The notes below the pieces were generated by a model. It had not been told where the DNA came from and ran no database searches. It was given only the letters and a program-made list of their open reading frames with translations. Both the position numbers and the translations under genes were made by a program. Positions 1 through 64,000 of a stretch of DNA of 64,000 nucleotides are shown here, piece after piece. The DNA is taken from positions 1,674,001 to 1,738,000 of the forward strand of contig NZ_SMFZ01000001.1 of NCBI RefSeq assembly GCF_004339565.1. The letters are read 5' to 3'. How positions within the stretch are numbered: position 1 is the stretch's first letter; every line of letters starts with the position of its first letter. The stretch comes from Pseudonocardia endophytica. GTDB taxonomy: Bacteria; Actinomycetota; Actinomycetes; Mycobacteriales; Pseudonocardiaceae.

Positions 1-136
1 GGCTCTCGCGTCGGCACTGCCGGACGAGGGCGCCGCCGCGCTGCTCTGCGTCGAGCGGGAGCCCCGCGCCTGTCACCGCTTCCTGATCGCCGAGCGCCTT
101 GCCGAGCGGCACGGCGTCGTCGTCGACCATCTGTGA
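1..136 (+). CDS. DUF488 family protein, C-terminal end only
   Basis: The window opens inside this gene. The reading frame that starts at base 2 stays open to a TGA at 134-136 and gives the last 44 residues. They contain CVEREPRACHR followed by a short helical tail. A Cys-Val-Glu-x-x-Pro-x-x-Cys-His-Arg stretch near the C-terminus is the hallmark of the DUF488 family, small conserved proteins of unknown biochemical role. The N-terminus lies outside the window. The gene converges on the Gly-Ser-repeat gene that follows, with about 20 bases between them. Confidence 0.8.
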   Translation, partial: ALASALPDEGAAALLCVEREPRACHRFLIAERLAERHGVVVDHL

Positions 137-158
137 GGACGGCTCGTGGAACCGACCG

Positions 159-671
159 CTACACCGGCAGGTAGCTGCGGACGGTTCGCTTCCGGCGACG
201 GCGCCGGACCCGTCGCACGAGGGCTCCGACGAACTCGCGGACCGGGACGTCACCGATGCAGCCGATCCTCCCGACGCTGCCGACGGACGCGATGCTGCCC
301 ACCGAGAAGATGCTCAGCACGCTGCCGATGCTCCCCGCGCTGCCGAGACTGCCGATGCTGCCTGCGCTCCCGAAGCTGGCGATGCTGCCCGCCGAGGCGA
401 AGCTCGCGATCGAGGCCGCGCTGCCGAACGAGGCGATGCTGCCGGCCGAGTGCAACGAGGCGAGCGAGTCGTCGCCGTCGGTCTGGGGTTCGGTCACAGG
501 GCAAGCCTGGCCCAGCAACGTCCCGCTGACAATCGGCGGCCCGATCCCCAAGGTTGACCATCCGAACGCCACGATCTTGTTCGCCGCGGCCGTTGCACAG
601 CAGACTCCTGCGATGACCGACGCGCCGCCCGCCGCGACTCCCTCGAGGCCGTCCACCCGTTCCTGGACCAC
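159..671 (-). CDS. Gly-Ser-Ile nonapeptide-repeat protein with arginine-rich tail
   Basis: The N-terminal part is hydrophobic (helix around GIGPPIVSGTLLGQ), followed by CPVTEP. About seven nine-residue units of the form (A/V)GSIxSxGS follow, and the protein ends in a strongly basic tail (RRVRRRRRK). Regular Gly-Ser-Ile repeats suggest an extended, stacked or membrane-lying structure. I know of similar repeat proteins in actinobacteria but of no assigned function. The start is uncertain. The GTG at 671 makes the gene overlap the divergent helix-hairpin-helix gene by 59 bases; a GTG at 572 avoids the overlap but removes part of the hydrophobic segment. The opposite strand is also open here, giving a Leu-Pro repeat, so the strand choice rests on the plausible protein character and on the end that converges with DUF488. 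Confidence 0.55.
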   Translation of the reverse strand: MVQERVDGLEGVAAGGASVIAGVCCATAAANKIVAFGWSTLGIGPPIVSGTLLGQACPVTEPQTDGDDSLASLHSAGSIASFGSAASIASFASAGSIASFGSAGSIGSLGSAGSIGSVLSIFSVGSIASVGSVGRIGCIGDVPVREFVGALVRRVRRRRRKRTVRSYLPV

Positions 672-1290
672 GCTCTGGTACTACGCCGTGGTCGTCCTGA
701 CGATCGGCCTGCTCTCCGGCGTCCCGTTCGGGCACGCCGCGACCCGGCTGCGGGGCATGCGGCGGGTCTGGTGCGTGGTGTCCGCGGTCGCGTACACGGC
801 GGTCATGGTGGTGGCCGTCGTGATCTCCACGGTCTATCGCGACTCCCCCACCCCGGTCGGCGGCATGATCATGATCATCACGATCGTCGTCGCGATCGTG
901 CATCTGACGTTCGTGCGCCGGTGGGTGCACACCGCGCCGCAGCCCCGGGGGTACGACCCGGCCGTCGGTGCCGTCCTGCACGCCCGCGGTCGCCGCGACG
1001 AGGCCCGGCGGATCGTCGAGCGCGACCCGTCGATGGCCCGCGAGCTGCGGATCGGGCGCCCGGACCTGCCCCGGACGTTCGACGACGGCGGGCTGGTCGA
1101 TCTGAACTCCGCGCCGGCCGCCGTGATCGCGCAGGTCTGTGGTGTGGACCCGGCGGTCGGCCAGCAGCTCGTCGACGCCCGGACGGCCGCCGGCACGCCG
1201 TTCGTGCGGGTCGACGACGTCTTCACCTACTCCGACGTGCCGTACCCGCTGTGGGACCGCATCCGGGAGCGCGCCGTCGTCGTTCCCTGA
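613..1290 (+). CDS. Membrane protein with C-terminal helix-hairpin-helix (ComEA-like) domain
   Basis: This 225-residue protein has three predicted membrane segments in its first half, around WYYAVVVLTIGLL, VVSAVAYTAVMVVAVV and IMIITIVVAIVHL. A soluble C-terminal part contains DLNSAPAAVIAQVCGV and a second hairpin ending in FVRVDDVF. The Asp-Leu-Asn-Ser-Ala opening resembles the DIN(T/S)A start of ComEA-type helix-hairpin-helix domains, which bind DNA or mediate protein contacts. I chose the ATG at 613 because it leaves a short polar leader before the first membrane helix; the frame is open further upstream but that part is a low-complexity Leu-Pro shadow of the opposite gene. The function is unknown. 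Competence-type DNA binding is only suggested by the domain. Confidence 0.7.
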   Translation: MTDAPPAATPSRPSTRSWTTLWYYAVVVLTIGLLSGVPFGHAATRLRGMRRVWCVVSAVAYTAVMVVAVVISTVYRDSPTPVGGMIMIITIVVAIVHLTFVRRWVHTAPQPRGYDPAVGAVLHARGRRDEARRIVERDPSMARELRIGRPDLPRTFDDGGLVDLNSAPAAVIAQVCGVDPAVGQQLVDARTAAGTPFVRVDDVFTYSDVPYPLWDRIRERAVVVP

Positions 1291-1370
1291 GGACCCCTGA
1301 GCGCGGCGTCACCGTCCGGCACCTCACCCCCGATCCCCCGGCGGGCGCCGATCCGGGTGACGATGTGCGC

Positions 1371-1955
1371 ATGGCGCCCGACCACCTCGTCTTCCTGCGC
1401 CGGGCGATCCGGCACCCCGACCAGCTGGCGACCCCGTTCGTCACCGGCGACCGGCTGGCCCGGCAGCTCGCCGGCATCATCCCGGAGGCGTGCGCGGGCA
1501 CGGTCGTCGAACTCGGCGCGGGTACCGGGGCGCTGTCCGGCCCGATCCGCGACCGGCTGGCACCCGGCGCGCGACACCTGGCCGTCGAGATCGACGACGA
1601 CCTCGTCGCCCACCTGCGCGCGCACAAGCCGTGGCTCGAGGTCGTCCAGGACGACGCGCTCGACTACGACGCCGTGCTCGCGCGGGCCGGGATCGACAAG
1701 GTGGACGCCGTCGTGTCGTCGCTGCCGTGGGCACTGTTCGACCAGCCGCAGCGCCGGGATCTGCTCGCCGTGATCGGCAACCGTCTGGTCGCGGGCGGCG
1801 TGTTCGCGACGATCACCACCTGGATGGCGATGCCGCACCGCGTCCGCGAGCTGCGCGAGGCGCTGGACGGAGCGTTCGACGAGGTCGTGGAGACGACGAC
1901 GGTGTGGCGCAACCCGCCGCCCGCGCGGCTGTTCGTGTGCCGGAGACCCTATTAG
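1371..1955 (+). CDS. SAM-dependent methyltransferase, phospholipid N-methyltransferase / rRNA dimethylase-like
   Basis: The protein has 194 residues. A class I methyltransferase motif I, VVELGAGTGALSGPI, lies near residue 45; an acidic post-I strand (AVEIDDDL) and an Asp in VVQDDALDY follow. SSLPWALF sits at the motif IV position. The resemblance is to PmtA-type phospholipid methyltransferases and KsgA-like proteins. The short length without a separate C-terminal domain argues against a true KsgA. The substrate cannot be read from sequence. The ATG at 1371 is the first in-frame start after the preceding gene. Confidence 0.75.
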   Translation: MAPDHLVFLRRAIRHPDQLATPFVTGDRLARQLAGIIPEACAGTVVELGAGTGALSGPIRDRLAPGARHLAVEIDDDLVAHLRAHKPWLEVVQDDALDYDAVLARAGIDKVDAVVSSLPWALFDQPQRRDLLAVIGNRLVAGGVFATITTWMAMPHRVRELREALDGAFDEVVETTTVWRNPPPARLFVCRRPY

Positions 1956-1997
1956 CTCGACGAGCGAGATACTTCGCGAACGAGCTACCATGGGGAC

Positions 1998-3239
1998 ATG
2001 ACGGCAGCCCGCACGGTCGTCGTGGGCGGTGGCCCAGGCGGCACGTTCCTCGCCTACCTGCTCGCCCGCGCCGGCCGGCCGGTCACGTTGCTGGAGCGCC
2101 ACCACGACTTCGACCGCGACTTCCGCGGCGACTCGCTGCACCCGTGGACGCTGGAGCTGTTCGACCGGCTCGGCATCGGTGACCGGCTGCTGGAACGCCC
2201 GCATGTCAAGGCGCACGCGTTCCGGCTCCACACTCCGCGCGGGCTGGTGACCACGTCGGAGTACCGGTTGCTGGACACGCCACGCAACTACGTCGCGCTG
2301 ATGCCGCAGGTCCGGTTCCTCGACTTCCTGGCCGCCGAGGCGTCGCGGTTCGACGCGTTCTCGCTGGTCATGGGCGCTCGTGTCACCGGCCTGCTCTCCG
2401 GGGACGACGGAGCCGTCACCGGTGTCCGCTACCGCGACGACGACGGCGAGCACGAGCTGCCCGCGGGTCTGGTCGTCGGGGCCGACGGGCGGTTCTCCCA
2501 GGTCCGCCGCCTGGCCGGGATCGAGCCGGTGTCGATGGGCGCGCAGACCGACCTGCTGTGGTTCACGCTGCCGCACCGCGACGGCGACCCGGACGACGCC
2601 GACGTCGACCTCTACCTCGGCGTCCACCACTACATCGGACTGATCGGCGGTCCGGGCCGCTGGCAGGTCGGGTACTCGCTGCCCAAGGGCGGGCTGCCGG
2701 CCGCGCGGGAGGCGGGCGTGGAGCCGATCCGCCGGTTCGTCGCGGGGCAGGTCCCGTGGCTGGCCGACCGGGTGCACCTGCTCGAGGACATGAAACAGAC
2801 GACATTGCTGTCCGTGGACATCTCCCGGGTGGCCGACTGGCACCGGCCGGGCCTGCTGCTGATCGGCGACGCCGCGCACGTGATCTCCCCGGTCGGCGGC
2901 AACGGGATCCTGATGGCGCTGCAGGACGCGCTGGCGGCGGCGGACCGGCTGGTCCCGGCGCTCGCGTCCGGGGCACCGGGCGCCGACGTGCTGGCGGCGG
3001 TCCAGGCCGACCGGGAGCCGGCGATCCGCGAGGTGCAGGCCGGTCAGGTGCGCGTCGAGCGGCAGGTGGCGAAGGCCCGCGAGCGCGGACGCCCGATCAC
3101 CCCGCCGGGGTTCCTGCGGTGGCTCACCCGGATCCCGGCCGTACGGGCCCGCTCGGCGCGGTCGAACGCGTACGGGCCGAACCCGCCCGCTCCCTCGCCG
3201 GAGTTGTGCCGCGCGCTGGAGCTGACGCCCGCGGGTTAG
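1998..3239 (+). CDS. FAD-dependent monooxygenase of the PHBH/UbiH family
   Basis: This 413-residue flavoprotein begins with a Rossmann FAD site (VVVGGGPGGTF, residues 7-17). Near residue 290 it has the second FAD motif, IGDAAHVISPVGGNGI, typical of the para-hydroxybenzoate hydroxylase fold. GADGRFSQVR corresponds to the middle DG motif. Family members hydroxylate aromatic or polyketide-like substrates with NAD(P)H and O2. The substrate is unknown. In the 42 bases upstream, TAGCTCG (1953-1959) and CGAGCTA (1981-1987) form an inverted repeat and TACCAT could act as a -10 box, so the gene may have its own controlled promoter. The asparaginase gene follows 9 bases later and is probably co-transcribed. 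Confidence 0.85.
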   Translation: MTAARTVVVGGGPGGTFLAYLLARAGRPVTLLERHHDFDRDFRGDSLHPWTLELFDRLGIGDRLLERPHVKAHAFRLHTPRGLVTTSEYRLLDTPRNYVALMPQVRFLDFLAAEASRFDAFSLVMGARVTGLLSGDDGAVTGVRYRDDDGEHELPAGLVVGADGRFSQVRRLAGIEPVSMGAQTDLLWFTLPHRDGDPDDADVDLYLGVHHYIGLIGGPGRWQVGYSLPKGGLPAAREAGVEPIRRFVAGQVPWLADRVHLLEDMKQTTLLSVDISRVADWHRPGLLLIGDAAHVISPVGGNGILMALQDALAAADRLVPALASGAPGADVLAAVQADREPAIREVQAGQVRVERQVAKARERGRPITPPGFLRWLTRIPAVRARSARSNAYGPNPPAPSPELCRALELTPAG

Positions 3240-3248
3240 CGTCGGCCC

Positions 3249-4190
3249 GTGACGATCGACGACCACGCCGCCCCGCTCGCCCGCGTCCGCCGCGGGGACC
3301 TCGTCGAGTCCGTCCACCTCGGACATCTCGTCGCGGTGGACGGCGACCCGGTCCTGGGCGTCGGGGACCCGGACGCGGTGATCTTCCCGCGGTCGGCGCT
3401 GAAGCCGGTGCAGGCCGTCGCGATGGTCCGCGCCGGGTTGGATCTCGACGGCGCGCTGCTCGCACTGGCGTCGGCCAGCCACTCCGGTGAGGACGCGCAC
3501 CTGGACGGTGTCCGGCGGATCCTGGCCGGGGCCGGCCTCGACGAGTCCTCGTTGGACAACACGCCGGACGTCCCGCTCGGCGAGTCCGGCGCGGCGGCGT
3601 TCCGGGCGGCCGGGCGCGCGCCGAGCCCGATCGCGCAGAACTGCTCCGGCAAGCACGCCGCGATGCTCGTCACCTGCGTCGTGAACGGCTGGCCGACCGA
3701 CGGCTACCGCGCGCAGGAGCATCCGTTGCAGAAGGCCGTGCGGACCACCGTCGCGGACCTGACCGGCGACGATCCGGCGCACGTCACCGTCGACGGCTGC
3801 GGCGCACCGCTGTTCTCGACGACGACGGTGGGTCTGGCCCGCGCGTTCGCCCGGATCGCGACGGCCGGACCCGGCACGCCGGAGGGCCGCGTCGCCACCG
3901 CGGTCCGGGAGCACCCGTGGTGGCTCGGCGGGACCGGACGGCCGGTGACCCGGTTCGTCGAGAGCGTGGCCGGGCTCGTCGCGAAGGACGGCGCGGAGGG
4001 CGTGTTCGCCGCCGCGCTGCCGGACGGGCGGGCGCTGGCCGTCAAGGTGCTCGACGGGTCCGCACGTCCGCTGCCCCCGGTCGTCGCGACGGCACTGTCG
4101 CGGTTGGGTGCGCCCGTCGACGACGAGCTGGGGCGGGTCGACGTGCTCGGCCACGGCGACGTCGTGGGCCGGGTCGAGCCCGCGTTCTGA
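3249..4190 (+). CDS. L-asparaginase of the thermolabile, Rhizobium etli type (asparaginase II family)
   Basis: This is a 313-residue protein with a GTG start. It carries the marks of the family whose best-known member is the inducible R. etli enzyme, unrelated to E. coli AnsA/AnsB. These are a Ser-x-x-Lys pair in PRSALKPVQA, a second serine in SASHSGE, the NCSGKHAAML block and a Cys in VDGCGAPLF. These correspond to the Ser-Lys pairs and the Cys/Lys metal-binding positions described for that enzyme. The predicted reaction is hydrolysis of asparagine to aspartate and ammonia in the cytoplasm. It lies 9 bases after the FAD monooxygenase and ends just before a large palindrome. Confidence 0.85.
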   Translation: MTIDDHAAPLARVRRGDLVESVHLGHLVAVDGDPVLGVGDPDAVIFPRSALKPVQAVAMVRAGLDLDGALLALASASHSGEDAHLDGVRRILAGAGLDESSLDNTPDVPLGESGAAAFRAAGRAPSPIAQNCSGKHAAMLVTCVVNGWPTDGYRAQEHPLQKAVRTTVADLTGDDPAHVTVDGCGAPLFSTTTVGLARAFARIATAGPGTPEGRVATAVREHPWWLGGTGRPVTRFVESVAGLVAKDGAEGVFAAALPDGRALAVKVLDGSARPLPPVVATALSRLGAPVDDELGRVDVLGHGDVVGRVEPAF

Positions 4191-4203
4191 GCCGCCCCAC
4201 TTT

Positions 4204-4258
4204 CCGAACGAACGGCACCTTCGAGCAATGTCCTTGCTCGAACGGCCCGTTCGTTCGG
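4204..4258. repeat. Palindromic element, copy 1, between convergent genes
   Basis: Two 25-base arms (4204-4228 and 4234-4258) pair at 22 of 25 positions around the loop TGTCC. The outer part of each arm reads CCGAACGAACGG. It lies between the convergent ends of the asparaginase and DedA genes. A very similar palindrome lies at 6131-6185. It probably acts as a bidirectional terminator; the shared sequence suggests a dispersed repeat family. Confidence 0.8.
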
Positions 4259-4272
4259 GATGGGAGGGTGCG

Positions 4273-4893
4273 TCAACCGGCCTCGCGGGCCAGTCGGTCG
4301 GTGCGGCGGCGGGTGTACCAGGCGATCACCAGGCCACCGACGACGGCGACCACCAGCCCGATCCAGGAGAACCGCTTGAGCCACGTCTCGGCGATGATCC
4401 CGAGGTAGTAGACGGCGTACGTCGTGCCCGCGGCCCACACGATCCCGCCGGTGACGTTCGCGGCCAGGAACTTGTAGTACGGCATCTTCAACGCCCCGGC
4501 CAGCGGGCCCGCGAAGATCCGCAGCAGGGCGACGAACCGTCCGAAGAAGACGGCCCACACACCCCAGCGGGAGAACAGCCGCTCGGCCACCGTGACATGA
4601 CCGGGGCCGAAGTGGCGCGGGAACCGCCTGCCCAGCCACTCGAACAGCGGCATCCCGTACCGGCGGCCGATCGCGTACCCGATCGAGTCACCCACGACCG
4701 CCCCGATCGACGCGGCCACCGCCACACCCGTCGGGGAGACGTCGAGCTCGTGGCGCGACGACAGCAGCGCGGCACTCACCAGCACGATCTCGCCGGGCAG
4801 CGGGATCCCGAGGCTCTCCAGCCCGATCACGACGCCGGTCAGCAGGTACACGACGAGCGGCGGGATCGTCTGCAGCAGGTGGTCGACGGTCAC
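4273..4893 (-). CDS. DedA family integral membrane protein
   Basis: The protein has 206 residues and a GTG start. It has the DedA/SNARE-associated layout: an N-terminal hydrophobic segment, the re-entrant region with GLESLGIPLPGEIVL, then GDSIGYAIGRRYG, an arginine-rich stretch FFGRFVALLRIFAGPLAG and two C-terminal membrane helices. The FxGRxxxxxRxxxxxxAG pattern is a known family signature. DedA proteins move lipid carriers such as undecaprenyl phosphate or other phospholipids across the membrane. The frame is open much further upstream on this strand, but that part only mirrors the sorbosone-dehydrogenase gene. Confidence 0.85.
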   Translation of the reverse strand: MTVDHLLQTIPPLVVYLLTGVVIGLESLGIPLPGEIVLVSAALLSSRHELDVSPTGVAVAASIGAVVGDSIGYAIGRRYGMPLFEWLGRRFPRHFGPGHVTVAERLFSRWGVWAVFFGRFVALLRIFAGPLAGALKMPYYKFLAANVTGGIVWAAGTTYAVYYLGIIAETWLKRFSWIGLVVAVVGGLVIAWYTRRRTDRLAREAG

Positions 4894-4965
4894 GCGTCCA
4901 GTCTGACGCCGGACGGGCCCGCGCTTCACCCCGCCCCGACGTGGATCTCCGTACGATCGTCCGAT

Positions 4966-6120
4966 ATGTCGCGCTCTCTGCTGCGATCGGTCGGACTCGG
5001 ACTCCTGCTGACCGGTCTGGTCGCCGGGTGCTCGTCCGCCGCGGAACCCGCGGGCGCGCCCGCGCCGTCGTCCGGGCCGACCGTGACGGCTCCGACGGCG
5101 ACCGTCCCCGCGCCCGGTCCGACCGGTGCCCCGCGGGTGCTCGCGTCCGGCCTGGAGGTGCCGTGGGGCATCGCGTTCCTGCCTCCCGAGATGAGCGCAG
5201 GCGGAACGAGCATCGGCGCTGCTCAGGCTCTGGTCACCGAGCGGGAGAGCGCCCGGATCCTGCGCGTGACGCCGTCCGGGCAGGTGACGCCGGTCGGCAC
5301 CGTCGAGGGCGTGAACGCGACCGGGGAGGGCGGCCTGCTGGGCATCGCCGTGTCGCCGCGGTTCGCGACCGACCGGACCGTCTACGTCTCCTACACCTCG
5401 TCGTCGGACAACCGTGTCGTCGCGCTGCCGGTCGCGGCGGACGGCACGGTGGACGGGTCGGCGCAGCGCACGGTCGTCGACGGTCTCGGCTCCGGCGCGA
5501 TCCACAACGGCGGCGGTCTCGCGTTCGGCCCGGACGGCATGCTGTGGATCGGCACCGGGGAGGCCGGGCAGCGCGCCCGCGCCCAGGACCCCGACGACCC
5601 GTCCGGCAAGGTCCTGCGCGTCACACCGGAGGGCCGGCCCGCACCCGGCAACCCGAACGGCTCGATCGTGCACTCCACCGGGCACCGCAACGTGCAGGGC
5701 ATCGCGTTCGTCGACGGCCGCGTCTACGCCTCGGAGTACGGCGCGAGCACGGCCGACGAGCTCAACCTGCTCGATCCCGGCAACTACGGCTGGCCGGACG
5801 TCGAAGGCGTGGGGAACAGGCCCGGGTTCGTGGACCCGCTCGTCACCTGGCCGACCGACGACGCGTCGCCGAGCGGGCTCGCCGCGGCAGGCGGGTCGCT
5901 GTGGATGAGCGCGCTGCGCGGCGAGACGGTGTGGCGGATCCCGCTCGGCGCGGACGGTGCCGTCGGGACACCGGTTCGGACGATCGAGGGGTTCGGACGG
6001 ATCCGTGCGGTCGTCGCGACCCCGGACGGCTCCGCGCTGTGGGTCACCACGAGCAACCGCGACGGACGTGGCTCCCCCGGCCCGGACGACGACCGGATCC
6101 TCGTCGTGCCGCTGCGCTGA
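4966..6120 (+). CDS. PQQ-dependent sugar dehydrogenase-like lipoprotein (glucose/sorbosone dehydrogenase fold)
   Basis: This 384-residue protein begins with a lipoprotein signal peptide: basic start, hydrophobic core, then LVAGC with Cys22 as the lipidation site. A Pro/Ala/Thr-rich linker follows. The rest has features of the six-bladed propeller of soluble glucose dehydrogenase / Hhip-like proteins: VPWGIAF, EGGLLGIAVSP, IHNGGGLAFGPDGMLWIGTG, HRNVQGIAF and a final ILVVPLR strand. The His-Asn pair in IHNGG and the HRN motif match catalytic and PQQ-site regions of the family. The protein would sit outside the membrane. The actual sugar substrate and PQQ use are inferred only from the family. 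Confidence 0.85.
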   Translation: MSRSLLRSVGLGLLLTGLVAGCSSAAEPAGAPAPSSGPTVTAPTATVPAPGPTGAPRVLASGLEVPWGIAFLPPEMSAGGTSIGAAQALVTERESARILRVTPSGQVTPVGTVEGVNATGEGGLLGIAVSPRFATDRTVYVSYTSSSDNRVVALPVAADGTVDGSAQRTVVDGLGSGAIHNGGGLAFGPDGMLWIGTGEAGQRARAQDPDDPSGKVLRVTPEGRPAPGNPNGSIVHSTGHRNVQGIAFVDGRVYASEYGASTADELNLLDPGNYGWPDVEGVGNRPGFVDPLVTWPTDDASPSGLAAAGGSLWMSALRGETVWRIPLGADGAVGTPVRTIEGFGRIRAVVATPDGSALWVTTSNRDGRGSPGPDDDRILVVPLR

Positions 6121-6130
6121 CCCCTTCCCT

Positions 6131-6185
6131 CCGAACGAGCGGCACCTTCGAGCAGTGTCATTGCCCGAAGGTGCCGTTCGTTCGG
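6131..6185. repeat. Palindromic element, copy 2, overlapping the end of the WYL gene
   Basis: Arms 6131-6155 and 6161-6185 pair at 22 of 25 positions around the loop TGTCA. The sequence is nearly the same as the element at 4204-4258. It lies between convergent genes. Its right arm supplies the last codons and its loop edge the stop region of the WYL regulator, so it overlaps coding sequence. A role as a bidirectional terminator is likely. Confidence 0.8.
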
Positions 6186-7141
6186 TCCGGGGTGGCGGCG
6201 CGGGTGAACCTCGCGGCGAGGACGTGCAGGTGCTCGACGAGCTCGGGCGGCTCCAGCACCTCGAAGTCCACGCCGAACGCGCCCATCCAGACCCCGAGCG
6301 CGTCGAGCGAGTTCGCCCCGGTCTCCAGCATGCAGCTCCGCTCGTCGATCGGTTCGACCGTGCCGGTCGCCGGCGTCACCCACTCCGCGACCTCCTCGGC
6401 GGGCGCCTGGAGCCGCACCCGAGCCCGGTAGGTGTAGGCGCCGGTGGAGATGCCCCGTTGGGCGAACGCGGCCGCCCCGCCCTCCGGTGGCTCGCGCGGC
6501 GTGAACCGCGGACCGGCTGGCAGCTTGAGCGTCATCCGGTCCACCCGGAACGTCCGCCAGTCCGCGCGGTCGGTGTCCCATGCGACGAGATACCAGCGCC
6601 GTCCGGTGTGGACCAGACCCTCCGGTTCGACGATCCGGCGGGCCGTCTCGCCGTTGCCTGTCGTGTAGTCGAACCGCAGCCGCTCGTGGTCGCGGCAGGC
6701 GGCGGCCAGTGCGGACAGGTCGTCGGCGTCCACGGTCGGGCCGCGGTTGCCGAGCGTGGCGGTCGCGGCGCCCAGGGCGGCCACCCGTCGTCGCAGACGG
6801 TTCGGCAGCACCTGCTCGAGCTTCGCGAGCGCGCGGACCGACGTCTCCTCGATGCCGGAGACCGTGCCGCCCGCAGCCGTCCGCAGCCCGACGGCGACGG
6901 CGACCGCCTCGTCGTCGTCGAGCAGGAGCGGGGGCAGCTGGGCACCGGCGCCGAGCTTGTAACCGCCGGTCACGCCCGGTGTCGAGGTGACCGGGTAGCC
7001 GAGGCTGCGCAGCTTCTCGACGTCACGACGGACGGTGCGGACGTCCACGTCGAGACGCTCGGCCAGCGCCGTCCCCGTCCACTCCCGCGGCACCTGCAGC
7101 AGACCGAGCAGGCGCAGCAGGCGGGCCGACGTCTCCTTCAT
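6158..7141 (-). CDS. WYL-domain transcriptional regulator (DeoR-type HTH)
   Basis: This protein of about 327 residues starts with a DeoR-like helix-turn-helix (RLLRLLGLLQ ... ALAERLDVDVRTVRRDVEKL). The wing follows (GGYKLGAG), then a WYL domain with RRWYLVAWDTDRADWRTFRVDR and a C-terminal WCX-type segment ending VLEPPELVEHLHVLAARF. Such regulators often respond to nucleic acid or nucleotide ligands. I chose the ATG at 7141 (MKETS); ATGs at 7150 and 7153 are also possible. The divergent esterase starts 74 bases away and is a plausible target. The last seven residues (TNGTFGQ) are encoded by the palindromic repeat, suggesting the repeat changed the original end of the gene. Confidence 0.85.
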   Translation of the reverse strand: MKETSARLLRLLGLLQVPREWTGTALAERLDVDVRTVRRDVEKLRSLGYPVTSTPGVTGGYKLGAGAQLPPLLLDDDEAVAVAVGLRTAAGGTVSGIEETSVRALAKLEQVLPNRLRRRVAALGAATATLGNRGPTVDADDLSALAAACRDHERLRFDYTTGNGETARRIVEPEGLVHTGRRWYLVAWDTDRADWRTFRVDRMTLKLPAGPRFTPREPPEGGAAAFAQRGISTGAYTYRARVRLQAPAEEVAEWVTPATGTVEPIDERSCMLETGANSLDALGVWMGAFGVDFEVLEPPELVEHLHVLAARFTRAATPDRTNGTFGQ

Positions 7142-7215
7142 GCCCGCCATCATCGCGCGGATCGAGGACGGTTTCCGCCCTCGACCTCTCCCCGCGGCAC
7201 GGGTAGACCGGTGGC

Positions 7216-8691
7216 ATGGACGCACCGATCGTCACGACCACCGCGGGCAAGGTCCGCGGCGCGCTGCTCGACGGCGGGATCGCCCGGTTCCGGTCGGTGC
7301 CCTACGCCGCGCCGCCGGAGGGACCGCTGCGCTTCGCCGCACCGGCGCGGGCCGTCACCTGGGACGGCGTGCGCGAGGCGGGCGGTGAGCCGGGACCGAA
7401 CGCGCCGCAGCCGCCCCGCGGGGCCGGGTTCGGCATCGACATGACGCCGGTGATCGGGACCGGGTGGCGGCCCGGTGCGGACTACCTGACCGCCGACGTG
7501 TGGACTCCCGACCCGGGATCGGGCGGGCTGCCGGTGATGGTGTTCGTGCACGGCGGAGCGTTCGTCGCCGGCGAGGCGTCCGCCCCCGCCTACGACGGCA
7601 CGGCGCTGGCCCGCGCGGGCGTCGTCCTGGTCGCGGTGAACTACCGGCTCGGCGCCGAGGGGTTCCTGCCTCTGCCCGGCGGCGCGACCAACATCGGCCT
7701 TCGCGACCAGATCGCGGCGCTGACCTGGGTCCGGGAGAACGCCGCCGCGTTCGGCGGGGACCCGGACCTGGTCACCGTGTTCGGCGAGTCCGCGGGCGCG
7801 ATCAGCGTCGGCACGCTGCTCGGCTCCCCGGCCGCGGCGGGCCTGTTCCGCAGGGCGATCGTGCAGAGCGGCGGCGCGGAGATGGTGCGCGGCTCCACGG
7901 ACCGGTTCACCGAGCTGAGCGAGCTGATCGCCGCCGAGCTCGGCGTCCCGGCCACCGCCGAGGCGTTCCGGGAGGTGCCGTTCACGGACGTCGTCGCTGC
8001 CCAGGGCCGTGTCGACGTCCCCGGCGGGCGCCCGGACCTGCGCGAGGCCGACGGCATCGACCCCGGGTACGGCATCGGCGTGTTCGCCCCGGTCCGCGAC
8101 GAGGACGTGCTGCCGGAGCCACCGCTGGACGCGCTGCGAGCCGGCGCGTCCGCGGGCGTCGACGTGCTGGCCGGCACGAACGCCGACGAGATCAACCTGT
8201 ATTTCGTCCCGACCGGCATGCGCGACGCGATCACGGCCGAGCAGGTCCGGGTCATGATCGGCGCCGTGCACCCGGACCCGGACGCGCTGATCCGGGCGGC
8301 AGGCGACGGTACGCCGGGCGAGCAGCTGAGCCGCCTGCTCACCGAGCAGGTGTTCGCCGGCCCGACCCGCCGCACGCTGGAGGCGCACACCGGGCGGAAC
8401 TTCGGCTACCGGTTCGCCTGGCACTCCGACGCCTGCGACGGGCAGCTCGGCGCCTGCCACGCCTGTGAGCTGCCGTTCGTGTTCGGCACGCTGGCGACAT
8501 CCACCGGGCTCGACAAGATCCCCGGCGAGAAGCCGCCCGCCGAGCTCTCGGACCGGATGCTGGCTGCGTGGGTGTCGTTCGCGTCCACCGGCGAGCCGGG
8601 CTGGGCGCCGCGGGACCGAACCGATCCGCGAGTCATGCGCTTCGACGTCACCGACGCCGTCGTGCCGGAACCCGGCCCGTTCCGGGGCTGA
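7216..8691 (+). CDS. Carboxylesterase type B (para-nitrobenzyl esterase family)
   Basis: This 491-residue alpha/beta hydrolase has the oxyanion-hole motif VFVHGGAF (His112 region). The nucleophile elbow is VFGESAGA, with Ser192 as catalytic serine. The catalytic His lies in HACELPFVFG (about His415). Length and order match bacterial type B carboxylesterases, which hydrolyse esters of varied alcohols. No signal peptide is visible, so it is probably cytoplasmic. It is divergent from the WYL regulator, which may control it. The ABM-domain gene starts 22 bases downstream on the same strand. Confidence 0.9.
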   Translation: MDAPIVTTTAGKVRGALLDGGIARFRSVPYAAPPEGPLRFAAPARAVTWDGVREAGGEPGPNAPQPPRGAGFGIDMTPVIGTGWRPGADYLTADVWTPDPGSGGLPVMVFVHGGAFVAGEASAPAYDGTALARAGVVLVAVNYRLGAEGFLPLPGGATNIGLRDQIAALTWVRENAAAFGGDPDLVTVFGESAGAISVGTLLGSPAAAGLFRRAIVQSGGAEMVRGSTDRFTELSELIAAELGVPATAEAFREVPFTDVVAAQGRVDVPGGRPDLREADGIDPGYGIGVFAPVRDEDVLPEPPLDALRAGASAGVDVLAGTNADEINLYFVPTGMRDAITAEQVRVMIGAVHPDPDALIRAAGDGTPGEQLSRLLTEQVFAGPTRRTLEAHTGRNFGYRFAWHSDACDGQLGACHACELPFVFGTLATSTGLDKIPGEKPPAELSDRMLAAWVSFASTGEPGWAPRDRTDPRVMRFDVTDAVVPEPGPFRG

Positions 8692-8713
8692 GCGCCGACG
8701 CTACGGTCACGGC

Positions 8714-9076
8714 GTGGACTCACCGAACGGGCACGCGAACGGCGTCTCCCGCGCCCGGCCGGACCGCGTCGGCCGCTACGTGCGGATGGTCGCCCAGCCC
8801 GGCCGCGGCACCGACCTGGCCGAGAGCCTGCTGCGCGTGGCCGACGGGATGGGCGAGGCGCCGGGCTGCGAGGCGTACGTCGTCAACGCGGCACCGGACG
8901 AGCCGGACACGGTGTGGGTCACCGAGGTGTGGTCGGACGCGGAGTCCTCCGATGAGGCGCTGAACCGCGACCTGGGCGAGGCCGGGCTCGGCGAGGTGCT
9001 GGAGCTGCTCGCCGAGCCCCCGGAGTACATCGAGGTCAGCCCGCTCGGCGGCCCCGGCCTGAACCGGGGCCGCTGA
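8714..9076 (+). CDS. Antibiotic biosynthesis monooxygenase (ABM) domain protein
   Basis: This is a 120-residue protein with a GTG start. After a polar leader, the part from GRYVRMVAQPGRGTDLAESLL to DTVWVTEVWSDAESSDEAL has the ABM ferredoxin-like pattern: a first strand, a helix, and the WVTEVW strand. Family members are small, cofactor-free or haem-linked oxygenases, or general stress proteins. Nothing here identifies a substrate. The frame is open further upstream, but that only reflects the esterase gene. Confidence 0.75.
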   Translation: MDSPNGHANGVSRARPDRVGRYVRMVAQPGRGTDLAESLLRVADGMGEAPGCEAYVVNAAPDEPDTVWVTEVWSDAESSDEALNRDLGEAGLGEVLELLAEPPEYIEVSPLGGPGLNRGR

Positions 9077-9090
9077 GCCCGGGCCACCCC

Positions 9091-9103
9091 GGGGCAGAGC
9101 CCC
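9091..9103. terminator. Small G+C hairpin between convergent genes
   Basis: GGGGC (9091-9095) and GCCCC (9099-9103) form a short stem with loop AGA. It sits in the 34-base gap between the ABM gene and the convergent terC-like gene. There is no T-run, as usual in actinobacteria. Confidence 0.4.
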
Positions 9104-9110
9104 CTCGGAC

Positions 9111-10118
9111 TCAGTTCTGCTGCTCGCTCTGCTGCGGCTTGCGGGCCTTGAGCGAACCGGGCTTCGCCGTCTTCGACGGGTCCTTCTTCGTCGCCATCAG
9201 GCTGGCGACGGTCACGATCGTCAGGATCACGACGATCACGCCGAGCGACACCGGTGTCGGGATCTCCGGGATCGACGGCGAGATGTCGACGTGGCCCCAG
9301 TGCAGGATCAGCTTCACGCCGATGAACCCGAGGATCAGCGCGAGGCCGGTGGACAGGTAGATCAGCCGGTCCAGCAGGCCCTTCACCAGGAAGAACAGCG
9401 CCCGCAGGCCGAGCAGCGCGAACGCGTTCGCCGCGAACACGATGTAGGGCTCCTGGGTCACGCCGAACACGGCCGGGATGGAGTCGAGCGCGAACAGCAG
9501 GTCGATGCCGCCGATCGCGACCAGCACCAGGAACAGCGGGGTGGCGACGCGCCTGCCGTCGACCTTCGCGAACAGCTTGCCGCCGTGGTACTCCTCGCTG
9601 ACCGGGAACAGCTTCCGGGCGCCCTTGACCACCATGTTGTCTTCGATGTCCGGCTCTTCGTCCTTGTGCCGGTACAGCTGGATCGCGGTGTAGATCAGCA
9701 GCAGGCCGAACACCACGAACATGAACGAGAACAGGTTCAGCAGCGTCGCCCCGAGCAGGATGAAGATCGCCCGCATGATCAGCGCGAGGATGATGCCGAA
9801 CGTCAGCACCTCGTTCTGGTACTTGTCCGGCACCGCGAACGTCGTCATGATGATCACGAAGACGAACAGGTTGTCGACCGACAGGCTCTTCTCGACGATG
9901 TAGCCGGCGAAGTACTCGGTGCCGAACGTCCACCCCTGGGTGAGCCCGAAGATCACGCCGAACGCGATCGCGACCAGGATGTAGAAGATCGACCAGAGGC
10001 CTGCCTCCTTGAAGCCGACCTTGTGCGGCCGCAGCCAGGCCTGCAGGAGGTCGATCGCGAGCAGGGCGACGATCACCCCGATCGTGATCGACCATTCGAG
10101 CACACCGACCTCGAGCAC
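9111..10118 (-). CDS. TerC family integral membrane protein
   Basis: The protein has 335 residues. The start is set by a strong ribosome binding site: GGAGG (10131-10127) lies 8 bases before the GTG at 10118. This gives the N-terminus VLEVGVLEWSITIGV, typical of TerC proteins. ATG starts further upstream have no such signal. Seven or more hydrophobic segments are visible. Family motifs include VEKSLSVDNLFVFV and LFALDSIPAVFGVTQ, with acidic residues inside the membrane. TerC relatives export Mn2+ or act during metal loading of secreted proteins; tellurite resistance is the historic name. The C-terminus is a Lys/Gln-rich tail. The 166 bases upstream hold only this promoter region; I saw no clear yybP-ykoY riboswitch. 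Confidence 0.85.
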   Translation of the reverse strand: MLEVGVLEWSITIGVIVALLAIDLLQAWLRPHKVGFKEAGLWSIFYILVAIAFGVIFGLTQGWTFGTEYFAGYIVEKSLSVDNLFVFVIIMTTFAVPDKYQNEVLTFGIILALIMRAIFILLGATLLNLFSFMFVVFGLLLIYTAIQLYRHKDEEPDIEDNMVVKGARKLFPVSEEYHGGKLFAKVDGRRVATPLFLVLVAIGGIDLLFALDSIPAVFGVTQEPYIVFAANAFALLGLRALFFLVKGLLDRLIYLSTGLALILGFIGVKLILHWGHVDISPSIPEIPTPVSLGVIVVILTIVTVASLMATKKDPSKTAKPGSLKARKPQQSEQQN

Positions 10119-10284
10119 TACCTGAACCTCCGTGCGTGGGGCCGGCTGCACCGGCGCGTCGCCCGCGAGAGTATCGGGCGAACCGGACATCGCGCCGCCC
10201 CGATCGTCGCGCGGTGATCCGGATCCTAGGTCGGCCGGGTCGGGCGACGGGGACGGTCGGCCTCCGGCGGGTCGGGCGCGGGCG

Positions 10285-11844
10285 CTACGGCTCGGCGTGC
10301 GCCCACCCCATGCTGCGCTCCACGGCACGCAGCCAGTTCGCGTGCTCCCTGCGACGGACGTCCGGGTCCATCGCAGGCTCCCAGGCGGCGGCGCGGTGCC
10401 AGTTGCGGCGCAACACCTCCATGTCCGGCCAGTAGCCGACGGCCAGGCCCGCGGCGTAGGCGGCGCCGAGCGAGACCGCCTCGGAGCCGAGGGGGCGCTC
10501 GACGGCCAGGTCGAGCACGTCGGCCAGGCACTGCATGAGCAGGTGGTTCGCCGTCATGCCACCGTCGACCTTGAGGCGGGACACGGGCAGGTCGGACGCG
10601 GCGTTCATCGCGTCCAGCACCTCGCGGGTCTGCCACGCCGTCGCCTCCAGCACGGCCCTGGCCAGGTGGCCGCGCTCGATGAACGACGTCAGCCCGACGA
10701 TCACACCGCGCGCGTCGGCGTGCCAGCGCGGGGCGTACAGCCCGGAGAACGCCGGCACGACGTAGCAGCCGCCGTTGTCCGGCACGGTCAGCGCGAGCGT
10801 CTCGATCCGGGCCGCGGTGGAGATCATCCCGAGCGCGTCGCGGAACCACTGCACCAGCGACCCGGTCATCGCGATCGAGCCCTCCAGCGCGTACACCGGG
10901 CGGTCGCCGATCAGGTAGCCGAGCGTCGGGATCAGGCCGGTGTCCGCGCCGGCGATCTCGGTGCCGGTGTTCTTCAGCAGGAACGCGCCGGTCCCGTACG
11001 TGCACTTCACCTCGCCGGGCGCGAAGCACGTCTGCCCGACGAGCGCGGCCTGCTGGTCGCCGAGCGCCCCGGCGACCGGGACGCCGGGCAGGAGCCCCTT
11101 GCAGGTCCCGTACACCTCGGCGTTCGGGACGATCTCCGGCAGCATCCGCTCCGGCACCCGCAGGGCGGAACAGAGCTCCGGCGACCACCGCAACGTCCGG
11201 AGGTCCATCAGCATCGTGCGGCTGGCGTTCGTGACGTCGGTGACGTGCCGCCCGCCCGCGGGACCGCCGGTGAGCTGCCAGATCAGCCAGGACTCGATCG
11301 TCCCGAACAGCACGTCGCCCGCCTCGGCTCCGGCCCGGGCGCCGGGCACGTGGTCGAGCAGCCACTGCAGGCGCGGGCCCGCGAAGTAGGTGGCCGGGGC
11401 GAGACCGCTGACCCGCGACGAGAGCTCCGGGTCAAGACCGGCGACGATCTGGTCGGTGCGGGTGTCCTGCCAGGTGATCGCGCGGGCGAGCGGGTGCCCG
11501 GTGTGCCGGTTCCACACGACCGTCGTCTCCCGCTGGTTCGCGATGCCCAGCGCCGCGACGTTCTCCGGACCGAGCCCCGCCCGTCGCAGCGCCGCGGGGA
11601 CCACATGGCTCACCGCACGCCAGATCTCCGACGCGTCGTGCTCGGCCAGCCCGGGACGCGGATAGTGCTGGCGGTGCTCGCGCTGCGCCACCGCGACCAT
11701 CCGGCCGGAGTGCGTGAACAGCAGGCAGCGCGTCGACGTCGTGCCCTGGTCGATGGCCGCGACGACCCGCTCGTGCGGTGCGACGACGGCGCGCGGGCGG
11801 CGTGTCACCGGCTCGGTCGTCGGCTCGGTCGCCGGCTCGCTCAT
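10285..11844 (-). CDS. glpK: Glycerol kinase, first copy
   Basis: This 519-residue FGGY-family kinase has the N-terminal phosphate-binding motif [24 protein letters not shown], the CTYGTGAFLL block, and VDGGMTANHLLMQ with [13 protein letters not shown]. It phosphorylates glycerol to sn-glycerol 3-phosphate using ATP. About 25 extra residues rich in Glu-Pro-Thr precede the kinase fold. Its ATG overlaps the stop of the IclR-type gene (ATGA), so the two are translated together. A second glycerol kinase lies 1.8 kb away in the opposite direction, and the two proteins are clearly different in sequence. This copy might serve another polyol or a different condition; that is inference. Confidence 0.9.
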   Translation of the reverse strand: MSEPATEPTTEPVTRRPRAVVAPHERVVAAIDQGTTSTRCLLFTHSGRMVAVAQREHRQHYPRPGLAEHDASEIWRAVSHVVPAALRRAGLGPENVAALGIANQRETTVVWNRHTGHPLARAITWQDTRTDQIVAGLDPELSSRVSGLAPATYFAGPRLQWLLDHVPGARAGAEAGDVLFGTIESWLIWQLTGGPAGGRHVTDVTNASRTMLMDLRTLRWSPELCSALRVPERMLPEIVPNAEVYGTCKGLLPGVPVAGALGDQQAALVGQTCFAPGEVKCTYGTGAFLLKNTGTEIAGADTGLIPTLGYLIGDRPVYALEGSIAMTGSLVQWFRDALGMISTAARIETLALTVPDNGGCYVVPAFSGLYAPRWHADARGVIVGLTSFIERGHLARAVLEATAWQTREVLDAMNAASDLPVSRLKVDGGMTANHLLMQCLADVLDLAVERPLGSEAVSLGAAYAAGLAVGYWPDMEVLRRNWHRAAAWEPAMDPDVRRREHANWLRAVERSMGWAHAEP

Positions 11845-12596
11845 CGGGTTCCCTCCAGCCCGGCGGCGATCTCCCCGGCCGCCGACCGCAGTGCGGCGAG
11901 CGGGTCCGTCCGCGCCCGTCCGTCGCCGTGGAACAGCAGCTCCGCCGGCGCGCCGACGCCCAGTGCGGCCACCGTCAGCCCGCCACCGCTCCGCACCGGC
12001 ACGGACAGCCCGCCGACGCCCGGCTCGTACCCGCCCCGATCCTCGGCCCAGCCGCGCCTTCGGGTCTCGGTCAGCGTCGCGGCCAGCGCTGACGGGTCCG
12101 TCACCGTGCTGCGGGTGTAGCCATCGAGACGCTCCGGGGCGCGCGCCGAGGCCGGGGCGAACGCCAGCAGGCACAGCCCCCATGCCGTGGCGTGCAACGG
12201 CTGCACGGTGTTCGTGCGCAGCCGCTGCGGGGTGCCGTCCGGCCGGAACACGTGGTGCACGACGCCGACGCCGCCGTTCTCCGGCACGCCCAGGTAGACC
12301 GCGCAGCCGGTACCGGAGGCGAGCGCGTCGGCCCAGTTCATCGCGTGCGCGCGGAGGTCGTGCCGGTCCCACGGCGTTCCGAGCCGGTCCAGGCCGTCGC
12401 CCAGCAGGTAGCGGCCGGTGCCCGGCTCCTGTGCGACGAGGCCCTCCTCACGCAGCGTCCGCAGGATGCCGTGCGCGGTCGGACGGTGCAGGTCCAGCGC
12501 CGCCGCGAGCTCGGCCAGCGCCATCGGACGGCCGGCCGCACCGAGCAACCGGAGCAGCGCCGCGGCCCGTTCGACGGACTGGATCGGCCGGGGCAC
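11841..12596 (-). CDS. IclR family transcriptional regulator, probable glycerol regulator (GylR-like)
   Basis: This 251-residue protein has an N-terminal winged helix (SVERAAALLRLLGA ... LAELAAALDLHRPTAHGILRTL) and a C-terminal IclR effector domain. It starts at GTG 12596, just before the divergent promoter region. In Streptomyces an IclR-family protein, GylR, controls the glycerol operon; the position between glpK1 and glpF supports the same role here. The overlap with glpK1 would make the regulator part of its own operon. The likely binding site is the perfect inverted repeat at 12627-12645. Confidence 0.85.
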   Translation of the reverse strand: MPRPIQSVERAAALLRLLGAAGRPMALAELAAALDLHRPTAHGILRTLREEGLVAQEPGTGRYLLGDGLDRLGTPWDRHDLRAHAMNWADALASGTGCAVYLGVPENGGVGVVHHVFRPDGTPQRLRTNTVQPLHATAWGLCLLAFAPASARAPERLDGYTRSTVTDPSALAATLTETRRRGWAEDRGGYEPGVGGLSVPVRSGGGLTVAALGVGAPAELLFHGDGRARTDPLAALRSAAGEIAAGLEGTR

Positions 12597-12626
12597 GTCG
12601 TGGATCTTAGCCCGCCCGACCCGCGA

Positions 12627-12645
12627 CGTTCGACATCGTCGAACG
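12627..12645. promoter_or_regulatory. Inverted repeat in the divergent glycerol promoter region, probable IclR operator
   Basis: CGTTCGAC and GTCGAACG form perfect 8-base arms around ATC. The site lies 31 bases upstream of the IclR-gene start and about 90 bases before glpF, in the only regulatory space between the two arms. The size and symmetry fit an IclR dimer. No binding data are available. Confidence 0.55.
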
Positions 12646-12735
12646 GTCTGCGTTGCCCGGGCATCGCCGCCGCTCCTAGCGTCCGACGTCGCGGTGCCGC
12701 CCGGTTCCGCACAGGAGGGGACGAGAGAGGGTTCG

Positions 12736-13578
12736 ATGACGAACTCCGACACCACGCCGGTGCAACCGGCCGAACCGTCACTGACCGGGCAGATGATCGC
12801 CGAGTTCCTCGGTACGATGATCCTGATCCTGTTCGGCAACGGCGTCGTCGCGCAGGTCGCGACGGCCGCCGAGGACAGCCCGCTGGGCGACCACGACTCG
12901 ATCGCCTGGGCATGGGGCATCGGCGTCACGCTCGGTGTCTACGTCGCCGCACGCGTGTCCGGTGCGCACCTGAACCCGGCGGTCACGATCGCGCTGGCCA
13001 CGTTCCAGGGCTTCTCATGGCGCAAGGTCGCCCCGTTCGTGCTGGCCCAGACGCTGGGGGCCTTCGTCGCGGCGCTGATCGTCCGCGCGACGTACTCCGA
13101 CCTGATCCGCATCGCCGACCCCGGGCTGACGTCGAAGACCCAGACGATCTTCGCGACGCTGCCCGGCAACGGGACCGCCGACGTGAGCATCCCGATCGCG
13201 TTCCTCGACCAGGTCGTCGGCACGGCCATCCTGGTCTTCGTGATCTTCGCGCTGACGAACGCGCGCAACCGCGGGCCGCTGGCCAACCTGGCCCCGGTCG
13301 CGATCGGCCTGCTCGTCGTCGCGATCGGCATGGCGTGGGGCGCGAACGCCGGCTACGCGATCAACCCGGCCCGTGACTTCGGACCGCGGCTGGCGTCGTT
13401 CATCACCGGCTACAGCACGGCGTGGGTGGACCAGAACGGCACCCCCTACTGGTGGCTCCCGATCGTCGCCCCGATCATCGGTGGTCTCATCGGCGGCGGG
13501 TTGTTCACGTACCTGATCGACCGGTACATCCCCACCGAGGACGCCCCGCAGCCCGTGGGCCGCGACCTCACCGACTAG
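12736..13578 (+). CDS. glpF: Glycerol uptake facilitator (aquaglyceroporin)
   Basis: This 280-residue MIP-family channel has both half-membrane NPA loops: [10 protein letters not shown] in the first repeat and [10 protein letters not shown] in the second. The Asp after the second NPAR is the usual mark of glycerol-conducting members rather than pure water channels. Six membrane spans are visible. The ATG at 12736 follows a purine-rich GAGAGAGG. It is the first gene of a glpF-glpK2-glpD operon. The final codons lie in a 14-base direct repeat (13564-13577 and 13578-13591) that runs into the leader of glpK2. Confidence 0.9.
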
Positions 13579-13606
13579 ACCTCACCGACCAGACCAGGAG
13601 ACTCTG

Positions 13607-15124
13607 ATGGCCGATTTCGTCGGTGCCGTCGACCAGGGCACCACCAGCACCCGATTCATGATCTTCGACCACGGCGGCAACGAGGTGGGCCGCCACCAGC
13701 TCGAGCACGAGCAGATCCTGCCGCAGGCGGGATGGGTCGAGCACAATCCCGTCGAGATCGTCGAGCGCACGAACGCCGTACTGCAGAGCGCGCTCAACTC
13801 CACGAACCTGAAGGCGAGCGACCTCGCCGCGCTGGGCATCACGAACCAGCGCGAGACGACCGTCGTCTGGGACCGTACGACCGGGCGCCCGCTCTACAAC
13901 GCGATCGTCTGGCAGGACACCCGTACCGACCGGATCGCCACGGCGCTCGACCGCGACGGCCGCGGCGACGTGATCCGTCGCAAGGCCGGCCTGCCGCCCG
14001 CCACCTACTTCTCCGGCGGCAAGATCCAGTGGATCCTGGAGAACGTCGACGGGGCACGTGCGGCCGCCGAGCGCGGTGACGCGATCTTCGGCAACACCGA
14101 CACGTGGGTCATCTGGAACCTCACCGGCGGCGTGAACGGCGGGCAGCACGTCACGGACGTGACGAACGCCAGCCGCACCATGCTGATGAACCTGGAGACC
14201 CTCGACTGGGACGACGAGCTGCTCGGCTTCTTCGGCGTCCCGCGCTCGATGCTGCCGGAGATCAAGCCGTCGTCGACGGCCGACGGGTTCGGCTCGACGC
14301 TCGCGAACGGCTCGCTCGGCGGCGAGGTCCGGATCACCGGCGACCTCGGCGACCAGCAGGCCGCGACCGTCGGCCAGGTGTGCTTCGCCCCCGGCGAGGC
14401 GAAGAACACCTACGGCACCGGCAACTTCATGCTGCTCAACACGGGCCACGAGCTGGTGCGCTCGGAGGCCGGGCTGCTGACCACGGTCTGCTACAAGCTC
14501 GGCGACGAGCCGGTGACCTACGCGCTGGAGGGCTCGATCGCGGTCACCGGGTCGGCCGTGCAGTGGCTGCGCGACCAGCTCGGGATCATCTCCGGCGCGG
14601 CGCAGAGCGAGCAACTGGCCCGGCAGGTCGAGGACAACGGCGGCGTCTACTTCGTCCCGGCGTTCTCCGGCCTGTTCGCGCCGTACTGGCGCTCGGACGC
14701 GCGCGGCGCGATCGTCGGCCTCTCCCGGTACAACACCAACGCGCACCTGGCCCGGGCCACGCTGGAGGCGATCTGCTACCAGTCCCGGGACGTCACCGAG
14801 GCCATGTCGAAGGACTCCGGCGTCGCGCTGGACGTGCTGAAGGTCGACGGCGGCGTCACGCTGAACGAGCTCTGCATGCAGATCCAGGCCGACGTGCTCG
14901 GGGTGCCGGTGTCGCGTCCGGTCGTCGCGGAGACGACGGCGCTCGGCGCGGCCTACGCGGCCGGGCTCGCGGTCGGGTTCTGGAACTCCACGGACGAGCT
15001 GCGGGAGAACTGGAACGAGGCTCGCCGCTGGGATCCGCAGTGGAGCGCCGAGCAGCGTGACGCCGGGTACGCCCAGTGGAAGAAGGCCGTCGAGCGGACG
15101 CTCGGTTGGGTGGACGTGGGCTGA
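13607..15124 (+). CDS. glpK: Glycerol kinase, second copy
   Basis: This 505-residue FGGY kinase has [15 protein letters not shown] at the start, [13 protein letters not shown], the [12 protein letters not shown] block, and [13 protein letters not shown]. It converts glycerol taken up by GlpF to glycerol 3-phosphate for the downstream dehydrogenase. A CAGGAG ribosome binding site lies 7 bases before the ATG. Being between glpF and glpD, this copy is the likely main catabolic kinase. It lacks the acidic N-terminal extension of the first copy. Confidence 0.93.
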
Positions 15125-15196
15125 ACCACGGCACATCGGGTGTGCGCGTGGTGTTGTTCCGGGTAGTAGCGGGATCGAGAGTCGAGAGGTCTGATC

Positions 15197-16918
15197 ATGA
15201 AGTCCGTGGCGTTGTCCCCGGAGGCCCGTACCGAAGCCCTGCGGGCGATGCGGTCCGAGTCGGGTACCGAGCTGGACGTGCTCGTGATCGGGGGTGGGGT
15301 GGTCGGCGCCGGCACGGCGCTGGACGCCACCACCCGCGGCCTGTCGGTCGGCCTCGTCGAGGCACGGGACTTCGCCTCGGGGACGTCCAGCCGGTCGTCG
15401 AAGCTGATCCACGGTGGCCTGCGCTACCTGGAGATGCTCGACTTCCGGCTGGTCACCGAGGCGCTGGGTGAGCGCGGGCTGCTGATCCAGCACCTCGCGC
15501 CGCACCTGGTGCGCCCGGTCCCGTTCGTCTACCCGCTCAAGCACCACGTCTGGGAGCGCTTCTACGCCGGCTCCGGCGTCGCGCTCTACGACTCGCTCGG
15601 GTACCTCACCGGCCGGGCACGCGGCCTGCCGCACCACCGCCACCTGACGCGCCGCGGCGCGCTCAAGGTGGTCCCGTCGTTGAAGCCGGAGGCGTTGACC
15701 GGGGCGCTCGAGTACTACGACGCCCAGGTCGACGACGCCCGGCACACGATGGAGATCGCCCGCACGGCGGCGGCGTACGGGGCGCACGTCGCGACCCGCG
15801 CCCGCGTCGTCGGACTGCTGAAGGACTCCGGACGCGTCGTCGGCGCGACCGTGCAGGACCTGGAGTCCGGCGAGCAGTTCGACATCCGGGCCAAGCAGGT
15901 GATCAACGCGACCGGCGTGTGGACCGACGACACGCAGGGCCTGGCCGGCGAGCGCGGCCTGTTCAAGGTGCGCGCGTCCAAGGGGATCCATCTGGTCGTG
16001 CCACGGGACCGCATCCGCGGCGACGCGGGCCTGATCCTGCGCACCGAGAAGTCCGTGCTGTTCGTCATCCCGTGGGGCAGGCACTGGATCATCGGCACCA
16101 CCGACACCGACTGGGACCTGGACAAGGCCCACCCCGCGGCCAGCGCCGCGGACATCGACTACCTGCTGCAGCACGTGAACGCCGTGCTGGAGCAGCCGCT
16201 GACGCACGACGACGTCGAGGGCGTCTACGCCGGTCTGCGCCCGTTGCTGTCCGGCGAGTCGGAGTCGACGTCGAAGCTCTCCCGCGAGCACGCCGTCGCG
16301 ATCCCGGTGCCGGGGCTCGTCGTCGTCGCCGGTGGCAAGTACACGACGTACCGGATCATGGCGAAGGACGCGGTGGACGCCGCCGTGCACGGGCTCGACG
16401 CGAACGTGCCGGAGTCGTGCACCCAGGACGTGCCGCTGCTCGGCGCGCAGGGCTACCAGGCCTACCGGAACGGGACGGCGCTGCTGGCGCGGCGCAGCGG
16501 GCTCCGCAAGGTCCGGATCGAACACCTCCTCGGGCGCTACGGCTCGCTGATCGACGAGGTCCTCGAGGTGGCGGCCGCCGACCCGACGCTCGCCGAACCG
16601 CTGGCCGGCGCCGACGACTACCTCCGCGCCGAGGTCGTCTACGCCGCGTCGCACGAGGGCGCCCGGCACCTGGAGGACATCCTCGCCCGACGGACCCGGA
16701 TCTCGATCGAGACGTTCGACCGTGGTGAGGCCGCCGCCGAGGAGACGGCACGCCTCGTGGCGCCGGTACTGGGCTGGAACGACGAGCAGATCGCGCGCGA
16801 GGTCGACCACTACCGCAAGCGCGTGCAGGCCGAGCGGGAGAGCCAGCGCATGCCCGACGACGCGACCGCCGACGCCGCGCGGCTCGGGGCACCGGACGTC
16901 GTGCCGGTCAGCGGATAG
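15197..16918 (+). CDS. glpD: Glycerol-3-phosphate dehydrogenase, FAD-dependent
   Basis: This 573-residue flavoprotein has an N-terminal FAD site VIGGGVVGAGTALDATTRG and the family signature SSRSSKLIHGGLRYLE. PWGRHWIIGTTDTDWD and VAGGKYTTYRIMAKDAV are further GlpD hallmarks, and a C-terminal helical domain is present. It oxidises glycerol 3-phosphate to dihydroxyacetone phosphate at the membrane and passes electrons to quinone. It is the last catabolic gene of the glp operon; 72 bases separate it from glpK2. Confidence 0.93.
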   Translation: MKSVALSPEARTEALRAMRSESGTELDVLVIGGGVVGAGTALDATTRGLSVGLVEARDFASGTSSRSSKLIHGGLRYLEMLDFRLVTEALGERGLLIQHLAPHLVRPVPFVYPLKHHVWERFYAGSGVALYDSLGYLTGRARGLPHHRHLTRRGALKVVPSLKPEALTGALEYYDAQVDDARHTMEIARTAAAYGAHVATRARVVGLLKDSGRVVGATVQDLESGEQFDIRAKQVINATGVWTDDTQGLAGERGLFKVRASKGIHLVVPRDRIRGDAGLILRTEKSVLFVIPWGRHWIIGTTDTDWDLDKAHPAASAADIDYLLQHVNAVLEQPLTHDDVEGVYAGLRPLLSGESESTSKLSREHAVAIPVPGLVVVAGGKYTTYRIMAKDAVDAAVHGLDANVPESCTQDVPLLGAQGYQAYRNGTALLARRSGLRKVRIEHLLGRYGSLIDEVLEVAAADPTLAEPLAGADDYLRAEVVYAASHEGARHLEDILARRTRISIETFDRGEAAAEETARLVAPVLGWNDEQIAREVDHYRKRVQAERESQRMPDDATADAARLGAPDVVPVSG

Positions 16919-16925
16919 AACCGGA

Positions 16926-17264
16926 TTGGCAGAGCCCGAGCGCACCCCGGACGGCCGCTACATCGTCGTCCGGGGCCGCCGCTGGCGTGCCGCGGACCCC
17001 GAACTGCCCGACCACGTCCGCGACGCGCTGCAGCACCACCTCGGCCGGGCCCGCTCCGGCGTGCGAACGGCCGAGCGCGACGGGGACGACGACGCCGTGC
17101 GCCGCGCCAGGAACCGGGTGAACACGGCCAAGCACGGCCTCGGCGAGCGCGGCAGCCCGTGGTGGGACCTCGACCTGGACGACCGCCGGAACCGGTGGGA
17201 GCGTGCGCTGTCCGAACTCGACCGGGACGGCCGACACCGCGGTGCCCTCGGCGGAGCGCCGTAG
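16926..17264 (+). CDS. Conserved hypothetical protein, charged, 112 residues
   Basis: The protein begins LAEPERTPDGRYIVVRGRRWRA from a TTG start 7 bases after glpD. It is rich in Arg, Asp and Glu and is mostly helical (LPDHVRDALQHHLGRARSGV, RARNRVNTAKHGLGERG) with a PWWDL motif. I recognise the RYIVVxGRRWRA opening as a conserved actinobacterial family that databases sometimes label biopolymer transporter Tol. That label is not supported by any visible domain. The function is unknown. Confidence 0.65.
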   Translation: MAEPERTPDGRYIVVRGRRWRAADPELPDHVRDALQHHLGRARSGVRTAERDGDDDAVRRARNRVNTAKHGLGERGSPWWDLDLDDRRNRWERALSELDRDGRHRGALGGAP

Positions 17265-17288
17265 GCCGGTCGCGAGATCGCTCCCCAT

Positions 17289-17309
17289 CGAGGACCGGAC
17301 CTGTCCTCG
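17289..17309. promoter_or_regulatory. Inverted repeat upstream of the DinB-like pair
   Basis: CGAGGAC (17289-17295) and GTCCTCG (17303-17309) are perfect 7-base arms separated by 7 bases. The site lies about 65 bases before the first DinB-like gene, in its promoter region. It is an operator candidate with no known protein. Confidence 0.35.
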
Positions 17310-17375
17310 TTCACTCCTACCGTTCGTGGTGTCGGACCGAGCACCCCACCCGGTCCCCGAACGAGAGGCGCAGCG

Positions 17376-17933
17376 ATGAACGCGACCGACACCCCCGTCA
17401 CCCTCACCGGCGAGCGCGCCGACCTGATCGCGCTGCTGGAGCGCCACCGCGGCTTCCTCCTGCGGACCGCCGACGGGCTGACCGAGGAGCAGGGCCGCAC
17501 GGCGAGCACGGTCAGCGCGCTGACGATCGGGTCGCTGCTCAAGCACGTCGCGGACACCGAGGAGCAGTGGTTCCGGTTCGCGCTCGAGGGCGCGGGGGCG
17601 TTCGGGGGCTGGACCGAGAACGTCGACTGGGACGCGGTCGACGCGGCGGAGGACGCCGACGAGTGGGAGGACACCCGGTTCGTGCTGGCCGAGCACGAGT
17701 CGCTGGACTTCCTGCGGGCGCGGATCGAGCAGGTCGCGGCGCGCTCCGAGGAGATCCTGCGCACTGCCGACCTCGACACGTCGCACGACCTGCCGGTGGC
17801 GCCGTGGTTCGAGGCGGGGGCGCGCTGGTCGGTCCGGCGGGTCGCGATCCACATGATCGCCGAGATCAGCCAGCACTCCGGCCACGCGGACATCATCCGT
17901 GAGGCCATCGACGGCCAGAAGACGATGGGCTGA
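17376..17933 (+). CDS. DinB/DUF664 family protein, copy A
   Basis: The 185-residue four-helix protein has the metal-site pattern of the DinB superfamily. One His lies in SLLKHVADTEEQWF and two more in HMIAEISQHSGHADIIRE. Known relatives are mycothiol- or bacillithiol-dependent transferases and isomerases, so a thiol transferase role is possible in this actinobacterium. The 5' leader holds an AGAGGCGCAGCG ribosome binding region. The stop is 6 bases before a second, related gene. Confidence 0.8.
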   Translation: MNATDTPVTLTGERADLIALLERHRGFLLRTADGLTEEQGRTASTVSALTIGSLLKHVADTEEQWFRFALEGAGAFGGWTENVDWDAVDAAEDADEWEDTRFVLAEHESLDFLRARIEQVAARSEEILRTADLDTSHDLPVAPWFEAGARWSVRRVAIHMIAEISQHSGHADIIREAIDGQKTMG

Positions 17934-17939
17934 GGACCG

Positions 17940-18515
17940 ATGGACGACACGGCGAGCGGGATGACGACGATCCAGGAGACCGCGGGGCGGGGGCTGACCG
18001 GCGAGCGCGCCGTCCTGCTGGAGACGCTGGCGAAGCACCGGATGTTGTTCCGGCACACGGTGACCGGCCTGAGCGAGACCGACGCGCGGCGGCGAACGAC
18101 GGCCAGCGTGCTGACGCTCGGCGGGCTGCTCAAACACGTCGTCGAGGTCGAGCGGGGCTGGCTCGACTTCGTCGAGACCGGTCACGTCGAGGGCTCCGAG
18201 AAGTGGGCGGACTTCACACCGGAGGCGGTCGCCGACGGCACGACGCCCGAGCGCGAGGACATGACGCTCGGCGACGACGAGTCGGTCGCGGGCTGGTTGG
18301 AGCGCTGGGACGACGTCGCGGCGCGCACCGACGCGTTCGTCGCGACCGGCGACCTGGACATCACGCACCCGCTGCCGGACGCACCGTGGAACCCGCCCGG
18401 CATGTCCTGGTCGGCGCGACACGTGCTGGCGCACGTGATCGGCGAGACGGCCCAGCACAGCGGGCACGCGGACATCATCCGCGAGTCCATGGACGGGCAG
18501 AAGAGCATGGGCTGA
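17940..18515 (+). CDS. DinB/DUF664 family protein, copy B
   Basis: The 191-residue protein is homologous to the preceding gene. It has the same layout, with LLKHVVEVERGWL and HVIGETAQHSGHADIIRE, and both proteins end in DGQK(T/S)MG. The three metal-ligand histidines are kept, so both copies may be active. The pair looks like a tandem duplication that has since diverged. It is probably co-transcribed with copy A; the spacing is 6 bases. Confidence 0.8.
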   Translation: MDDTASGMTTIQETAGRGLTGERAVLLETLAKHRMLFRHTVTGLSETDARRRTTASVLTLGGLLKHVVEVERGWLDFVETGHVEGSEKWADFTPEAVADGTTPEREDMTLGDDESVAGWLERWDDVAARTDAFVATGDLDITHPLPDAPWNPPGMSWSARHVLAHVIGETAQHSGHADIIRESMDGQKSMG

Positions 18516-18538
18516 CTCCCCCGGACTACGTTCGTGGC

Positions 18539-19492
18539 ATGGCGGATCTGGTCTCACTCGCGGACATCGAGGCGGCGGCCGAGCGGATCTCCGGCCGGGT
18601 CGTGCACACCCCGACGGTGCCGTCGCCCGGCCTGTCCGCGCTGCTCGGCGTTCCGGTCACGACGAAGCTGGAGCACCTGCAGCGCAGCGGGTCCTTCAAG
18701 GCCCGCGGGGTGTTCACCAAGATCGCCACGCTGACCGCGGCCGAGCGCGACGCCGGCCTGGTCGCGGTCAGCGGCGGCAACCACGGGATCGCCGTCGCGG
18801 ACGCCGCGGGCTCGCTCGGCATCCGCGCGACCGTCGTCATGCCGGACTACGCGTCGGCGCGCGCCGTGGACGGGTGCCGCGCGGCGGGCGCCGAGGTCCG
18901 GCTCACCCCGGACGTCCCGAGCGCGTTCGCGCTGGCCACCGAGCTGGAGGCGGCGGGTACGACGCTGGTGCACCCGTTCGACGACCCGGCCACGATCGCC
19001 GGGCAGGGCACCGTCGGTCTCGAGATGGCCCGCGACCTGCCGGAACCCGTCACCGATGTGCTGGTCAGCATCGGTGGCGGCGGCCTGGCCTCCGGGGTCG
19101 CCGCCGCGGTCCGGGCGTTGCTGCCGGGTGTGCGGGTCTGGGGTGTGGAGACGGTCGGGGCGGAGGCGATGTCCGCGGCGCTGAGGGCAGGTGGACCGGT
19201 ACCGGTCGAGCTGTCGTCGTTCGTCACGTCGCTCTCGGCGCCGTCGGCGTCGCAGCTGACCTACGACCACGTCCGCGAGCTGGTGCACGAGGTGCTCGTG
19301 GTCTCCGACGACGAGGCGCTGCACGGCACCGTCGAGCTCGCCGAGCACGGGCGGGTGTGGGCGGAGCCCGCCGCCGGCTGCCTGGTCCCGGCCGCGCGGC
19401 GGGTGATCGACCGCGTCGACGACGCCCGGATCGCGCTCGTGGTCTGCGGCGGCAACACGTCGTTCGCCGACATCGCCGCGCGCCTCCCCTGA
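18539..19492 (+). CDS. Threonine/serine dehydratase-like PLP enzyme
   Basis: The protein has 317 residues. The PLP lysine is in QRSGSFKARGVFT; SGGNHGIAVAD and the phosphate-binding loop SIGGGGLASGVA are standard for fold type II dehydratases. There is no C-terminal ACT regulatory domain, so it resembles catabolic or degradative enzymes, or serine racemase-like proteins, rather than biosynthetic IlvA. The predicted product from threonine is 2-oxobutyrate plus ammonia. It starts 23 bases after the DinB pair. Confidence 0.85.
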   Translation: MADLVSLADIEAAAERISGRVVHTPTVPSPGLSALLGVPVTTKLEHLQRSGSFKARGVFTKIATLTAAERDAGLVAVSGGNHGIAVADAAGSLGIRATVVMPDYASARAVDGCRAAGAEVRLTPDVPSAFALATELEAAGTTLVHPFDDPATIAGQGTVGLEMARDLPEPVTDVLVSIGGGGLASGVAAAVRALLPGVRVWGVETVGAEAMSAALRAGGPVPVELSSFVTSLSAPSASQLTYDHVRELVHEVLVVSDDEALHGTVELAEHGRVWAEPAAGCLVPAARRVIDRVDDARIALVVCGGNTSFADIAARLP

Positions 19493-19581
19493 CCCGGCCC
19501 CGCTCCGTGGCTCCGGACCGCGCGAGAGCTGCTCCGGTCCGGTCCGGGCGGCCACGGACTATCGCGGCCCCGGGCGGCGTT

Positions 19582-20697
19582 GTGGCGGGTGTGGACGCGG
19601 ACGTGGTGGTGATCGGAGCCGGGCAGGCCGGGCTCTCGGCCGCGTACGGGCTGCGACGGGGCGGGCTGGAGCCCGGCGGTGGGTCCGGCGGCTTCGTCGT
19701 CCTGGACGGCGAGCACGGTCCGGGCGGGGCGTGGCGGCACCGGTGGCCGACGCTGCGGGTGGACGACACGCACCGGATCTCGGACCTGCCTGGGCTCCCG
19801 TTCGCCCCGGACGACCTCACCCGGCCGGCGAACGAGGTCGTGCCCGAGTACTTCGCCGACTACGAGCGCACGTTCGACCTGCGGGTCGTACGGCCCGTGC
19901 ACATCTCCGCCGTGCGCGACGATGCGCCGGACATGCGCGTCGAGACCGACGCCGGCACGTGGACGACCCGCGCGCTGATCAATGCGACCGGTACCTGGAC
20001 GCGACCGTTCGTCCCGTCCTACCCCGGTGCGGCGACGTTCCGCGGGCGGATGCTGCACGCCGTCGGGTACCGCGGGCCGCAGGAGATGGCGGGCAGGCGG
20101 ATCGTCGTGGTCGGCGGCGGCTCGACGGCCGTGCAGCTGCTGCTCGAGATCGCGCCGTTCGCCGCGTCCACGCGCTGGGTCACCCGTCGCGAACCGGAAT
20201 GGTTCGACGGGCCGTTCGACAGCGAGAGCAGCGGACGCGGAACGAGTCTCAGCGCTGCGCGCGGACGTGCGGCCGTCGCTCGGGTCGAGGAACGGGTGCG
20301 CCGGGGACTGCCGCCGCGCAGCGTGGTGAGCGTGACCGGGCTGGCGCGGACGCCGGCCGTCGTCGGGGGCATCCGGTCCGGCGTGCTGGACCGGCGCCCG
20401 ATGTTCGAGCGGATCACGCCGGACGGCGTGGTGTGGGCCGACGGCACCGCCGAGGACGCCGACGTGATCCTCTGGGCGACCGGGTGGCGCCCGGCCGTCG
20501 GCCACCTGTCGCCCCTGCACCTGACGAGCCCGTCGGGCGGGATCCGGCTCGACGGCACCCGCGCCGTCGCGGACCCGCGCGTGCATCTCGTCGGCTACGG
20601 GCCGTCGGCGAGCACGATCGGCGCGAACCGGGCGGGTCGCGCCGCCGCGAAGGCGGTCGTGGACCTGCTCGCCGCCGAGGACCGCGTGGCCGCCTGA
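19582..20697 (+). CDS. Flavin-dependent monooxygenase / NAD(P)-binding oxidoreductase
   Basis: The protein has about 371 residues. It has an N-terminal FAD motif VVVIGAGQAGLSAA and an internal NADPH-binding motif IVVVGGGSTAVQLL. NATGTW and LWATGWRPA are family ATG-type motifs of class B flavoprotein monooxygenases. YGPSASTIGANRAGR near the end is typical of a subgroup annotated as FAD-dependent pyridine nucleotide-disulphide oxidoreductases. GTG codons at 19582 and 19591 are both possible starts. The substrate is unknown. The frame is open far upstream, mirroring the dehydratase gene. Confidence 0.8.
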   Translation: MAGVDADVVVIGAGQAGLSAAYGLRRGGLEPGGGSGGFVVLDGEHGPGGAWRHRWPTLRVDDTHRISDLPGLPFAPDDLTRPANEVVPEYFADYERTFDLRVVRPVHISAVRDDAPDMRVETDAGTWTTRALINATGTWTRPFVPSYPGAATFRGRMLHAVGYRGPQEMAGRRIVVVGGGSTAVQLLLEIAPFAASTRWVTRREPEWFDGPFDSESSGRGTSLSAARGRAAVARVEERVRRGLPPRSVVSVTGLARTPAVVGGIRSGVLDRRPMFERITPDGVVWADGTAEDADVILWATGWRPAVGHLSPLHLTSPSGGIRLDGTRAVADPRVHLVGYGPSASTIGANRAGRAAAKAVVDLLAAEDRVAA

Positions 20698-20704
20698 GCT
20701 GCGC

Positions 20705-21199
20705 TCACGCCTCGGCGAGCCGCTCCCGTCGCAGCACCAGGTACTCGCGCACGACCAGCACGATGATCGCGACGTCGAGCGCGGCGAGGAACGGCAGCAG
20801 GATCGACCCGGTGTGGAACGCCCGGTAGATCTCGTACCCGACGAACACGCCGAGCACGACGACGGCCAGCGGGTACACCCGTTCCCATTTCTTCAGCAGC
20901 GCGACGACGAGTGCGAGCTTCAGCACCCCGTGCAGACCGAGGTAGACGACGGCGAACGTCCGGTTGCCCGACGCGAACTCGGCCGTGCCGGCGACCAGGT
21001 GGCGGGCCAGCGTGCCGTCCGGCGGGCCGATCAGGTCCCTGGCCAGGATCTCCGACACCACACGGCCGACCAGGTCGCCGGACACGGCCAGCACCAGCAC
21101 GGCACCGATCAGCTCCAGCGCGCCGTCGATGCCCTTGATCACCAGTGCGATCCGGAACAGCCGGTCCACCGTCCTCCCGGCGACCGGCCGGTCGCTCAT
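20705..21199 (-). CDS. DUF2127 family membrane protein
   Basis: This 164-residue protein has four predicted membrane segments: FRIALVIKGIDGALELIGAV, TFAVVYLGLHGVLKLALVVALL, YPLAVVVLGVFVGYEIY and LDVAIIVLVVREYLVL. Family members are predicted membrane proteins of unknown function. The ATG at 21199 overlaps the TGA of the upstream beta-propeller remnant (ATGA), showing that an intact partner gene once preceded it. It converges on the flavin monooxygenase with a 7-base gap. Confidence 0.75.
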   Translation of the reverse strand: MSDRPVAGRTVDRLFRIALVIKGIDGALELIGAVLVLAVSGDLVGRVVSEILARDLIGPPDGTLARHLVAGTAEFASGNRTFAVVYLGLHGVLKLALVVALLKKWERVYPLAVVVLGVFVGYEIYRAFHTGSILLPFLAALDVAIIVLVVREYLVLRRERLAEA

Positions 21200-21426
21200 C
21201 GGGTGATCCCGGTGTGGCCGGGCGAGCAGCGGCCCGGCTGCGGCCGGACGCACGGACCGTGCGGACCGTCCCCGACGGGGATCCGCCTGATCAGGTGCCC
21301 GTCGCCCGGGGACAGCACGTACACCTCGTTGTTGTACCGCCCGGAGAGCCACGGCTGCGACCCGTCGGCCGTCACGTTCCCCGTGTCGGGCGACGCCGGG
21401 CCATGACGACGGTCGGGGCACCCGGG
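21196..21426 (-). pseudogene. C-terminal remnant of a YVTN-type beta-propeller protein
   Basis: One minus-strand frame ending at a TGA at 21196 reads SPDTGNVTADGSQPWLSGRY, then NNEVYVLSPGDGHLIRRIPV and GDGPHGPCVRPQPGR, ending in GHTGITR. This matches the last blade of the YncE/YVTN propeller proteins of actinobacteria (pattern SPDTGN(V/M)SADG...LWLSGRY...EVY...GPHGLCVWPQPGR). Only about 65-75 residues remain; upstream no homologous sequence continues toward the MFS gene. The changes around the end suggest decay. A short functional gene from an internal GTG cannot be fully excluded. Confidence 0.7.
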
Positions 21427-21470
21427 GACGACCTCGTGGAGACCGCCCGCGCGGCGTATGGTTCTTAGCG

Positions 21471-23174
21471 ATGCTCAATAAATCCGGGGACCGCTACCGC
21501 TGGATCGCGCTGTCCAACACGACGCTCGGCGTGCTGATCGTGACGATCAACATGTCGATCCTGCTGATCGCGCTGCCGGACATCTTCCGCGGCATCGGGA
21601 TCGATCCGCTGGCGCCGGACAACATCGACTACCTGCTCTGGCTGATCATGGGCTACCTCGTGGTCACGGCCGTGCTGGTGGTCAGCTTCGGGCGGCTCGG
21701 CGACATGTTCGGCCGGACCCGGATGTACAATCTGGGCTTCGCCGTGTTCACGGTGTTCTCGGTCCTGCTGGCCGTGACGTGGATGAAGGGCGACGCCGGC
21801 GCGCTCTGGCTGATCGCGATGCGGGTGCTGCAGGGCGTCGGCGGCGCGCTGCTGCTGGCCAACTCGACGGCGATCCTCACCGACGCGTTCCCGGCCGACC
21901 GGCGTGGCCTGGCGCTCGGCATCAACCAGGTCGCGGCCATCGCGGGCTCGTTCCTCGGCCTGATCATCGGCGGGGTGCTGGCGCCGGTGAACTGGCACCT
22001 GGTGTTCCTCGTGTCGGTCCCGGTCGGCGTGTTCGGGACGGTCTGGGCCTACCTGAAGCTGCGCGACACCGGCGTGCGACGGGCCGCGCGGATCGACTGG
22101 TGGGGCAACCTGACGTTCGGCGTCGGGCTGATCGCCGTGCTGCTGGGGATCACGTACGGCATCCAGCCCTACGCCGGCCACACGATGGCCTGGACCAGCC
22201 CGCTGGTGCTGACGCTGATCGTCGGCGGCGTCGTGGTGCTCGGGCTGTTCACCTGGATCGAGCGCCGGGTGCCGGAGCCGATGTTCCACATCTCGCTGTT
22301 CTCGATCCGCGCGTTCACCGCGGGCAACCTGGCCAGCCTGCTCGCCGCGCTCGGCCGCGGCGGGCTGCAGTTCATCCTGATCATCTGGCTGCAGGGGATC
22401 TGGCTGCCTGAGCACGGCTACGCGTTCGAGTCGACGCCGCTGTGGGCCGGGATCTACATGGTCCCGCTGACGATCGGGTTCCTGGTCGCCGGACCGGTCT
22501 CCGGCATCCTGTCCGACCGCTACGGCGCACGGGCATTCGCGACGCTCGGCATGCTCGTCGCGGCCGCGACGTTCCTGCTGCTCCTGCTGCTGCCGGTGGA
22601 CTTCGACTACCGCGCGTTCGCGGCGCTGCTGGCCGTGAACGGACTGGCCATGGGCCTGTTCAGCTCGCCGAACCGGGCCGCGATCATGAACTCGCTCCCC
22701 GCCCACCAGCGCGGCGCCGGCTCCGGCATGACGTCGACGTTCCAGAACGCCGCCACCGTGCTCTCGATCGGCGTGTTCTTCTCGATGCTGATCCTGGGCC
22801 TGTCCACGTCCCTACCGACGACGCTGTTCGACGGGCTCACCGCGCAGGGTGTGCCGGCCGCCGCCGCTCAGCGGATCGCCGACCTCCCGCCGGTCGGGAC
22901 GCTGTTCGCCGCGCTGCTCGGATACAACCCGATCGCGACGCTGCTCGGCCCCCAGGTGCTCGCCGGCCTGGACCCGGCGAAGGCGGCGTTCCTCACCGGC
23001 CGCGAGTTCTTCCCGCAGCTGATCTCCGGGCCGTTCGCCGACGGCCTGACGTTCGCGCTCGGGTTCGCCGCCGCGGCGTGCCTGGTCGCGGCCGTCGCGA
23101 GCGCCCTGCGCGGCGGGAAGTACCAGCACGACGACTCCGCCGCCCGCACCGAGGTGAGCCTCAGCCGCGTCTGA
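21471..23174 (+). CDS. MFS transporter of the DHA2 (14-helix) drug exporter type
   Basis: This 567-residue protein has about 14 hydrophobic segments. Motif A follows helix 2 (SFGRLGDMFGRTRMYNLGF) and a motif C-like glycine-rich helix 5 is visible (GSFLGLIIGGVLAP). Length and layout fit proton-driven multidrug exporters of the EmrB/QacA group. A larger loop precedes the last helix (DPAKAAFLTGREFFPQLISG). It lies next to the YVTN remnant on one side and an operator-like palindrome on the other. The substrate is unknown. Confidence 0.88.
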   Translation: MLNKSGDRYRWIALSNTTLGVLIVTINMSILLIALPDIFRGIGIDPLAPDNIDYLLWLIMGYLVVTAVLVVSFGRLGDMFGRTRMYNLGFAVFTVFSVLLAVTWMKGDAGALWLIAMRVLQGVGGALLLANSTAILTDAFPADRRGLALGINQVAAIAGSFLGLIIGGVLAPVNWHLVFLVSVPVGVFGTVWAYLKLRDTGVRRAARIDWWGNLTFGVGLIAVLLGITYGIQPYAGHTMAWTSPLVLTLIVGGVVVLGLFTWIERRVPEPMFHISLFSIRAFTAGNLASLLAALGRGGLQFILIIWLQGIWLPEHGYAFESTPLWAGIYMVPLTIGFLVAGPVSGILSDRYGARAFATLGMLVAAATFLLLLLLPVDFDYRAFAALLAVNGLAMGLFSSPNRAAIMNSLPAHQRGAGSGMTSTFQNAATVLSIGVFFSMLILGLSTSLPTTLFDGLTAQGVPAAAAQRIADLPPVGTLFAALLGYNPIATLLGPQVLAGLDPAKAAFLTGREFFPQLISGPFADGLTFALGFAAAACLVAAVASALRGGKYQHDDSAARTEVSLSRV

Positions 23175-23180
23175 CCCCTT

Positions 23181-23206
23181 GCCCGTCAAACGACCGTTTG
23201 ACAGGC
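23181..23206. promoter_or_regulatory. Operator-like palindrome between the MFS and AhpD-like genes
   Basis: GTCAAACG (23185-23192) and CGTTTGAC (23195-23202) are perfect arms around AC, with outer GCC/GGC pairing at 23181-23183 and 23204-23206. Its A/T-rich centre stands out in this G+C-rich DNA. It is located 32 bases before the AhpD-like start. The shape fits a TetR-family operator, but no regulator gene is adjacent. Confidence 0.55.
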
Positions 23207-23234
23207 AGGGCACCACCGAGCAGGAGGTACAGCG

Positions 23235-23729
23235 ATGCCCCGGATCACGCCGGTCCCCGCGGACCCCGACGGCAACCCGGTCACGAACTCGGTTCTCGCC
23301 AGGGTGCTCGGCAGGCGGCCGGACATCGCGCAGGCGTTCGGCTCGCTGGACGCGGCGATCCGGTTCCACGGGCGGCTGCCGGGCTCGTTGAAGGAAGCCG
23401 TCCGCCGCGCGACCGCCGGTCAGGTCGGCTGCGCGTACTGCGCGTCGCTGGACGCAGGCGCTCCCCCGCGCGAGAGCAGCGACGCGGACCGGCGCGAGTC
23501 GCTGGCCGTCGGGTTCGCCCAGTTCGTCGCGCAGGACCCGGCCGGCATCTCGGACGCGCAGTTCGACGTGCTGCGCGAGGAGTTCGACGAGGAGGAGATC
23601 CTCGAGCTGGTCGCGTTCGTCTGCTTCGTCGGCGTGGCCGGACAGATGTTCGGCGCCGTGATGGGCCTGGAGGAGGCACCACCGGAGGAGGCCGCGGCCT
23701 ACCAGCGGATGGTCGCCCGGCGTGGGTGA
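23235..23729 (+). CDS. Carboxymuconolactone decarboxylase / AhpD-like protein
   Basis: The protein has 164 residues. The helical core has a Cys-x-x-Cys pair (VGCAYCASLDAG) preceded by LKEAVRRATAGQ and followed by an acidic helix. This is the redox-active layout of AhpD-like alkylhydroperoxidase proteins, although the family also includes decarboxylases without the Cys pair. A peroxide or thiol redox role is likely. A purine-rich GAGCAGGAGG leader precedes the ATG. The palindrome just upstream probably controls it. Confidence 0.8.
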   Translation: MPRITPVPADPDGNPVTNSVLARVLGRRPDIAQAFGSLDAAIRFHGRLPGSLKEAVRRATAGQVGCAYCASLDAGAPPRESSDADRRESLAVGFAQFVAQDPAGISDAQFDVLREEFDEEEILELVAFVCFVGVAGQMFGAVMGLEEAPPEEAAAYQRMVARRG

Positions 23730-23732
23730 CCG

Positions 23733-25169
23733 TCAGCCCGTCGAGACCTCCGAACCGTCCTGTGCCCAGCGGGTGTGGAACGTGCCGTCGGAGTCGGTGC
23801 GCCGGTAGGTGTGCGCGCCGAAGAAGTCGCGTAGCCCCTGGATCAGGTTCGCCGGGCCACGCTCGCGCCGGTAGCCGTCGTAGTAGCTCAGGCTCGACGA
23901 GAACGCCGGGATCGCGACACCCTGCGCCGTCGCCGTCGCCACCACCCGCCGCCACGCGTCCTGCGCGTCCGCGACGGCCTGGGTGAAGTACGGAACCATC
24001 AGCAGGTTGTCCAGGTCCGGGTGCTCGGCGTAGGCGTCGCGGATCCGGTTCAGGAACTGGGCCCGGATGATGCAGCCGCCGCGCCAGATCGTCGCCATCG
24101 CGCCCAGGTCGAGGTTCCAGTCGTTCTGCTGCGACGCGGCGCGCATCTGTGCGAAGCCCTGCGCGTAGGCGACCACCTTGGACGCGTACAGCGCCTGCCG
24201 GATGTCCTCGACGAGGTCGTCCCGGTTCGAGCCGGAGCCCGGTGTCGGTCCGGCGAGCGTCGTCGACGCGGCCCTGCGCTCGTCGCGCAACGAGGAGAGG
24301 GTACGGGCGAACACGGCCTCGGTGATGCCGGTCAGCGGCACGCCCAGGTCGAGCGCGTCGATCGCCGTCCAGCGGCCGGTGCCCTTCTGCTCGGCCTGGT
24401 CCACGATCACGTCGACGAGCGGCGCGCCGGTCTTCTCGTCGGTCTTCGCCAGTACCTTGCCGGTGATCTCGATCAGGAACGACTCGAGGTCGCCGGTGTT
24501 CCACTGCTCGAAGATCTTCCCGATCTCCGGCGCCGACAGGCCCGCGACGTGCGTGAGCAGGTCATAGGCCTCGGCGATCAGCTGGATGTCGGCGTACTCG
24601 ATGCCATTGTGCACCATCTTCACGTAGTGCCCGGCTCCCCCGGGACCGACGTGCGTGCAGCACGGGGTGTCGTCGACGACGGCGGCGATCGCCGTCAGGA
24701 TCTCCTCCACCTCGGCGTAGGCCTCGGGGTCGCCGCCGGGCATGATGCTCGGCCCGAGCAGCGCGCCCTCCTCGCCGCCGGACACGCCGACGCCCATGAA
24801 GCGCAGGCCGCGCTCCTGGCAGTACGCGGCACGACGGTCGGTGTCCGGGAAGTGCGAGTTGCCGGCGTCGATGATGATGTCGCCCTTGTCGAGCAGCGGT
24901 GCCAGCTCGTCGATCACGGCGTCCACCGGCGGGCCCGCCTTCACCATGACGACGATCGTGCGCGGCGTCTCGAGCGCGTCCACGAACTCCTGCAGCGACT
25001 CGGAGCCGGTGAACGGTCCCTCGTCGCCGAAGTCCTTCATGAATTCCTGGGTCTTCGACGTCGTGCGGTTGTGCACGGCGACCGGGAACCCGCGCCGTGC
25101 CATGTTCCGGGCCAGGTTCGCTCCCATCACCGCGAGTCCGGTGACCCCGATCCGGCTCTTCTCCGCCAT
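23733..25169 (-). CDS. gnd: 6-phosphogluconate dehydrogenase, decarboxylating
   Basis: This 478-residue enzyme has the N-terminal NADP site (IGVTGLAVMGANLARN), the substrate motif GVGVSGGEEGA and the catalytic-lysine motif GAGHYVKMVHNGIEYAD. The long C-terminal helical domain (SLSYYDGYRRERGPANLIQG) is also present. The length is that of the dimeric type found in E. coli and humans. It makes ribulose 5-phosphate, CO2 and NADPH in the pentose phosphate pathway. The ATG at 25169 is preceded by AAGGA. It converges on the AhpD-like gene with only 3 bases between stops. Confidence 0.93.
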   Translation of the reverse strand: MAEKSRIGVTGLAVMGANLARNMARRGFPVAVHNRTTSKTQEFMKDFGDEGPFTGSESLQEFVDALETPRTIVVMVKAGPPVDAVIDELAPLLDKGDIIIDAGNSHFPDTDRRAAYCQERGLRFMGVGVSGGEEGALLGPSIMPGGDPEAYAEVEEILTAIAAVVDDTPCCTHVGPGGAGHYVKMVHNGIEYADIQLIAEAYDLLTHVAGLSAPEIGKIFEQWNTGDLESFLIEITGKVLAKTDEKTGAPLVDVIVDQAEQKGTGRWTAIDALDLGVPLTGITEAVFARTLSSLRDERRAASTTLAGPTPGSGSNRDDLVEDIRQALYASKVVAYAQGFAQMRAASQQNDWNLDLGAMATIWRGGCIIRAQFLNRIRDAYAEHPDLDNLLMVPYFTQAVADAQDAWRRVVATATAQGVAIPAFSSSLSYYDGYRRERGPANLIQGLRDFFGAHTYRRTDSDGTFHTRWAQDGSEVSTG

Positions 25170-25340
25170 CAGACGTCCTTCCTGCCGTCGCGCCGCATGT
25201 CCGGCGCCCATCCTGTCAGCGCACGGGCCGGTCGTGCGCGGCGATCGTCGTTCGTCGTCCGTCACAGTCGGTTCCGCGTCCGTTCCGCAGTGCGGGACGG
25301 CATCCCGCGCCCGGGCCGCCTCCTCCGTAGCGTGGGCATC

Positions 25341-26090
25341 GTGGCGCACTCGGGTTACGACGTCGTGCTCGTCCGGCACGGCGAGACCGTCGGGTACGAG
25401 AACGATCTGGGACTGACCGAGCGGGGTGAGCAGCAGGCGATCGACCGCGGGAAGGAGCTGGCCGCCTCGCTGGCGCCCGGTACCCGGGTGGTGATGCCGC
25501 ACGCGCGGAGCAAGCGGGCGACCGCGACGGCCGTCGTCCTGCACCGCGAGCTGTCCGCGGCCGCCGATCTCGATCTCGGCGCGCTGTACCCGGAGCCGTC
25601 GTTCGACAACCTCCGGGCCAGTGTGGACGGTGTCGTCGACGACATGAACGTCTCGATGGCCCGGCGCCTGGCCCTTCCCGCGGACGAGAGGCCGGACTGG
25701 GCGCGCGAGTTCGACCGCTTCGACACCGACCACGGTGCGATCTCCGCGGCCGGCGGGCCGATCGAGTTCTGGGTGCGGACGCCGACGCTGTTCCTGGAGC
25801 CCCCCGCCCTGTCCGTGCACCGCGTGTGGGCCGGGATCACGGCGCTCGCACCGGAATCCGGGACACTGACCGCCGTCGTCGCCACGCACTCGGCGCCGAT
25901 GCGGGCGATGCTCAACACGGTTCTCGGCCGCGACCCCGGCGAGCCGGAGAACCTCGAGGAGATCCACGTGCGCGTCGCACCGGACGCCTCGGCCGAGGTC
26001 ACCTACCGCGGCGAGACGATCGGCTACTCCGGCCCTCCGGTGCTCCCGCCGTGGTTCGACCGGTCGTTCCTGGACACGTTCGGGCGCTGA
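25341..26090 (+). CDS. Histidine phosphatase family protein
   Basis: The 249-residue protein starts from GTG and carries VVLVRHGETVGYEND with the catalytic His. LGLTERGEQQAIDRG and a second His in VATHSAPMRAMLN complete the phosphoglycerate-mutase-like site. A large middle insertion (WAREFDRFDTDH ... IEFWVRTPTLFLE) separates it from simple phosphoglycerate mutases. The substrate is unknown. It is divergent from gnd across a 171-base region that should hold both promoters. Confidence 0.8.
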   Translation: MAHSGYDVVLVRHGETVGYENDLGLTERGEQQAIDRGKELAASLAPGTRVVMPHARSKRATATAVVLHRELSAAADLDLGALYPEPSFDNLRASVDGVVDDMNVSMARRLALPADERPDWAREFDRFDTDHGAISAAGGPIEFWVRTPTLFLEPPALSVHRVWAGITALAPESGTLTAVVATHSAPMRAMLNTVLGRDPGEPENLEEIHVRVAPDASAEVTYRGETIGYSGPPVLPPWFDRSFLDTFGR

Positions 26091-26100
26091 CGTCCCCGCC

Positions 26101-26154
26101 GAGATGCGGTCCAGCGGGAAATGTCGATCTCCGCGGCCCGCTCAGCCGCATCTC
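26101..26154. terminator. Long palindrome after the phosphatase gene
   Basis: GAGATGCGG (26101-26109) pairs with CCGCATCTC (26146-26154), and inside it AGCGGG (26113-26118) pairs with CCCGCT (26137-26142). The structure starts 10 bases after the phosphatase stop, in the space before a convergent hydrolase gene. It probably ends transcription in one or both directions. Confidence 0.6.
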
Positions 26155-26260
26155 GACGGTCCCGGCGGCCCAGCCGGTCCGCACGCCGCGACGTCGCCGG
26201 CCAGCAGCGTCGCCGAACCGGGCCGGCCGGCTCCGCTTCCGCTGCGCCTCGCATCCGGTC

Positions 26261-26340
26261 GCTCCGGTCCTGGTGCGGCCGCCCCGGTCCTGGTGCGGCC
26301 GCCCCGGTCCTGGTGCGGCCGCTCCGGTCCTGGTCCGGCC
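26261..26340. repeat. Tandem repeat, four copies of a 20-bp unit
   Basis: Four head-to-tail 20-base units begin at 26261, 26281, 26301 and 26321; they are nearly identical (GCYCCGGTCCTGGTGCGGCC, the last with GTCC instead of GTGC). The following 26341-26390 contains shorter units around GTGGTCCGGC. The stretch lies in the 348-base gene-free region 26091-26438 between convergent genes; apart from this and the palindrome at 26101 I see nothing else there. Confidence 0.85.
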
Positions 26341-26438
26341 GTGGTCCGGCGTGGTCCGGCCGTGGTCCGGCCTGGTCCGTCGCGTCCGGACGGGGCTCCG
26401 GCCCGTCGCGCGGAAAGGTCGTACGAGGTTCCCGACTA

Positions 26439-27290
26439 CTACTCGGCGAGGAACCCGCGCAGCAGCTCCGTCGTGCGCTCCGGGGCGTGCGCCGGGATCC
26501 AGTGCCCCACGTCGTCGACGCGTTCGTAGCGGAACGGCCCGTCGACCCACTCCGCCGAGATCGTCATCTGCTCCTCGGTCAGCGCCGCGTCCCCGCTGCT
26601 CCACACGCCGAGCACCGGACAGGTGATCCGGGGCAGCTGCGGGGCCTTGCGACCGACGAACGTGGCCGGGTCGATGTTCGCCCGGTACCAGTTCAGCGAC
26701 GCGGTCAGCGCGCCGGGGCGGGACAGGTCCGCGATGTGCCGGGCCAGGAGCGGGTCGTCCGGGGCGGAGCCGGCGTGCAGCCAGGAGCGCAGCAACGCCC
26801 AGTCGTCGTCGGGCATCACGGACTCGGCGACGCCCGGGAACTGGAACCAGAGCATGTACCAGGAGCGAGCCTTCTGCTCCAGCGGAGCGGTCGCGAACGC
26901 CCCGGGGTGCCCGACCGAGAACGCCGCGTACCGCGTCACCCGCGGGCTGAACATCGTGACGGCCCACCCGAGGGCGGAGCCCCAGTCGTGCCCGGCGAGC
27001 GCGAACTCGTCGATCCCGAGCGCGTCGGCCAGCCCGAGCACGTCCCCGGCCAGCGTCTGCATCCGGTACTTCTCGACGTCACCGGGCCGGTCCGAGTCAC
27101 CGAACCCGCGCAGGTCCGGCGCGACGACCCGGTACCCGTCCGCGGCCAGCGCCTCGATCTGGTGCTCCCACAACGACGCCCGGTCCGGCCATCCGTGCAG
27201 CAACACCACCGCCTGCCCGGTACCTCCGGTGTCGGTGACGGACAACGTGATCCCGGGCAGCTCCACACGCGACGGCTCCACGGTCCGCAC
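26439..27290 (-). CDS. Alpha/beta hydrolase, epoxide-hydrolase-like
   Basis: The protein has 283 residues. The oxyanion motif is VVLLHGWPDRASLWEHQ. The nucleophile elbow LAGHDWGSALGW carries Asp instead of Ser, as in epoxide hydrolases and haloalkane dehalogenases. The catalytic His is in VDDVGHWIPAHAPE. The HGWP motif and a tyrosine-bearing lid favour an epoxide hydrolase over a dehalogenase. GTG codons at 27290 and 27281 are both possible starts. The gene is divergent from a TauE/SafE transporter across a region with a striking microsatellite. Confidence 0.82.
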   Translation of the reverse strand: MRTVEPSRVELPGITLSVTDTGGTGQAVVLLHGWPDRASLWEHQIEALAADGYRVVAPDLRGFGDSDRPGDVEKYRMQTLAGDVLGLADALGIDEFALAGHDWGSALGWAVTMFSPRVTRYAAFSVGHPGAFATAPLEQKARSWYMLWFQFPGVAESVMPDDDWALLRSWLHAGSAPDDPLLARHIADLSRPGALTASLNWYRANIDPATFVGRKAPQLPRITCPVLGVWSSGDAALTEEQMTISAEWVDGPFRYERVDDVGHWIPAHAPERTTELLRGFLAE

Positions 27291-27349
27291 CGTAGCCCGC
27301 GGCGCAGTCGATCGGCACGCGCTCGCACCGCCCCACGCACCCCGCCCCG

Positions 27350-27403
27350 GCGTGTCGCACCTGCTGCGACGGGTGCGGCACGCCGACACGGGGTGCGACA
27401 CGC
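27350..27403. promoter_or_regulatory. Inverted repeat next to the 8-bp tandem array
   Basis: GCGTGTCGCAC (27350-27360) and GTGCGACACGC (27393-27403) are perfect 11-base arms separated by 32 bases. They lie in the divergent promoter region, directly before the tandem array. They could be a pair of operator half-sites; no cognate regulator is evident. Confidence 0.45.
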
Positions 27404-27530
27404 GGTGCGGCGGTGCGGCGGTGCGGCGGTGCGGCGGTGCGGCGGTGCGGCGGTGCGGCGGTGCGGCGGTGCGGCGGTGCGGCGGTGCGGCGGTGCGGCG
27501 GTGCGGCGGTGCGGCGGTGCGGCGGTGCGG
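27403..27530. repeat. Microsatellite: 16 perfect copies of CGGTGCGG
   Basis: An uninterrupted array of exactly sixteen 8-base units fills 27403-27530. It is in the 326-base gap between the divergent hydrolase (start 27290) and TauE/SafE (start 27617) genes. All six frames across it are open because the unit has no stop, so apparent proteins such as repeated AAVRRCGG are artefacts. A unit length that is not a multiple of three and perfect copies are typical of slippage-prone arrays. Confidence 0.95.
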
Positions 27531-27616
27531 GTTCGCGTCCGGATCGGCCGAGCGTGGGGCCGTCCCGGGACCGCCCCACGCCGCGGATCCGCCGGACGGC
27601 ATCCAGAATCGGATCC

Positions 27617-28465
27617 GTGCTCCGTCGACCTCGAACCGCCGCGCAGGACCCCACCGACGAGAGGGCGGGCCGGCGCGGCACGGTCGCGGCGATCGGGGTC
27701 ACCGGCGGTGTGGTCGGTGGACTGATCGGCGGCGGGAGCGGGGTGCTGTTCGTCCCGGCCCTCGACCGGTTCACGTCGATGTCGCGGGCGCGGATCCACG
27801 GCACGTCGACGATCGCGAACATCGGCGTCTGTGTGAGCGGCGCCATCGCCTACGCGGTCGGCGGCGGGGCGCTGGACCTGCGCGTCGGGCTCGGGATGAC
27901 GGCGGGCGGGATCCTCGGCGGATGGATCGGGCCCCGGCTGCTGGCCCGGGCGTCGGAGACGCTGCTGCGCGTCCTGCTGATCGCGATCCTGGTGCTCACC
28001 GCGGCGAAGTTCGCCGTCGACGCCGTCGGCCTCCCGCTGCTGACGCACGCCGTGCTCCCCGCGGACTGGCTGGCCGACCTGCGGTTCGTCGTCCCGGCGA
28101 CGGTCGTCGTCGGCGTGGTCATCGGGGCGTGGTCCGGCGCGATGGGGCTGGGCGGCGGGCTGATCGCGGTACCGGCCCTGGTGTTGCTGTTCGGGGTGGA
28201 GCTGCACGTCGCGGCCGGGACGTCGTTGCTGATGTTCATCCCGAACTCGATCGTCGGGTCGTGGGTGCACCTGCGTCAGGGCACCGCGTCGTCGTGGTGG
28301 GGATGGCTGCTCGGCCTGACCGCCGCCCCTGGCGTGGTCGCCGGGGCGGCGCTCGGGCTGGCGCTCGACGCCGTCGTGCTCGGGGTCGTGTTCGGGACGT
28401 TCGCGCTGGCCATGGCCGTGCGGGAGATCTGGCAGCTGGCGCGCCGCCGCGGCCGTCATCCGTGA
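27617..28465 (+). CDS. Sulfite exporter TauE/SafE family membrane protein
   Basis: The protein has 282 residues and a GTG start just after the promoter region. It has the internal repeat of the family: GGLIGGGSGVLFVPAL in the first half and GAWSGAMGLGGGLIAVPAL in the second, each with neighbouring helices. Seven to eight membrane spans are visible. Related proteins export sulfite, sulfoacetate or other organosulfur anions, but many are uncharacterised. The frame is open through the upstream microsatellite, which should not be read as coding. Confidence 0.85.
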   Translation: MLRRPRTAAQDPTDERAGRRGTVAAIGVTGGVVGGLIGGGSGVLFVPALDRFTSMSRARIHGTSTIANIGVCVSGAIAYAVGGGALDLRVGLGMTAGGILGGWIGPRLLARASETLLRVLLIAILVLTAAKFAVDAVGLPLLTHAVLPADWLADLRFVVPATVVVGVVIGAWSGAMGLGGGLIAVPALVLLFGVELHVAAGTSLLMFIPNSIVGSWVHLRQGTASSWWGWLLGLTAAPGVVAGAALGLALDAVVLGVVFGTFALAMAVREIWQLARRRGRHP

Positions 28466-28590
28466 CGGGCGCTGACGTCGGCGTGCTCGGGACGGACGTC
28501 CGGGTCGTGGGCCCGCCGGAGCCGGCCGACCACGTCCGCACGCTCGGCGAGCACTACCCGCGGGCGATCGAGAAGGCCGGCCGGGTCTAG
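28462..28590 (+). pseudogene. C-terminal remnant of a WYL-domain regulator
   Basis: This 42-codon frame reads TDVRVVGPPEPADHVRTL followed by GEHYPRAIEKAGRV. It matches the last residues of WYL regulators; the intact one at 6158-7141 has FEVLEPPELVEHLHVLAARF at the same place. Everything upstream of this tail is replaced by the TauE/SafE gene, whose stop it overlaps. Its TAG shares the palindrome CTAG with the stop of the convergent SCO1664-family gene. It is most likely a left-over of a rearrangement. Confidence 0.65.
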
Positions 28591-29468
28591 AAGGCCGGCC
28601 AGGGGATCGCGGGCCCGTAACCGGACGGCTCCGGGAACGTCCGCTGGTTCAGCAGACCGTCCACACGGGACCGCAGCGCGGCCACCTCGCGGCGGGTGAC
28701 GTGCTCGTTGAGCGTCTCGGCGAGCTCACCGGAGAGCTTGCGCCGCAACGCACGCAGCGGTTCCAGCAGCGCGTCGCCGATCTCGTCGCCGGTCCATCCC
28801 CACAGGACGGTGCGCAGCTTGTGCTCGGTGTGCAGCGTCAGGCCGTGGTCCACGCCGTACACGTGCTCGTCGCCGCCGACGAGCACGTGCCCGCCTTTGC
28901 GGTCGGCGTTGTTGACGACGACGTCGAACAGCGCCATCGCCTGCAGCTGCGGATGGTTCGAGTGCACGAGCACGACCGGGTCGCCCGCCCCGTCGCGGGC
29001 CCGCAGCACGGGCAGCCACCCGTCCGGCACCTCACCCGGCTCGCACAGCTCCACCAGCGACGCCGCCGCGATCGTGATCGTCTCGTCGATCTCGCCGTCC
29101 AGGTCGTCGTGCTCCGGGTCGGACAGCGCGCTCTCGTCCCCCGAGGACACCCACGCCTGCACCATCCCGGGCCCGAACGGCCCCTCGCGCAGCAGCGTCG
29201 GCGGCACGACGTGCAGTCCGGCTGCCTCCGAGACCAGGTAGCTGCCGACCTCCCGGCCGGCGAGCGTGCCGTCCGGGAAGTCCCACAGGGGGCGCTCCCC
29301 GCGCACCGGCTTGTACACGCAGCGCAGGTCCACGCCGTCGGCGCTGACGGTGCCGAACAGCGTCGCGTTCGACGCGTCGACGAGCCGCCCGGTGATCTCG
29401 ATCCGGCCGCGCGCGAGAACCTCGTGCACCGCCGGGTCGCGCAGATCGGGAACGCCGCTCGTGGTCAC
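28587..29468 (-). CDS. SCO1664 family protein (PI3/4-kinase-like fold)
   Basis: This 293-residue protein belongs to a conserved actinobacterial family with a degenerate phosphatidylinositol-kinase-like domain. CVYKPVRGERPLWDFPDGTL holds the putative ATP-site Lys. FDVVVNNADRKGGHVL resembles the catalytic loop, and YGVDHGLTLH a metal-binding region. Its biochemical role is not known to me. The ATG at 29468 overlaps the stop of the DUF3090 gene (ATGA). In other actinobacteria this row usually leads on to mshC (mycothiol synthesis); here it ends at a remnant gene instead. Confidence 0.85.
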   Translation of the reverse strand: MTTSGVPDLRDPAVHEVLARGRIEITGRLVDASNATLFGTVSADGVDLRCVYKPVRGERPLWDFPDGTLAGREVGSYLVSEAAGLHVVPPTLLREGPFGPGMVQAWVSSGDESALSDPEHDDLDGEIDETITIAAASLVELCEPGEVPDGWLPVLRARDGAGDPVVLVHSNHPQLQAMALFDVVVNNADRKGGHVLVGGDEHVYGVDHGLTLHTEHKLRTVLWGWTGDEIGDALLEPLRALRRKLSGELAETLNEHVTRREVAALRSRVDGLLNQRTFPEPSGYGPAIPWPAF

Positions 29469-30046
29469 TCCGCCTCGGCCACGGGGTTGCGCTCGTGGTA
29501 GCCGTTCAGGCGCACGCAGACGTGGCCCTCCGGGTCGAGCGGCTCAGCACACAGCGGGCACGGCGGGCGGCCGGCCGAGACGACCCTCTCCGCGCGGTCG
29601 GCGAACGCCTTGGCCGCGGACGGGGACAGGAACACCCGGAGCGCGTCCGGGCCCTCCTCGGTGTCGTCGAGCACGACCGACTCGTCGACCTCCTCCTCGG
29701 TCACCGCGAGCAGTTCGACGACGATCGAGCTCGAGTCCGCGTCCCAGCCCAGGCCCATGGTGCCGACCCGGAACTCCTCCTCGAGCGGCACCGAGAGCGG
29801 GTCCGAGTCGGACGCCGTCGCCTCGACGGTCGCGGGCTCCGTCTCCTCGCCGAACCGCTTGCCGACCTCGCCGAGCAGCGCGGTGATGCGTTCGGCCAGC
29901 ACGGAGACCTGCTGTTTCTCCAGGAGCACGCTGATCGTCCGGGAGCTCTCCTCCGCCTGCAGGTAGAACGAGCGGTCGCCGGGCTCGCCGACGGTCCCGG
30001 CCACGAAGCGGTCGGGCTGACGGAAGACGTGGATGACGCGTGACAT
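29465..30046 (-). CDS. DUF3090 family protein
   Basis: The protein has 193 residues. It starts MSRVIHVFRQPDRFVAGTVG, contains RSFYLQAEESSRTISVLLEK, and ends in a Cys pair motif PPCPLCAEPLDPEGHVC that may bind zinc. DUF3090 is a conserved actinobacterial family whose genes sit next to those for SCO1664 proteins and an MSMEG_4193-type phosphatase, as here. The function is unknown, but constant gene order suggests a shared process. Confidence 0.88.
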   Translation of the reverse strand: MSRVIHVFRQPDRFVAGTVGEPGDRSFYLQAEESSRTISVLLEKQQVSVLAERITALLGEVGKRFGEETEPATVEATASDSDPLSVPLEEEFRVGTMGLGWDADSSSIVVELLAVTEEEVDESVVLDDTEEGPDALRVFLSPSAAKAFADRAERVVSAGRPPCPLCAEPLDPEGHVCVRLNGYHERNPVAEAE

Positions 30047-30115
30047 GACCACACCAGGGTAAGGCACCGCCGTTCGGGCGGCACCTCGCACCCGCGTGCG
30101 GCCCGGCACACTACC

Positions 30116-30841
30116 TCACGCGTTCGTGGCGCCCCCGACCACCGCGTCCGATTCGCTCGGAGTGTCGGCGCTCCCGCCGTCGGCCTGGGCGTCCTCCGGC
30201 TTCGGCTCGGGCGGGATGAGGCTCGCCACGTCACCGGACTGCTCGTTCATCCGGGCGACGAACGGGCGCAGCTCGGTGTAGTTCACGACGCTCACCGAGC
30301 AGGTGTCGACGACGATCCGCTGGAAGTTGTCCAGATGGCAGGCCAGCGCGTCGGCCAGCACGGCCTTGATCACGTCGCCGTGGCTGCACGCCACCCAGAT
30401 CGCGTCCTTGCCGAACTCGGAGGTGATCCGCTTCGTGTGCCTGCGGATCGCGGCGACCGAGCGCGCCTGCATGTCGGCCAGGCCCTCGCCGTCGGGGAAC
30501 ACGGCGGCCGACGGGTGCGCCTGCACCACCCGCCAGAGGTCCTCCTTGCCAAGGTCGGAGATCTTCGACCCGGTCCACGAGCCGTAGTCGACCTCGGCCA
30601 GGTCCTCCTCGACGACGGGTTCCAGCCCACGAGCCGCGGCCAGCGGTGCGACGGTCTGGCGGCACCGTTCCATCGGCGAGGTCACGATCGCGGCCAGCGG
30701 CAGCGACGCCAGCCGCTCGACGACCTTCTCGGCCTGCTCGCGGCCCTTCTCGTCGAGCTGAACGCCGGGCGTGCGACCGGCCAGCACACCGGCCGTGTTC
30801 GACGTCGAACGCCCGTGGCGCAGCAGGATCAGCGTGGTCAC
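30116..30841 (-). CDS. MSMEG_4193 family histidine phosphatase
   Basis: This 241-residue protein has the catalytic LILLRHGRSTSNTAGVLAGR at its N-terminus, VTSPMERCRQTVAPL, and a second His in WVACSHGDVIKAVLADAL. It belongs to the putative phosphomutase subgroup conserved in actinobacteria. An acidic C-terminal tail (PPEPKPEDAQADGG) follows. It is the second gene of a row (uppP, this gene, DUF3090, SCO1664) transcribed leftwards. Confidence 0.88.
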   Translation of the reverse strand: MTTLILLRHGRSTSNTAGVLAGRTPGVQLDEKGREQAEKVVERLASLPLAAIVTSPMERCRQTVAPLAAARGLEPVVEEDLAEVDYGSWTGSKISDLGKEDLWRVVQAHPSAAVFPDGEGLADMQARSVAAIRRHTKRITSEFGKDAIWVACSHGDVIKAVLADALACHLDNFQRIVVDTCSVSVVNYTELRPFVARMNEQSGDVASLIPPEPKPEDAQADGGSADTPSESDAVVGGATNA

Positions 30842-30863
30842 GGCCGCCGACCCTACGTCAGGC

Positions 30864-31685
30864 TCACGTGGCGGACACGGCGCCGATCGACAGCGCGGCC
30901 AGCAGCGCCACGCCGAGCGCGATCCGGTAGGCCACGAACACGTACACCGTGTTGTTCTGGACGAACTTCAGCAGCCACGCGATCACGGCGTAGCCGACCA
31001 CGCCCGCGATCACCACGGCGACGACCATCTGGACGACGCTCGGCCCGTCGCCGGCCCCGATGTCCTTGAGCTGGAACAGGCCCGCACCGAACACCGACGG
31101 GATGGCCAGCACGAACGAGTACCGCACGATCGCCGGCCGCGTGAGACCGAGGAACAGGCCCGCCGTGATCGTGCCGCCGGAGCGGGAGACGCCGGGGACC
31201 AGCGCCATCGCCTGCGCGAACCCGAGGATGATCCCGTCCCGGACGGTGATCTTCCCCATCGGCTTGACCTGCTTGCCGAACCGCTCGGCGAGCCCGAGCA
31301 GGAGGCCGAACACGATCAACGTGGACGCCACCAGCCACAGGTTCCGCGCCGCGCCCTCGATGCTGTCCTTGAACAGCACGCCGAGCACCGCGATCGGCAC
31401 CGAACCGATGATCACCAGCCAGGCCAGCCGGTACTCGTCGGTGGCCCTGACCTCGGGGTCACGGAACCCGCGCAGCCACGTGACGAACAGGTTCCAGAGG
31501 TCGCGGGCGAAGTAGATGATCACCGCGGCCTCGGTCCCGATCTGGGACACGGCGGTGAACGCCGCGCCCGGGTCGTTGCCGAAGAACACTCCGGACGCGA
31601 TCCGCAGGTGTGCGGACGACGAGATCGGGAGGAACTCGGTCAGGCCCTGCAACAGGGCCAGGACGACCACCTCGAACCAGCTCAC
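30864..31685 (-). CDS. uppP: Undecaprenyl-diphosphatase
   Basis: This is a 273-residue integral membrane enzyme. The two signatures of the UppP/BacA family are present: [14 protein letters not shown] near the start, with the catalytic Glu and Ser, and [15 protein letters not shown] in the middle, with Ser and Arg. About eight membrane segments are visible. It dephosphorylates undecaprenyl diphosphate to recycle the lipid carrier of cell-wall synthesis and often confers bacitracin tolerance. The GTG at 31685 starts the canonical [13 protein letters not shown]. The 143 bases upstream hold the divergent promoters and a GTGAGC/GCTCAC inverted repeat (31741-31762). Confidence 0.92.
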
Positions 31686-31828
31686 GAGCCCTCCTCGCTG
31701 GCGCTCGTCGGCCACGTTCGCGGCGCGGCTGTGTCTGATGGTGAGCTCGCAAGCTCGCTCACGGCCGACGACCGTACCGGCGTGCCGAAACCACGTCCGA
31801 GAGGGGCCGATGCCTAGGGTGAGGACCC

Positions 31829-32764
31829 GTGCAACGCAGACCCGTCGGCGCCAGCGGCCTCCAGGTGTCCCGGATCGGGCTGGGCACGATGACCTGGGGC
31901 GAGGACACCGACGTCGAGGCCGCCCGCGCGCAGCTCCGGACGTTCGTCGACGACGGCGGCACGCTCGTCGAGACGGCCGACGACTACGGCGGCGGCAGGG
32001 CCCAGCAGATCCTCGGCGGGTTGCTCCGGACGATCGTGCGGCGCGACGAGGTCGTGCTGGCCGGGCGCGGCGCCCCACCACCCGGGAGTCACCCGTCGCG
32101 TGCGGCGCTGCTGGACGGGCTGGACGCCACGCTGCGGCGCGTCGGCGTCGACCACCTCGACCTGTGGCAGTTCCCGGCGTGGGACCCGCGGGTGCCGCTG
32201 GACGAGACGCTGTCCGCGGTGCAGGTCGCCGTGTACTCCGGGAAGGTCCGCTACGCCGGGCTGGTCGCGCCGCGCGGGTGGCAGCTGGCCACGGTCGCGG
32301 AGCGGTCGGCCGCGACCGGCAACGTCGCGCGCCCGGTGTCCGCGCAGGTGGAGTACTCGCTGCTGGCCCGCGGGCCCGAGGCCGAGCTGCTGCCCGCCGC
32401 CGAGCACCACGGCGTCGGGCTGCTCGCCTGGGCCCCGCTCGGGCGCGGCGTGCTCACCGGCAAGTACACCGACGGCACGCCCGCCGACTCGCGCGCGGCG
32501 TCGTCGCTGCTGGCCGGGTACGTGGAGGCCCGGCGGACGGAGCGGTCGGCGCGGATCGTCCAGTCCGTGCTGACGGCCGCGGACGGGCTCGGCACGTCAC
32601 CGCTGTCGGTGGCGCTGGCCTGGGTGCGGGACCGTCCCGGCGTGGCGTCGGCGGTCGTCGGTGCCCGGGACGCCGCCCAGCTGCGGGCGTCGACGGCGGC
32701 CGAGCAGGTCGTGCTCCCGGCCGAGATCCGGACCGCGCTCGACGACGTGTCCGAACCCGTCTGA
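31829..32764 (+). CDS. Aldo/keto reductase family protein with altered catalytic tetrad
   Basis: The 311-residue protein has the AKR barrel pattern ([66 protein letters not shown]). The tetrad looks unusual. The usual DTAxxYG reads ETADDYG, so Tyr is kept and Asp is Glu. The usual ATKxG lysine strand reads LAGRGAP, without Lys. The usual QxHxxD reads QFPAWD, without the His. It may therefore bind NADP without classical reductase activity. It is divergent from uppP. Confidence 0.82.
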
Positions 32765-32895
32765 ACACCCGGGGACGGTCGGGCGGGCGGAGCCGGCGGG
32801 GGCGAGAACTCTGGCCGTCGGCGCGCGGCCGGACCTATGGTGGTCCGACACCCGCCGTTCACGCGGGCGCCACAGGCGAGACCAGGAGCGTGAGA

Positions 32896-33168
32896 GTGGA
32901 CGCGATCGGTACCGAGGAGGCGGCCGAGGGGAATCCCCGGGCCGGGAGCCGGATCGGCGAGGGCTGGTCCGACGACCGGTACGAGTACCGCCCGGTGCGC
33001 ATCGACGGGGACATCTCCCGGGTGACCGCCGCGGTGCGGCTGGCCATCCAGGCCGAGTTCTCCGGCTGGGAACTGTCCCGCCTCCGCCTCTACCCGGGCG
33101 GCGTCCGGAAGGTGGTCCTGCGGCGCCGCCGCAGTCAGCATCCGCTCCAGCCGGAGCCCACCTTCTAG
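32896..33168 (+). CDS. DUF5703 family small protein
   Basis: The 90-residue protein starts from a GTG that lies 7 bases after AGGAG (32884-32888), which decides the start. Its core DDRYEYRPVRIDGDIS ... LAIQAEFSGWELSRLRLY, then a basic RKVVLRRRR, matches the DUF5703 family of actinobacteria. The function is unknown. Its TAG stop overlaps the TAG of the convergent gene within CTAG (33165-33168). Confidence 0.8.
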   Translation: MDAIGTEEAAEGNPRAGSRIGEGWSDDRYEYRPVRIDGDISRVTAAVRLAIQAEFSGWELSRLRLYPGGVRKVVLRRRRSQHPLQPEPTF

Positions 33169-34367
33169 GGCTGTCCGGCGTCGTAGGTGTGGCCCGCCTT
33201 CCGCAGGCGGGTGACCAGGCTCAGCCCCATCGCCGTCGCGGGCGTGAGCGATCCCGCACGGTCCGGGAGATCGGTGTCCAGGGCGAGGCAGAGCGCGCTC
33301 TCGCCGAGCATCACAGCCGTCGCCGCGTAGCCCGGGTCACCCGGCCCCGCGACCGTCGCGCCGACCGTCCGGCCGTCGACCGTCGTGCCGGTGAACCGGA
33401 GCCGGAAGAACCCGTTCTGCCGGGTCTTCTCGCTCGGGCCGGTCCCCGGCTTCGGCAGCACGCGCTCCAGCAGCCTGCGCGTCGGGCCCAGCGAACCGGC
33501 GCCGACGACCGCGCCCAGCACGCCGGTCACCCCTGCGGCGGTCGCCGCTCCGGCGATCCCGCGCCCGGCCGCCATCCGCTCCTCGTAGCGCAGGCCGCGG
33601 CCGTACGCCCAGTCCTGCAGCGCGTTGCTGCGCCGCACGACCCGGGTGTTGTACGGCGCCATCACGAACGGCGCGGTCCAGGAACCGTCCGGCTCACGGT
33701 GGGGCGGCGCGGCGTCGCCCGGCTGGTCCCGCGCCGGTTCGGCGGCGGCGTCCGGGCTCAGCGAGTGCGGGCGCGACGCGGTCCGGCGCGCGTCCCGGTC
33801 CCCGGACACGGCCTCCAGCTGGCCGAGCAGCGACGCGAGCGTGCCGCCGCTGATCCCGCCGCGGATCGTCGCGACGGCACGGGCGTGCGCGAGATCGGCG
33901 CCCGCCGCGTCGTGCAGCAGCAGCATGCCGAGGTCGGACGGGATCGAGTCGAATCCGCAGGAGTGCACGATCCGCGCGCCCGACTCCCTGGCGATGGCGT
34001 CGGTCCGGTCGATGGCGTCGCGGACGAACAGCACCTCGCCGGTGAGGTCGCAGTAGTGCGTGCCGGCGCGGGCGCACGCCTCGACCAGCGGCATGCCGTA
34101 CCGCGCGTAGGGCCCGACGGTCGTCAGGACGACCGTCGTGGACCCCGCCATCGCCGCGACGGACGCCGGGTCGGACGAGTCCGCTGTGATCAGCGGCCAC
34201 TCGCGGGCGGCGGCCGGGAGCCCGGCCCGCACCCGCTCGAGCTTGTCGCGCGACCGTCCGGCCAGCGCGATGCGAGCGTCCGCGGGAGCGGCTCCGGCCA
34301 GGTACTCCGCCGTCAGCGCCCCGACGAACCCCGTCGCTCCGAAGACGACCACATCGTGTTCGCTCAT
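33165..34367 (-). CDS. Saccharopine dehydrogenase-like / trans-acting enoyl reductase family protein
   Basis: This 400-residue protein has an N-terminal Rossmann motif VVVFGATGFVGALTAEYLA, then GRSRDKLERVRAGL, TTVGPYARYGMPLVEACA and GTHYCDLTGEVLFVRD. These are shared by the saccharopine-dehydrogenase-like proteins and by the mycobacterial trans-acting enoyl reductase Rv2953. It probably uses NADP to reduce a lipid or polyketide substrate. True lysine metabolism is unlikely given the sequence type. Confidence 0.8.
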   Translation of the reverse strand: MSEHDVVVFGATGFVGALTAEYLAGAAPADARIALAGRSRDKLERVRAGLPAAAREWPLITADSSDPASVAAMAGSTTVVLTTVGPYARYGMPLVEACARAGTHYCDLTGEVLFVRDAIDRTDAIARESGARIVHSCGFDSIPSDLGMLLLHDAAGADLAHARAVATIRGGISGGTLASLLGQLEAVSGDRDARRTASRPHSLSPDAAAEPARDQPGDAAPPHREPDGSWTAPFVMAPYNTRVVRRSNALQDWAYGRGLRYEERMAAGRGIAGAATAAGVTGVLGAVVGAGSLGPTRRLLERVLPKPGTGPSEKTRQNGFFRLRFTGTTVDGRTVGATVAGPGDPGYAATAVMLGESALCLALDTDLPDRAGSLTPATAMGLSLVTRLRKAGHTYDAGQP

Positions 34368-34398
34368 CCGCGGAGCATGTCAGGAACGGTCCGGGCGA

Positions 34399-34779
34399 TC
34401 AGCTCCAGCCGCCGTAGGGCACGGTCAGGAACTCCATGACGTGCCCGCTCGGGTCGTCGAAGTAGACGCCGCGGCCGCCGTCGTTCGTGTTCGTCTCGCC
34501 GCTGGTGCGGTCCCACGGGCTCGGGCCGTAGGCGACGCCCTGCTCGCGCAGGCGGGCGAACGCCGCGTCGAACTCGTCGTCGGTGAGCAGGAACGCGTAG
34601 TGCTGCCCGCCGGTCGTGCCCGGGTCGTCGGCGTAGTCCAGGGACACGCCGTTGCCGGTCCGAACGACGAGGAACGGCCCGAACGGCGTCGGGTCCGGCA
34701 GGTCGAGCAGGCCGGTCAGGAACGTGGCCCCGAGCTTCTTGTCGAGGGACGCGACGATGGTGTGGTTCAGCTCAGCCAT
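34399..34779 (-). CDS. VOC (glyoxalase/bleomycin resistance) family protein
   Basis: A 126-residue single VOC domain starts MAELNHTIVASLDKKLGATF with an N-terminal His that can bind metal. The C-terminal Glu metal ligand is in GRGVYFDDPSGHVMEFLTV. The function is open: ring-cleavage dioxygenase-like, glyoxalase or binding protein. It is transcribed in the same direction as its neighbours. Confidence 0.85.
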   Translation of the reverse strand: MAELNHTIVASLDKKLGATFLTGLLDLPDPTPFGPFLVVRTGNGVSLDYADDPGTTGGQHYAFLLTDDEFDAAFARLREQGVAYGPSPWDRTSGETNTNDGGRGVYFDDPSGHVMEFLTVPYGGWS

Positions 34780-34807
34780 GCAACGAGGATGCGGGGTGAA
34801 GTCGGCT

Positions 34808-35833
34808 TCAGGTCAAGACCCTCGCGCGGAGCTCGTCGACGTCGAACGCGCCCGGCTCCATCCCCTCGCGCGCCGCACGCCGGGCGAGCCCGGTCAGCCG
34901 GGCGTTGACCGGCGCCGGGACCCCGACCCGGCGCCCGATCCGCACGACCTCGCCGTTCAGGAAGTCCGTCTCGATCGTGCCGGTGCCCCGGGCCAGCGAC
35001 TGCCAGCTCGAACTGCCCAAGCCGGGCGGCTCGCCGGGGACCGACTCGAACGACAGGCCGTCCGGCTGCCATCCCGCGCGGGACTCCTCGTCGCCGACGA
35101 CCGCGATGCCGGCCGCGTCGAACACGGCCCGTGCCTCCGCCTGCGCGGCCCGGCGCACGTCCTTCGCGCCGGACGCGTCGCCGAGCAGCGCCTCCAGGAC
35201 GTTGCCCAGGTTCGCGAGCAGCTTGCGGTACTTCCACTCCATGACCGCGTCCGGGCACCGGACCAGGCAGCCGGCCGGTTCCCAGTCGCGGACCAGTCCG
35301 TCGAACAGGGCGGTGTCGGCGGACGGATCGGTGGACGCGCCGAAGCGGCCGACGTGGAAGACCCCGCGCCGCGGCGTGCCCCGGACGATCACCTCACCGG
35401 GCTCCACCATGACCGTCGGGAACCAGACGCACAGGCCGTACACGCGCTCGACGTAGCGCAGCGCGATCTCCTCACCGGTCACGCCGTTCAACGCGACGAG
35501 CATCGGCAGCAGGTCCGCGACGCGGCCGACCGTGCCGTCGGGCCCGTGCACCGGCACGTCGGCCCACCCGGTCACGGCGGCCTCGGCGTCCTGGGTCTTC
35601 GTCGTCAGCACCAGGACGTCGTCGACGGTCAGGTAGGCGTCCTCGGCCGCGGTCACGACCGGGACCGGCACCGTGACCGTCGTGTCCGGGCAGCGCAGCG
35701 TGACACCGCCGGCCGCCATGGCGCGGGCGTGCTCGCCGCGGGCGACGAGCAGGACGTCGACGCCCTGCTGCGCCAGCAGGCCGCCGAGCGCGCTGCCCAC
35801 CGCACCGGCGCCGACGACGACGTAGCGGGTCAC
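34808..35833 (-). CDS. Ketopantoate reductase (ApbA/PanE) family protein
   Basis: The 341-residue protein has the N-terminal NADP motif YVVVGAGAVGSALGGLLAQQG. The family's middle Lys/Asn region is visible (VMEWKYRKLLANLGNVLEAL), and the C-terminal helical domain ends with a substrate Ser/Asn stretch (GTIETDFLNGEVV). It may be a true ketopantoate reductase for pantothenate synthesis or a paralogue acting on another 2-oxo acid. No pan genes lie nearby, so I leave the symbol empty. Four bases separate it from the SDR gene. Confidence 0.82.
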   Translation of the reverse strand: MTRYVVVGAGAVGSALGGLLAQQGVDVLLVARGEHARAMAAGGVTLRCPDTTVTVPVPVVTAAEDAYLTVDDVLVLTTKTQDAEAAVTGWADVPVHGPDGTVGRVADLLPMLVALNGVTGEEIALRYVERVYGLCVWFPTVMVEPGEVIVRGTPRRGVFHVGRFGASTDPSADTALFDGLVRDWEPAGCLVRCPDAVMEWKYRKLLANLGNVLEALLGDASGAKDVRRAAQAEARAVFDAAGIAVVGDEESRAGWQPDGLSFESVPGEPPGLGSSSWQSLARGTGTIETDFLNGEVVRIGRRVGVPAPVNARLTGLARRAAREGMEPGAFDVDELRARVLT

Positions 35834-35836
35834 GGC

Positions 35837-36607
35837 TCAGTGGTCCGACCAGTCGACCTTCGGCGGCCGGGGGCTCCCCTTCGGACCGGGTACGCCGCGG
35901 AAGCCGTACGGCGCGGGCTCACGGCCGGGCTGCACGAACCAGCACTCCCCCGTCCCCTGACCCTCCAGGATCTGTTCGACGGCGGCGGCGACGTCGTCCG
36001 CGGTGAGCAGCGGGAAGTCGGCGAACCGGTCCTTGGCGCGCGCGATCAGCGGGGTGTCCGCGAAGCCGGGGCAGACGGCGTTGACGCGGATGCCGTCCGG
36101 CTCGAGCACCGGGGCGGACGACCGCACGTAGCCGACGACGGCGTGCTTCGTCGCCGTGTACAGCGCGTCGCCGGGCATCGGCACGATCCCGGCCAGCGAC
36201 GACGTCGCGACGATGTCGCCGCCCCCGGCCCGTCGCAGCGCCGGCACGGCGGCGGTCAGACCGAACACGACGTGGTCCAGGTTCACGCCCATGATCCGGC
36301 GGTAGCCCGCGACGTCGAGGTCCTCGACCCCGGACTGCCCGCTGGTCATCCCGGCGTTGAGGAACACGACGTCCAGGCGCCCGAAGCGCTCCTCCGTCTT
36401 CGCGACGGCGGCCGGCATGGCCTCCGGGTCCGTCACGTCGCCGGGCAGCGCCAGACCGCCGGACGGCTCCGCGATCGCCGTGGCGCCGTCGGCGTCCCGG
36501 TCCGCGACGGCGACCTGCGCACCGGCCGCCACCAGCCGTCCGACCGTCGCCGCACCGATGCCCGACGCGCCGCCGGTGACGAGAGCGACCTTGCCCGAGA
36601 GATCCAT
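35837..36607 (-). CDS. Short-chain dehydrogenase/reductase
   Basis: This 256-residue classical SDR has the cofactor motif VALVTGGASGIGAATV, VFLNAGM, the catalytic Ser in VATSSLAGI and the catalytic YTATKHA. An acidic residue after the second strand (VADRDADG) suggests NAD(H) preference. The substrate is unknown. It is probably co-transcribed with the downstream ApbA-like gene. Confidence 0.88.
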   Translation of the reverse strand: MDLSGKVALVTGGASGIGAATVGRLVAAGAQVAVADRDADGATAIAEPSGGLALPGDVTDPEAMPAAVAKTEERFGRLDVVFLNAGMTSGQSGVEDLDVAGYRRIMGVNLDHVVFGLTAAVPALRRAGGGDIVATSSLAGIVPMPGDALYTATKHAVVGYVRSSAPVLEPDGIRVNAVCPGFADTPLIARAKDRFADFPLLTADDVAAAVEQILEGQGTGECWFVQPGREPAPYGFRGVPGPKGSPRPPKVDWSDH

Positions 36608-36643
36608 GCCGTCACCCTGCCACTCGTGGGCCCGCCGCGACCA

Positions 36644-36705
36644 TGATCACCTGACACTCAGGGCTGCCGCCGGCCCGATCGACAGCCATGGGTGCCAGGT
36701 GATCA
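36644..36705. terminator. Long palindrome between the M20 peptidase and SDR genes
   Basis: Two arms of 23 bases (36644-36666 and 36683-36705) pair with three mismatches; the outer part is TGATCACCTG/CAGGTGATCA. The 16-base loop is G+C-rich. It lies just after the M20 peptidase stop and before the SDR start, in the same direction as both, so it should separate their transcripts. Confidence 0.6.
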
Positions 36706-36736
36706 CGCGGAGCGGAGGCTCTGTCGATGTTCCTGC

Positions 36737-38071
36737 TCACGCTGTTCGCAGGAAGCGGTCCAGGACCCGGGTGCCGAACGTCAGGGCGTCGACGGGCACA
36801 CGCTCGTCGATGCCGTGGAACAGGCTGGCGAAGTCCAGGTCCGGGGGCAGGCGCAAAGGCGCGAACCCGTAGCAGTCCATGCCGAGCTTGGCGAAGGACT
36901 TGGCGTCCGTGCCGCCGGAGAGCATGTACGGGGTGATCTCCGCCGTCGGGTCCTCGGTGCGCAGGGCGGCGTGCATGGCCTCGGTCAGCGCGCCGTCGAA
37001 CGGCGTCTCCACCGACGGCAGGTCGGTGATCCACTCGCGCTCGACGTCCGGGCCGATCAGCTCGTCGACCTCGGCCAGGAACGCGTCGCGACGCCCGGGC
37101 AGGATCCGGCAGTCGATCACGGCCTCCGCGGTCGACGGGATGACGTTCGACTTGTAGCCGGCCGACAGCATGGTCGGGTTCGCGGTGTCCCGGACGGTGG
37201 CACCGACCATCCGGGCGATCGGGCCGAGCTTGGCCATCGCGCCCTCCAGGTCCTCCTCGGGGAGCTCCTGCCCGGTCAGCTCCCGCATGCGCTCGACGAA
37301 CGCGCGCACGGTGTCGGTCAGCACGATCGGGAACGTGTGGTTGCCCAGACGACCGACGGCCTCGGACAGCGTGGTCACGGCGTTGTCGTCGTGCAGGAAC
37401 GAGCCGTGGCCCGGCTTGCCGCGCGCCCGCAGCCGCATCCACGCCATCGACTTCTCGGCCGACTCGACCAGGTAGACGCGACGGTCGTCGGCGTAGGTCA
37501 GCGAGAACCCGCCGACCTCCCCGACCGCCTCGGTGCACCCCTCGAACAGGTCCGGCCGGTTCGCGACGAGCCACTGCGCACCGAACTTGCCGCCGGCCTC
37601 CTCGTCGGCGACGAACGCCCACACGATGTCCCGCGGCGGCACGATCCCCTCACGCCTGAACCGTCGGGCGACGGCCAGCATCATCGCGTCCATGTCCTTC
37701 ATGTCGACGGCGCCGCGGCCCCACACGTAGCCGTCCTGCACCGCCCCGGAGAACGGATGCACCGACCACTCGCCCGGATCGGCGGGCACGACGTCCAGGT
37801 GGCCGTGCACGAGCAGCGCGCCCCGCTCCCGGTCGGCCCCCTCCAGGCGGGCGATCACGTTCATCCGCTTCGGCGCCCCGGACTCCAGGACCTCGACCTC
37901 GTACCCGACCTCGCGCAGCTTCGCCGCCACGTAGTCGGCGGCCTCCGCCTCGCCGGCCAGCGTCTCGGGGTCCGCCGTGTTCGACGTGTCGATCCTGATC
38001 AGCTCGGAACAGAGCTCGACGACCTCGGCCTCGGCGGAACTCGGGCTGCCCTGGGGATTCGTGCCGGTCAT
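36737..38071 (-). CDS. M20/M25/M40 family metallo-hydrolase
   Basis: This 444-residue dizinc peptidase-like enzyme has the metal and catalytic motifs LLVHGHLDVVPAD, WGRGAVDMKDMDAM and FVADEEAGG, followed by the dimerisation domain and a final His in SGGTDAKSFAKLG. Family members include DapE, ArgE, carboxypeptidases and dipeptidases. Its length and the EWSVHPFSG motif fit the broad dipeptidase/peptidase group rather than DapE. No signal peptide is visible. Confidence 0.88.
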   Translation of the reverse strand: MTGTNPQGSPSSAEAEVVELCSELIRIDTSNTADPETLAGEAEAADYVAAKLREVGYEVEVLESGAPKRMNVIARLEGADRERGALLVHGHLDVVPADPGEWSVHPFSGAVQDGYVWGRGAVDMKDMDAMMLAVARRFRREGIVPPRDIVWAFVADEEAGGKFGAQWLVANRPDLFEGCTEAVGEVGGFSLTYADDRRVYLVESAEKSMAWMRLRARGKPGHGSFLHDDNAVTTLSEAVGRLGNHTFPIVLTDTVRAFVERMRELTGQELPEEDLEGAMAKLGPIARMVGATVRDTANPTMLSAGYKSNVIPSTAEAVIDCRILPGRRDAFLAEVDELIGPDVEREWITDLPSVETPFDGALTEAMHAALRTEDPTAEITPYMLSGGTDAKSFAKLGMDCYGFAPLRLPPDLDFASLFHGIDERVPVDALTFGTRVLDRFLRTA

Positions 38072-38160
38072 GCCCGACTTCCTACCACCGGGGTGGGCCG
38101 TCGGCCCGCCCGTGACCGTCCGCTATGCTCTGCATCGCAGCGGCTCCGGTGAGTCGCTCG

Positions 38161-38244
38161 GTCCGAGTGGCGGAATGGCAGACGCGCTAGCTTGAGGTGC
38201 TAGTCCCCGAGTAGGGGGTGGGGGTTCAAGTCCCCCCTCGGACA
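38161..38244 (+). tRNA. tRNA-Leu, anticodon GAG
   Basis: The cloverleaf folds clearly. The acceptor arm GTCCGAG pairs with CTCGGAC, with discriminator A at 38244. The anticodon arm CTAGC-TTGAGGT-GCTAG carries GAG. A long variable arm typical of leucine tRNA is present, as is a T arm GGGGG-TTCAAGT-CCCCC. CCA is not encoded. It lies at the left border of the siderophore region. Confidence 0.95.
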
Positions 38245-38656
38245 CGTTGATCATGCCCTGACCTGTGGTCAGTCCACATCGATGATGGGAACGCCGCTCG
38301 TTCCCGCTGGTCAGGCGACGGGGGTCCAGTCCCGGCCGATCTCGATTGACCGTCACCAGCGTCGACCTCAGGTCATGTGGAAGGAAGACGCCACGCCCGT
38401 GTTCGCCCGGTGCGCGAGTTCCGCGCGCATTGTGCTCGCGACGCGGTTCGCGAGCGCGCTCCTCCTCGTCATCGAACCCTTCGCCCCGGGCAGCCACGGC
38501 CCGGACGACGTCCCATAGGGCGGCGATCGCTCGTCGCCCGGGTCCACAGTGTCCGCGCCGCGGCGCGGCGATGCGTCGCCCGTATCGTTCTCTCTTCCAC
38601 GGCAGGTATCGCGACCAGACGCCAGGTCATGGTCGGCCGGGGCACCTTCCCACTGG
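38245..38656. other. 412-base region without a recognisable gene
   Basis: Between the tRNA-Leu and the TetR gene, short open frames exist on both strands (for example 38282-38518 on the plus strand), but none has a ribosome binding site, a known domain or convincing protein character. I found no repeat of the tRNA 3' end in the window. It may hold decayed sequence from an insertion beside the tRNA. Confidence 0.6.
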
Positions 38657-39310
38657 TCAGCAGTTGCCGGTGTGACTACCGCCCAGAGCGGCAAAACCTG
38701 AGGACCAGTGATCGAATGCCGCATCTGTCAACGCACCGACATCGGTGCCGGCGGGCGCATTCGCCCACAGCCGCAACACGGTCTCGCGGACGGCGACAGC
38801 GGTTTCGGCGAACAGCTGGGGTTCGAGATCGCCGGGCTCACTGCCGAGCCGGTCTGCCGCCCATGCGGCAATGACCTCCCGGAGGCGTGCGTTGAACAGT
38901 GCGATCGACGGGACCAGGCCGGGATCCTCGCGGACGGCACGGTACAGCGGCAGGACCTGATCCATGGAGGCGTAGGTCGTGGCGATCCGTTCGACGACGG
39001 CGCGCAGCCCGGCCACCAGCGGCTCGTGGCGGGGACGGTCGCGCAGCAGGGGCGCGAACTCGTCGGCCTGATGGAGCAGCGGCTCGGTGAACGCGTCCTC
39101 CTTGGACGCGAAGTAGCGGAAGAACGTCCGGCGCGACACCCCGGCCGCGGCGGCGATGTCGTCGGCCGTGGTCGCCGCGACCCCCCGGGTGAGGAACAGA
39201 TGCACGGTCGCTCGGGCGAGTGCGCCCCGCGTCGCGTCCATCCGGTCGGCCCAGCCACGGCCGGGAACGGACGAATCACCACGGAAGGATGGCACTGTGG
39301 TGTCATCCAT
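38657..39310 (-). CDS. TetR/AcrR family transcriptional regulator of the siderophore region
   Basis: This 217-residue protein has a TetR DNA-binding domain (ATVHLFLTRGVAATT, DDIAAAAGVSRRTFFRYFASKEDA) and a helical ligand domain. The ATG at 39310 leaves only 16 bases to the divergent substrate-binding protein. A start at the ATG at 39241 (MDATRGALARA), just before the HTH, would give a normal promoter space. It probably senses a ligand linked to the neighbouring siderophore genes. Iron control may also apply, because the iron-box-like site overlaps its proposed start. Confidence 0.83.
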   Translation of the reverse strand: MDDTTVPSFRGDSSVPGRGWADRMDATRGALARATVHLFLTRGVAATTADDIAAAAGVSRRTFFRYFASKEDAFTEPLLHQADEFAPLLRDRPRHEPLVAGLRAVVERIATTYASMDQVLPLYRAVREDPGLVPSIALFNARLREVIAAWAADRLGSEPGDLEPQLFAETAVAVRETVLRLWANAPAGTDVGALTDAAFDHWSSGFAALGGSHTGNC

Positions 39311-39326
39311 GGTTAGGCTGCCCTAT
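39308..39326. promoter_or_regulatory. Iron-box-like site (IdeR/DmdR type) at the divergent starts
   Basis: The core TTAGGCTGCCCTAT (39313-39326) closely follows the actinobacterial iron-box pattern TTAGGCTnnCCTAA, and the full 19-base window agrees at about 13 positions with the IdeR/DtxR consensus. It directly precedes the ATG at 39327 of the binding-protein gene. Repression by an IdeR/DmdR protein with Fe2+ would switch on uptake and synthesis in low iron. No binding test is available. Confidence 0.55.
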
Positions 39327-40361
39327 ATGCAGCGTTCCCCGCTCCTCGCATCGAGTGATCGTCGCACGGTCGGCGTGCTCGGGCCGGTCCGGCGAGGTCG
39401 GCCGATCGTGGTGCTCCTGGCCGGTCTGCTGGTGCTCACGGGGTGTGGATCGGCGGGGACCGCACCCGCGCCCGCCGCGGGCGGCGCCGTCGACCACGCC
39501 GCGGGTCGCACCGAGGTCCCGGCCGACGCCCAGCGCGTCGTCGCACTCGACGAGAACGCAGGCCTGTTGCTCTACGAGCTGGGCAAGCAGCCGGTCGAGG
39601 CGCTCGGCACGTTCTCCAGCGTGGGCGTCAAGGAGATCCTCACGCAGGCCGGCACGCCGGTCGAGCCCGCCGACTTCGCGGCGCCGCCGGTGGAGCGGGT
39701 CGCCGCGCTGAACCCCGACCTGATCGTCGGGTCGGCGACGCCGGGCGCGATCGAGGCCTACCCGCGGCTGTCGCAGGTGGCCCCGACCGTCCTCGCCGGG
39801 TACAGCGACCCGTGGTCGAAGCAGCTGGCGGTGGCCGGCGCAGCGGTGAACAAGGCGGACGTCGCGCAGCAGCGGACCGCCACCCTGCAGACGAAGATCG
39901 ACGACACGCGTCGCGAGCTGCAGGAGCGGGGCATCGCGGGGCAGTCGGTCTCGGTGCTCGGCTCGATCAGCGGCTTCCCGTTCGCGCTGCCGTCCGAGTC
40001 CAGCGCCGGCGAGCTGATCACCGGTCTCGGCCTGACCCGGCCGAAGGCCCAAGCGCCCGGGGCGCCGATGACCGAGGGCGGCATCGCCGTCTCGCCGGAG
40101 CGCCTGTCCGAGCACGACGCGGACCACATTCTGGTCCTGACCGGCTCGATGTGGTCGGACAAGGAGATCACCGGTCTGCCGACGGCCGGGCAGCTGCGCG
40201 GTCCGAAGGCGACCGTCGACGGCGAGCAGTGGACGAACACGAACCCGTTCGCCGTGGACTGGATGCTGCGCGACATGCGGGCCGTGCTCCTGAACGACGG
40301 GACGGTCGGGACGGGCGCCGACGTGGTCGCCCGGTGGAGGCAGTACAGCGGCGCGTCCTGA
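39327..40361 (+). CDS. Fe-siderophore ABC transporter substrate-binding lipoprotein
   Basis: This 344-residue lipoprotein has a signal peptide with lipobox VLTGC (Cys40), followed by an Ala/Pro linker. A FepB/FecB-type (PF01497) binding fold follows, with VVALDENAGLLLYEL, LNPDLIVGSA, YPRLSQVAPTVLAG and AVDWMLRDMRAVLL. It should capture an iron-loaded siderophore outside the membrane. The start at ATG 39327 places the iron-box-like site immediately upstream; an ATG at 39309 is also in frame but lies inside that site. The ABC half-transporters follow on the same strand. Confidence 0.85.
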   Translation: MQRSPLLASSDRRTVGVLGPVRRGRPIVVLLAGLLVLTGCGSAGTAPAPAAGGAVDHAAGRTEVPADAQRVVALDENAGLLLYELGKQPVEALGTFSSVGVKEILTQAGTPVEPADFAAPPVERVAALNPDLIVGSATPGAIEAYPRLSQVAPTVLAGYSDPWSKQLAVAGAAVNKADVAQQRTATLQTKIDDTRRELQERGIAGQSVSVLGSISGFPFALPSESSAGELITGLGLTRPKAQAPGAPMTEGGIAVSPERLSEHDADHILVLTGSMWSDKEITGLPTAGQLRGPKATVDGEQWTNTNPFAVDWMLRDMRAVLLNDGTVGTGADVVARWRQYSGAS

Positions 40362-40407
40362 CCGGCCGGTCGTACGTCATTCATGATCGTGGGGGAAGCG
40401 GGACATC

Positions 40408-42264
40408 ATGAGCTCGACGGAGACATCCACCGACGTCGCACCACCTGACCTCGCGGACCGGGGGGAACGGCCCGACGGCGGTGCGGCGGAAGCCGCTGCG
40501 GCACAAGCGGCCCAGCGAGACGGCATGGCCACGCTCGTCGGCTTCGCGGCGGGGGCGCGCGGACCGTTGATCGCGGCCGTGCTGCTCGCCGTCGGGGCCA
40601 CCGTGCTCGAGCTCCTCCCGGTCTACGTCGTGTACCGGCTCGTCGACGACCTCGTCGCCGGCGGCGGGGGCGCGTCCGGCTACTACGTGTGGGCGGTCGT
40701 CGCGCTCGTCGCGATCGTGCTGCGGTTCGTCCTGTTCGGACTGTCCACGGCGGTGTCGCACCGCGCCGCGTTCCGGTTGCTGTACGACCTGCGGGTGGCG
40801 ATGGCCCGGCACCTCGCGCGGCTGCCGCTCGGGTTCTTCTCGAACCGGCGCAGCGGCGAGGTCAAGAAGGTCATGGTCGACGACGCGGAACGCCTCGAGG
40901 GGTTCCTCGCCCACGGCATCCCGGACATCGTCAGCTCGGTCGCGGTCTGGATCGGCGTCACGATCTGGCTGTTCGTGCTCGACTGGCGGATGGCGCTGGC
41001 CTCGATCGTCGTCGTGCCGATCGCGTTCGCCTGCCTCAGCTCGGCCATGCGTCGGGTCTCGGGCCAGATGGCCGAATACCAGAAGGCCGATGCCCGGATG
41101 AACGGCTCGGTCGTCGAGTACGTGAACGGGATGCCGGTGGTGAAGGTGTTCGACCGCACCGGCGAGTCGTTCACCGAGACCCGCGAGGCGGTCGAGGACT
41201 ACGCGCGGCTCGAGACGGACTACGCGAAGCAGTTCGTCCCGCTCGGGTCCGCGTTCTACACCGTGATCGTCTCCAGCCTGGCTGTGATCGCGCCGGTCGG
41301 GATCTGGCTGCAGGCCACCGGGCGGATCGACCTGACCACGTTGCTGTTCTTCTTCCTCGTCGGCGCCGCGTACGGCCGGCCGCTGATGACGCTGTTCAAC
41401 CAGGCGAGCCAGTTCGCGCAGTACACGTCCGGCGGCGCACTGATCGGGCAGATCCTGGGTGCGCCGGAGCTGCCGGACACCGGCGAGCGGGTGGAGCTCG
41501 ACGGGTACGACGTCGAGCTGCGCGACGTCCGGTTCGCCTACGACGGCCGCGACGTGCTGCACGGCGTGTCGTTCACGGCGCGGACCGGGCAGGTCACGGC
41601 GCTCGTCGGCCCGTCAGGCGCGGGCAAGACGACGATCGCGCGCCTGATCCCCCGCTTCGCCGACGTCGACGACGGCGCCGTGCTCCTCGGCGGCGTGGAC
41701 GTGCGCGCGATCGGGGTCGACCAGCTGATGGAGACGATCTCGTTCGTCTTCCAGGACACGTTCCTGTTCCACGACACGATCGCGGACAACATCCGGCTCG
41801 GGAAGCCGTCGGCGACCGACGCCGACGTCGAGGCCGCGGCGCGGGCCGCCCGCGTCCACGACTTCGTCTCGGCGCTGCCCGACGGGTATGCGACGACCGT
41901 CGGCGAGCGGGGCTCGACGCTGTCCGGCGGCGAGAAGCAGCGGATCGCGATCGCCCGCGCGATACTCAAGGACTCCCCCGTCGTGATCCTCGACGAGGCG
42001 ACCGCGTTCGCCGACCCGGAGAACGAGTCCGCCATCCAGGAGGCCGTCGGGGAGCTGGTGCGCGGCAAGACGTTGCTGGTCATCGCGCACCGGCTGAGCA
42101 CGGTCGTGCACGCCGAGCGGATCCTCGTCGTCGACGACGGGCGGGTGGTCGAGTCCGGGCGCCACGACGAGCTCGTGGCCCGCGGCGGCGCCTACGCCCG
42201 GCTGTGGGAGGACTACGACCGCGCGCAGTCGATCGTGCTGCACGCCGGGGAGCGGTCCCGGTGA
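40408..42264 (+). CDS. ABC transporter, fused permease-ATPase, first half (YbtP/IrtA-like)
   Basis: This 618-residue type IV (exporter-fold) ABC protein has an N-terminal hydrophilic extension and six membrane segments. Its ATPase carries Walker A GPSGAGKTT near residue 402, signature LSGGEKQR near 505, Walker B VVILDEAT and the switch His in VIAHRLST. Such half-transporters work as heterodimers; YbtPQ and IrtAB import ferric siderophores despite the exporter fold. The stop overlaps the next gene's start (GTGA). Co-location with salicylate synthase and Cy-type NRPS genes mirrors the yersiniabactin locus, so siderophore import is the likely role; export is the alternative. Confidence 0.87.
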   Translation: MSSTETSTDVAPPDLADRGERPDGGAAEAAAAQAAQRDGMATLVGFAAGARGPLIAAVLLAVGATVLELLPVYVVYRLVDDLVAGGGGASGYYVWAVVALVAIVLRFVLFGLSTAVSHRAAFRLLYDLRVAMARHLARLPLGFFSNRRSGEVKKVMVDDAERLEGFLAHGIPDIVSSVAVWIGVTIWLFVLDWRMALASIVVVPIAFACLSSAMRRVSGQMAEYQKADARMNGSVVEYVNGMPVVKVFDRTGESFTETREAVEDYARLETDYAKQFVPLGSAFYTVIVSSLAVIAPVGIWLQATGRIDLTTLLFFFLVGAAYGRPLMTLFNQASQFAQYTSGGALIGQILGAPELPDTGERVELDGYDVELRDVRFAYDGRDVLHGVSFTARTGQVTALVGPSGAGKTTIARLIPRFADVDDGAVLLGGVDVRAIGVDQLMETISFVFQDTFLFHDTIADNIRLGKPSATDADVEAAARAARVHDFVSALPDGYATTVGERGSTLSGGEKQRIAIARAILKDSPVVILDEATAFADPENESAIQEAVGELVRGKTLLVIAHRLSTVVHAERILVVDDGRVVESGRHDELVARGGAYARLWEDYDRAQSIVLHAGERSR

Positions 42265-44036
42265 CCGCCGCCGTGGAACGTCCCGCACGGACGGGCGCGG
42301 TGGCGCGGCTGTGGGCGCTGGCCGGTCCGCGACGGGCCCGGCTCGCCCGCGGGGTCGGGTTCCGGTTCCTCCAGTCCGTCTGCGCCGGGATCCCGTTCGC
42401 GGTGCTCGTCCTGGTCATCGACCAGCTGCGGACCGGGACGCTGTCGACCGCGAGCGCGTGGGGCTTCGTCGCCGTCATCGTGCTCGGGTTCGCCGGGCAG
42501 CTGCTGTTCGGCTACCTCTCGGCGCGCGACACGTGGCTGACCGCCTACCAGCTCGTCAGCGACATGCGGCTCGCCGCGCTCGACCATCTGCGCCGGCTGC
42601 CGATGAGCTTCCACATCGGACGCCGGCAGGGCGAGACGAGCGCCGTGTTCACGAACGACATGCAGGCCGTCGAGGGGTTCGCGTCCAACGGGCTGTCCAC
42701 CGTGGCCCAGGCCCTCGGCCTGCCGCTCGTGGTGTTCGCCGTCCTGGTCGCGGTGGACCCGCTGCTCGCCGTCGCGACGCTGGTGAGCATCGTGGTCGCG
42801 CTGCCGGTGCTGGCCTGGTCGAACCGCCGGTTCACCGAGCTCGGCGTCCGGCGCCAGGACCTCCAGGCGAACGCGACCTCCCGCATGATCGAGTACGTGC
42901 AGGGTGTCGCGGTGATCCGCGCGTTCAACCAGGCCGGGTCGCGCCAGGAATCGTTCCGCCGGGCGCTCGACGAGTTCCGCGAGATCAGCGTCCGGATGGT
43001 CGCCCGCCTGCTGCCGGGCGGGCTCGTGTTCGCCGCCGTCGTCCAGGCCGGCATCCCGATCGTGATCACCGCGGCGACGTACTGGCTTCTCGGTGGCCGG
43101 GTCGACGTACCGACGGCGATCCTGTTCCTGGTGCTGAGCCTGACCGTGTTCGCACCGGTGCTCGCGCTGCTCGAGGTGATGGAGACGCTGCGGCTGGCCG
43201 ACGCCTCGCTGTCGCGGATCGACCGCGTGATGCGCGAGCCGGAGCAGTCGCAGCCGGCGACGCCCGCGACGCCGTCGGACGACAGCATCTCCTTCGACGA
43301 CGTCGTGTTCGGCTACCGGCCGGGCCGCCCGGTGCTCGACGGCGTGACGTTCACCGTGCCGGCGCGCTCGATGACCGCGCTCGTCGGGCCGTCCGGTGCG
43401 GGCAAGAGCACCGTGCTGAACCTGGTCGGCCGGTTCTGGGACGTCGACGACGGCGCCGTGCGGATCGGCGGTGCCGACGTCCGCGACCTGACGACCGAGC
43501 AGCTCCACGACCGGATCAGCGTCGTGTTCCAGGACGTCTACCTGTTCCAGGGCTCGGTCTACGACAACATCGCGTTTGGCTCGCCGGACGCGACCCCGGA
43601 ACGCGTCGAGGCCGCGGCCAGAGCGGCGCAGGCCCACGAGTTCGTGCGGCGTATGCCCGAGGGGTACGCGAGCCGGGTCGGTGAGGGCGGCGCCTCGCTC
43701 TCCGGTGGAGAGCGCCAGCGGATCTCGATCGCCAGGGCGATCCTCAAGGACGCGCCGATCGTGCTGCTCGACGAGGCCACGGCCGCGATCGACCCGACGA
43801 ACGAACGGCTCGTGCAGGAGGCGCTGGCGACGCTCGTCGCCGATCGGACGCTGCTGGTGGTGGCGCACAAGCTGACCACCATCCGGCACTCCGACCAGAT
43901 CCTCGTGCTCGACGGCCACGGCGGCATCGCGCAACGCGGCACCCACGACGAGCTGATCGACACCGACGGGAGCTACGCCCGCTTCTGGTCCGAACGCCAC
44001 CGGGCGAGCGGCTGGCGGATCACCACCTCCGGCTGA
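42261..44036 (+). CDS. ABC transporter, fused permease-ATPase, second half (YbtQ/IrtB-like)
   Basis: The 591-residue partner of the preceding protein starts with GTG 42261 and overlaps it by 4 bases. It has six membrane segments. The ATPase has Walker A GPSGAGKST near residue 376, signature LSGGERQR near 480, Walker B IVLLDEAT, and the switch His in VVAHKLTT. Both halves have full catalytic motifs, so both ATP sites could be active. The function follows its partner. Confidence 0.87.
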   Translation: MTAAVERPARTGAVARLWALAGPRRARLARGVGFRFLQSVCAGIPFAVLVLVIDQLRTGTLSTASAWGFVAVIVLGFAGQLLFGYLSARDTWLTAYQLVSDMRLAALDHLRRLPMSFHIGRRQGETSAVFTNDMQAVEGFASNGLSTVAQALGLPLVVFAVLVAVDPLLAVATLVSIVVALPVLAWSNRRFTELGVRRQDLQANATSRMIEYVQGVAVIRAFNQAGSRQESFRRALDEFREISVRMVARLLPGGLVFAAVVQAGIPIVITAATYWLLGGRVDVPTAILFLVLSLTVFAPVLALLEVMETLRLADASLSRIDRVMREPEQSQPATPATPSDDSISFDDVVFGYRPGRPVLDGVTFTVPARSMTALVGPSGAGKSTVLNLVGRFWDVDDGAVRIGGADVRDLTTEQLHDRISVVFQDVYLFQGSVYDNIAFGSPDATPERVEAAARAAQAHEFVRRMPEGYASRVGEGGASLSGGERQRISIARAILKDAPIVLLDEATAAIDPTNERLVQEALATLVADRTLLVVAHKLTTIRHSDQILVLDGHGGIAQRGTHDELIDTDGSYARFWSERHRASGWRITTSG

Positions 44037-44079
44037 GTGGTCCCCAGCGAGCAGCACCACCCCACCACCACGGCACGGC

Positions 44080-44103
44080 CCCGGCGCGCGACCGCGCGCC
44101 GGG
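44080..44103. terminator. Perfect G+C hairpin between the transporter and salicylate-synthase genes
   Basis: Ten-base perfect arms (44080-44089 and 44094-44103, CCCGGCGCGC / GCGCGCCGGG) flank the loop GACC. It lies in the 98-base gap after the second half-transporter and 31 bases before the salicylate synthase start. It may partly end transcription or stabilise the upstream message, so biosynthesis genes may be expressed at a different level from transport genes. Confidence 0.55.
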
Positions 44104-44134
44104 TCGCAATCGAGTCTGCGGGGGGCGAGACACG

Positions 44135-45475
44135 ATGTCGACGACCGGAACGCTCGGCTACCGGGAGGAGACCGTCCACGGGCGGTTCGACCCGGTGACG
44201 ACCGGCGCGCGGCTGGCCGCGTCCGGGCTGTTCGAGTCCCATGTGGTCTACGAACGCGAGGGCCGGTGCACGTTCGCGGGCGGCGCGCTCGGTGAGGTGA
44301 CCGTGCACGACGACCGGGTGCGCACCCGGTGGCGGGACGCGGTGACGGAACTCCCGCGCACCGACCGGCCGTTGCGTCAGGTCGGGGACGCGCTCGCCGC
44401 GCTGCCGTGGCCGGGCTGGAACGCCTACGGCTGGGTGGAGTTCGAGCTGGCCGACCCGGATCCGAACGGTCGCGCTGTGGGGTGCAGGCCGGGACTGCAC
44501 CTGACCGTTCCGCACACCGAGGTGGTGATCCGCCCGGACCGGGTGCGGGTGCGCAGCGCCGATCCCGAGCGGTCCGCCGCCGTGCGCGGCCTGCTGGCCG
44601 GGACCGATGCGCCGGAACCCGCGGCGGCCGAGCCGATCGCCGTCGACGGTGACGCCCGGTCCTATCAGGACGCCGTGGCCCGCGCCGTCGAGGAGATCCG
44701 GCGGGGCGCGCTGCAGAAGGTGATCCTGTCGCGCTCGGTGCCGGTGCCGTTCCCGGTCGACCTGGTCGGGACGTACCTGCGGGGCCGGGCGGCGAACACA
44801 CCGGCGCGGTCGTTCCTGATCGACCTCGGCGGTCGCCGGGCCGTCGGGTTCAGCCCGGAGACCGTCGTCGAGGTGGCGCCGGACGGCCGCGTGGAGACCC
44901 AGCCGCTCGCGGGCACCCGCGCGTTCGGGCTCGGTCACGGCGCCGACGAGCGCCTGACGACCGAGCTGCTCTCCGACCCGAAGGAGGTGTTCGAGCACGC
45001 CGTGTCGGTCAAGCTCGCCTACGACGAGCTGCACGCCGTCTGCGCACCCGGCTCCGTCGCGGTCACCGAGCTGATGGCGGTCCGCCGCCGCGGCAGCGTG
45101 CAGCACCTGGCGTCCCGGGTCGCCGGCCGGCTCGCCGCGACCCGCACGGCGTGGGATGCGCTGGCCGCGGTGTTCCCGGCGGTCACCGCGTCCGGGATCC
45201 CGAAGGCCGCGGCCTACGAGTGCATCCGGCGGTGGGAGTCCCAGCCGCGGGGGCTGTACGCGGGGGCGGTGCTCACGGCGTCGCACGACGGGTCGCTGGA
45301 CGCCTGCCTCGTGCTGCGCACGCTGTTCGAGGAGGACGGACGAGCCTGGCTGCGGGCCGGCGCGGGCGTGGTCGCCGGCTCCGTTCCGGAGCGGGAGTAC
45401 GAGGAGACCTGCGAGAAGCTCCGCAGCATCGCCCCCCACGTCGTGCCGTCGCCGCGCGCCGAGACCCGGATCTGA
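44135..45475 (+). CDS. Salicylate synthase (MbtI/Irp9/YbtS type)
   Basis: This 446-residue chorismate-utilising enzyme has an N-terminal half that is a poorly conserved beta domain. The C-terminal catalytic part has LQKVILSR, with the base Lys, ARSFLIDLGGRRAVGFSPETVVE, TQPLAGTRAFG, and RRGSVQHLASRV. PAVTASGIPKAAAYECI and GAGVVAGSVPEREYEETCEKL closely resemble mycobacterial MbtI. It converts chorismate through isochorismate to salicylate and pyruvate. Salicylate is the expected starter for the aryl carrier protein at the front of the next gene, which starts 12 bases downstream. Confidence 0.92.
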   Translation: MSTTGTLGYREETVHGRFDPVTTGARLAASGLFESHVVYEREGRCTFAGGALGEVTVHDDRVRTRWRDAVTELPRTDRPLRQVGDALAALPWPGWNAYGWVEFELADPDPNGRAVGCRPGLHLTVPHTEVVIRPDRVRVRSADPERSAAVRGLLAGTDAPEPAAAEPIAVDGDARSYQDAVARAVEEIRRGALQKVILSRSVPVPFPVDLVGTYLRGRAANTPARSFLIDLGGRRAVGFSPETVVEVAPDGRVETQPLAGTRAFGLGHGADERLTTELLSDPKEVFEHAVSVKLAYDELHAVCAPGSVAVTELMAVRRRGSVQHLASRVAGRLAATRTAWDALAAVFPAVTASGIPKAAAYECIRRWESQPRGLYAGAVLTASHDGSLDACLVLRTLFEEDGRAWLRAGAGVVAGSVPEREYEETCEKLRSIAPHVVPSPRAETRI

Positions 45476-45487
45476 GAGGCAGCCGAC

Positions 45488-48400
45488 GTGGACGTGCAGA
45501 AGACGTCACTCACGCTGGAGTCGGTCCGCTGCGAGGTGGCCGACGTGCTCGGCTGCGCGCCGGACGACCTCGCGCCCGACGAGGACCTGCTGCTGCTGGG
45601 CCTCGACTCGGTCGCCATGATGCGGCTGGCCGGCCGGTGGCGGCGCGCGGGCGTCGCGGTGTCGTTCGCCGAGATGGCCGAAACGCCGACGCTGGCGGCC
45701 TGGTCGGCGCTGCTGGCCGGGCCGAACGCGGACTCCGGGCCTGAACCGGCCGGGATCGAGATCGACGAACGGGCACCGTTCGCGCTCACCCCGGTGCAGC
45801 ACGCCTACTGGGTCGGCCGCGGCGACGACCAGCCGCTCGGCGGCGTCGGCTGCCACGCCTACCTCGAGTTCGACGGCGCGGGCGTCGACCCGGCGCGTCT
45901 GGACGCGGCCGTCGCCGGGCTCGTCGCGCGGCACTCCCAGCTGCGCGCCCGCTTCGGCGACGACGGCACCCAGCAGCTCACCGACACCGGCGCCTGGACC
46001 GGTGTGACCGTGCACGACCTGCGCGACGACGCGGACGTCGACCGCGCACTCGCCGACGTCCGGGAACGGCTCTCCCACCGCAGGCTCGACGTCGCCGCCG
46101 GGCAGGTGTTCGACGTGGCGCTCTCGCTGCTGCCGGGCGGCGCGACCCGCGTGCACCTCGAGCTGGACCTGCTCGTCGCCGACGTGCTCAGCCTGCAGAT
46201 CCTGTGCCGCGACCTGGCCGCGCTCTACGCCGACCCGGCGGCCGCGCTCCCGCCCGCCGGGTACGGCTTCGCCCGCTACCTGGCCGAGCGGGCGGCGCGG
46301 AGCGGCCCGCAGCGGGAGCGGGCCCGCGCGTACTGGCAGGAGCGGATCGGCGAGCTGCCCGGCGGTCCGCAGCTGCCGCTGGCCGTCGACCCGGACGCGG
46401 TGCGCCGCCCGCGGTTCACCCGCCGCGTGCACCGGGTGTCCGCGGAGGACACGGCACGCCTGGTCGGTCTCGCCCGCGCGCACGACCTGACGCCGGCGAT
46501 GGTGCTCGCCACCGCCTACGCGCTGACGCTGGCGGCGTGGAGCGCCGAGCCGCGGTTCCTGCTCAACCTGCCGTTGTTCGACCGTCAGGAGATCCATCCC
46601 GACGTGCCGAACATGGTCGCGGACTTCACGAACCTGGTGCTGGTCGACGTCGACACGACCCCGGAGGCCGCCGCGACGTTCGTCGGTGCGGCCCACCGGG
46701 TGCAGTCCCGGATGCGGGCGAACGCCGACCACGCCGGGTACTCCGCGATCGAGGTGCTGCGCGACCTCGCCCGGAACCGCCCGGACGAGCGGCGGACCGC
46801 GCCCGTCGTGTTCGCCAGCAACATCGGCAGCGAGCTGCTCGACGCGCGGTTCCGCTCGGCGATCGGCGAGCTCGGCTGGATGATCTCGCAGACGCCACAG
46901 GTCTGGCTCGACCACCAGCTCTACGAGGTCGACGGCGGGCTGATGCTCACGTGGGACTCCGTCGACGCGCTGTTCCCGGACGGTGTACCGGACGCGATGT
47001 TCGACGCGTACCGGCGCCTGCTCGCCCGCCTGCTCGCCGGCGGGTGGGACCGGCCCCTGCCTGCGCTCGTGCCGGACGCGCAGCTCGCCGTCCGGGCCGC
47101 GGTCAACGCCACCGCCGGGCCGTGCCCGGACGCGCTGCTGCACGACGGCTTCTTCGCCAGGGCCGCCGAGCGGCCGGACCGCACGGCTCTGCTGCACGAC
47201 GGCGGCATGACGACCTACAGCGAGCTCGCCGCGCTGGCCCTGTGCGTGGCGGGTCACCTGTCGCACACCGGCCTGGCCCCGGGCGAGCCGGTGGCGGTCA
47301 CCGTCCCCCGGGGTCCGGGACAGATCGTCGCCGTACTCGGGATCCTCGCCGCCGGCGGCGTGTACGTGCCGGTCGGCGTCGACCAGCCCCCCGCCCGCCG
47401 CGAGCGCATCCACGCCGCCGCAGGCATCCGCACCGTGATCACCCCGGCCGTTCTCGACGAGGCCCGCGGCGCCCGCCCGCTCACCGCTCCCCTGCCCGTC
47501 GACCCGGACGCCCTCGCCTACGTGATCTTCACGTCCGGCTCCACCGGAGAACCCAAGGGCGTCGAGATCACCCACCGGGCGGCCGTCAACACGATCGACG
47601 ACATCAACCGACGGTTCCACATCGGACCCGACGACCGCGTGCTCGCCGTCTCCGCGCTGGACTTCGACCTCTCCGTGTACGACGTGTTCGGGCTTCTCGG
47701 AGCGGGCGGCGCCGTGGTGCTCGTCGACGAGGCCGATCGCCGTGACCCGGACGTCTGGAACCGCGCCTGCCGCACCCACGGCATCACGGTCTGGAACTCC
47801 GTCCCGGCACTGCTGGACATGCTGCTCGTCGCCGCCGGGGACGTACCGCCGACGCTGCGGCTGGCCATGGTGTCCGGCGACTGGGTGCCGCTCGACCTGC
47901 CCGGCCGCGTCCGCACCGCGAGCGACGGCCGCTGCCGGCTCGTCGCGCTCGGCGGCGCCACCGAGGCCGCGATCTGGTCCAACTGGTTCGACACCGCCGA
48001 CCAGCCGCCCGGCTGGCCGTCCGTCCCCTACGGACACCCACTGACCAACCAGCGCTTCCGCGTCGTCGACGAGCACGCCCACGACTGCCCCGACTGGGTC
48101 CCCGGCGAGCTCTGGATCGGCGGCACCGGTGTCGCGCAGGGCTACCGCGGCGACCCGGACCGCACCGCCGACCGGTTCGTCACCCACGACGGGCACCGCT
48201 GGTACCGCACCGGCGACCTCGGCCGCTACCACCCCGACGGCACCCTGGAGTTCCTCGGACGCCGCGACCACCAGGTCAAGATCCGCGGACACCGCATCGA
48301 GCTCGGCGAGATCGAGACCGCGCTGCGCGACGCCCCCGGCGTCCGGGCGGCCGCCGCCGCGGTGACGGTCGGGGGTGGCCGCCGGATCGCGGCCGCGCTG

Positions 48401-51400
48401 GTGCTCGACGGCCCGCCGGACCCGGGCGGCGCCGGGCCGGAGGGATCGGCGCTCGACGCGGTCCGCGCCGCGGCCCGTGCGGCGCTGCCGGGCTACATGG
48501 TCCCGGAGCGCTGGCACGTCGTGGACGCACTGCCCCTGACCGCGAACGGCAAGGTCGACCGGTCGCAGCTGGACCGGGTACTCGCCGAGCTGGACTCCGC
48601 CGAGCCCGAGGTCGCGTCGCTGCCGCCGCAGGGAGCGGCCGAGACGGCCGTCGCCGACGCGTGGGCGGCCGAGCTGAACACCGCGGGAATCGGTCGGGAC
48701 GCCGACTTCTTCCTGCTGGGCGGCGACAGCCTGATCGCCACCCGGGTCGTCGCGCGGTTGCGCGCGGACGGCGTCGACGGCGCGGACCTGCCCACCCTGT
48801 TCCGCCGCCCGGTGCTCGCCGACTTCGCGGCATCCCTGCGGACCGGCACACCGGACGCGGAGCGGCCGCCGGTGCTCCCGGCCGACCCGGAGCACAGGCA
48901 CGAACCGTTCGCACTCACCGAGGTGCAGCGTGCCTACTGGCTGGGGCGGTCGACCGGGCTCGCGCTCGGCGGCGTCGGCACGACGTACCACGTCGAGCTG
49001 GACGGCGACCGTGTCGACGTGCCAGGCCTGGAGCGGGCGTTCGACCGCCTGATCGCCCGGCACGAGATGCTCCGCGCCGTCGTCGACGACGACGGGCGCC
49101 AGCGGATCCTGCCCGAGGTCGGCCCGTTCACCATCCCGGTCGCCGAGGCGGACGACGCCGCCGCCGCGTCCGCGCGGATCGAGGCGCAGCTGGCCCGGCC
49201 GCTGTTCGACCTGACGTCGTGGCCGCTGTTCGCGGCGTGCGCCGTGCACTACCCCGACGGCCGCACCCGCCTCGGCGTGACGCTGGACTACGCCGTGTTC
49301 GACGCGCTCAGCGTCAAGCTCGTACTCGCCGAGCTGGCGGTGCTCTACACCGACCCGGACGCGCCGCTCCCGTCGGTCGGGGTGTCGTTCCGGGACTACG
49401 TGGAGAACCTCCCGGCCGACACGGCGGCCCGGGAGGCCGACGAGCGCTGGTGGCGCGACCGGCTGCCGGCGCTGCCGCCCGCGCCACGGCTGCCGCTGGC
49501 GACCGACCCGGCGGACGTCGTCGCGCCGCGGTTCACGCGGCGCACGATCACGGTGCCCGCCGACGCCTGGTCCCGGATCAAGGACCGGGCCCGCGCGCAC
49601 CGGCTCACGCCGTCGGCGGTGCTGCTGGCCGGGTACGCCGACGTGCTCGCCGCCTTCAGCGGCGGCCGCGCGCTGAGCGTCAACCTCACGCTGTTCGACC
49701 GCCGCGCCGTGCACCCGGACATCGACCACGTGCTCGGCGACTTCACGTCGCTGCTGCTCGTGGCGCACTCACCGGGCGACGACCCGGACTGGGCGACGAC
49801 GGCGCGGCGCGTCCAGGAACAGCTCGCCGCGGGCCTGGAGCACCGGTCGGTGTCGGCGGTGTGGGTGCAGCGCGAGCTGACCCGCACGGTCGGGCAGGCC
49901 GAGGCGGCGATGCCGGTCGTGTTCACCAGCACGCTCGGCATGGACGACGACCTGTTCGACCGGATGCCCGACGGGTTCCCAGAGCTGGTGGGCGGGTTGT
50001 CCCAGACCCCGCAGGTGTGGCTGGACCAGCAGGTCATGGAACAGCGGGGTGACCTTGTGGTGTCCTGGGACGCCGTCGAGGACCTGTTCCCGGACGGCCT
50101 GCTGGACACGATGTTCGACGCGTACCGGCGCCTGCTGGACCACCTCGCCGAGCGCGGGTGGGACGCGCCGGCGCCCGCGCACCTCCCGGCGTCGCAGCGC
50201 GCCGTCCGCGAGGCGGTGAATGCGACCGGCGCCCCCGAGCCGGTCGGCCTGCTGCACGACGCGATCTTCCACCACGCCGGCGCCGTGCCGGACCGGATCG
50301 CGCTGCTGTGGGGCGACGAGACGGTCTCCTACGGCGAGCTGGCCGATCGGGCGCTGCGGCTGGCCGGGCACCTGCGCCGCACCGGCGTCGAGCGCGGCGA
50401 GCCCGTCGCGGTGACGCTGCCGCGCGGCCCCGGACAGGTCGTCGCGGTGCTCGGGATCCTCGCCGCGGGCGGTGTCTACGTGCCGGTCGGCGTCGACCAG
50501 CCGGCCGCGCGCCGCGAACGCATCCACGCCGCCGCCGGGGTTCGCAGCGTGGTCACGGAGGCGTTGCTGAAGCAGACGGGCGAGCCTCTCGACGCGCCCG
50601 TCGCGGTCGACCGGGACGCCCTCGCCTACGTGATCTTCACGTCCGGCTCCACCGGAGAACCCAAGGGCGTCGAGATCACCCACCGCGCCGCCCTCAACAC
50701 CGTCGTCGACATCAACCGGCGATTCCACATCGGACCCGACGACCGCGTCCTCGCCGTGTCCGCACTGGACTTCGACCTCTCCGTGTACGACGTGTTCGGC
50801 CTGCTCGGCGCCGGTGGCGCCGTCGTGCTCGTGGCCGACGAGGACCGCCGGGACCCGGACGCCTGGTCGCGCGCCTGCCGCACCCATGGCGTCACGGTCT
50901 GGAACTCGGTCCCCGCCCTGCTGGACATGCTGCTGGTCACGGCGACCGACCTGCCGCCCACGCTGCGCCTCGCGATGGTCTCCGGGGACTGGGTACCGCT
51001 CGACCTGCCCGCGCGGGTCCGCACGGCGGGCGGCGGGCGGTGCCGGCTCGTCGCGCTGGGCGGCGCCACCGAGGCCGCGATCTGGTCCAACTGGTTCGAC
51101 ACGGCCGACCAACCCGCCGGCTGGCCGTCCGTCCCCTACGGACACCCCTTGACGAACCAGCGCTTCCGGGTCGTCGACGAGCGGGAGCGCGACTGCCCCG
51201 ACTGGGTTCCCGGCGAGCTGTGGATCGGCGGGACCGGTGTCGCGCAGGGCTACCGGGGGGACCCGGGGAAGACGGCGGAACGGTTCGTCGAGCACGACGG
51301 CGAGCGTTGGTACCGCACCGGCGACCTCGGGCGCTACCACCCCGACGGAACCCTGGAGTTCCTCGGACGCCGCGACCACCAGGTCAAGATCCGCGGACAC

Positions 51401-54400
51401 CGCATCGAGCTCGGCGAGATCGAGACCGCGCTGCGCGACCACCCGGGTGTGCAGGACGCCGTCGCGGGCGTCGACGCGGAGCGACGCCGGATCGTCGCCG
51501 CCGTCGTCGAGGCCGCCGCCGAACCGGTCACGGCGCCCCGGTTCGCCGAGGACGCGCCGGTCGTCGACCCGGCCCGCGTCGTGGAGGCCGAGCTCACCGA
51601 GGCGCTGCTCGCCCGGGTGCTCACGCGGGATCTCGCGGACGGGACCGAGCCGCCGCGCGCCTGGCGGGACTGGCTCGTGGGACGCGGTGCGGCCGACCTC
51701 ACGGATCTCGCGGAGCGGGCGGACGACGCGCGGTGGGCCGAGCTGAGCCGCCGGGCGGCGGGCACCCACCTCGCCCCGGTCGCCGCCGCGCTGGACGCGC
51801 GGCGGGTCGAGCTGGCCGCGATCGTGGGCGGTGAGCAGGACCCGCGCACGCTGCTCGACGACCCGCTGCTGTCCCCGGAGGCGCAGGCCGCGTCCCGGCC
51901 GGAGACGGTCACCGCGCTCGGCGAGATCGCCGACCGGCTGACCGCGCTGGCCGCGTTCCTCGACCGCCCGGTGCGTGTCGTCGAGCTGGGCGCACGCACC
52001 GGGACGAGCGCCGAACGCCTGCTGACGGAGGTGCCCGGGCTCGACTACGTCCTCACCGACCCGTCGGCCGCGCTGCTCGACGCCGCCCGCACCCGCCTGC
52101 ACGGGCACCGGGCGACGGCCGTCGCGCTGCCGGACGGCGTCGTGCCGGACGACCTGCGTCACCGGTTCGACGTGGTGCTGGCGGTCGGCGCGCTGCACCG
52201 GGAGGCCGACCCGGTCGCGGCCGGACGGCTCGTTTCGCTGCTGCTCGCGCCCGGCGGGCGGCTGCTCGCGTGGGAGCCCGCCGAGCTCGCGCCGCTGTCG
52301 CTGCTGACCGTGCCGCTGCTGGACGACGGCGCCGGGTCGCGGAGCCCGCTGCTGTCCGCGACCGAGTGGGCCGAGACACTGACGGCGGCCCGTCTGGACG
52401 CCGTCGAGATCGCGGGCCGCGGGCCGTCGTTGCTGATGGGGGCGCTGCGCCCGGCCGACCGGCCGGTAGCCGACCCGGAGGTGCTCGGCTCCTGGCTCAC
52501 CGACCGGCTGCCCGCCCACATGGTCCCCGACCGGATCGGCGTCCTGGCGTCGGTCCCGCTCAGTGCGAACGGCAAGGTCGACCGGGACCGCGTCCTGCGG
52601 CTGCTCGGCGCCGGTGCGCCGCAACCGGAGTTCGTCGCGCCGCGCGGACGGTCCGAGCAGGCCGTCGCCGCGATCTGGGCCGACCTGCTCGGCGTGCCGA
52701 GGGTCAGCCGCGACGGTGACTTCTTCCTGCTCGGCGGCGACAGCCTCATCGCGACCCGGCTCGTGGCCCGGCTGCGCGGAGCCGGGCTGACCGCCGGCTC
52801 GTCGTCCGGCGTGCTCGGGCGCCTGTTCCAGAACCCGGTGCTGTCCGACTTCGTCGCCGGCCTGCGAGCCGCGGAAGGGACCGCTCCGGACCGGGTGCTC
52901 GTGCCCGACCCGGACCGACGCCACGAGCCGTTCGACCTCAGCGACGTGCAGCAGGCGTACTGGCTGGGCAGGCAGGCCGGGTTCACGCTCGGCGCCGTCG
53001 GCTCGCACTGCTACTTCGAGTTCGACGGCCGCGACGTCGACCCGGCCCGGATCGAGGAGGCCTGCAACCGGCTCGTCGCCCGCCACGACATGCTCCGCAC
53101 GGTCGTCGACCCGGACGGGCGGCAGCGGGTCCTCCGGGACGTCGGGCGGTTCACCGTGCCGGTCGTCGACCGGACCGGCACCGACCCGGCCGAGGCACGG
53201 GAGGCACTGGAGGCGCTGCGCGCCGCCATGTCCCACCAGGTCGTCGACCTGGGGCGCTGGCCGCTGCTCGACATCCGTGCCGTCCGCCACACCGGACCCG
53301 ACGGTGCCGTGCGTCTGCGGTTCGGCGTCAGCCTGGACAACTTCGTGTTCGACGGCCTCAGCATGATGATCTTCTTCGCGGAGCTGTCGGCGCTGTACCG
53401 CGACCCGGACGCGGCGCTGCCGCCGGTGGGGATCACGTTCCGGGACTGCGTCACCGGCGTCGAGACCGATCCGGCGACCCGCGAGCAGGCGCAGCGGTAC
53501 TGGTCCGAGCGACTCGCCACGCTGCCGCCCGCGCCGAAGCTGCCGCTGGCCGCGGACCCGGCCGGCGTCACGCGGCCGCGGTTCGTCCGCCGGGAGACCC
53601 GTCTGGACGCGGCGACCTGGACCGCGATCAAGCAGCGGGCCCGGGAGAACGGGCTCACGCCGTCGGTGGTGCTGCTGACCTGCTACGCCCAGGTGCTCGC
53701 GGCGTGGAGCGAGCGCCAGGACGTCACGGTGAACCTCACGCTGTTCGACCGGCACGACGTGCACCCGGACGTCGGGCACGTGATCGGCGACTTCACCGCG
53801 CTGCTGCTCGTCGCCCACGACCCGCAGCCGGGGGCGACGTGGCTCGCCGACGCGACGCGGCTGCGCGAGCAGCTCGGGCGCGACCTGGCCCACCGGGACG
53901 TGTCGGCGGTGGCGGTCCAGCGGGAGCTGGCGCGCGTCGCCGGCGCCGCGGACGCGGCGATGCCGGTCGTGTTCACGAGCGCGCTCGGCCTGGACGACGA
54001 CCTGTTCGACCGCGCCTTCGACGCGCCGTGGCAGCAGGTCTGGGGGGTGTCCCAGACGCCGCAGGTGTGGCTGGACCACCAGGTGATGGAGCAGCGCGGG
54101 TCGCTCGTGCTGTCCTGGGACGCGGTCGACGAGCTGTTCGAGCCGGGCGTGCTCGACGCGATGTTCGACGCCTACGTCGGCCGGCTCGCGTGGCTGGCCG
54201 GCGGCGCGTGGGACTCCGCGGCGCCGCAGCTCGTGCCGCCGGAGCAGCTCGCCGTCCGCGCGGCGGTCAACGCCACCGACGCGCCCCTCCCGGAGGGTTT
54301 ACTGCACGAGGGCTTCTTCGCCCACGCCGCCGCCCGGCCGGACCGGCCCGCGCTGTTCACCGACAACGGGCCGGTCACCTACGGCGAGCTCGCCGACCGT

Positions 54401-57400
54401 GCGCTGCGCCTGGCCGGGCACCTCGTCACGGGCGGGCTCGCGAGCGGTGCACCGGCGGCGGTGACCCTGCCCCGCGGGCCGGACCAGGTTGTCGCCGTCC
54501 TCGGGATCCTGGCCGCGGGCGGCGTGTACGTCCCGGTCGGGACCGACCAGCCGGCCCACCGCCGCGAGCGGATCCGCGCCGCCGCCGGGGTGCGGACGGT
54601 CGTCGACCGGGCCGTCGTCGACGGGTCCCGGTCGTCGGAGCCGCTGCCGGCGCCGGTGGCGGTCGACCGGGACGCTCTCGCCTACGTGATCTTCACGTCC
54701 GGCTCCACCGGAGAACCCAAGGGCGTCGAGATCACCCACCGCGCCGCCCTCAACACCGTCGTCGACATCAACCGGCGATTCCACATCGGACCCGACGACC
54801 GCGTCCTCGCCGTGTCCGCACTGGACTTCGACCTCTCCGTGTACGACGTGTTCGGGCTCCTCGGCGCCGGCGGCGCGCTGGTGCCGACCACCGACGACGA
54901 GCGCCGCGACCCGGACGCCTGGCTGCGGGCCTGCCGGACCCACGGCGTGACCGTCTGGAACTCGGTCCCTGCCCTGCTGGACATGCTGCTGGTCACCGCG
55001 GACGCGCTCCCGCCGACGCTGCGCCTGGCGATGGTGTCCGGCGACTGGGTCCCCCTCGACCTGCCCGACCGGGTCCGCACCGCGAGCGCGGGCCGGTGCC
55101 GGCTGATCGCGCTGGGTGGCGCGACCGAGGCCGCGATCTGGTCCAACTGGTTCGACACCGCGGCGCTGCAGTCGGGGTGGACGTCCGTGCCGTACGGCCG
55201 TCCGCTGACCAACCAGCGCTTCCGGGTCGTCGACACGCACGGGCGGGACTGCCCGGACCACGTCCTCGGCGAGCTATGGATCGGCGGAGCCGGTGTCGCG
55301 CAGGGCTACCGGGGAGACCCGGGGAAGACGGCAGAACGGTTCGTCGAGCACGACGGGCAGCGCTGGTACCGCACCGGCGACCTCGGCCGCTACCACCCCG
55401 ACGGCACCCTGGAGTTCCTCGGACGCCGCGACCACCAGGTCAAGATCCGCGGACACCGCATCGAGCTCGGCGAGATCGAGACCGCGCTGGCCGAGCACCC
55501 CGGTGTCGCGGCGGCCGTCGCCGTGGCCGGTGGGGACCGGCACCACCGGACGCTCGCCGCGTTCGTCGTCGCGGGACCGGAGCTGGACCCGGCCGCGCTC
55601 GGCCCGTTCCTCGCCGACCGGCTGCCCGCCTACGCCGTCCCGGCGGCGTTCACCGTGCTCGACTCGCTGCCGCTGACCTCGAACGGAAAGGTCGACCGGT
55701 CCCGGCTGACTGTGGACGCAGCACCGGCCGCCGAGCCCGTGCGGTCCGCGCCCCGGGGTCCGGTCGAGGAGCTCGTCGCCGGGGCATGGGCCGACCTGCT
55801 CGGCGTCCGGACGGTCGGCCGCGACGACGACTTCTTCCTGCTCGGCGGCGACAGCCTCGTCGCGACCCGGCTCGTCGCCCGGCTCCGGGCGGCCGGTGTC
55901 GGGGGCGTCGCGCTGAACCGGCTGTTCGAGGCTCCGACGCTCGCCGGGTTCTGCGCGTCCCTCTCCACGACCGGCGCCGTCGAGGAGCGGCCGGCCGCGC
56001 TCGCGCTCGTCGCGGATCCGGAGCGGCGGCACGAGCCGTTCCCGCCGACGGACGTCCAGCGGGCCTACTGGCTCGGCCGCGACGAGCAGTTCGTGCTCGG
56101 CGGCGTCGGCGCGCACTTCTACGCCGAGCTGGACGGCGCGGACGTGGACGTCGCGCGGCTCGAGCAGGCGTGGAACGGCCTGATCGCCCGGCACGACATG
56201 CTGCGCACCGTCTTCGACGACGACGGGCGCCAGCGGGTGCTGCCCGACGTCGGACGCTTCGTGATCCCGGTCGTCGACGGCGGCGACGAGGACCTCGAGC
56301 GACTGCGTGATCGGATGTCCCACCAGGTGCTCGACCCGAGCCGGTGGCCGCTGTTCGACGTGCGGGCCGTCCGCTACGTCGACGGCGGCGGGCAGCGGCG
56401 CACCCGGATCGGCGTCGGGCTGGACAACCTGCTCGTCGACGCGCTGAGCATCGTCGCGATCTACACCGAGCTGAGCCGCCGCTACGCTGACCCGGCCGTC
56501 GAGCCGGCCCCGGTCGAGCCGACGTTCCGCGACTACGTGCTGTCCGTCGCCCCGCCTCCGGAGGTGCGCGAGCGGTCCGAGGCGTGGTGGCGGGAGCGGA
56601 TCGGCACGCTGCCGCCCGCGCCGCGCCTGCCGCTCGCGGCCGAGCCCGCGGCGCTGCCGCGCCCGCGCTTCAGCCGGCGGGAGGCCCGGCTCGGTGCCGA
56701 GCGGTGGGCGACGATCACCGAGCGCGCCCGCGCGGCGGGCCTCACGCCGTCGACGGTGCTGATGGCCTGCTACGCCGAGGTGCTGTCGGCCTGGAGCGCG
56801 CAGGCCGACCTGACGTTGAACCTGACGCTGTTCGACCGGCGCGACGTGCACCCGGACATCGACCGCGTGCTCGGCGACTTCACCTCGCTGCTGCTGGTGC
56901 CGCACCGGCCGCGGGCCGGTGAGACGTGGCTCGAGCGGGCCCGGCGGCTGCAGGGCGAGGTCTGGGCCGGGCTGGAGCACCGCGACGTGTCCGCGGTGTG
57001 GGTGCAGCGGGAGCTGACGAAGCAGACCGGCGACCCGGACGCGAGCATGCCGGTCGTCTTCACCAGCGCGCTCGGCGGGCATTACGAGCTCGACGACGAC
57101 CTGTTCGGCTACGCCGACCTCGTCTGGGGCCTCACCCAGACCCCGCAGGTCTGGCTGGACCACCAGGTCGTCGAGTACCGCGGCGAGCTCGTCCTGAACT
57201 GGGACGCGGTCGACGACCTGTTCCCGGACGGGATGCTCGACGCGATGTTCGCGGCCTACCTGGGGCTGCTGGACCGCCTCGACGGCGACGGGTGGGACGC
57301 GCCGGCGCCGGAGCTGCTGCCCGCCGCCCAGGCCGAGGTCCGGCGCCGGGTGAACGCCACCGCGCACCCGGAGCATCCGCGCCCGCTGCACCATGACGTG

Positions 57401-59113
57401 TTCGCCCGGGCCACCGCCGCACCGGAGCGCCCCGCGCTGCTCGGCGACGGCATCGAGATCGCGTACGGGGGGCTCGCGGACGCGGCGCTGCGCGTGGCGG
57501 CGGTGTTGCGCGACAGCGGGGTGCGGGACGGGGACACGGTCGCGGTGACGGTGCCCCGCGGACCGGGACAGATCGTCGGCGTGCTCGGCGTGCTGGCCGC
57601 GGGCGGAACCTACGTGCCGGTCGGTGTCGACCAGCCGCCCGCCCGCCGGGACCGGATCCACGCCGCCGCCGGCGTGCGGACGGTGGTCACCGAGGCGCTG
57701 CTGGAGCGGGCCCGGACCCGCGACCCGCTGGACGCGCCGGTGCCCGTCGATCCGGACGCGCTCGCGTACGTGATCTTCACGTCCGGCTCCACCGGAGAAC
57801 CCAAGGGCGTCGAGATCACCCACCGGGCGGCCGTCAACACGGTCGACGACGTCAAACGCCGGTTCCACATCGGATCCGGCGACCGGGTGCTGGCGATCTC
57901 GGCGCTGGACTTCGACCTGTCCGTGTACGACGTGTTCGGGCTGCTCGGCGCCGGCGGCGCCGTGGTGCTCGTCGACGAGGCCGACCGCCGCGAGGCGCGG
58001 GCCTGGCTGCGGGCCTGCCGCACGCACGGCGTGACCGTGTGGAACTCGGTCCCCGCGCTGCTGGACATGCTGCTGGTCGTCGCGGAAGAACTCCCGCCTG
58101 CGCTGCGGCTGGCGTTGGTGTCCGGCGACTGGGTCGGCCTCGACCTGCCGGGCAGGCTGGCCGCGGCGAGCGGCGGCCGGTGCCGGCTGATCTCGCTGGG
58201 CGGGGCGACCGAGGCCGCGATCTGGTCCAACCACTTCGACGTCGCGGACCAGCCGCCGGGCTGGACGTCGGTCCCGTACGGACACCCGCTGGCCAACCAG
58301 CGCTTCCGGGTCGTCGACGACCTCGGGCGGGACTGCCCGGACCTGGTCCCGGGTGAGCTGTGGATCGGCGGAACCGGTGTGGCGCAGGGCTACCGGGGCG
58401 ACCCGGAGCGCACGGCCGAGCGGTTCGTCGAGCACGGCGGGGAGCGCTGGTACCGCACCGGCGACCTGGGCCGCTACCACCCGGACGGCACCCTGGAGTT
58501 CCTCGGACGCCGCGACCACCAGGTCAAGATCCGCGGACACCGCATCGAGCTCGGCGAGATCGAGGCGGCCCTGGCGGAGCACCCGGGTGTCGCGCAGGTG
58601 AAGGCGATCGCCCCCGGCGGGCGCGGGGACCGGCGGATCGCGGTCGTCGTCGTGCCGGCCGATCCGGGCCTGGCCACCGGCGACCTGCCCGCGTTCCTCG
58701 CCGACCGGCTACCGGCCTACGCACTGCCGTCGGTGTACGCGACGGCCGACCGGCTCCCGTTGACGCCCAACGGGAAGGTCGACGCGCGTGCGCTGGCGGC
58801 GCTCGTCGCGACGGACGAGGTGTCCGACATGGACGATCCGGCGGACGGCCCGGCCGAGGAGGCCGTCGCGGCGGTCTGGGCCGAGGTGCTGGAGCTGCCG
58901 GACCCGCCCGGCCGCGGCCAGAACTTCTTCGGTCTCGGCGGCGACTCGCTCGCCGCCACCCGGTGCGTGGAGATCCTGCACCGGCGCTACGGCGTGGAGC
59001 TGTCGCTGCGGCAGCTGTTCACCACACCCACGGTGGCCGACACGGCCGCCCAGCTCACGGCCGACGGCGCGGGGGCATTCGAGTCCGGTTCCTGGGAGGA
59101 AGGCGTCGTATGA
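45488..59113 (+). CDS. Non-ribosomal peptide synthetase 1: ArCP-[Cy-A-PCP] x4, all cysteine
   Basis: A 4541-residue NRPS starts at a GTG preceded by GAGAGG. Domains: aryl carrier protein (Ser41 in LGLDSV); Cy1 (about 95-545) with Asp227/Asp232; A1; PCP1 (Ser1081); Cy2 from about 1138 with Asp1267/Asp1272; A2 interrupted between core motifs A8 and A9 by a methyltransferase-like insert (about 2005-2325); PCP2 (Ser2419); Cy3 with Asp2617/Asp2622; A3; PCP3 (Ser3456); Cy4 with Asp3646/Asp3651; A4; PCP4 (Ser4487); short tail ESGSWEEGVV. Each condensation domain has DxxxxD instead of HHxxxDG plus (S/T)QTPQVWLD, the marks of heterocyclisation. Binding-pocket residues read DLYNMSLIW in A1-A3 and DLYNLSLIW in A4, the cysteine code of yersiniabactin and bacitracin synthetases. 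Salicylate would be loaded on the ArCP and extended by four Cys-derived rings. The stop overlaps the next gene (ATGA). Confidence 0.93.
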   Translation: MDVQKTSLTLESVRCEVADVLGCAPDDLAPDEDLLLLGLDSVAMMRLAGRWRRAGVAVSFAEMAETPTLAAWSALLAGPNADSGPEPAGIEIDERAPFALTPVQHAYWVGRGDDQPLGGVGCHAYLEFDGAGVDPARLDAAVAGLVARHSQLRARFGDDGTQQLTDTGAWTGVTVHDLRDDADVDRALADVRERLSHRRLDVAAGQVFDVALSLLPGGATRVHLELDLLVADVLSLQILCRDLAALYADPAAALPPAGYGFARYLAERAARSGPQRERARAYWQERIGELPGGPQLPLAVDPDAVRRPRFTRRVHRVSAEDTARLVGLARAHDLTPAMVLATAYALTLAAWSAEPRFLLNLPLFDRQEIHPDVPNMVADFTNLVLVDVDTTPEAAATFVGAAHRVQSRMRANADHAGYSAIEVLRDLARNRPDERRTAPVVFASNIGSELLDARFRSAIGELGWMISQTPQVWLDHQLYEVDGGLMLTWDSVDALFPDGVPDAMFDAYRRLLARLLAGGWDRPLPALVPDAQLAVRAAVNATAGPCPDALLHDGFFARAAERPDRTALLHDGGMTTYSELAALALCVAGHLSHTGLAPGEPVAVTVPRGPGQIVAVLGILAAGGVYVPVGVDQPPARRERIHAAAGIRTVITPAVLDEARGARPLTAPLPVDPDALAYVIFTSGSTGEPKGVEITHRAAVNTIDDINRRFHIGPDDRVLAVSALDFDLSVYDVFGLLGAGGAVVLVDEADRRDPDVWNRACRTHGITVWNSVPALLDMLLVAAGDVPPTLRLAMVSGDWVPLDLPGRVRTASDGRCRLVALGGATEAAIWSNWFDTADQPPGWPSVPYGHPLTNQRFRVVDEHAHDCPDWVPGELWIGGTGVAQGYRGDPDRTADRFVTHDGHRWYRTGDLGRYHPDGTLEFLGRRDHQVKIRGHRIELGEIETALRDAPGVRAAAAAVTVGGGRRIAAALVLDGPPDPGGAGPEGSALDAVRAAARAALPGYMVPERWHVVDALPLTANGKVDRSQLDRVLAELDSAEPEVASLPPQGAAETAVADAWAAELNTAGIGRDADFFLLGGDSLIATRVVARLRADGVDGADLPTLFRRPVLADFAASLRTGTPDAERPPVLPADPEHRHEPFALTEVQRAYWLGRSTGLALGGVGTTYHVELDGDRVDVPGLERAFDRLIARHEMLRAVVDDDGRQRILPEVGPFTIPVAEADDAAAASARIEAQLARPLFDLTSWPLFAACAVHYPDGRTRLGVTLDYAVFDALSVKLVLAELAVLYTDPDAPLPSVGVSFRDYVENLPADTAAREADERWWRDRLPALPPAPRLPLATDPADVVAPRFTRRTITVPADAWSRIKDRARAHRLTPSAVLLAGYADVLAAFSGGRALSVNLTLFDRRAVHPDIDHVLGDFTSLLLVAHSPGDDPDWATTARRVQEQLAAGLEHRSVSAVWVQRELTRTVGQAEAAMPVVFTSTLGMDDDLFDRMPDGFPELVGGLSQTPQVWLDQQVMEQRGDLVVSWDAVEDLFPDGLLDTMFDAYRRLLDHLAERGWDAPAPAHLPASQRAVREAVNATGAPEPVGLLHDAIFHHAGAVPDRIALLWGDETVSYGELADRALRLAGHLRRTGVERGEPVAVTLPRGPGQVVAVLGILAAGGVYVPVGVDQPAARRERIHAAAGVRSVVTEALLKQTGEPLDAPVAVDRDALAYVIFTSGSTGEPKGVEITHRAALNTVVDINRRFHIGPDDRVLAVSALDFDLSVYDVFGLLGAGGAVVLVADEDRRDPDAWSRACRTHGVTVWNSVPALLDMLLVTATDLPPTLRLAMVSGDWVPLDLPARVRTAGGGRCRLVALGGATEAAIWSNWFDTADQPAGWPSVPYGHPLTNQRFRVVDERERDCPDWVPGELWIGGTGVAQGYRGDPGKTAERFVEHDGERWYRTGDLGRYHPDGTLEFLGRRDHQVKIRGHRIELGEIETALRDHPGVQDAVAGVDAERRRIVAAVVEAAAEPVTAPRFAEDAPVVDPARVVEAELTEALLARVLTRDLADGTEPPRAWRDWLVGRGAADLTDLAERADDARWAELSRRAAGTHLAPVAAALDARRVELAAIVGGEQDPRTLLDDPLLSPEAQAASRPETVTALGEIADRLTALAAFLDRPVRVVELGARTGTSAERLLTEVPGLDYVLTDPSAALLDAARTRLHGHRATAVALPDGVVPDDLRHRFDVVLAVGALHREADPVAAGRLVSLLLAPGGRLLAWEPAELAPLSLLTVPLLDDGAGSRSPLLSATEWAETLTAARLDAVEIAGRGPSLLMGALRPADRPVADPEVLGSWLTDRLPAHMVPDRIGVLASVPLSANGKVDRDRVLRLLGAGAPQPEFVAPRGRSEQAVAAIWADLLGVPRVSRDGDFFLLGGDSLIATRLVARLRGAGLTAGSSSGVLGRLFQNPVLSDFVAGLRAAEGTAPDRVLVPDPDRRHEPFDLSDVQQAYWLGRQAGFTLGAVGSHCYFEFDGRDVDPARIEEACNRLVARHDMLRTVVDPDGRQRVLRDVGRFTVPVVDRTGTDPAEAREALEALRAAMSHQVVDLGRWPLLDIRAVRHTGPDGAVRLRFGVSLDNFVFDGLSMMIFFAELSALYRDPDAALPPVGITFRDCVTGVETDPATREQAQRYWSERLATLPPAPKLPLAADPAGVTRPRFVRRETRLDAATWTAIKQRARENGLTPSVVLLTCYAQVLAAWSERQDVTVNLTLFDRHDVHPDVGHVIGDFTALLLVAHDPQPGATWLADATRLREQLGRDLAHRDVSAVAVQRELARVAGAADAAMPVVFTSALGLDDDLFDRAFDAPWQQVWGVSQTPQVWLDHQVMEQRGSLVLSWDAVDELFEPGVLDAMFDAYVGRLAWLAGGAWDSAAPQLVPPEQLAVRAAVNATDAPLPEGLLHEGFFAHAAARPDRPALFTDNGPVTYGELADRALRLAGHLVTGGLASGAPAAVTLPRGPDQVVAVLGILAAGGVYVPVGTDQPAHRRERIRAAAGVRTVVDRAVVDGSRSSEPLPAPVAVDRDALAYVIFTSGSTGEPKGVEITHRAALNTVVDINRRFHIGPDDRVLAVSALDFDLSVYDVFGLLGAGGALVPTTDDERRDPDAWLRACRTHGVTVWNSVPALLDMLLVTADALPPTLRLAMVSGDWVPLDLPDRVRTASAGRCRLIALGGATEAAIWSNWFDTAALQSGWTSVPYGRPLTNQRFRVVDTHGRDCPDHVLGELWIGGAGVAQGYRGDPGKTAERFVEHDGQRWYRTGDLGRYHPDGTLEFLGRRDHQVKIRGHRIELGEIETALAEHPGVAAAVAVAGGDRHHRTLAAFVVAGPELDPAALGPFLADRLPAYAVPAAFTVLDSLPLTSNGKVDRSRLTVDAAPAAEPVRSAPRGPVEELVAGAWADLLGVRTVGRDDDFFLLGGDSLVATRLVARLRAAGVGGVALNRLFEAPTLAGFCASLSTTGAVEERPAALALVADPERRHEPFPPTDVQRAYWLGRDEQFVLGGVGAHFYAELDGADVDVARLEQAWNGLIARHDMLRTVFDDDGRQRVLPDVGRFVIPVVDGGDEDLERLRDRMSHQVLDPSRWPLFDVRAVRYVDGGGQRRTRIGVGLDNLLVDALSIVAIYTELSRRYADPAVEPAPVEPTFRDYVLSVAPPPEVRERSEAWWRERIGTLPPAPRLPLAAEPAALPRPRFSRREARLGAERWATITERARAAGLTPSTVLMACYAEVLSAWSAQADLTLNLTLFDRRDVHPDIDRVLGDFTSLLLVPHRPRAGETWLERARRLQGEVWAGLEHRDVSAVWVQRELTKQTGDPDASMPVVFTSALGGHYELDDDLFGYADLVWGLTQTPQVWLDHQVVEYRGELVLNWDAVDDLFPDGMLDAMFAAYLGLLDRLDGDGWDAPAPELLPAAQAEVRRRVNATAHPEHPRPLHHDVFARATAAPERPALLGDGIEIAYGGLADAALRVAAVLRDSGVRDGDTVAVTVPRGPGQIVGVLGVLAAGGTYVPVGVDQPPARRDRIHAAAGVRTVVTEALLERARTRDPLDAPVPVDPDALAYVIFTSGSTGEPKGVEITHRAAVNTVDDVKRRFHIGSGDRVLAISALDFDLSVYDVFGLLGAGGAVVLVDEADRREARAWLRACRTHGVTVWNSVPALLDMLLVVAEELPPALRLALVSGDWVGLDLPGRLAAASGGRCRLISLGGATEAAIWSNHFDVADQPPGWTSVPYGHPLANQRFRVVDDLGRDCPDLVPGELWIGGTGVAQGYRGDPERTAERFVEHGGERWYRTGDLGRYHPDGTLEFLGRRDHQVKIRGHRIELGEIEAALAEHPGVAQVKAIAPGGRGDRRIAVVVVPADPGLATGDLPAFLADRLPAYALPSVYATADRLPLTPNGKVDARALAALVATDEVSDMDDPADGPAEEAVAAVWAEVLELPDPPGRGQNFFGLGGDSLAATRCVEILHRRYGVELSLRQLFTTPTVADTAAQLTADGAGAFESGSWEEGVV

Positions 59114-62100
59114 CTTCGACTGCACAGACAGCTCCGTCGGCGGCACGGCAGGACGTGGCCGCCCTCGTCCGCGAGATCGAAGAGCTCGGCGTCCGTCTCT
59201 GGACCGACGACGGCAGGCTCCGCTTCCGCGCACCGCGCGGGGTGATCACCGACGAGCTCCGGGAACGCCTGCGCGAGAACCGGACCGGGATCGTCGAACA
59301 CCTGAGCGACGACCGTCCGGTGATCGCGGCGGATCCGGATGCGGCGCACGCGCCGTTCCCGCTCACCGACGTGCAGTCGGCCTACCTGCTGGGCCGCCGG
59401 GACGCGTTCGGCTACGGCGGTGTGGCCTGCCATGCCTACCTGGAGGCCGCGTTCACCGACCTCGACCCCGCCCGCCTGCAGGATGCGTGGCGGGCGCTGG
59501 TCGCGCGCCACGGCATGCTCAGGGCCGTCGTGCACCCGGACGGGCACCAGCAGGTGCTGCCCGAGGTGCCGGACTACGAGATCGCCGTCGACGACCTGCG
59601 CGGCGCCGGTCAGGACGCCGTCGACGCGGCCGTCGCACGCACCCGGGCCGAGCTGGACCACCGCGTCCACCCCACCGACCGGTGGCCGCTGTTCGACCTG
59701 CGCGTCACCCGGTCCGACGGGCGGGCGCTGCTGCACCTGTCGATCGACCTGCTGATCGCCGACTACGCGAGCGTGCAGCTCCTGCTGGCCGAGCTCGACC
59801 GGCTCTACCGGGAGCCCGAGACGCCGCTGCCGCCACTGGAGATCGGCTTCCGGGACCACGTCCTCGCCGTCCGCGGCCGGGCGGGCGGTCCAGCCCACGA
59901 GCGCGACCGCGCCTACTGGGCCGCGCGGATCGACGACCTCCCGCCCGCGCCGGAGCTGCCCGTCGCCCCGGACGCCGAGCGGGCCGCGGGTGTCGTGCCC
60001 CGGTTCCGGCGGTGGCGCGACGCGCTCACCCCGTCCGAGTGGACGGCCCTGCGCGACCGCGCCGCCGCCGAGGGCATCAGCCCGACCGGCGCGCTCACCG
60101 CGGCTTACGCCGAGGTGATCGGGCGGTGGAGCCGCCACCCGCGGTTCACGCTGAACCTCACGCTGCTGGGCAGGCCGCCGGTGCACCCGCAGGTGGGCGC
60201 GCTGGTCGGGGACTTCACGTCGGTGACGCTGCTGGCCGTCGAGCAGGACCGCTCCGCGACGTTCCGGGAGCGGGCGGGCGCCGTCGCCGCGCAGCTGTTC
60301 GAGGACATGGACCACCGCTCCCACTCGGGCATCGAGGTGATCCGGGAGATCGCCCGCAGGCGCGGGCGGCGCGAGGCCCTGATGCCGGTCGTGTTCACCA
60401 GCGCGGTCGGTCTGAACGCCGACGAGCACGCGGAGGCGCTCACCGGGCAGGGCACGCTCGTGCACGGCATCACCCAGACCCCGCAGGTGTGGCTGGACTG
60501 CCAGGTGCTCGAACACCACGGCGCCCTGCAGATCAGCTGGGACGTGCGCGACGGAGTGCTGCCGGACGCCGTCGTCGACGACATGTTCGCCGCCTACGTC
60601 GCGCTCGTGCGGGCGCTCGCCCGGGACGCCGGCACCTGGCGGGACACGTGTCCGGTCGGGCTGCCGCCCGCCCAGGCGCAGCGGCGCGCCGAGGTCAACG
60701 ACACCGCCGCCCCGCTGCCGGACGAGCGGCTGCACGACGGGTTCGTCGCCCGCGCCCGGCAGGCGCCGGACGAGCCGGCCGTCGTCACGTCGTCCGCGTC
60801 GCTGTCCTACGCCGACGTCGCGGCCGGGGCGGGTGCGGTCGCGCAGGCACTGCGCGCCGTGGGCCACGAGCCCGGCGGGATCGTCGGCGTGCTCACCGAG
60901 CGGGGCCCCGAGCAGGTGCTCGCCGTGCTCGGCACGACGATCGTCGGTGGCGTCTACCTCCCGGTCGACACGAACCAGCCCCCCGCACGGCGCGACGCGC
61001 TGCTCGCCGACGCGGGCGTCCGAACCGTGCTGACCCAGTCGTGGCTGTCCACCCTGGACCTGCCCGCGGGGATCCGGGTGATCGCCGTCGACCGGCTCGG
61101 GCCGTCCACGGACGTGCCGGAGCCCGCCGCCGTCGACCCGGACGACCTCGCCTACGTGATCTACACGTCCGGCTCGACCGGCGCCCCGAAGGGCGTGATG
61201 ACCACCCACCGCGCCGCGGTCAATACGGTGGCCGACATCAACCGCCGGTTCCGGGTCGGTCCGGGCGACCGCGTGCTCGGACTCGCCCAGCTCGGTTTCG
61301 ACCTGTCCGTCTACGACGTGTTCGGCACGCTCGCCGCCGGCGCCACGCTCGTCCTGCCGGACCCGGACCGGCGCGGGGACCCGTCGCACTGGGCCCGGCT
61401 GGCCGCGGCCACGGGCGTCACCGTGTGGAACTCGGTGCCCGCCCAGCTCCAGATGCTGGAGCACTACCTGGCCGCCGAGGACCCGGCCGACCCGCTGCCG
61501 TCGGTGCGCCTGGCCCTGCTATCCGGCGACTGGATCCCGGTGACGCTGCCCGCCGCGATCGCATCCCGGCTGCCCGGGTGCGCGCTGGTCAGCCTCGGCG
61601 GCGCCACCGAGGCCGCGATCTGGTCGATCGTGCACCCGATCGGCGACGTCCCGGACGGCGCGCGGAGCGTCCCGTACGGCACGCCGCTGACGAACCAGAC
61701 GTTCCACGTGCTCGACGGCGCGCTCGACCCGGTCCCCGACCTGGTCCCCGGCGAGCTGTACATCGGCGGCGCGGGGCTTGCGCGCGGCTACCTCGGCGAC
61801 CCGGAGCGCACGGCAGAGCGGTTCGTCCGGCACCCGGTCACCGGCGAGCGCCTCTACCGGACTGGGGACCTCGGCCGGTACCTGCCGGACGGGGTGATCG
61901 AGTTCCTGGGCCGGGAGGACGACCAGGTCAAGATCCGCGGGCACCGCATCGAGCTCGCCGAGGTGGAGGCCGCGCTGACGTCGCACCCGGCCGTCGGCGC
62001 AGCCGCCGTCGTCGTGGACGACGACCCGGGAGCCGACCGCACGACCCGCGGGCTGGACCGGCGGCTGGCGGCGTTCGCCGAGCCGCAGCGCGCGCCGCGC

Positions 62101-64000
62101 CCGGACGACGGGTTCGCCGCGCAGCTGGCCGCCGCCGCGACCGCGGCCGGAGCGGACGCGACCCGCGACCTGGACCGCTCCGTGATCGTCGAGTTCTCGG
62201 AGATGCTCGATGCGGTCTGCCTGCTGTCGATGGCGCACGCGTTCCGCCGGGTCGGGCTGTTCCCGGACGCAGGTCCGGGACATCTGATCGAGGAGATCCA
62301 GCGGACGGCCGAGGTCGCGCCACCGCACCGCAGGCAGGTCCGTCGCTGGCTGGCCACGTTGCGGGACAACGGGATGATCTCCCATGACCCGGTCACCGGG
62401 CGCTGGCACGACCTCACGCCGACCGACGACGCGTCCGTCGCCGCGGCGTGGGAGGCCGCCGAGGCCGTGCAGGCCGGCCTGGTCTACCCGGACGAGCTGA
62501 TGCGCTACTTCCGGGCCTGCACCGACCACCTTCCCGCGCTGCTGCGCGACGACCAGGGTCCGATGCAGCTGATGTTCCCGGACGGCGGGCTGGAGACCGC
62601 GGACGCCGCGTACCGGAACAACCTCTACGCGCGCTACCTCAACCGGGCCGTCATCGCCGCCGTCGAGATGCTCGTCGACCGGCACACCGGGCCCGCGCCG
62701 CTGCGCGTGCTGGAGATCGGCGCCGGCGTCGGCGGCACGAGCAACGACCTCGTCCCGGCGCTCGCCCGGCGCGTCGCGGCCGGAGCGGACGTCGAGTACA
62801 CGTTCACCGACATCTCGCACTTCTTCCTCAACGAGGCCCGCGAACGGTTCCGCGACCTCCCCTGGATGCGTTACGGGATCTTCGACATCGACGAGCCGTT
62901 CCGCGAGCAGGGCCTCACGGCGGGTACCTACGACGTCGTCGTGGCGGCCAACGTCATGCACAACGCCCGCCACGTCGGGCGCGCCGTCGAGCAGTTCTCC
63001 GAGCTGCTCGTCCCGGGCGGGGTGTTCGTGATGCTCGAGTCCACGAAGGAGCACCACGAGGTCATGGTCTCGATGGAGTTCATGATGGAGTTCGACGAGT
63101 CCCGTCCCGACTTCTCCGACGTCCGCGCCGGTCAGGAGCGGGTGTTCGTGCTCCGCGACGAGTGGTCGGACGTGTTCGCCGCGGCGGGCGGCGAGACGGC
63201 CGTCGTGCTCCCGGCGCCCGACGACGAGCTGTCCGTGCTCGGGCAGAACCTGTTCGTCACGCGCTTCAGGAGCGACCGGGTCCGCACCGACGTCGAGTCG
63301 CTGCGCGCGCACCTGGCGCACCGGCTGCCGGAGCACATGATCCCGTCGCACCTGGAGCTCGTCGGCGCGCTGCCGCTGTCCGGCACCGGGAAGGTCGACC
63401 GCCGGACGCTGACGTCGTGGTTGCCGTCCGCGCCCGCGGCGGCGACCGCGTCCGGCGGCGCGGCACCCCGCACGGAGACCGAGCGCCTGGTCGCGACGCT
63501 CTGGGCGCAGGTCCTCGGCACCACCGGCGTCGGGCGCGACGACGACTTCTTCCGCATCGGCGGCGACTCGCTGCTCGTCGCGCAGCTGGTCGGGGCGCTG
63601 CGCACGCAGCTCCCGGCGGCCGCGGACCTGGACTGGGACGGGCTGCTGCGCCAGATGCTCAACGAGCCGACGGTCGCCGCGCTCGCCGCGCACCTGGACG
63701 CGACGCAGGCCGGCGGCGCCCCGCCTGCCGCCTCGCCGGTGATCCCGATGGGCGGGTCCGGCGCCTCGCGCGCGGAGCCCGTCCGGGTCCTCGTCCACGA
63801 AGGACTCGGCTCGATCGCACCCTACCGGCCGCTCGCCGCGCGCCTCGCCGGGCACGGTCCCGTGATCGGGCTGGCCGTGCCCAGCGCCGAGGCGTACCTG
63901 GCGCGCGACCCGGACACACTGATCGTCGACCTCGCCGCCGAGTACGCCGAGCTGCTCGGGGAACGGCACGAACGGTTCCACGTCGTCGGGTACTGCATGG
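59110..64000 (+). CDS. Non-ribosomal peptide synthetase 2 (incomplete at right edge): docking-Cy-A(MT)-PCP-TE
   Basis: The frame stays open from ATG 59110 to the window end (1630 codons seen). Residues 10-55 (VREIEELGVRLWTDDGRLRF) match TubC-type N-terminal docking domains. Cy5 follows from about residue 81 with Asp213/Asp218 and Thr430. A5 starts near 541 with code DLYNLSLIW (cysteine). A full methyltransferase is inserted between A8 and A9; its SAM motif VLEIGAGVGGTS begins at Val1200. A10 is GKVDRRTL, PCP5 uses Ser1487 in GGDSLL, and a thioesterase begins near 1559. The layout is like PchF of pyochelin synthesis. It would add a fifth cysteine, methylate the residue or ring, and release the product. 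The nucleophile elbow reads GYCM at 1627-1630, a Cys where Ser is usual, just before the sequence ends. Confidence 0.92.
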   Translation, partial: MTSTAQTAPSAARQDVAALVREIEELGVRLWTDDGRLRFRAPRGVITDELRERLRENRTGIVEHLSDDRPVIAADPDAAHAPFPLTDVQSAYLLGRRDAFGYGGVACHAYLEAAFTDLDPARLQDAWRALVARHGMLRAVVHPDGHQQVLPEVPDYEIAVDDLRGAGQDAVDAAVARTRAELDHRVHPTDRWPLFDLRVTRSDGRALLHLSIDLLIADYASVQLLLAELDRLYREPETPLPPLEIGFRDHVLAVRGRAGGPAHERDRAYWAARIDDLPPAPELPVAPDAERAAGVVPRFRRWRDALTPSEWTALRDRAAAEGISPTGALTAAYAEVIGRWSRHPRFTLNLTLLGRPPVHPQVGALVGDFTSVTLLAVEQDRSATFRERAGAVAAQLFEDMDHRSHSGIEVIREIARRRGRREALMPVVFTSAVGLNADEHAEALTGQGTLVHGITQTPQVWLDCQVLEHHGALQISWDVRDGVLPDAVVDDMFAAYVALVRALARDAGTWRDTCPVGLPPAQAQRRAEVNDTAAPLPDERLHDGFVARARQAPDEPAVVTSSASLSYADVAAGAGAVAQALRAVGHEPGGIVGVLTERGPEQVLAVLGTTIVGGVYLPVDTNQPPARRDALLADAGVRTVLTQSWLSTLDLPAGIRVIAVDRLGPSTDVPEPAAVDPDDLAYVIYTSGSTGAPKGVMTTHRAAVNTVADINRRFRVGPGDRVLGLAQLGFDLSVYDVFGTLAAGATLVLPDPDRRGDPSHWARLAAATGVTVWNSVPAQLQMLEHYLAAEDPADPLPSVRLALLSGDWIPVTLPAAIASRLPGCALVSLGGATEAAIWSIVHPIGDVPDGARSVPYGTPLTNQTFHVLDGALDPVPDLVPGELYIGGAGLARGYLGDPERTAERFVRHPVTGERLYRTGDLGRYLPDGVIEFLGREDDQVKIRGHRIELAEVEAALTSHPAVGAAAVVVDDDPGADRTTRGLDRRLAAFAEPQRAPRPDDGFAAQLAAAATAAGADATRDLDRSVIVEFSEMLDAVCLLSMAHAFRRVGLFPDAGPGHLIEEIQRTAEVAPPHRRQVRRWLATLRDNGMISHDPVTGRWHDLTPTDDASVAAAWEAAEAVQAGLVYPDELMRYFRACTDHLPALLRDDQGPMQLMFPDGGLETADAAYRNNLYARYLNRAVIAAVEMLVDRHTGPAPLRVLEIGAGVGGTSNDLVPALARRVAAGADVEYTFTDISHFFLNEARERFRDLPWMRYGIFDIDEPFREQGLTAGTYDVVVAANVMHNARHVGRAVEQFSELLVPGGVFVMLESTKEHHEVMVSMEFMMEFDESRPDFSDVRAGQERVFVLRDEWSDVFAAAGGETAVVLPAPDDELSVLGQNLFVTRFRSDRVRTDVESLRAHLAHRLPEHMIPSHLELVGALPLSGTGKVDRRTLTSWLPSAPAAATASGGAAPRTETERLVATLWAQVLGTTGVGRDDDFFRIGGDSLLVAQLVGALRTQLPAAADLDWDGLLRQMLNEPTVAALAAHLDATQAGGAPPAASPVIPMGGSGASRAEPVRVLVHEGLGSIAPYRPLAARLAGHGPVIGLAVPSAEAYLARDPDTLIVDLAAEYAELLGERHERFHVVGYCM

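Follow-up and report, generated by a model that had tools for sequence, protein, structure and literature searches.

The window analyzed here is a 64-kb (64,000 nucleotides) stretch of a two-contig, 7.57-Mb Pseudonocardia genome (contig 1, positions 1674001-1738000), and the DNA was read to 33 kb beyond its end, with coordinates past 64000 continuing the window numbering. Ten genes follow one another in a single direction at 39327-69404 (forward strand) and encode, in order, a substrate-binding protein, two ABC transporter halves, a salicylate synthase, two nonribosomal peptide synthetases (NRPS1 and NRPS2), a reductase, a type II thioesterase, an aryl-AMP ligase, and an MFS protein (Table 1). 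A four-base overlap is found at every junction from NRPS1 through the aryl-AMP ligase, and the MFS gene begins at a GTG (68199) that lies two bases past the ligase stop codon. Exact direct repeats within NRPS1 and NRPS2 reach 179 bp at most; thus, there is no sign of a collapsed or multiplied assembly. A divergent ORF of 192 aa (38728-39306, reverse strand) adjoins the operon and looks TetR-like by eye, and a Pfam scan of it gave no match. Upstream of both lies a tRNA-Leu(gag) gene (38161-38245). An island at this tRNA was considered and set aside, as its last 50 bases have no 15-base match within 58 kb rightward.

Salicylate is predicted to be both made and activated by products of the cluster. 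The synthase, which a sequence-only reading of the window had placed beside the assembly line together with siderophore transport genes, scores 453.6 against TIGR03494 (cutoff 325.15), and the transport genes were found as claimed. The best model for the aryl-AMP ligase is TIGR02275 (DHB-AMP ligase), with a score of 662.6 that lies below the cutoff of 723.55, so that its substrate is deduced from the salicylate synthase. As for the two ABC halves, the PDB rows that outrank YbtP (6p6i) and IrtA are eukaryotic two-half transporters.

Table 1. Features of the operon and of its two synthetases, in window numbering
Feature	Position	Strand	Basis or remark
Candidate IdeR/DmdR-type iron box	39308-39326	+	13/19 matches; abuts first operon start codon
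Siderophore-type substrate-binding lipoprotein	39327-40361	+	Pfam Peripla_BP_2; weak Fe-enterobactin SBP match
ABC transporter half	40408-42264	+	YbtP (6p6i_A), then IrtA, top-scoring single-half bacterial chains
ABC transporter half, IrtA/YbtPQ-like	42261-44036	+	PDB sequence comparison
Salicylate synthase (chorismate to salicylate)	44135-45475	+	TIGR03494
NRPS1, 4541 aa	45488-59113	+	domain and motif calls
ArCP	45509-45712	+	domain/motif calls
Cy1	45785-47110	+	domain/motif calls, Cy tree
A1, Cys pocket DLYNMSLIW	47120-48562	+	alignment
Cy2	48911-50224	+	domain/motif calls, Cy tree
A2 core, Cys pocket DLYNMSLIW	50240-51511	+	alignment
PchE-type inserted domain in A2 (probable epimerase, MT fold)	51512-52477	+	sequence and fold comparison
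Cy3	52934-54274	+	domain/motif calls, Cy tree
A3, Cys pocket DLYNMSLIW	54299-55699	+	alignment
Cy4, ancestry unlike Cy2/Cy3	56042-57358	+	domain/motif calls, Cy tree
A4, Cys pocket DLYNLSLIW	57371-58786	+	alignment
NRPS2, 1853 aa	59110-64671 (beyond window end)	+	domain calls; PchF-like
Cy5	59350-60699	+	domain/motif calls
A5, Cys pocket DLYNLSLIW	60727-62064	+	alignment
Methyltransferase inserted in A5	62065-63309	+	domain/motif calls; intact SAM motif VLEIGAGVG
Thioesterase, Cys at nucleophile place (GYCMGG)	63730-64659 (in window: 63730-64000)	+	domain/motif calls
Reductase with saccharopine-dehydrogenase domain	64668-65804 (outside window)	+	four-base overlap with NRPS2 end

NRPS1 contains four modules in the order ArCP-Cy-A-PCP-Cy-A[insert]-PCP-Cy-A-PCP-Cy-A-PCP, and NRPS2 contributes the fifth as TubC_N-Cy-A[MT]-PCP-TE, where TubC_N is a docking domain. 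The pockets of the A domains were aligned at what we take to be PheA places 235, 236, 239, 278, 299, 301, 322, 330, and 331; they read DLYNMSLIW in three domains and DLYNLSLIW in two, both presumably cysteine codes. The first four A domains are 72-81% identical to one another (A4 to A1-A3, 72-76%), A5 is 55-57% identical to them, and Cy2-Cy4 share 55-60% identity. DxxxxD is present in all five Cy domains, as is the strip [ST]QTPQVWLD.Q, which covers the places of T474, D480, and Q482, the residues named for PchE in the accessible part of its report (PMC8807600). The pantetheine serine is intact in the six carrier domains, and among proteins of solved structure NRPS1 is most similar to PchE. 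The ArCP and the five copies each of Cy, A, and PCP that had been listed from the letters alone, with their motifs and DLYN(M/L)SLIW pockets, were therefore all recovered by domain calls, motifs, and alignment. The TE listed there is present as well, with only its first part inside the window. These sequence features support well the assignment as a salicyl-capped, all-cysteine, five-module line.

Relatives were collected by scanning GTDB species genomes with an alignment of NRPS2, which returned 421 stretches encoding a relative; because one line may yield several stretches, this is not a number of lines. The best 80 loci were analyzed, and eleven loci were extended for reading.

Two further domains, missed in the earlier inventory, are inserted in A2 and A5. 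By sequence, the best PDB match of the A2 insert is the insert of PchE (1.1e-13; next match 3.1e-7), and Foldseek retrieves the same domain at 1.0e-16 with the predicted model (pLDDT 85.6). In the VIA comparison, this model gives Z 26.1 to the PchE insert (rmsd 3.1 Å over 283 residues, 32% identity) and Z 25.3 at 18% identity to the CurJ C-methyltransferase, which is a tie, and the fold thus gives no separation of an epimerase from a C-methyltransferase. The SAM motif is degenerate (ELGARTG); a canonical one is likewise absent at the equivalent place from all 16 other distinct first-subunit inserts, while 79 of 96 last-subunit inserts have one somewhere (rows, some of them doubled). The catalytic histidine of PchE, H1204, has its counterpart in the A2 insert and is shared by 12 of the 16 other distinct inserts, the four that lack it all belonging to two-module Streptomyces lines; at the place of E1234, proposed as catalytic in PchE, the A2 insert has Leu. 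From its sequence and its modeled fold, the A2 insert is a probable epimerase.

The sequence-only reading had noted neither a polyketide module nor a reductase in view. The first point extends to the whole operon, with no ketosynthase among its ten products; the second does not, as a reductase gene lies just beyond the window. By similarity and gene position this reductase belongs to the PchK family, being 38% identical over 361 residues to the product of the gene directly after the PchF-like gene in Pseudomonas protegens (L059). In Pf-5, PFL_3491, which has the number next to PchF, is annotated as "saccharopine dehydrogenase PchK" in the part of the source available (PMC3377617), and the accessible text of a review describes pchK as a saccharopine reductase. 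Furthermore, sven0516, one of two pchK genes of S. venezuelae, is reported, in the accessible text, as essential for thiazoline reduction (PMC11626248). A second PchK-family gene was also observed in the two-module Streptomyces lines L046, L047, and L114 (extensions L122, L123, and L125), in agreement with the two genes reported for S. venezuelae. A PchK-family reductase was found in 78 of the 80 best related loci, in 11 of 100 separately searched genomes (the window's included), and in 9 of 60 Pseudonocardia genomes. The A2 insert was detected in 2 of 62 Pseudonocardia genomes, namely the window's own and the MAG G057, and a class-wide search found it in 2 of 394 genomes, own included. Within the genus, these frequencies of insert and reductase indicate that the cluster is accessory.

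The closest known systems are those for pyochelin and enantio-pyochelin (PchD, PchE, PchF, PchK, and PchC), which share the aryl-AMP ligase, the ArCP-Cy-A-PCP start, the PchE-type insert, the PchF-like Cy-A[MT]-PCP-TE end with a PchK-family gene right after it, and the type II thioesterase. The pyochelin line, however, has two modules and carries the insert in A1, whereas five modules and an insert in A2 are found here, and salicylate is provided here by one bifunctional synthase. With five cysteine modules against exactly two, the line is a long variant and not a pyochelin line. Yersiniabactin shares the salicyl cap, the Cy modules, the YbtPQ-type ABC pair, and the salicylate synthase; in contrast to it, the present operon has no polyketide module, no Irp3-type reductase, and five cysteine A domains, where HMWP2 of the yersiniabactin synthetase presumably has one. 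The lusichelin cluster of Lusitaniella likewise combines a salicylate synthase with four cysteine heterocyclizing modules, according to the available part of its description (PMC12210259), but polyketide modules are interposed, so that its rings are not all consecutive.

The reading favored here, with a probability of about 0.7, is that the operon encodes a five-module NRPS line of the pyochelin/coelibactin type that makes a salicyl-capped metallophore, the colinear five-ring scheme included. The synthase would convert chorismate to salicylate, which would be loaded as salicyl-AMP onto the ArCP, and each module would then add and cyclize one L-cysteine. The second residue would probably be epimerized by the A2 insert. 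The PchK-family enzyme would reduce one thiazoline, most likely the last, a single reduced ring being predicted by analogy with pathways that use PchK alone. The methyltransferase in A5 may then N-methylate the reduced ring, with C-methylation as the other option. Finally, the TE would hydrolyze the chain to an acid, and the compound would be exported, its metal complex (iron most likely) returning by way of the binding protein and the YbtPQ/IrtA-like ABC pair.

Salicylate plus five cysteines minus ten waters gives C22H21N5O3S5, with a computed [M+H]+ of 564.032, or 578.048 with one methyl added. The best guess from the gene content is C23H25N5O3S5, [M+H]+ about 580.063, with five cysteine rings of which one is reduced and methylated, that is, "pyochelin with three extra thiazolines". 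The run of up to five consecutive cysteine rings on a salicyl cap that had been proposed from the window thus keeps its basis in a five-module, all-cysteine line; a plain oligothiazoline has become less sure in view of the PchK-family gene, the A5 methyltransferase, and the A2 insert. The strictly colinear version, in which five consecutive cysteine-derived rings include one epimerized and one reduced and N-methylated, is held tentatively, at somewhat less than an even chance. If true, the product would amount to pyochelin lengthened by three thiazolines and might wrap a single metal, mainly through its ring nitrogens, or bind two, a chelation mode that to our knowledge has no precedent in the salicyl-cysteine class.

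Since the related lines examined have mostly two to four modules, this one probably makes a novel salicylate-capped metal chelator of greater length. Sixty-two of the best 80 loci (out of 421 stretches) have complete lines and 18 stand outside the count (L066 and L082, cut by contig ends, were dropped, and L056 and L115 were counted as three Cy by eye despite frame breaks). Two Cy domains occur in 10 of these complete lines, three in 37, four in 14, and five in one. Among the ten other reductase-bearing genomes of the 100, G003, G010, and G073 have three modules and G042 and G079 four; in G029, whose frames are broken, three Cy were counted by eye, the lines of G039 and G057 run into contig ends, and G001 and G041 show a different arrangement. 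Within the best 80 loci from the 421 stretches and the 100 genomes, five A-bearing modules were found in the window line only and, in pieces, in the MAG G057. A phylum-wide search matched 3 of 396 genomes, own included, with no further line found. In the literature, the matches listed, which were mostly open-access titles and abstract openings, included no salicyl line in which five cysteine modules follow one another.

The foremost alternative keeps the pathway type and gives up colinearity: modules would be skipped or reused, and the rings would be fewer or more than five. This is less probable than the colinear outcome. The related mupirochelin line is thought, in the accessible part of its report, to add a ring by iteration of a module (PMC10080011), so that module number is no safe guide to ring number. 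Module use also looks flexible among the relatives, as half of the 14 four-Cy lines have four A domains and the other seven have fewer detected A than Cy. The lone five-Cy relative, L068 of Phytoactinopolyspora halotolerans, has three A domains only (1793-17559, T-Cy-A-T-Cy-A-T-Cy-T-Cy-T followed by Cy-A-MT-T-TE), one of which presumably loads several carriers. Against skipping or reuse, none of the five modules described here lacks an A, Cy, or PCP of its own, their motifs are intact, and closely similar versions of modules 2 to 5 occur in a second Pseudonocardia.

That second line, in the MAG G057, is split over two contigs, from both of which ArCP and Cy1 are absent. One contig (L018) carries a module-4-like unit, NRPS2, and the reductase, and the other (L137) carries a partial A, a module-2-like unit with the insert, and a module-3-like unit; the counterparts of Cy2, Cy3, and Cy4 are 83-85% identical to those of the window. 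Inside the NRPS gene of L137 (1-10816) there is an exact 3142-bp repeat with a period of 3087, and the two contig ends share a 55-base repeat. The 3087-base tandem unit reflects either looping of the assembly or a module copied very recently. The repeat at the ends suggests an assembly loop, which makes five modules likely and six possible; a six-module line is not claimed for this MAG.

An unreduced penta-thiazoline, in which the PchK-family protein reduces no ring and the methyltransferase C-methylates the last thiazoline, is an unlikely alternative that ranks just behind. The best solved relative of the A5 insert is the CurJ C-methyltransferase. Moreover, a search of the entire genome with TIGR01761, the model for PchG/Irp3-type reductases, found nothing at E <= 0.001, while in a control with E. 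coli matches above the cutoff were obtained. The same model matched 19 of 21 chosen relatives' genomes, each time no more than about 4 kb from the PchK-family gene (coordinates by eye), and the two without a match are the orthologous MAG G057 and the genome of L051. On the other side, the PchK-family gene is intact and overlaps NRPS2, and a pchK gene accounts for thiazoline reduction in the watasemycin-type and enantio-pyochelin clusters, as stated in the accessible text of the sources. S. scabiei is thought, in a source available in part, to use PchG where others use PchK; therefore, absence of a PchG/Irp3-type reductase does not exclude membership in the pyochelin type, and a single reduction by the PchK-family enzyme remains the preferred reading.

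The choice of iron over another metal draws on the operon start. The iron-box-like site there, scored against what we take to be an IdeR/DmdR-type consensus, is the sole one with at most 6 mismatches in the 64-kb window, and ten 64-kb Markov sequences contained two such sites in total. As a weak site (6 of 19 positions mismatched), it offers a regulatory clue that is suggestive only. A metallophore for zinc or copper instead of iron is rather improbable, although coelibactin is termed a zincophore and mupirochelin also binds zinc (PMC10080011), both according to sources accessible in part. A Zur-like site (at most 5 of 15 mismatches) was not found at the operon start, where the iron-box-like site occurs instead, and the relatives of the transporter include importers of iron siderophores.

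The identity of the first ring and the mode of release were compared with those of sorangibactin and coelibactin, which share NRPS1, NRPS2, a protein with a saccharopine-dehydrogenase domain (SrbE), and the TE cysteine in place of serine. The sorangibactin line, by contrast, has subunits of seven and five domains (three modules), a first residue Ser, a P450, and the Irp3-like SrbI, none of which is found here; its first A domain, in SrbC, was predicted as Cys, yet Ser is incorporated (PMC10127202, accessible part). For mupirochelin, the first A was predicted as Thr in the part of the report available (PMC10080011). The line start is included in 63 loci; the first A has G301 with H331 (once Q331) in 36 of them and lacks this pair in 27; we infer from the residues that this pocket may be of the Ser/Thr (oxazoline) type. 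A P450 motif, sought by regular expression within the locus, occurs in 22 of the 36 loci with this pocket, against 2 of the remaining 44, both with the line start cut off; across L038-L117, G301/H331 together with this motif may mark oxazoline-type lines.

The A1 domain of the window has S301 and W331, that is, no G/H pocket, and the operon contains no P450, which makes cysteine the better call; the pocket speaks against a Ser/Thr-type A1. The TE nucleophile is Cys in 65 of the 80 relatives, in the coelibactin/sorangibactin subgroup and outside it, including the P. protegens locus, Ser in 4, and not readable in 11. Since this residue is common across the kind, it implies no thiolactone, the release as homocysteine thiolactone that might be read from it finds no support, and hydrolysis to the acid is the default. 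Thus, a product of the coelibactin/sorangibactin type, its first ring made from Ser or Thr and its chain closed by a homocysteine thiolactone, for which the TE cysteine and the SrbC precedent speak, is very improbable given the A1 pocket, the operon without P450, and the wide occurrence of the cysteine TE. The comparison also suggests a function for SrbE, which is saccharopine-dehydrogenase-like and of "unknown function" in the accessible part of the sorangibactin paper; the family seen in this operon covers PchK, encoded right after PchF in P. protegens, and SrbE may likewise be a reductase.

How the line reached five modules was addressed with a tree of 79 Cy domains from the window, the MAG, and 20 hand-chosen lines. 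The 21 last Cy domains form one clade (100/100), as do 20 of the 21 first ones (100/100), the exception being a row that is 38% filled. Cy1 of the window falls in a set of four that includes Cy1 of Nonomuraea turkmeniaca (99/90), and the Cy2 and Cy3 domains of the window and the MAG group with Cy2 and Cy3, respectively, of the same species (100/92 and 99/97), the nearest to them outside the genus. The four-module line of N. turkmeniaca (L085 and L121) also has an E-type insert in A2; in contrast to the window line, it lacks the Cy4-type module and retains a PchG/Irp3-type reductase. Cy4, by contrast, is placed with Cy domains that come second in three-module lines (98/88, 8 rows), beside a distant Microbulbifer row (98/80); the Cy of module 4 thus derives from another type of line and was not copied from a neighbor. 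Tandem duplication of a neighboring module, which would have Cy4 group with Cy3 or Cy2, is ruled out for the Cy domain only.

A module 4 with a Cy of foreign ancestry is a natural line extension and, as such, useful for NRPS engineering. The relatives with two, three, four, and five Cy domains form a natural length series on one conserved scaffold, on which the effect of chelator length on metal choice or affinity is directly testable. Genome G438 (L131/L132) encodes a first subunit of 2836 aa with an insert resembling that of PchE, in a line where detected A domains are fewer than Cy domains.
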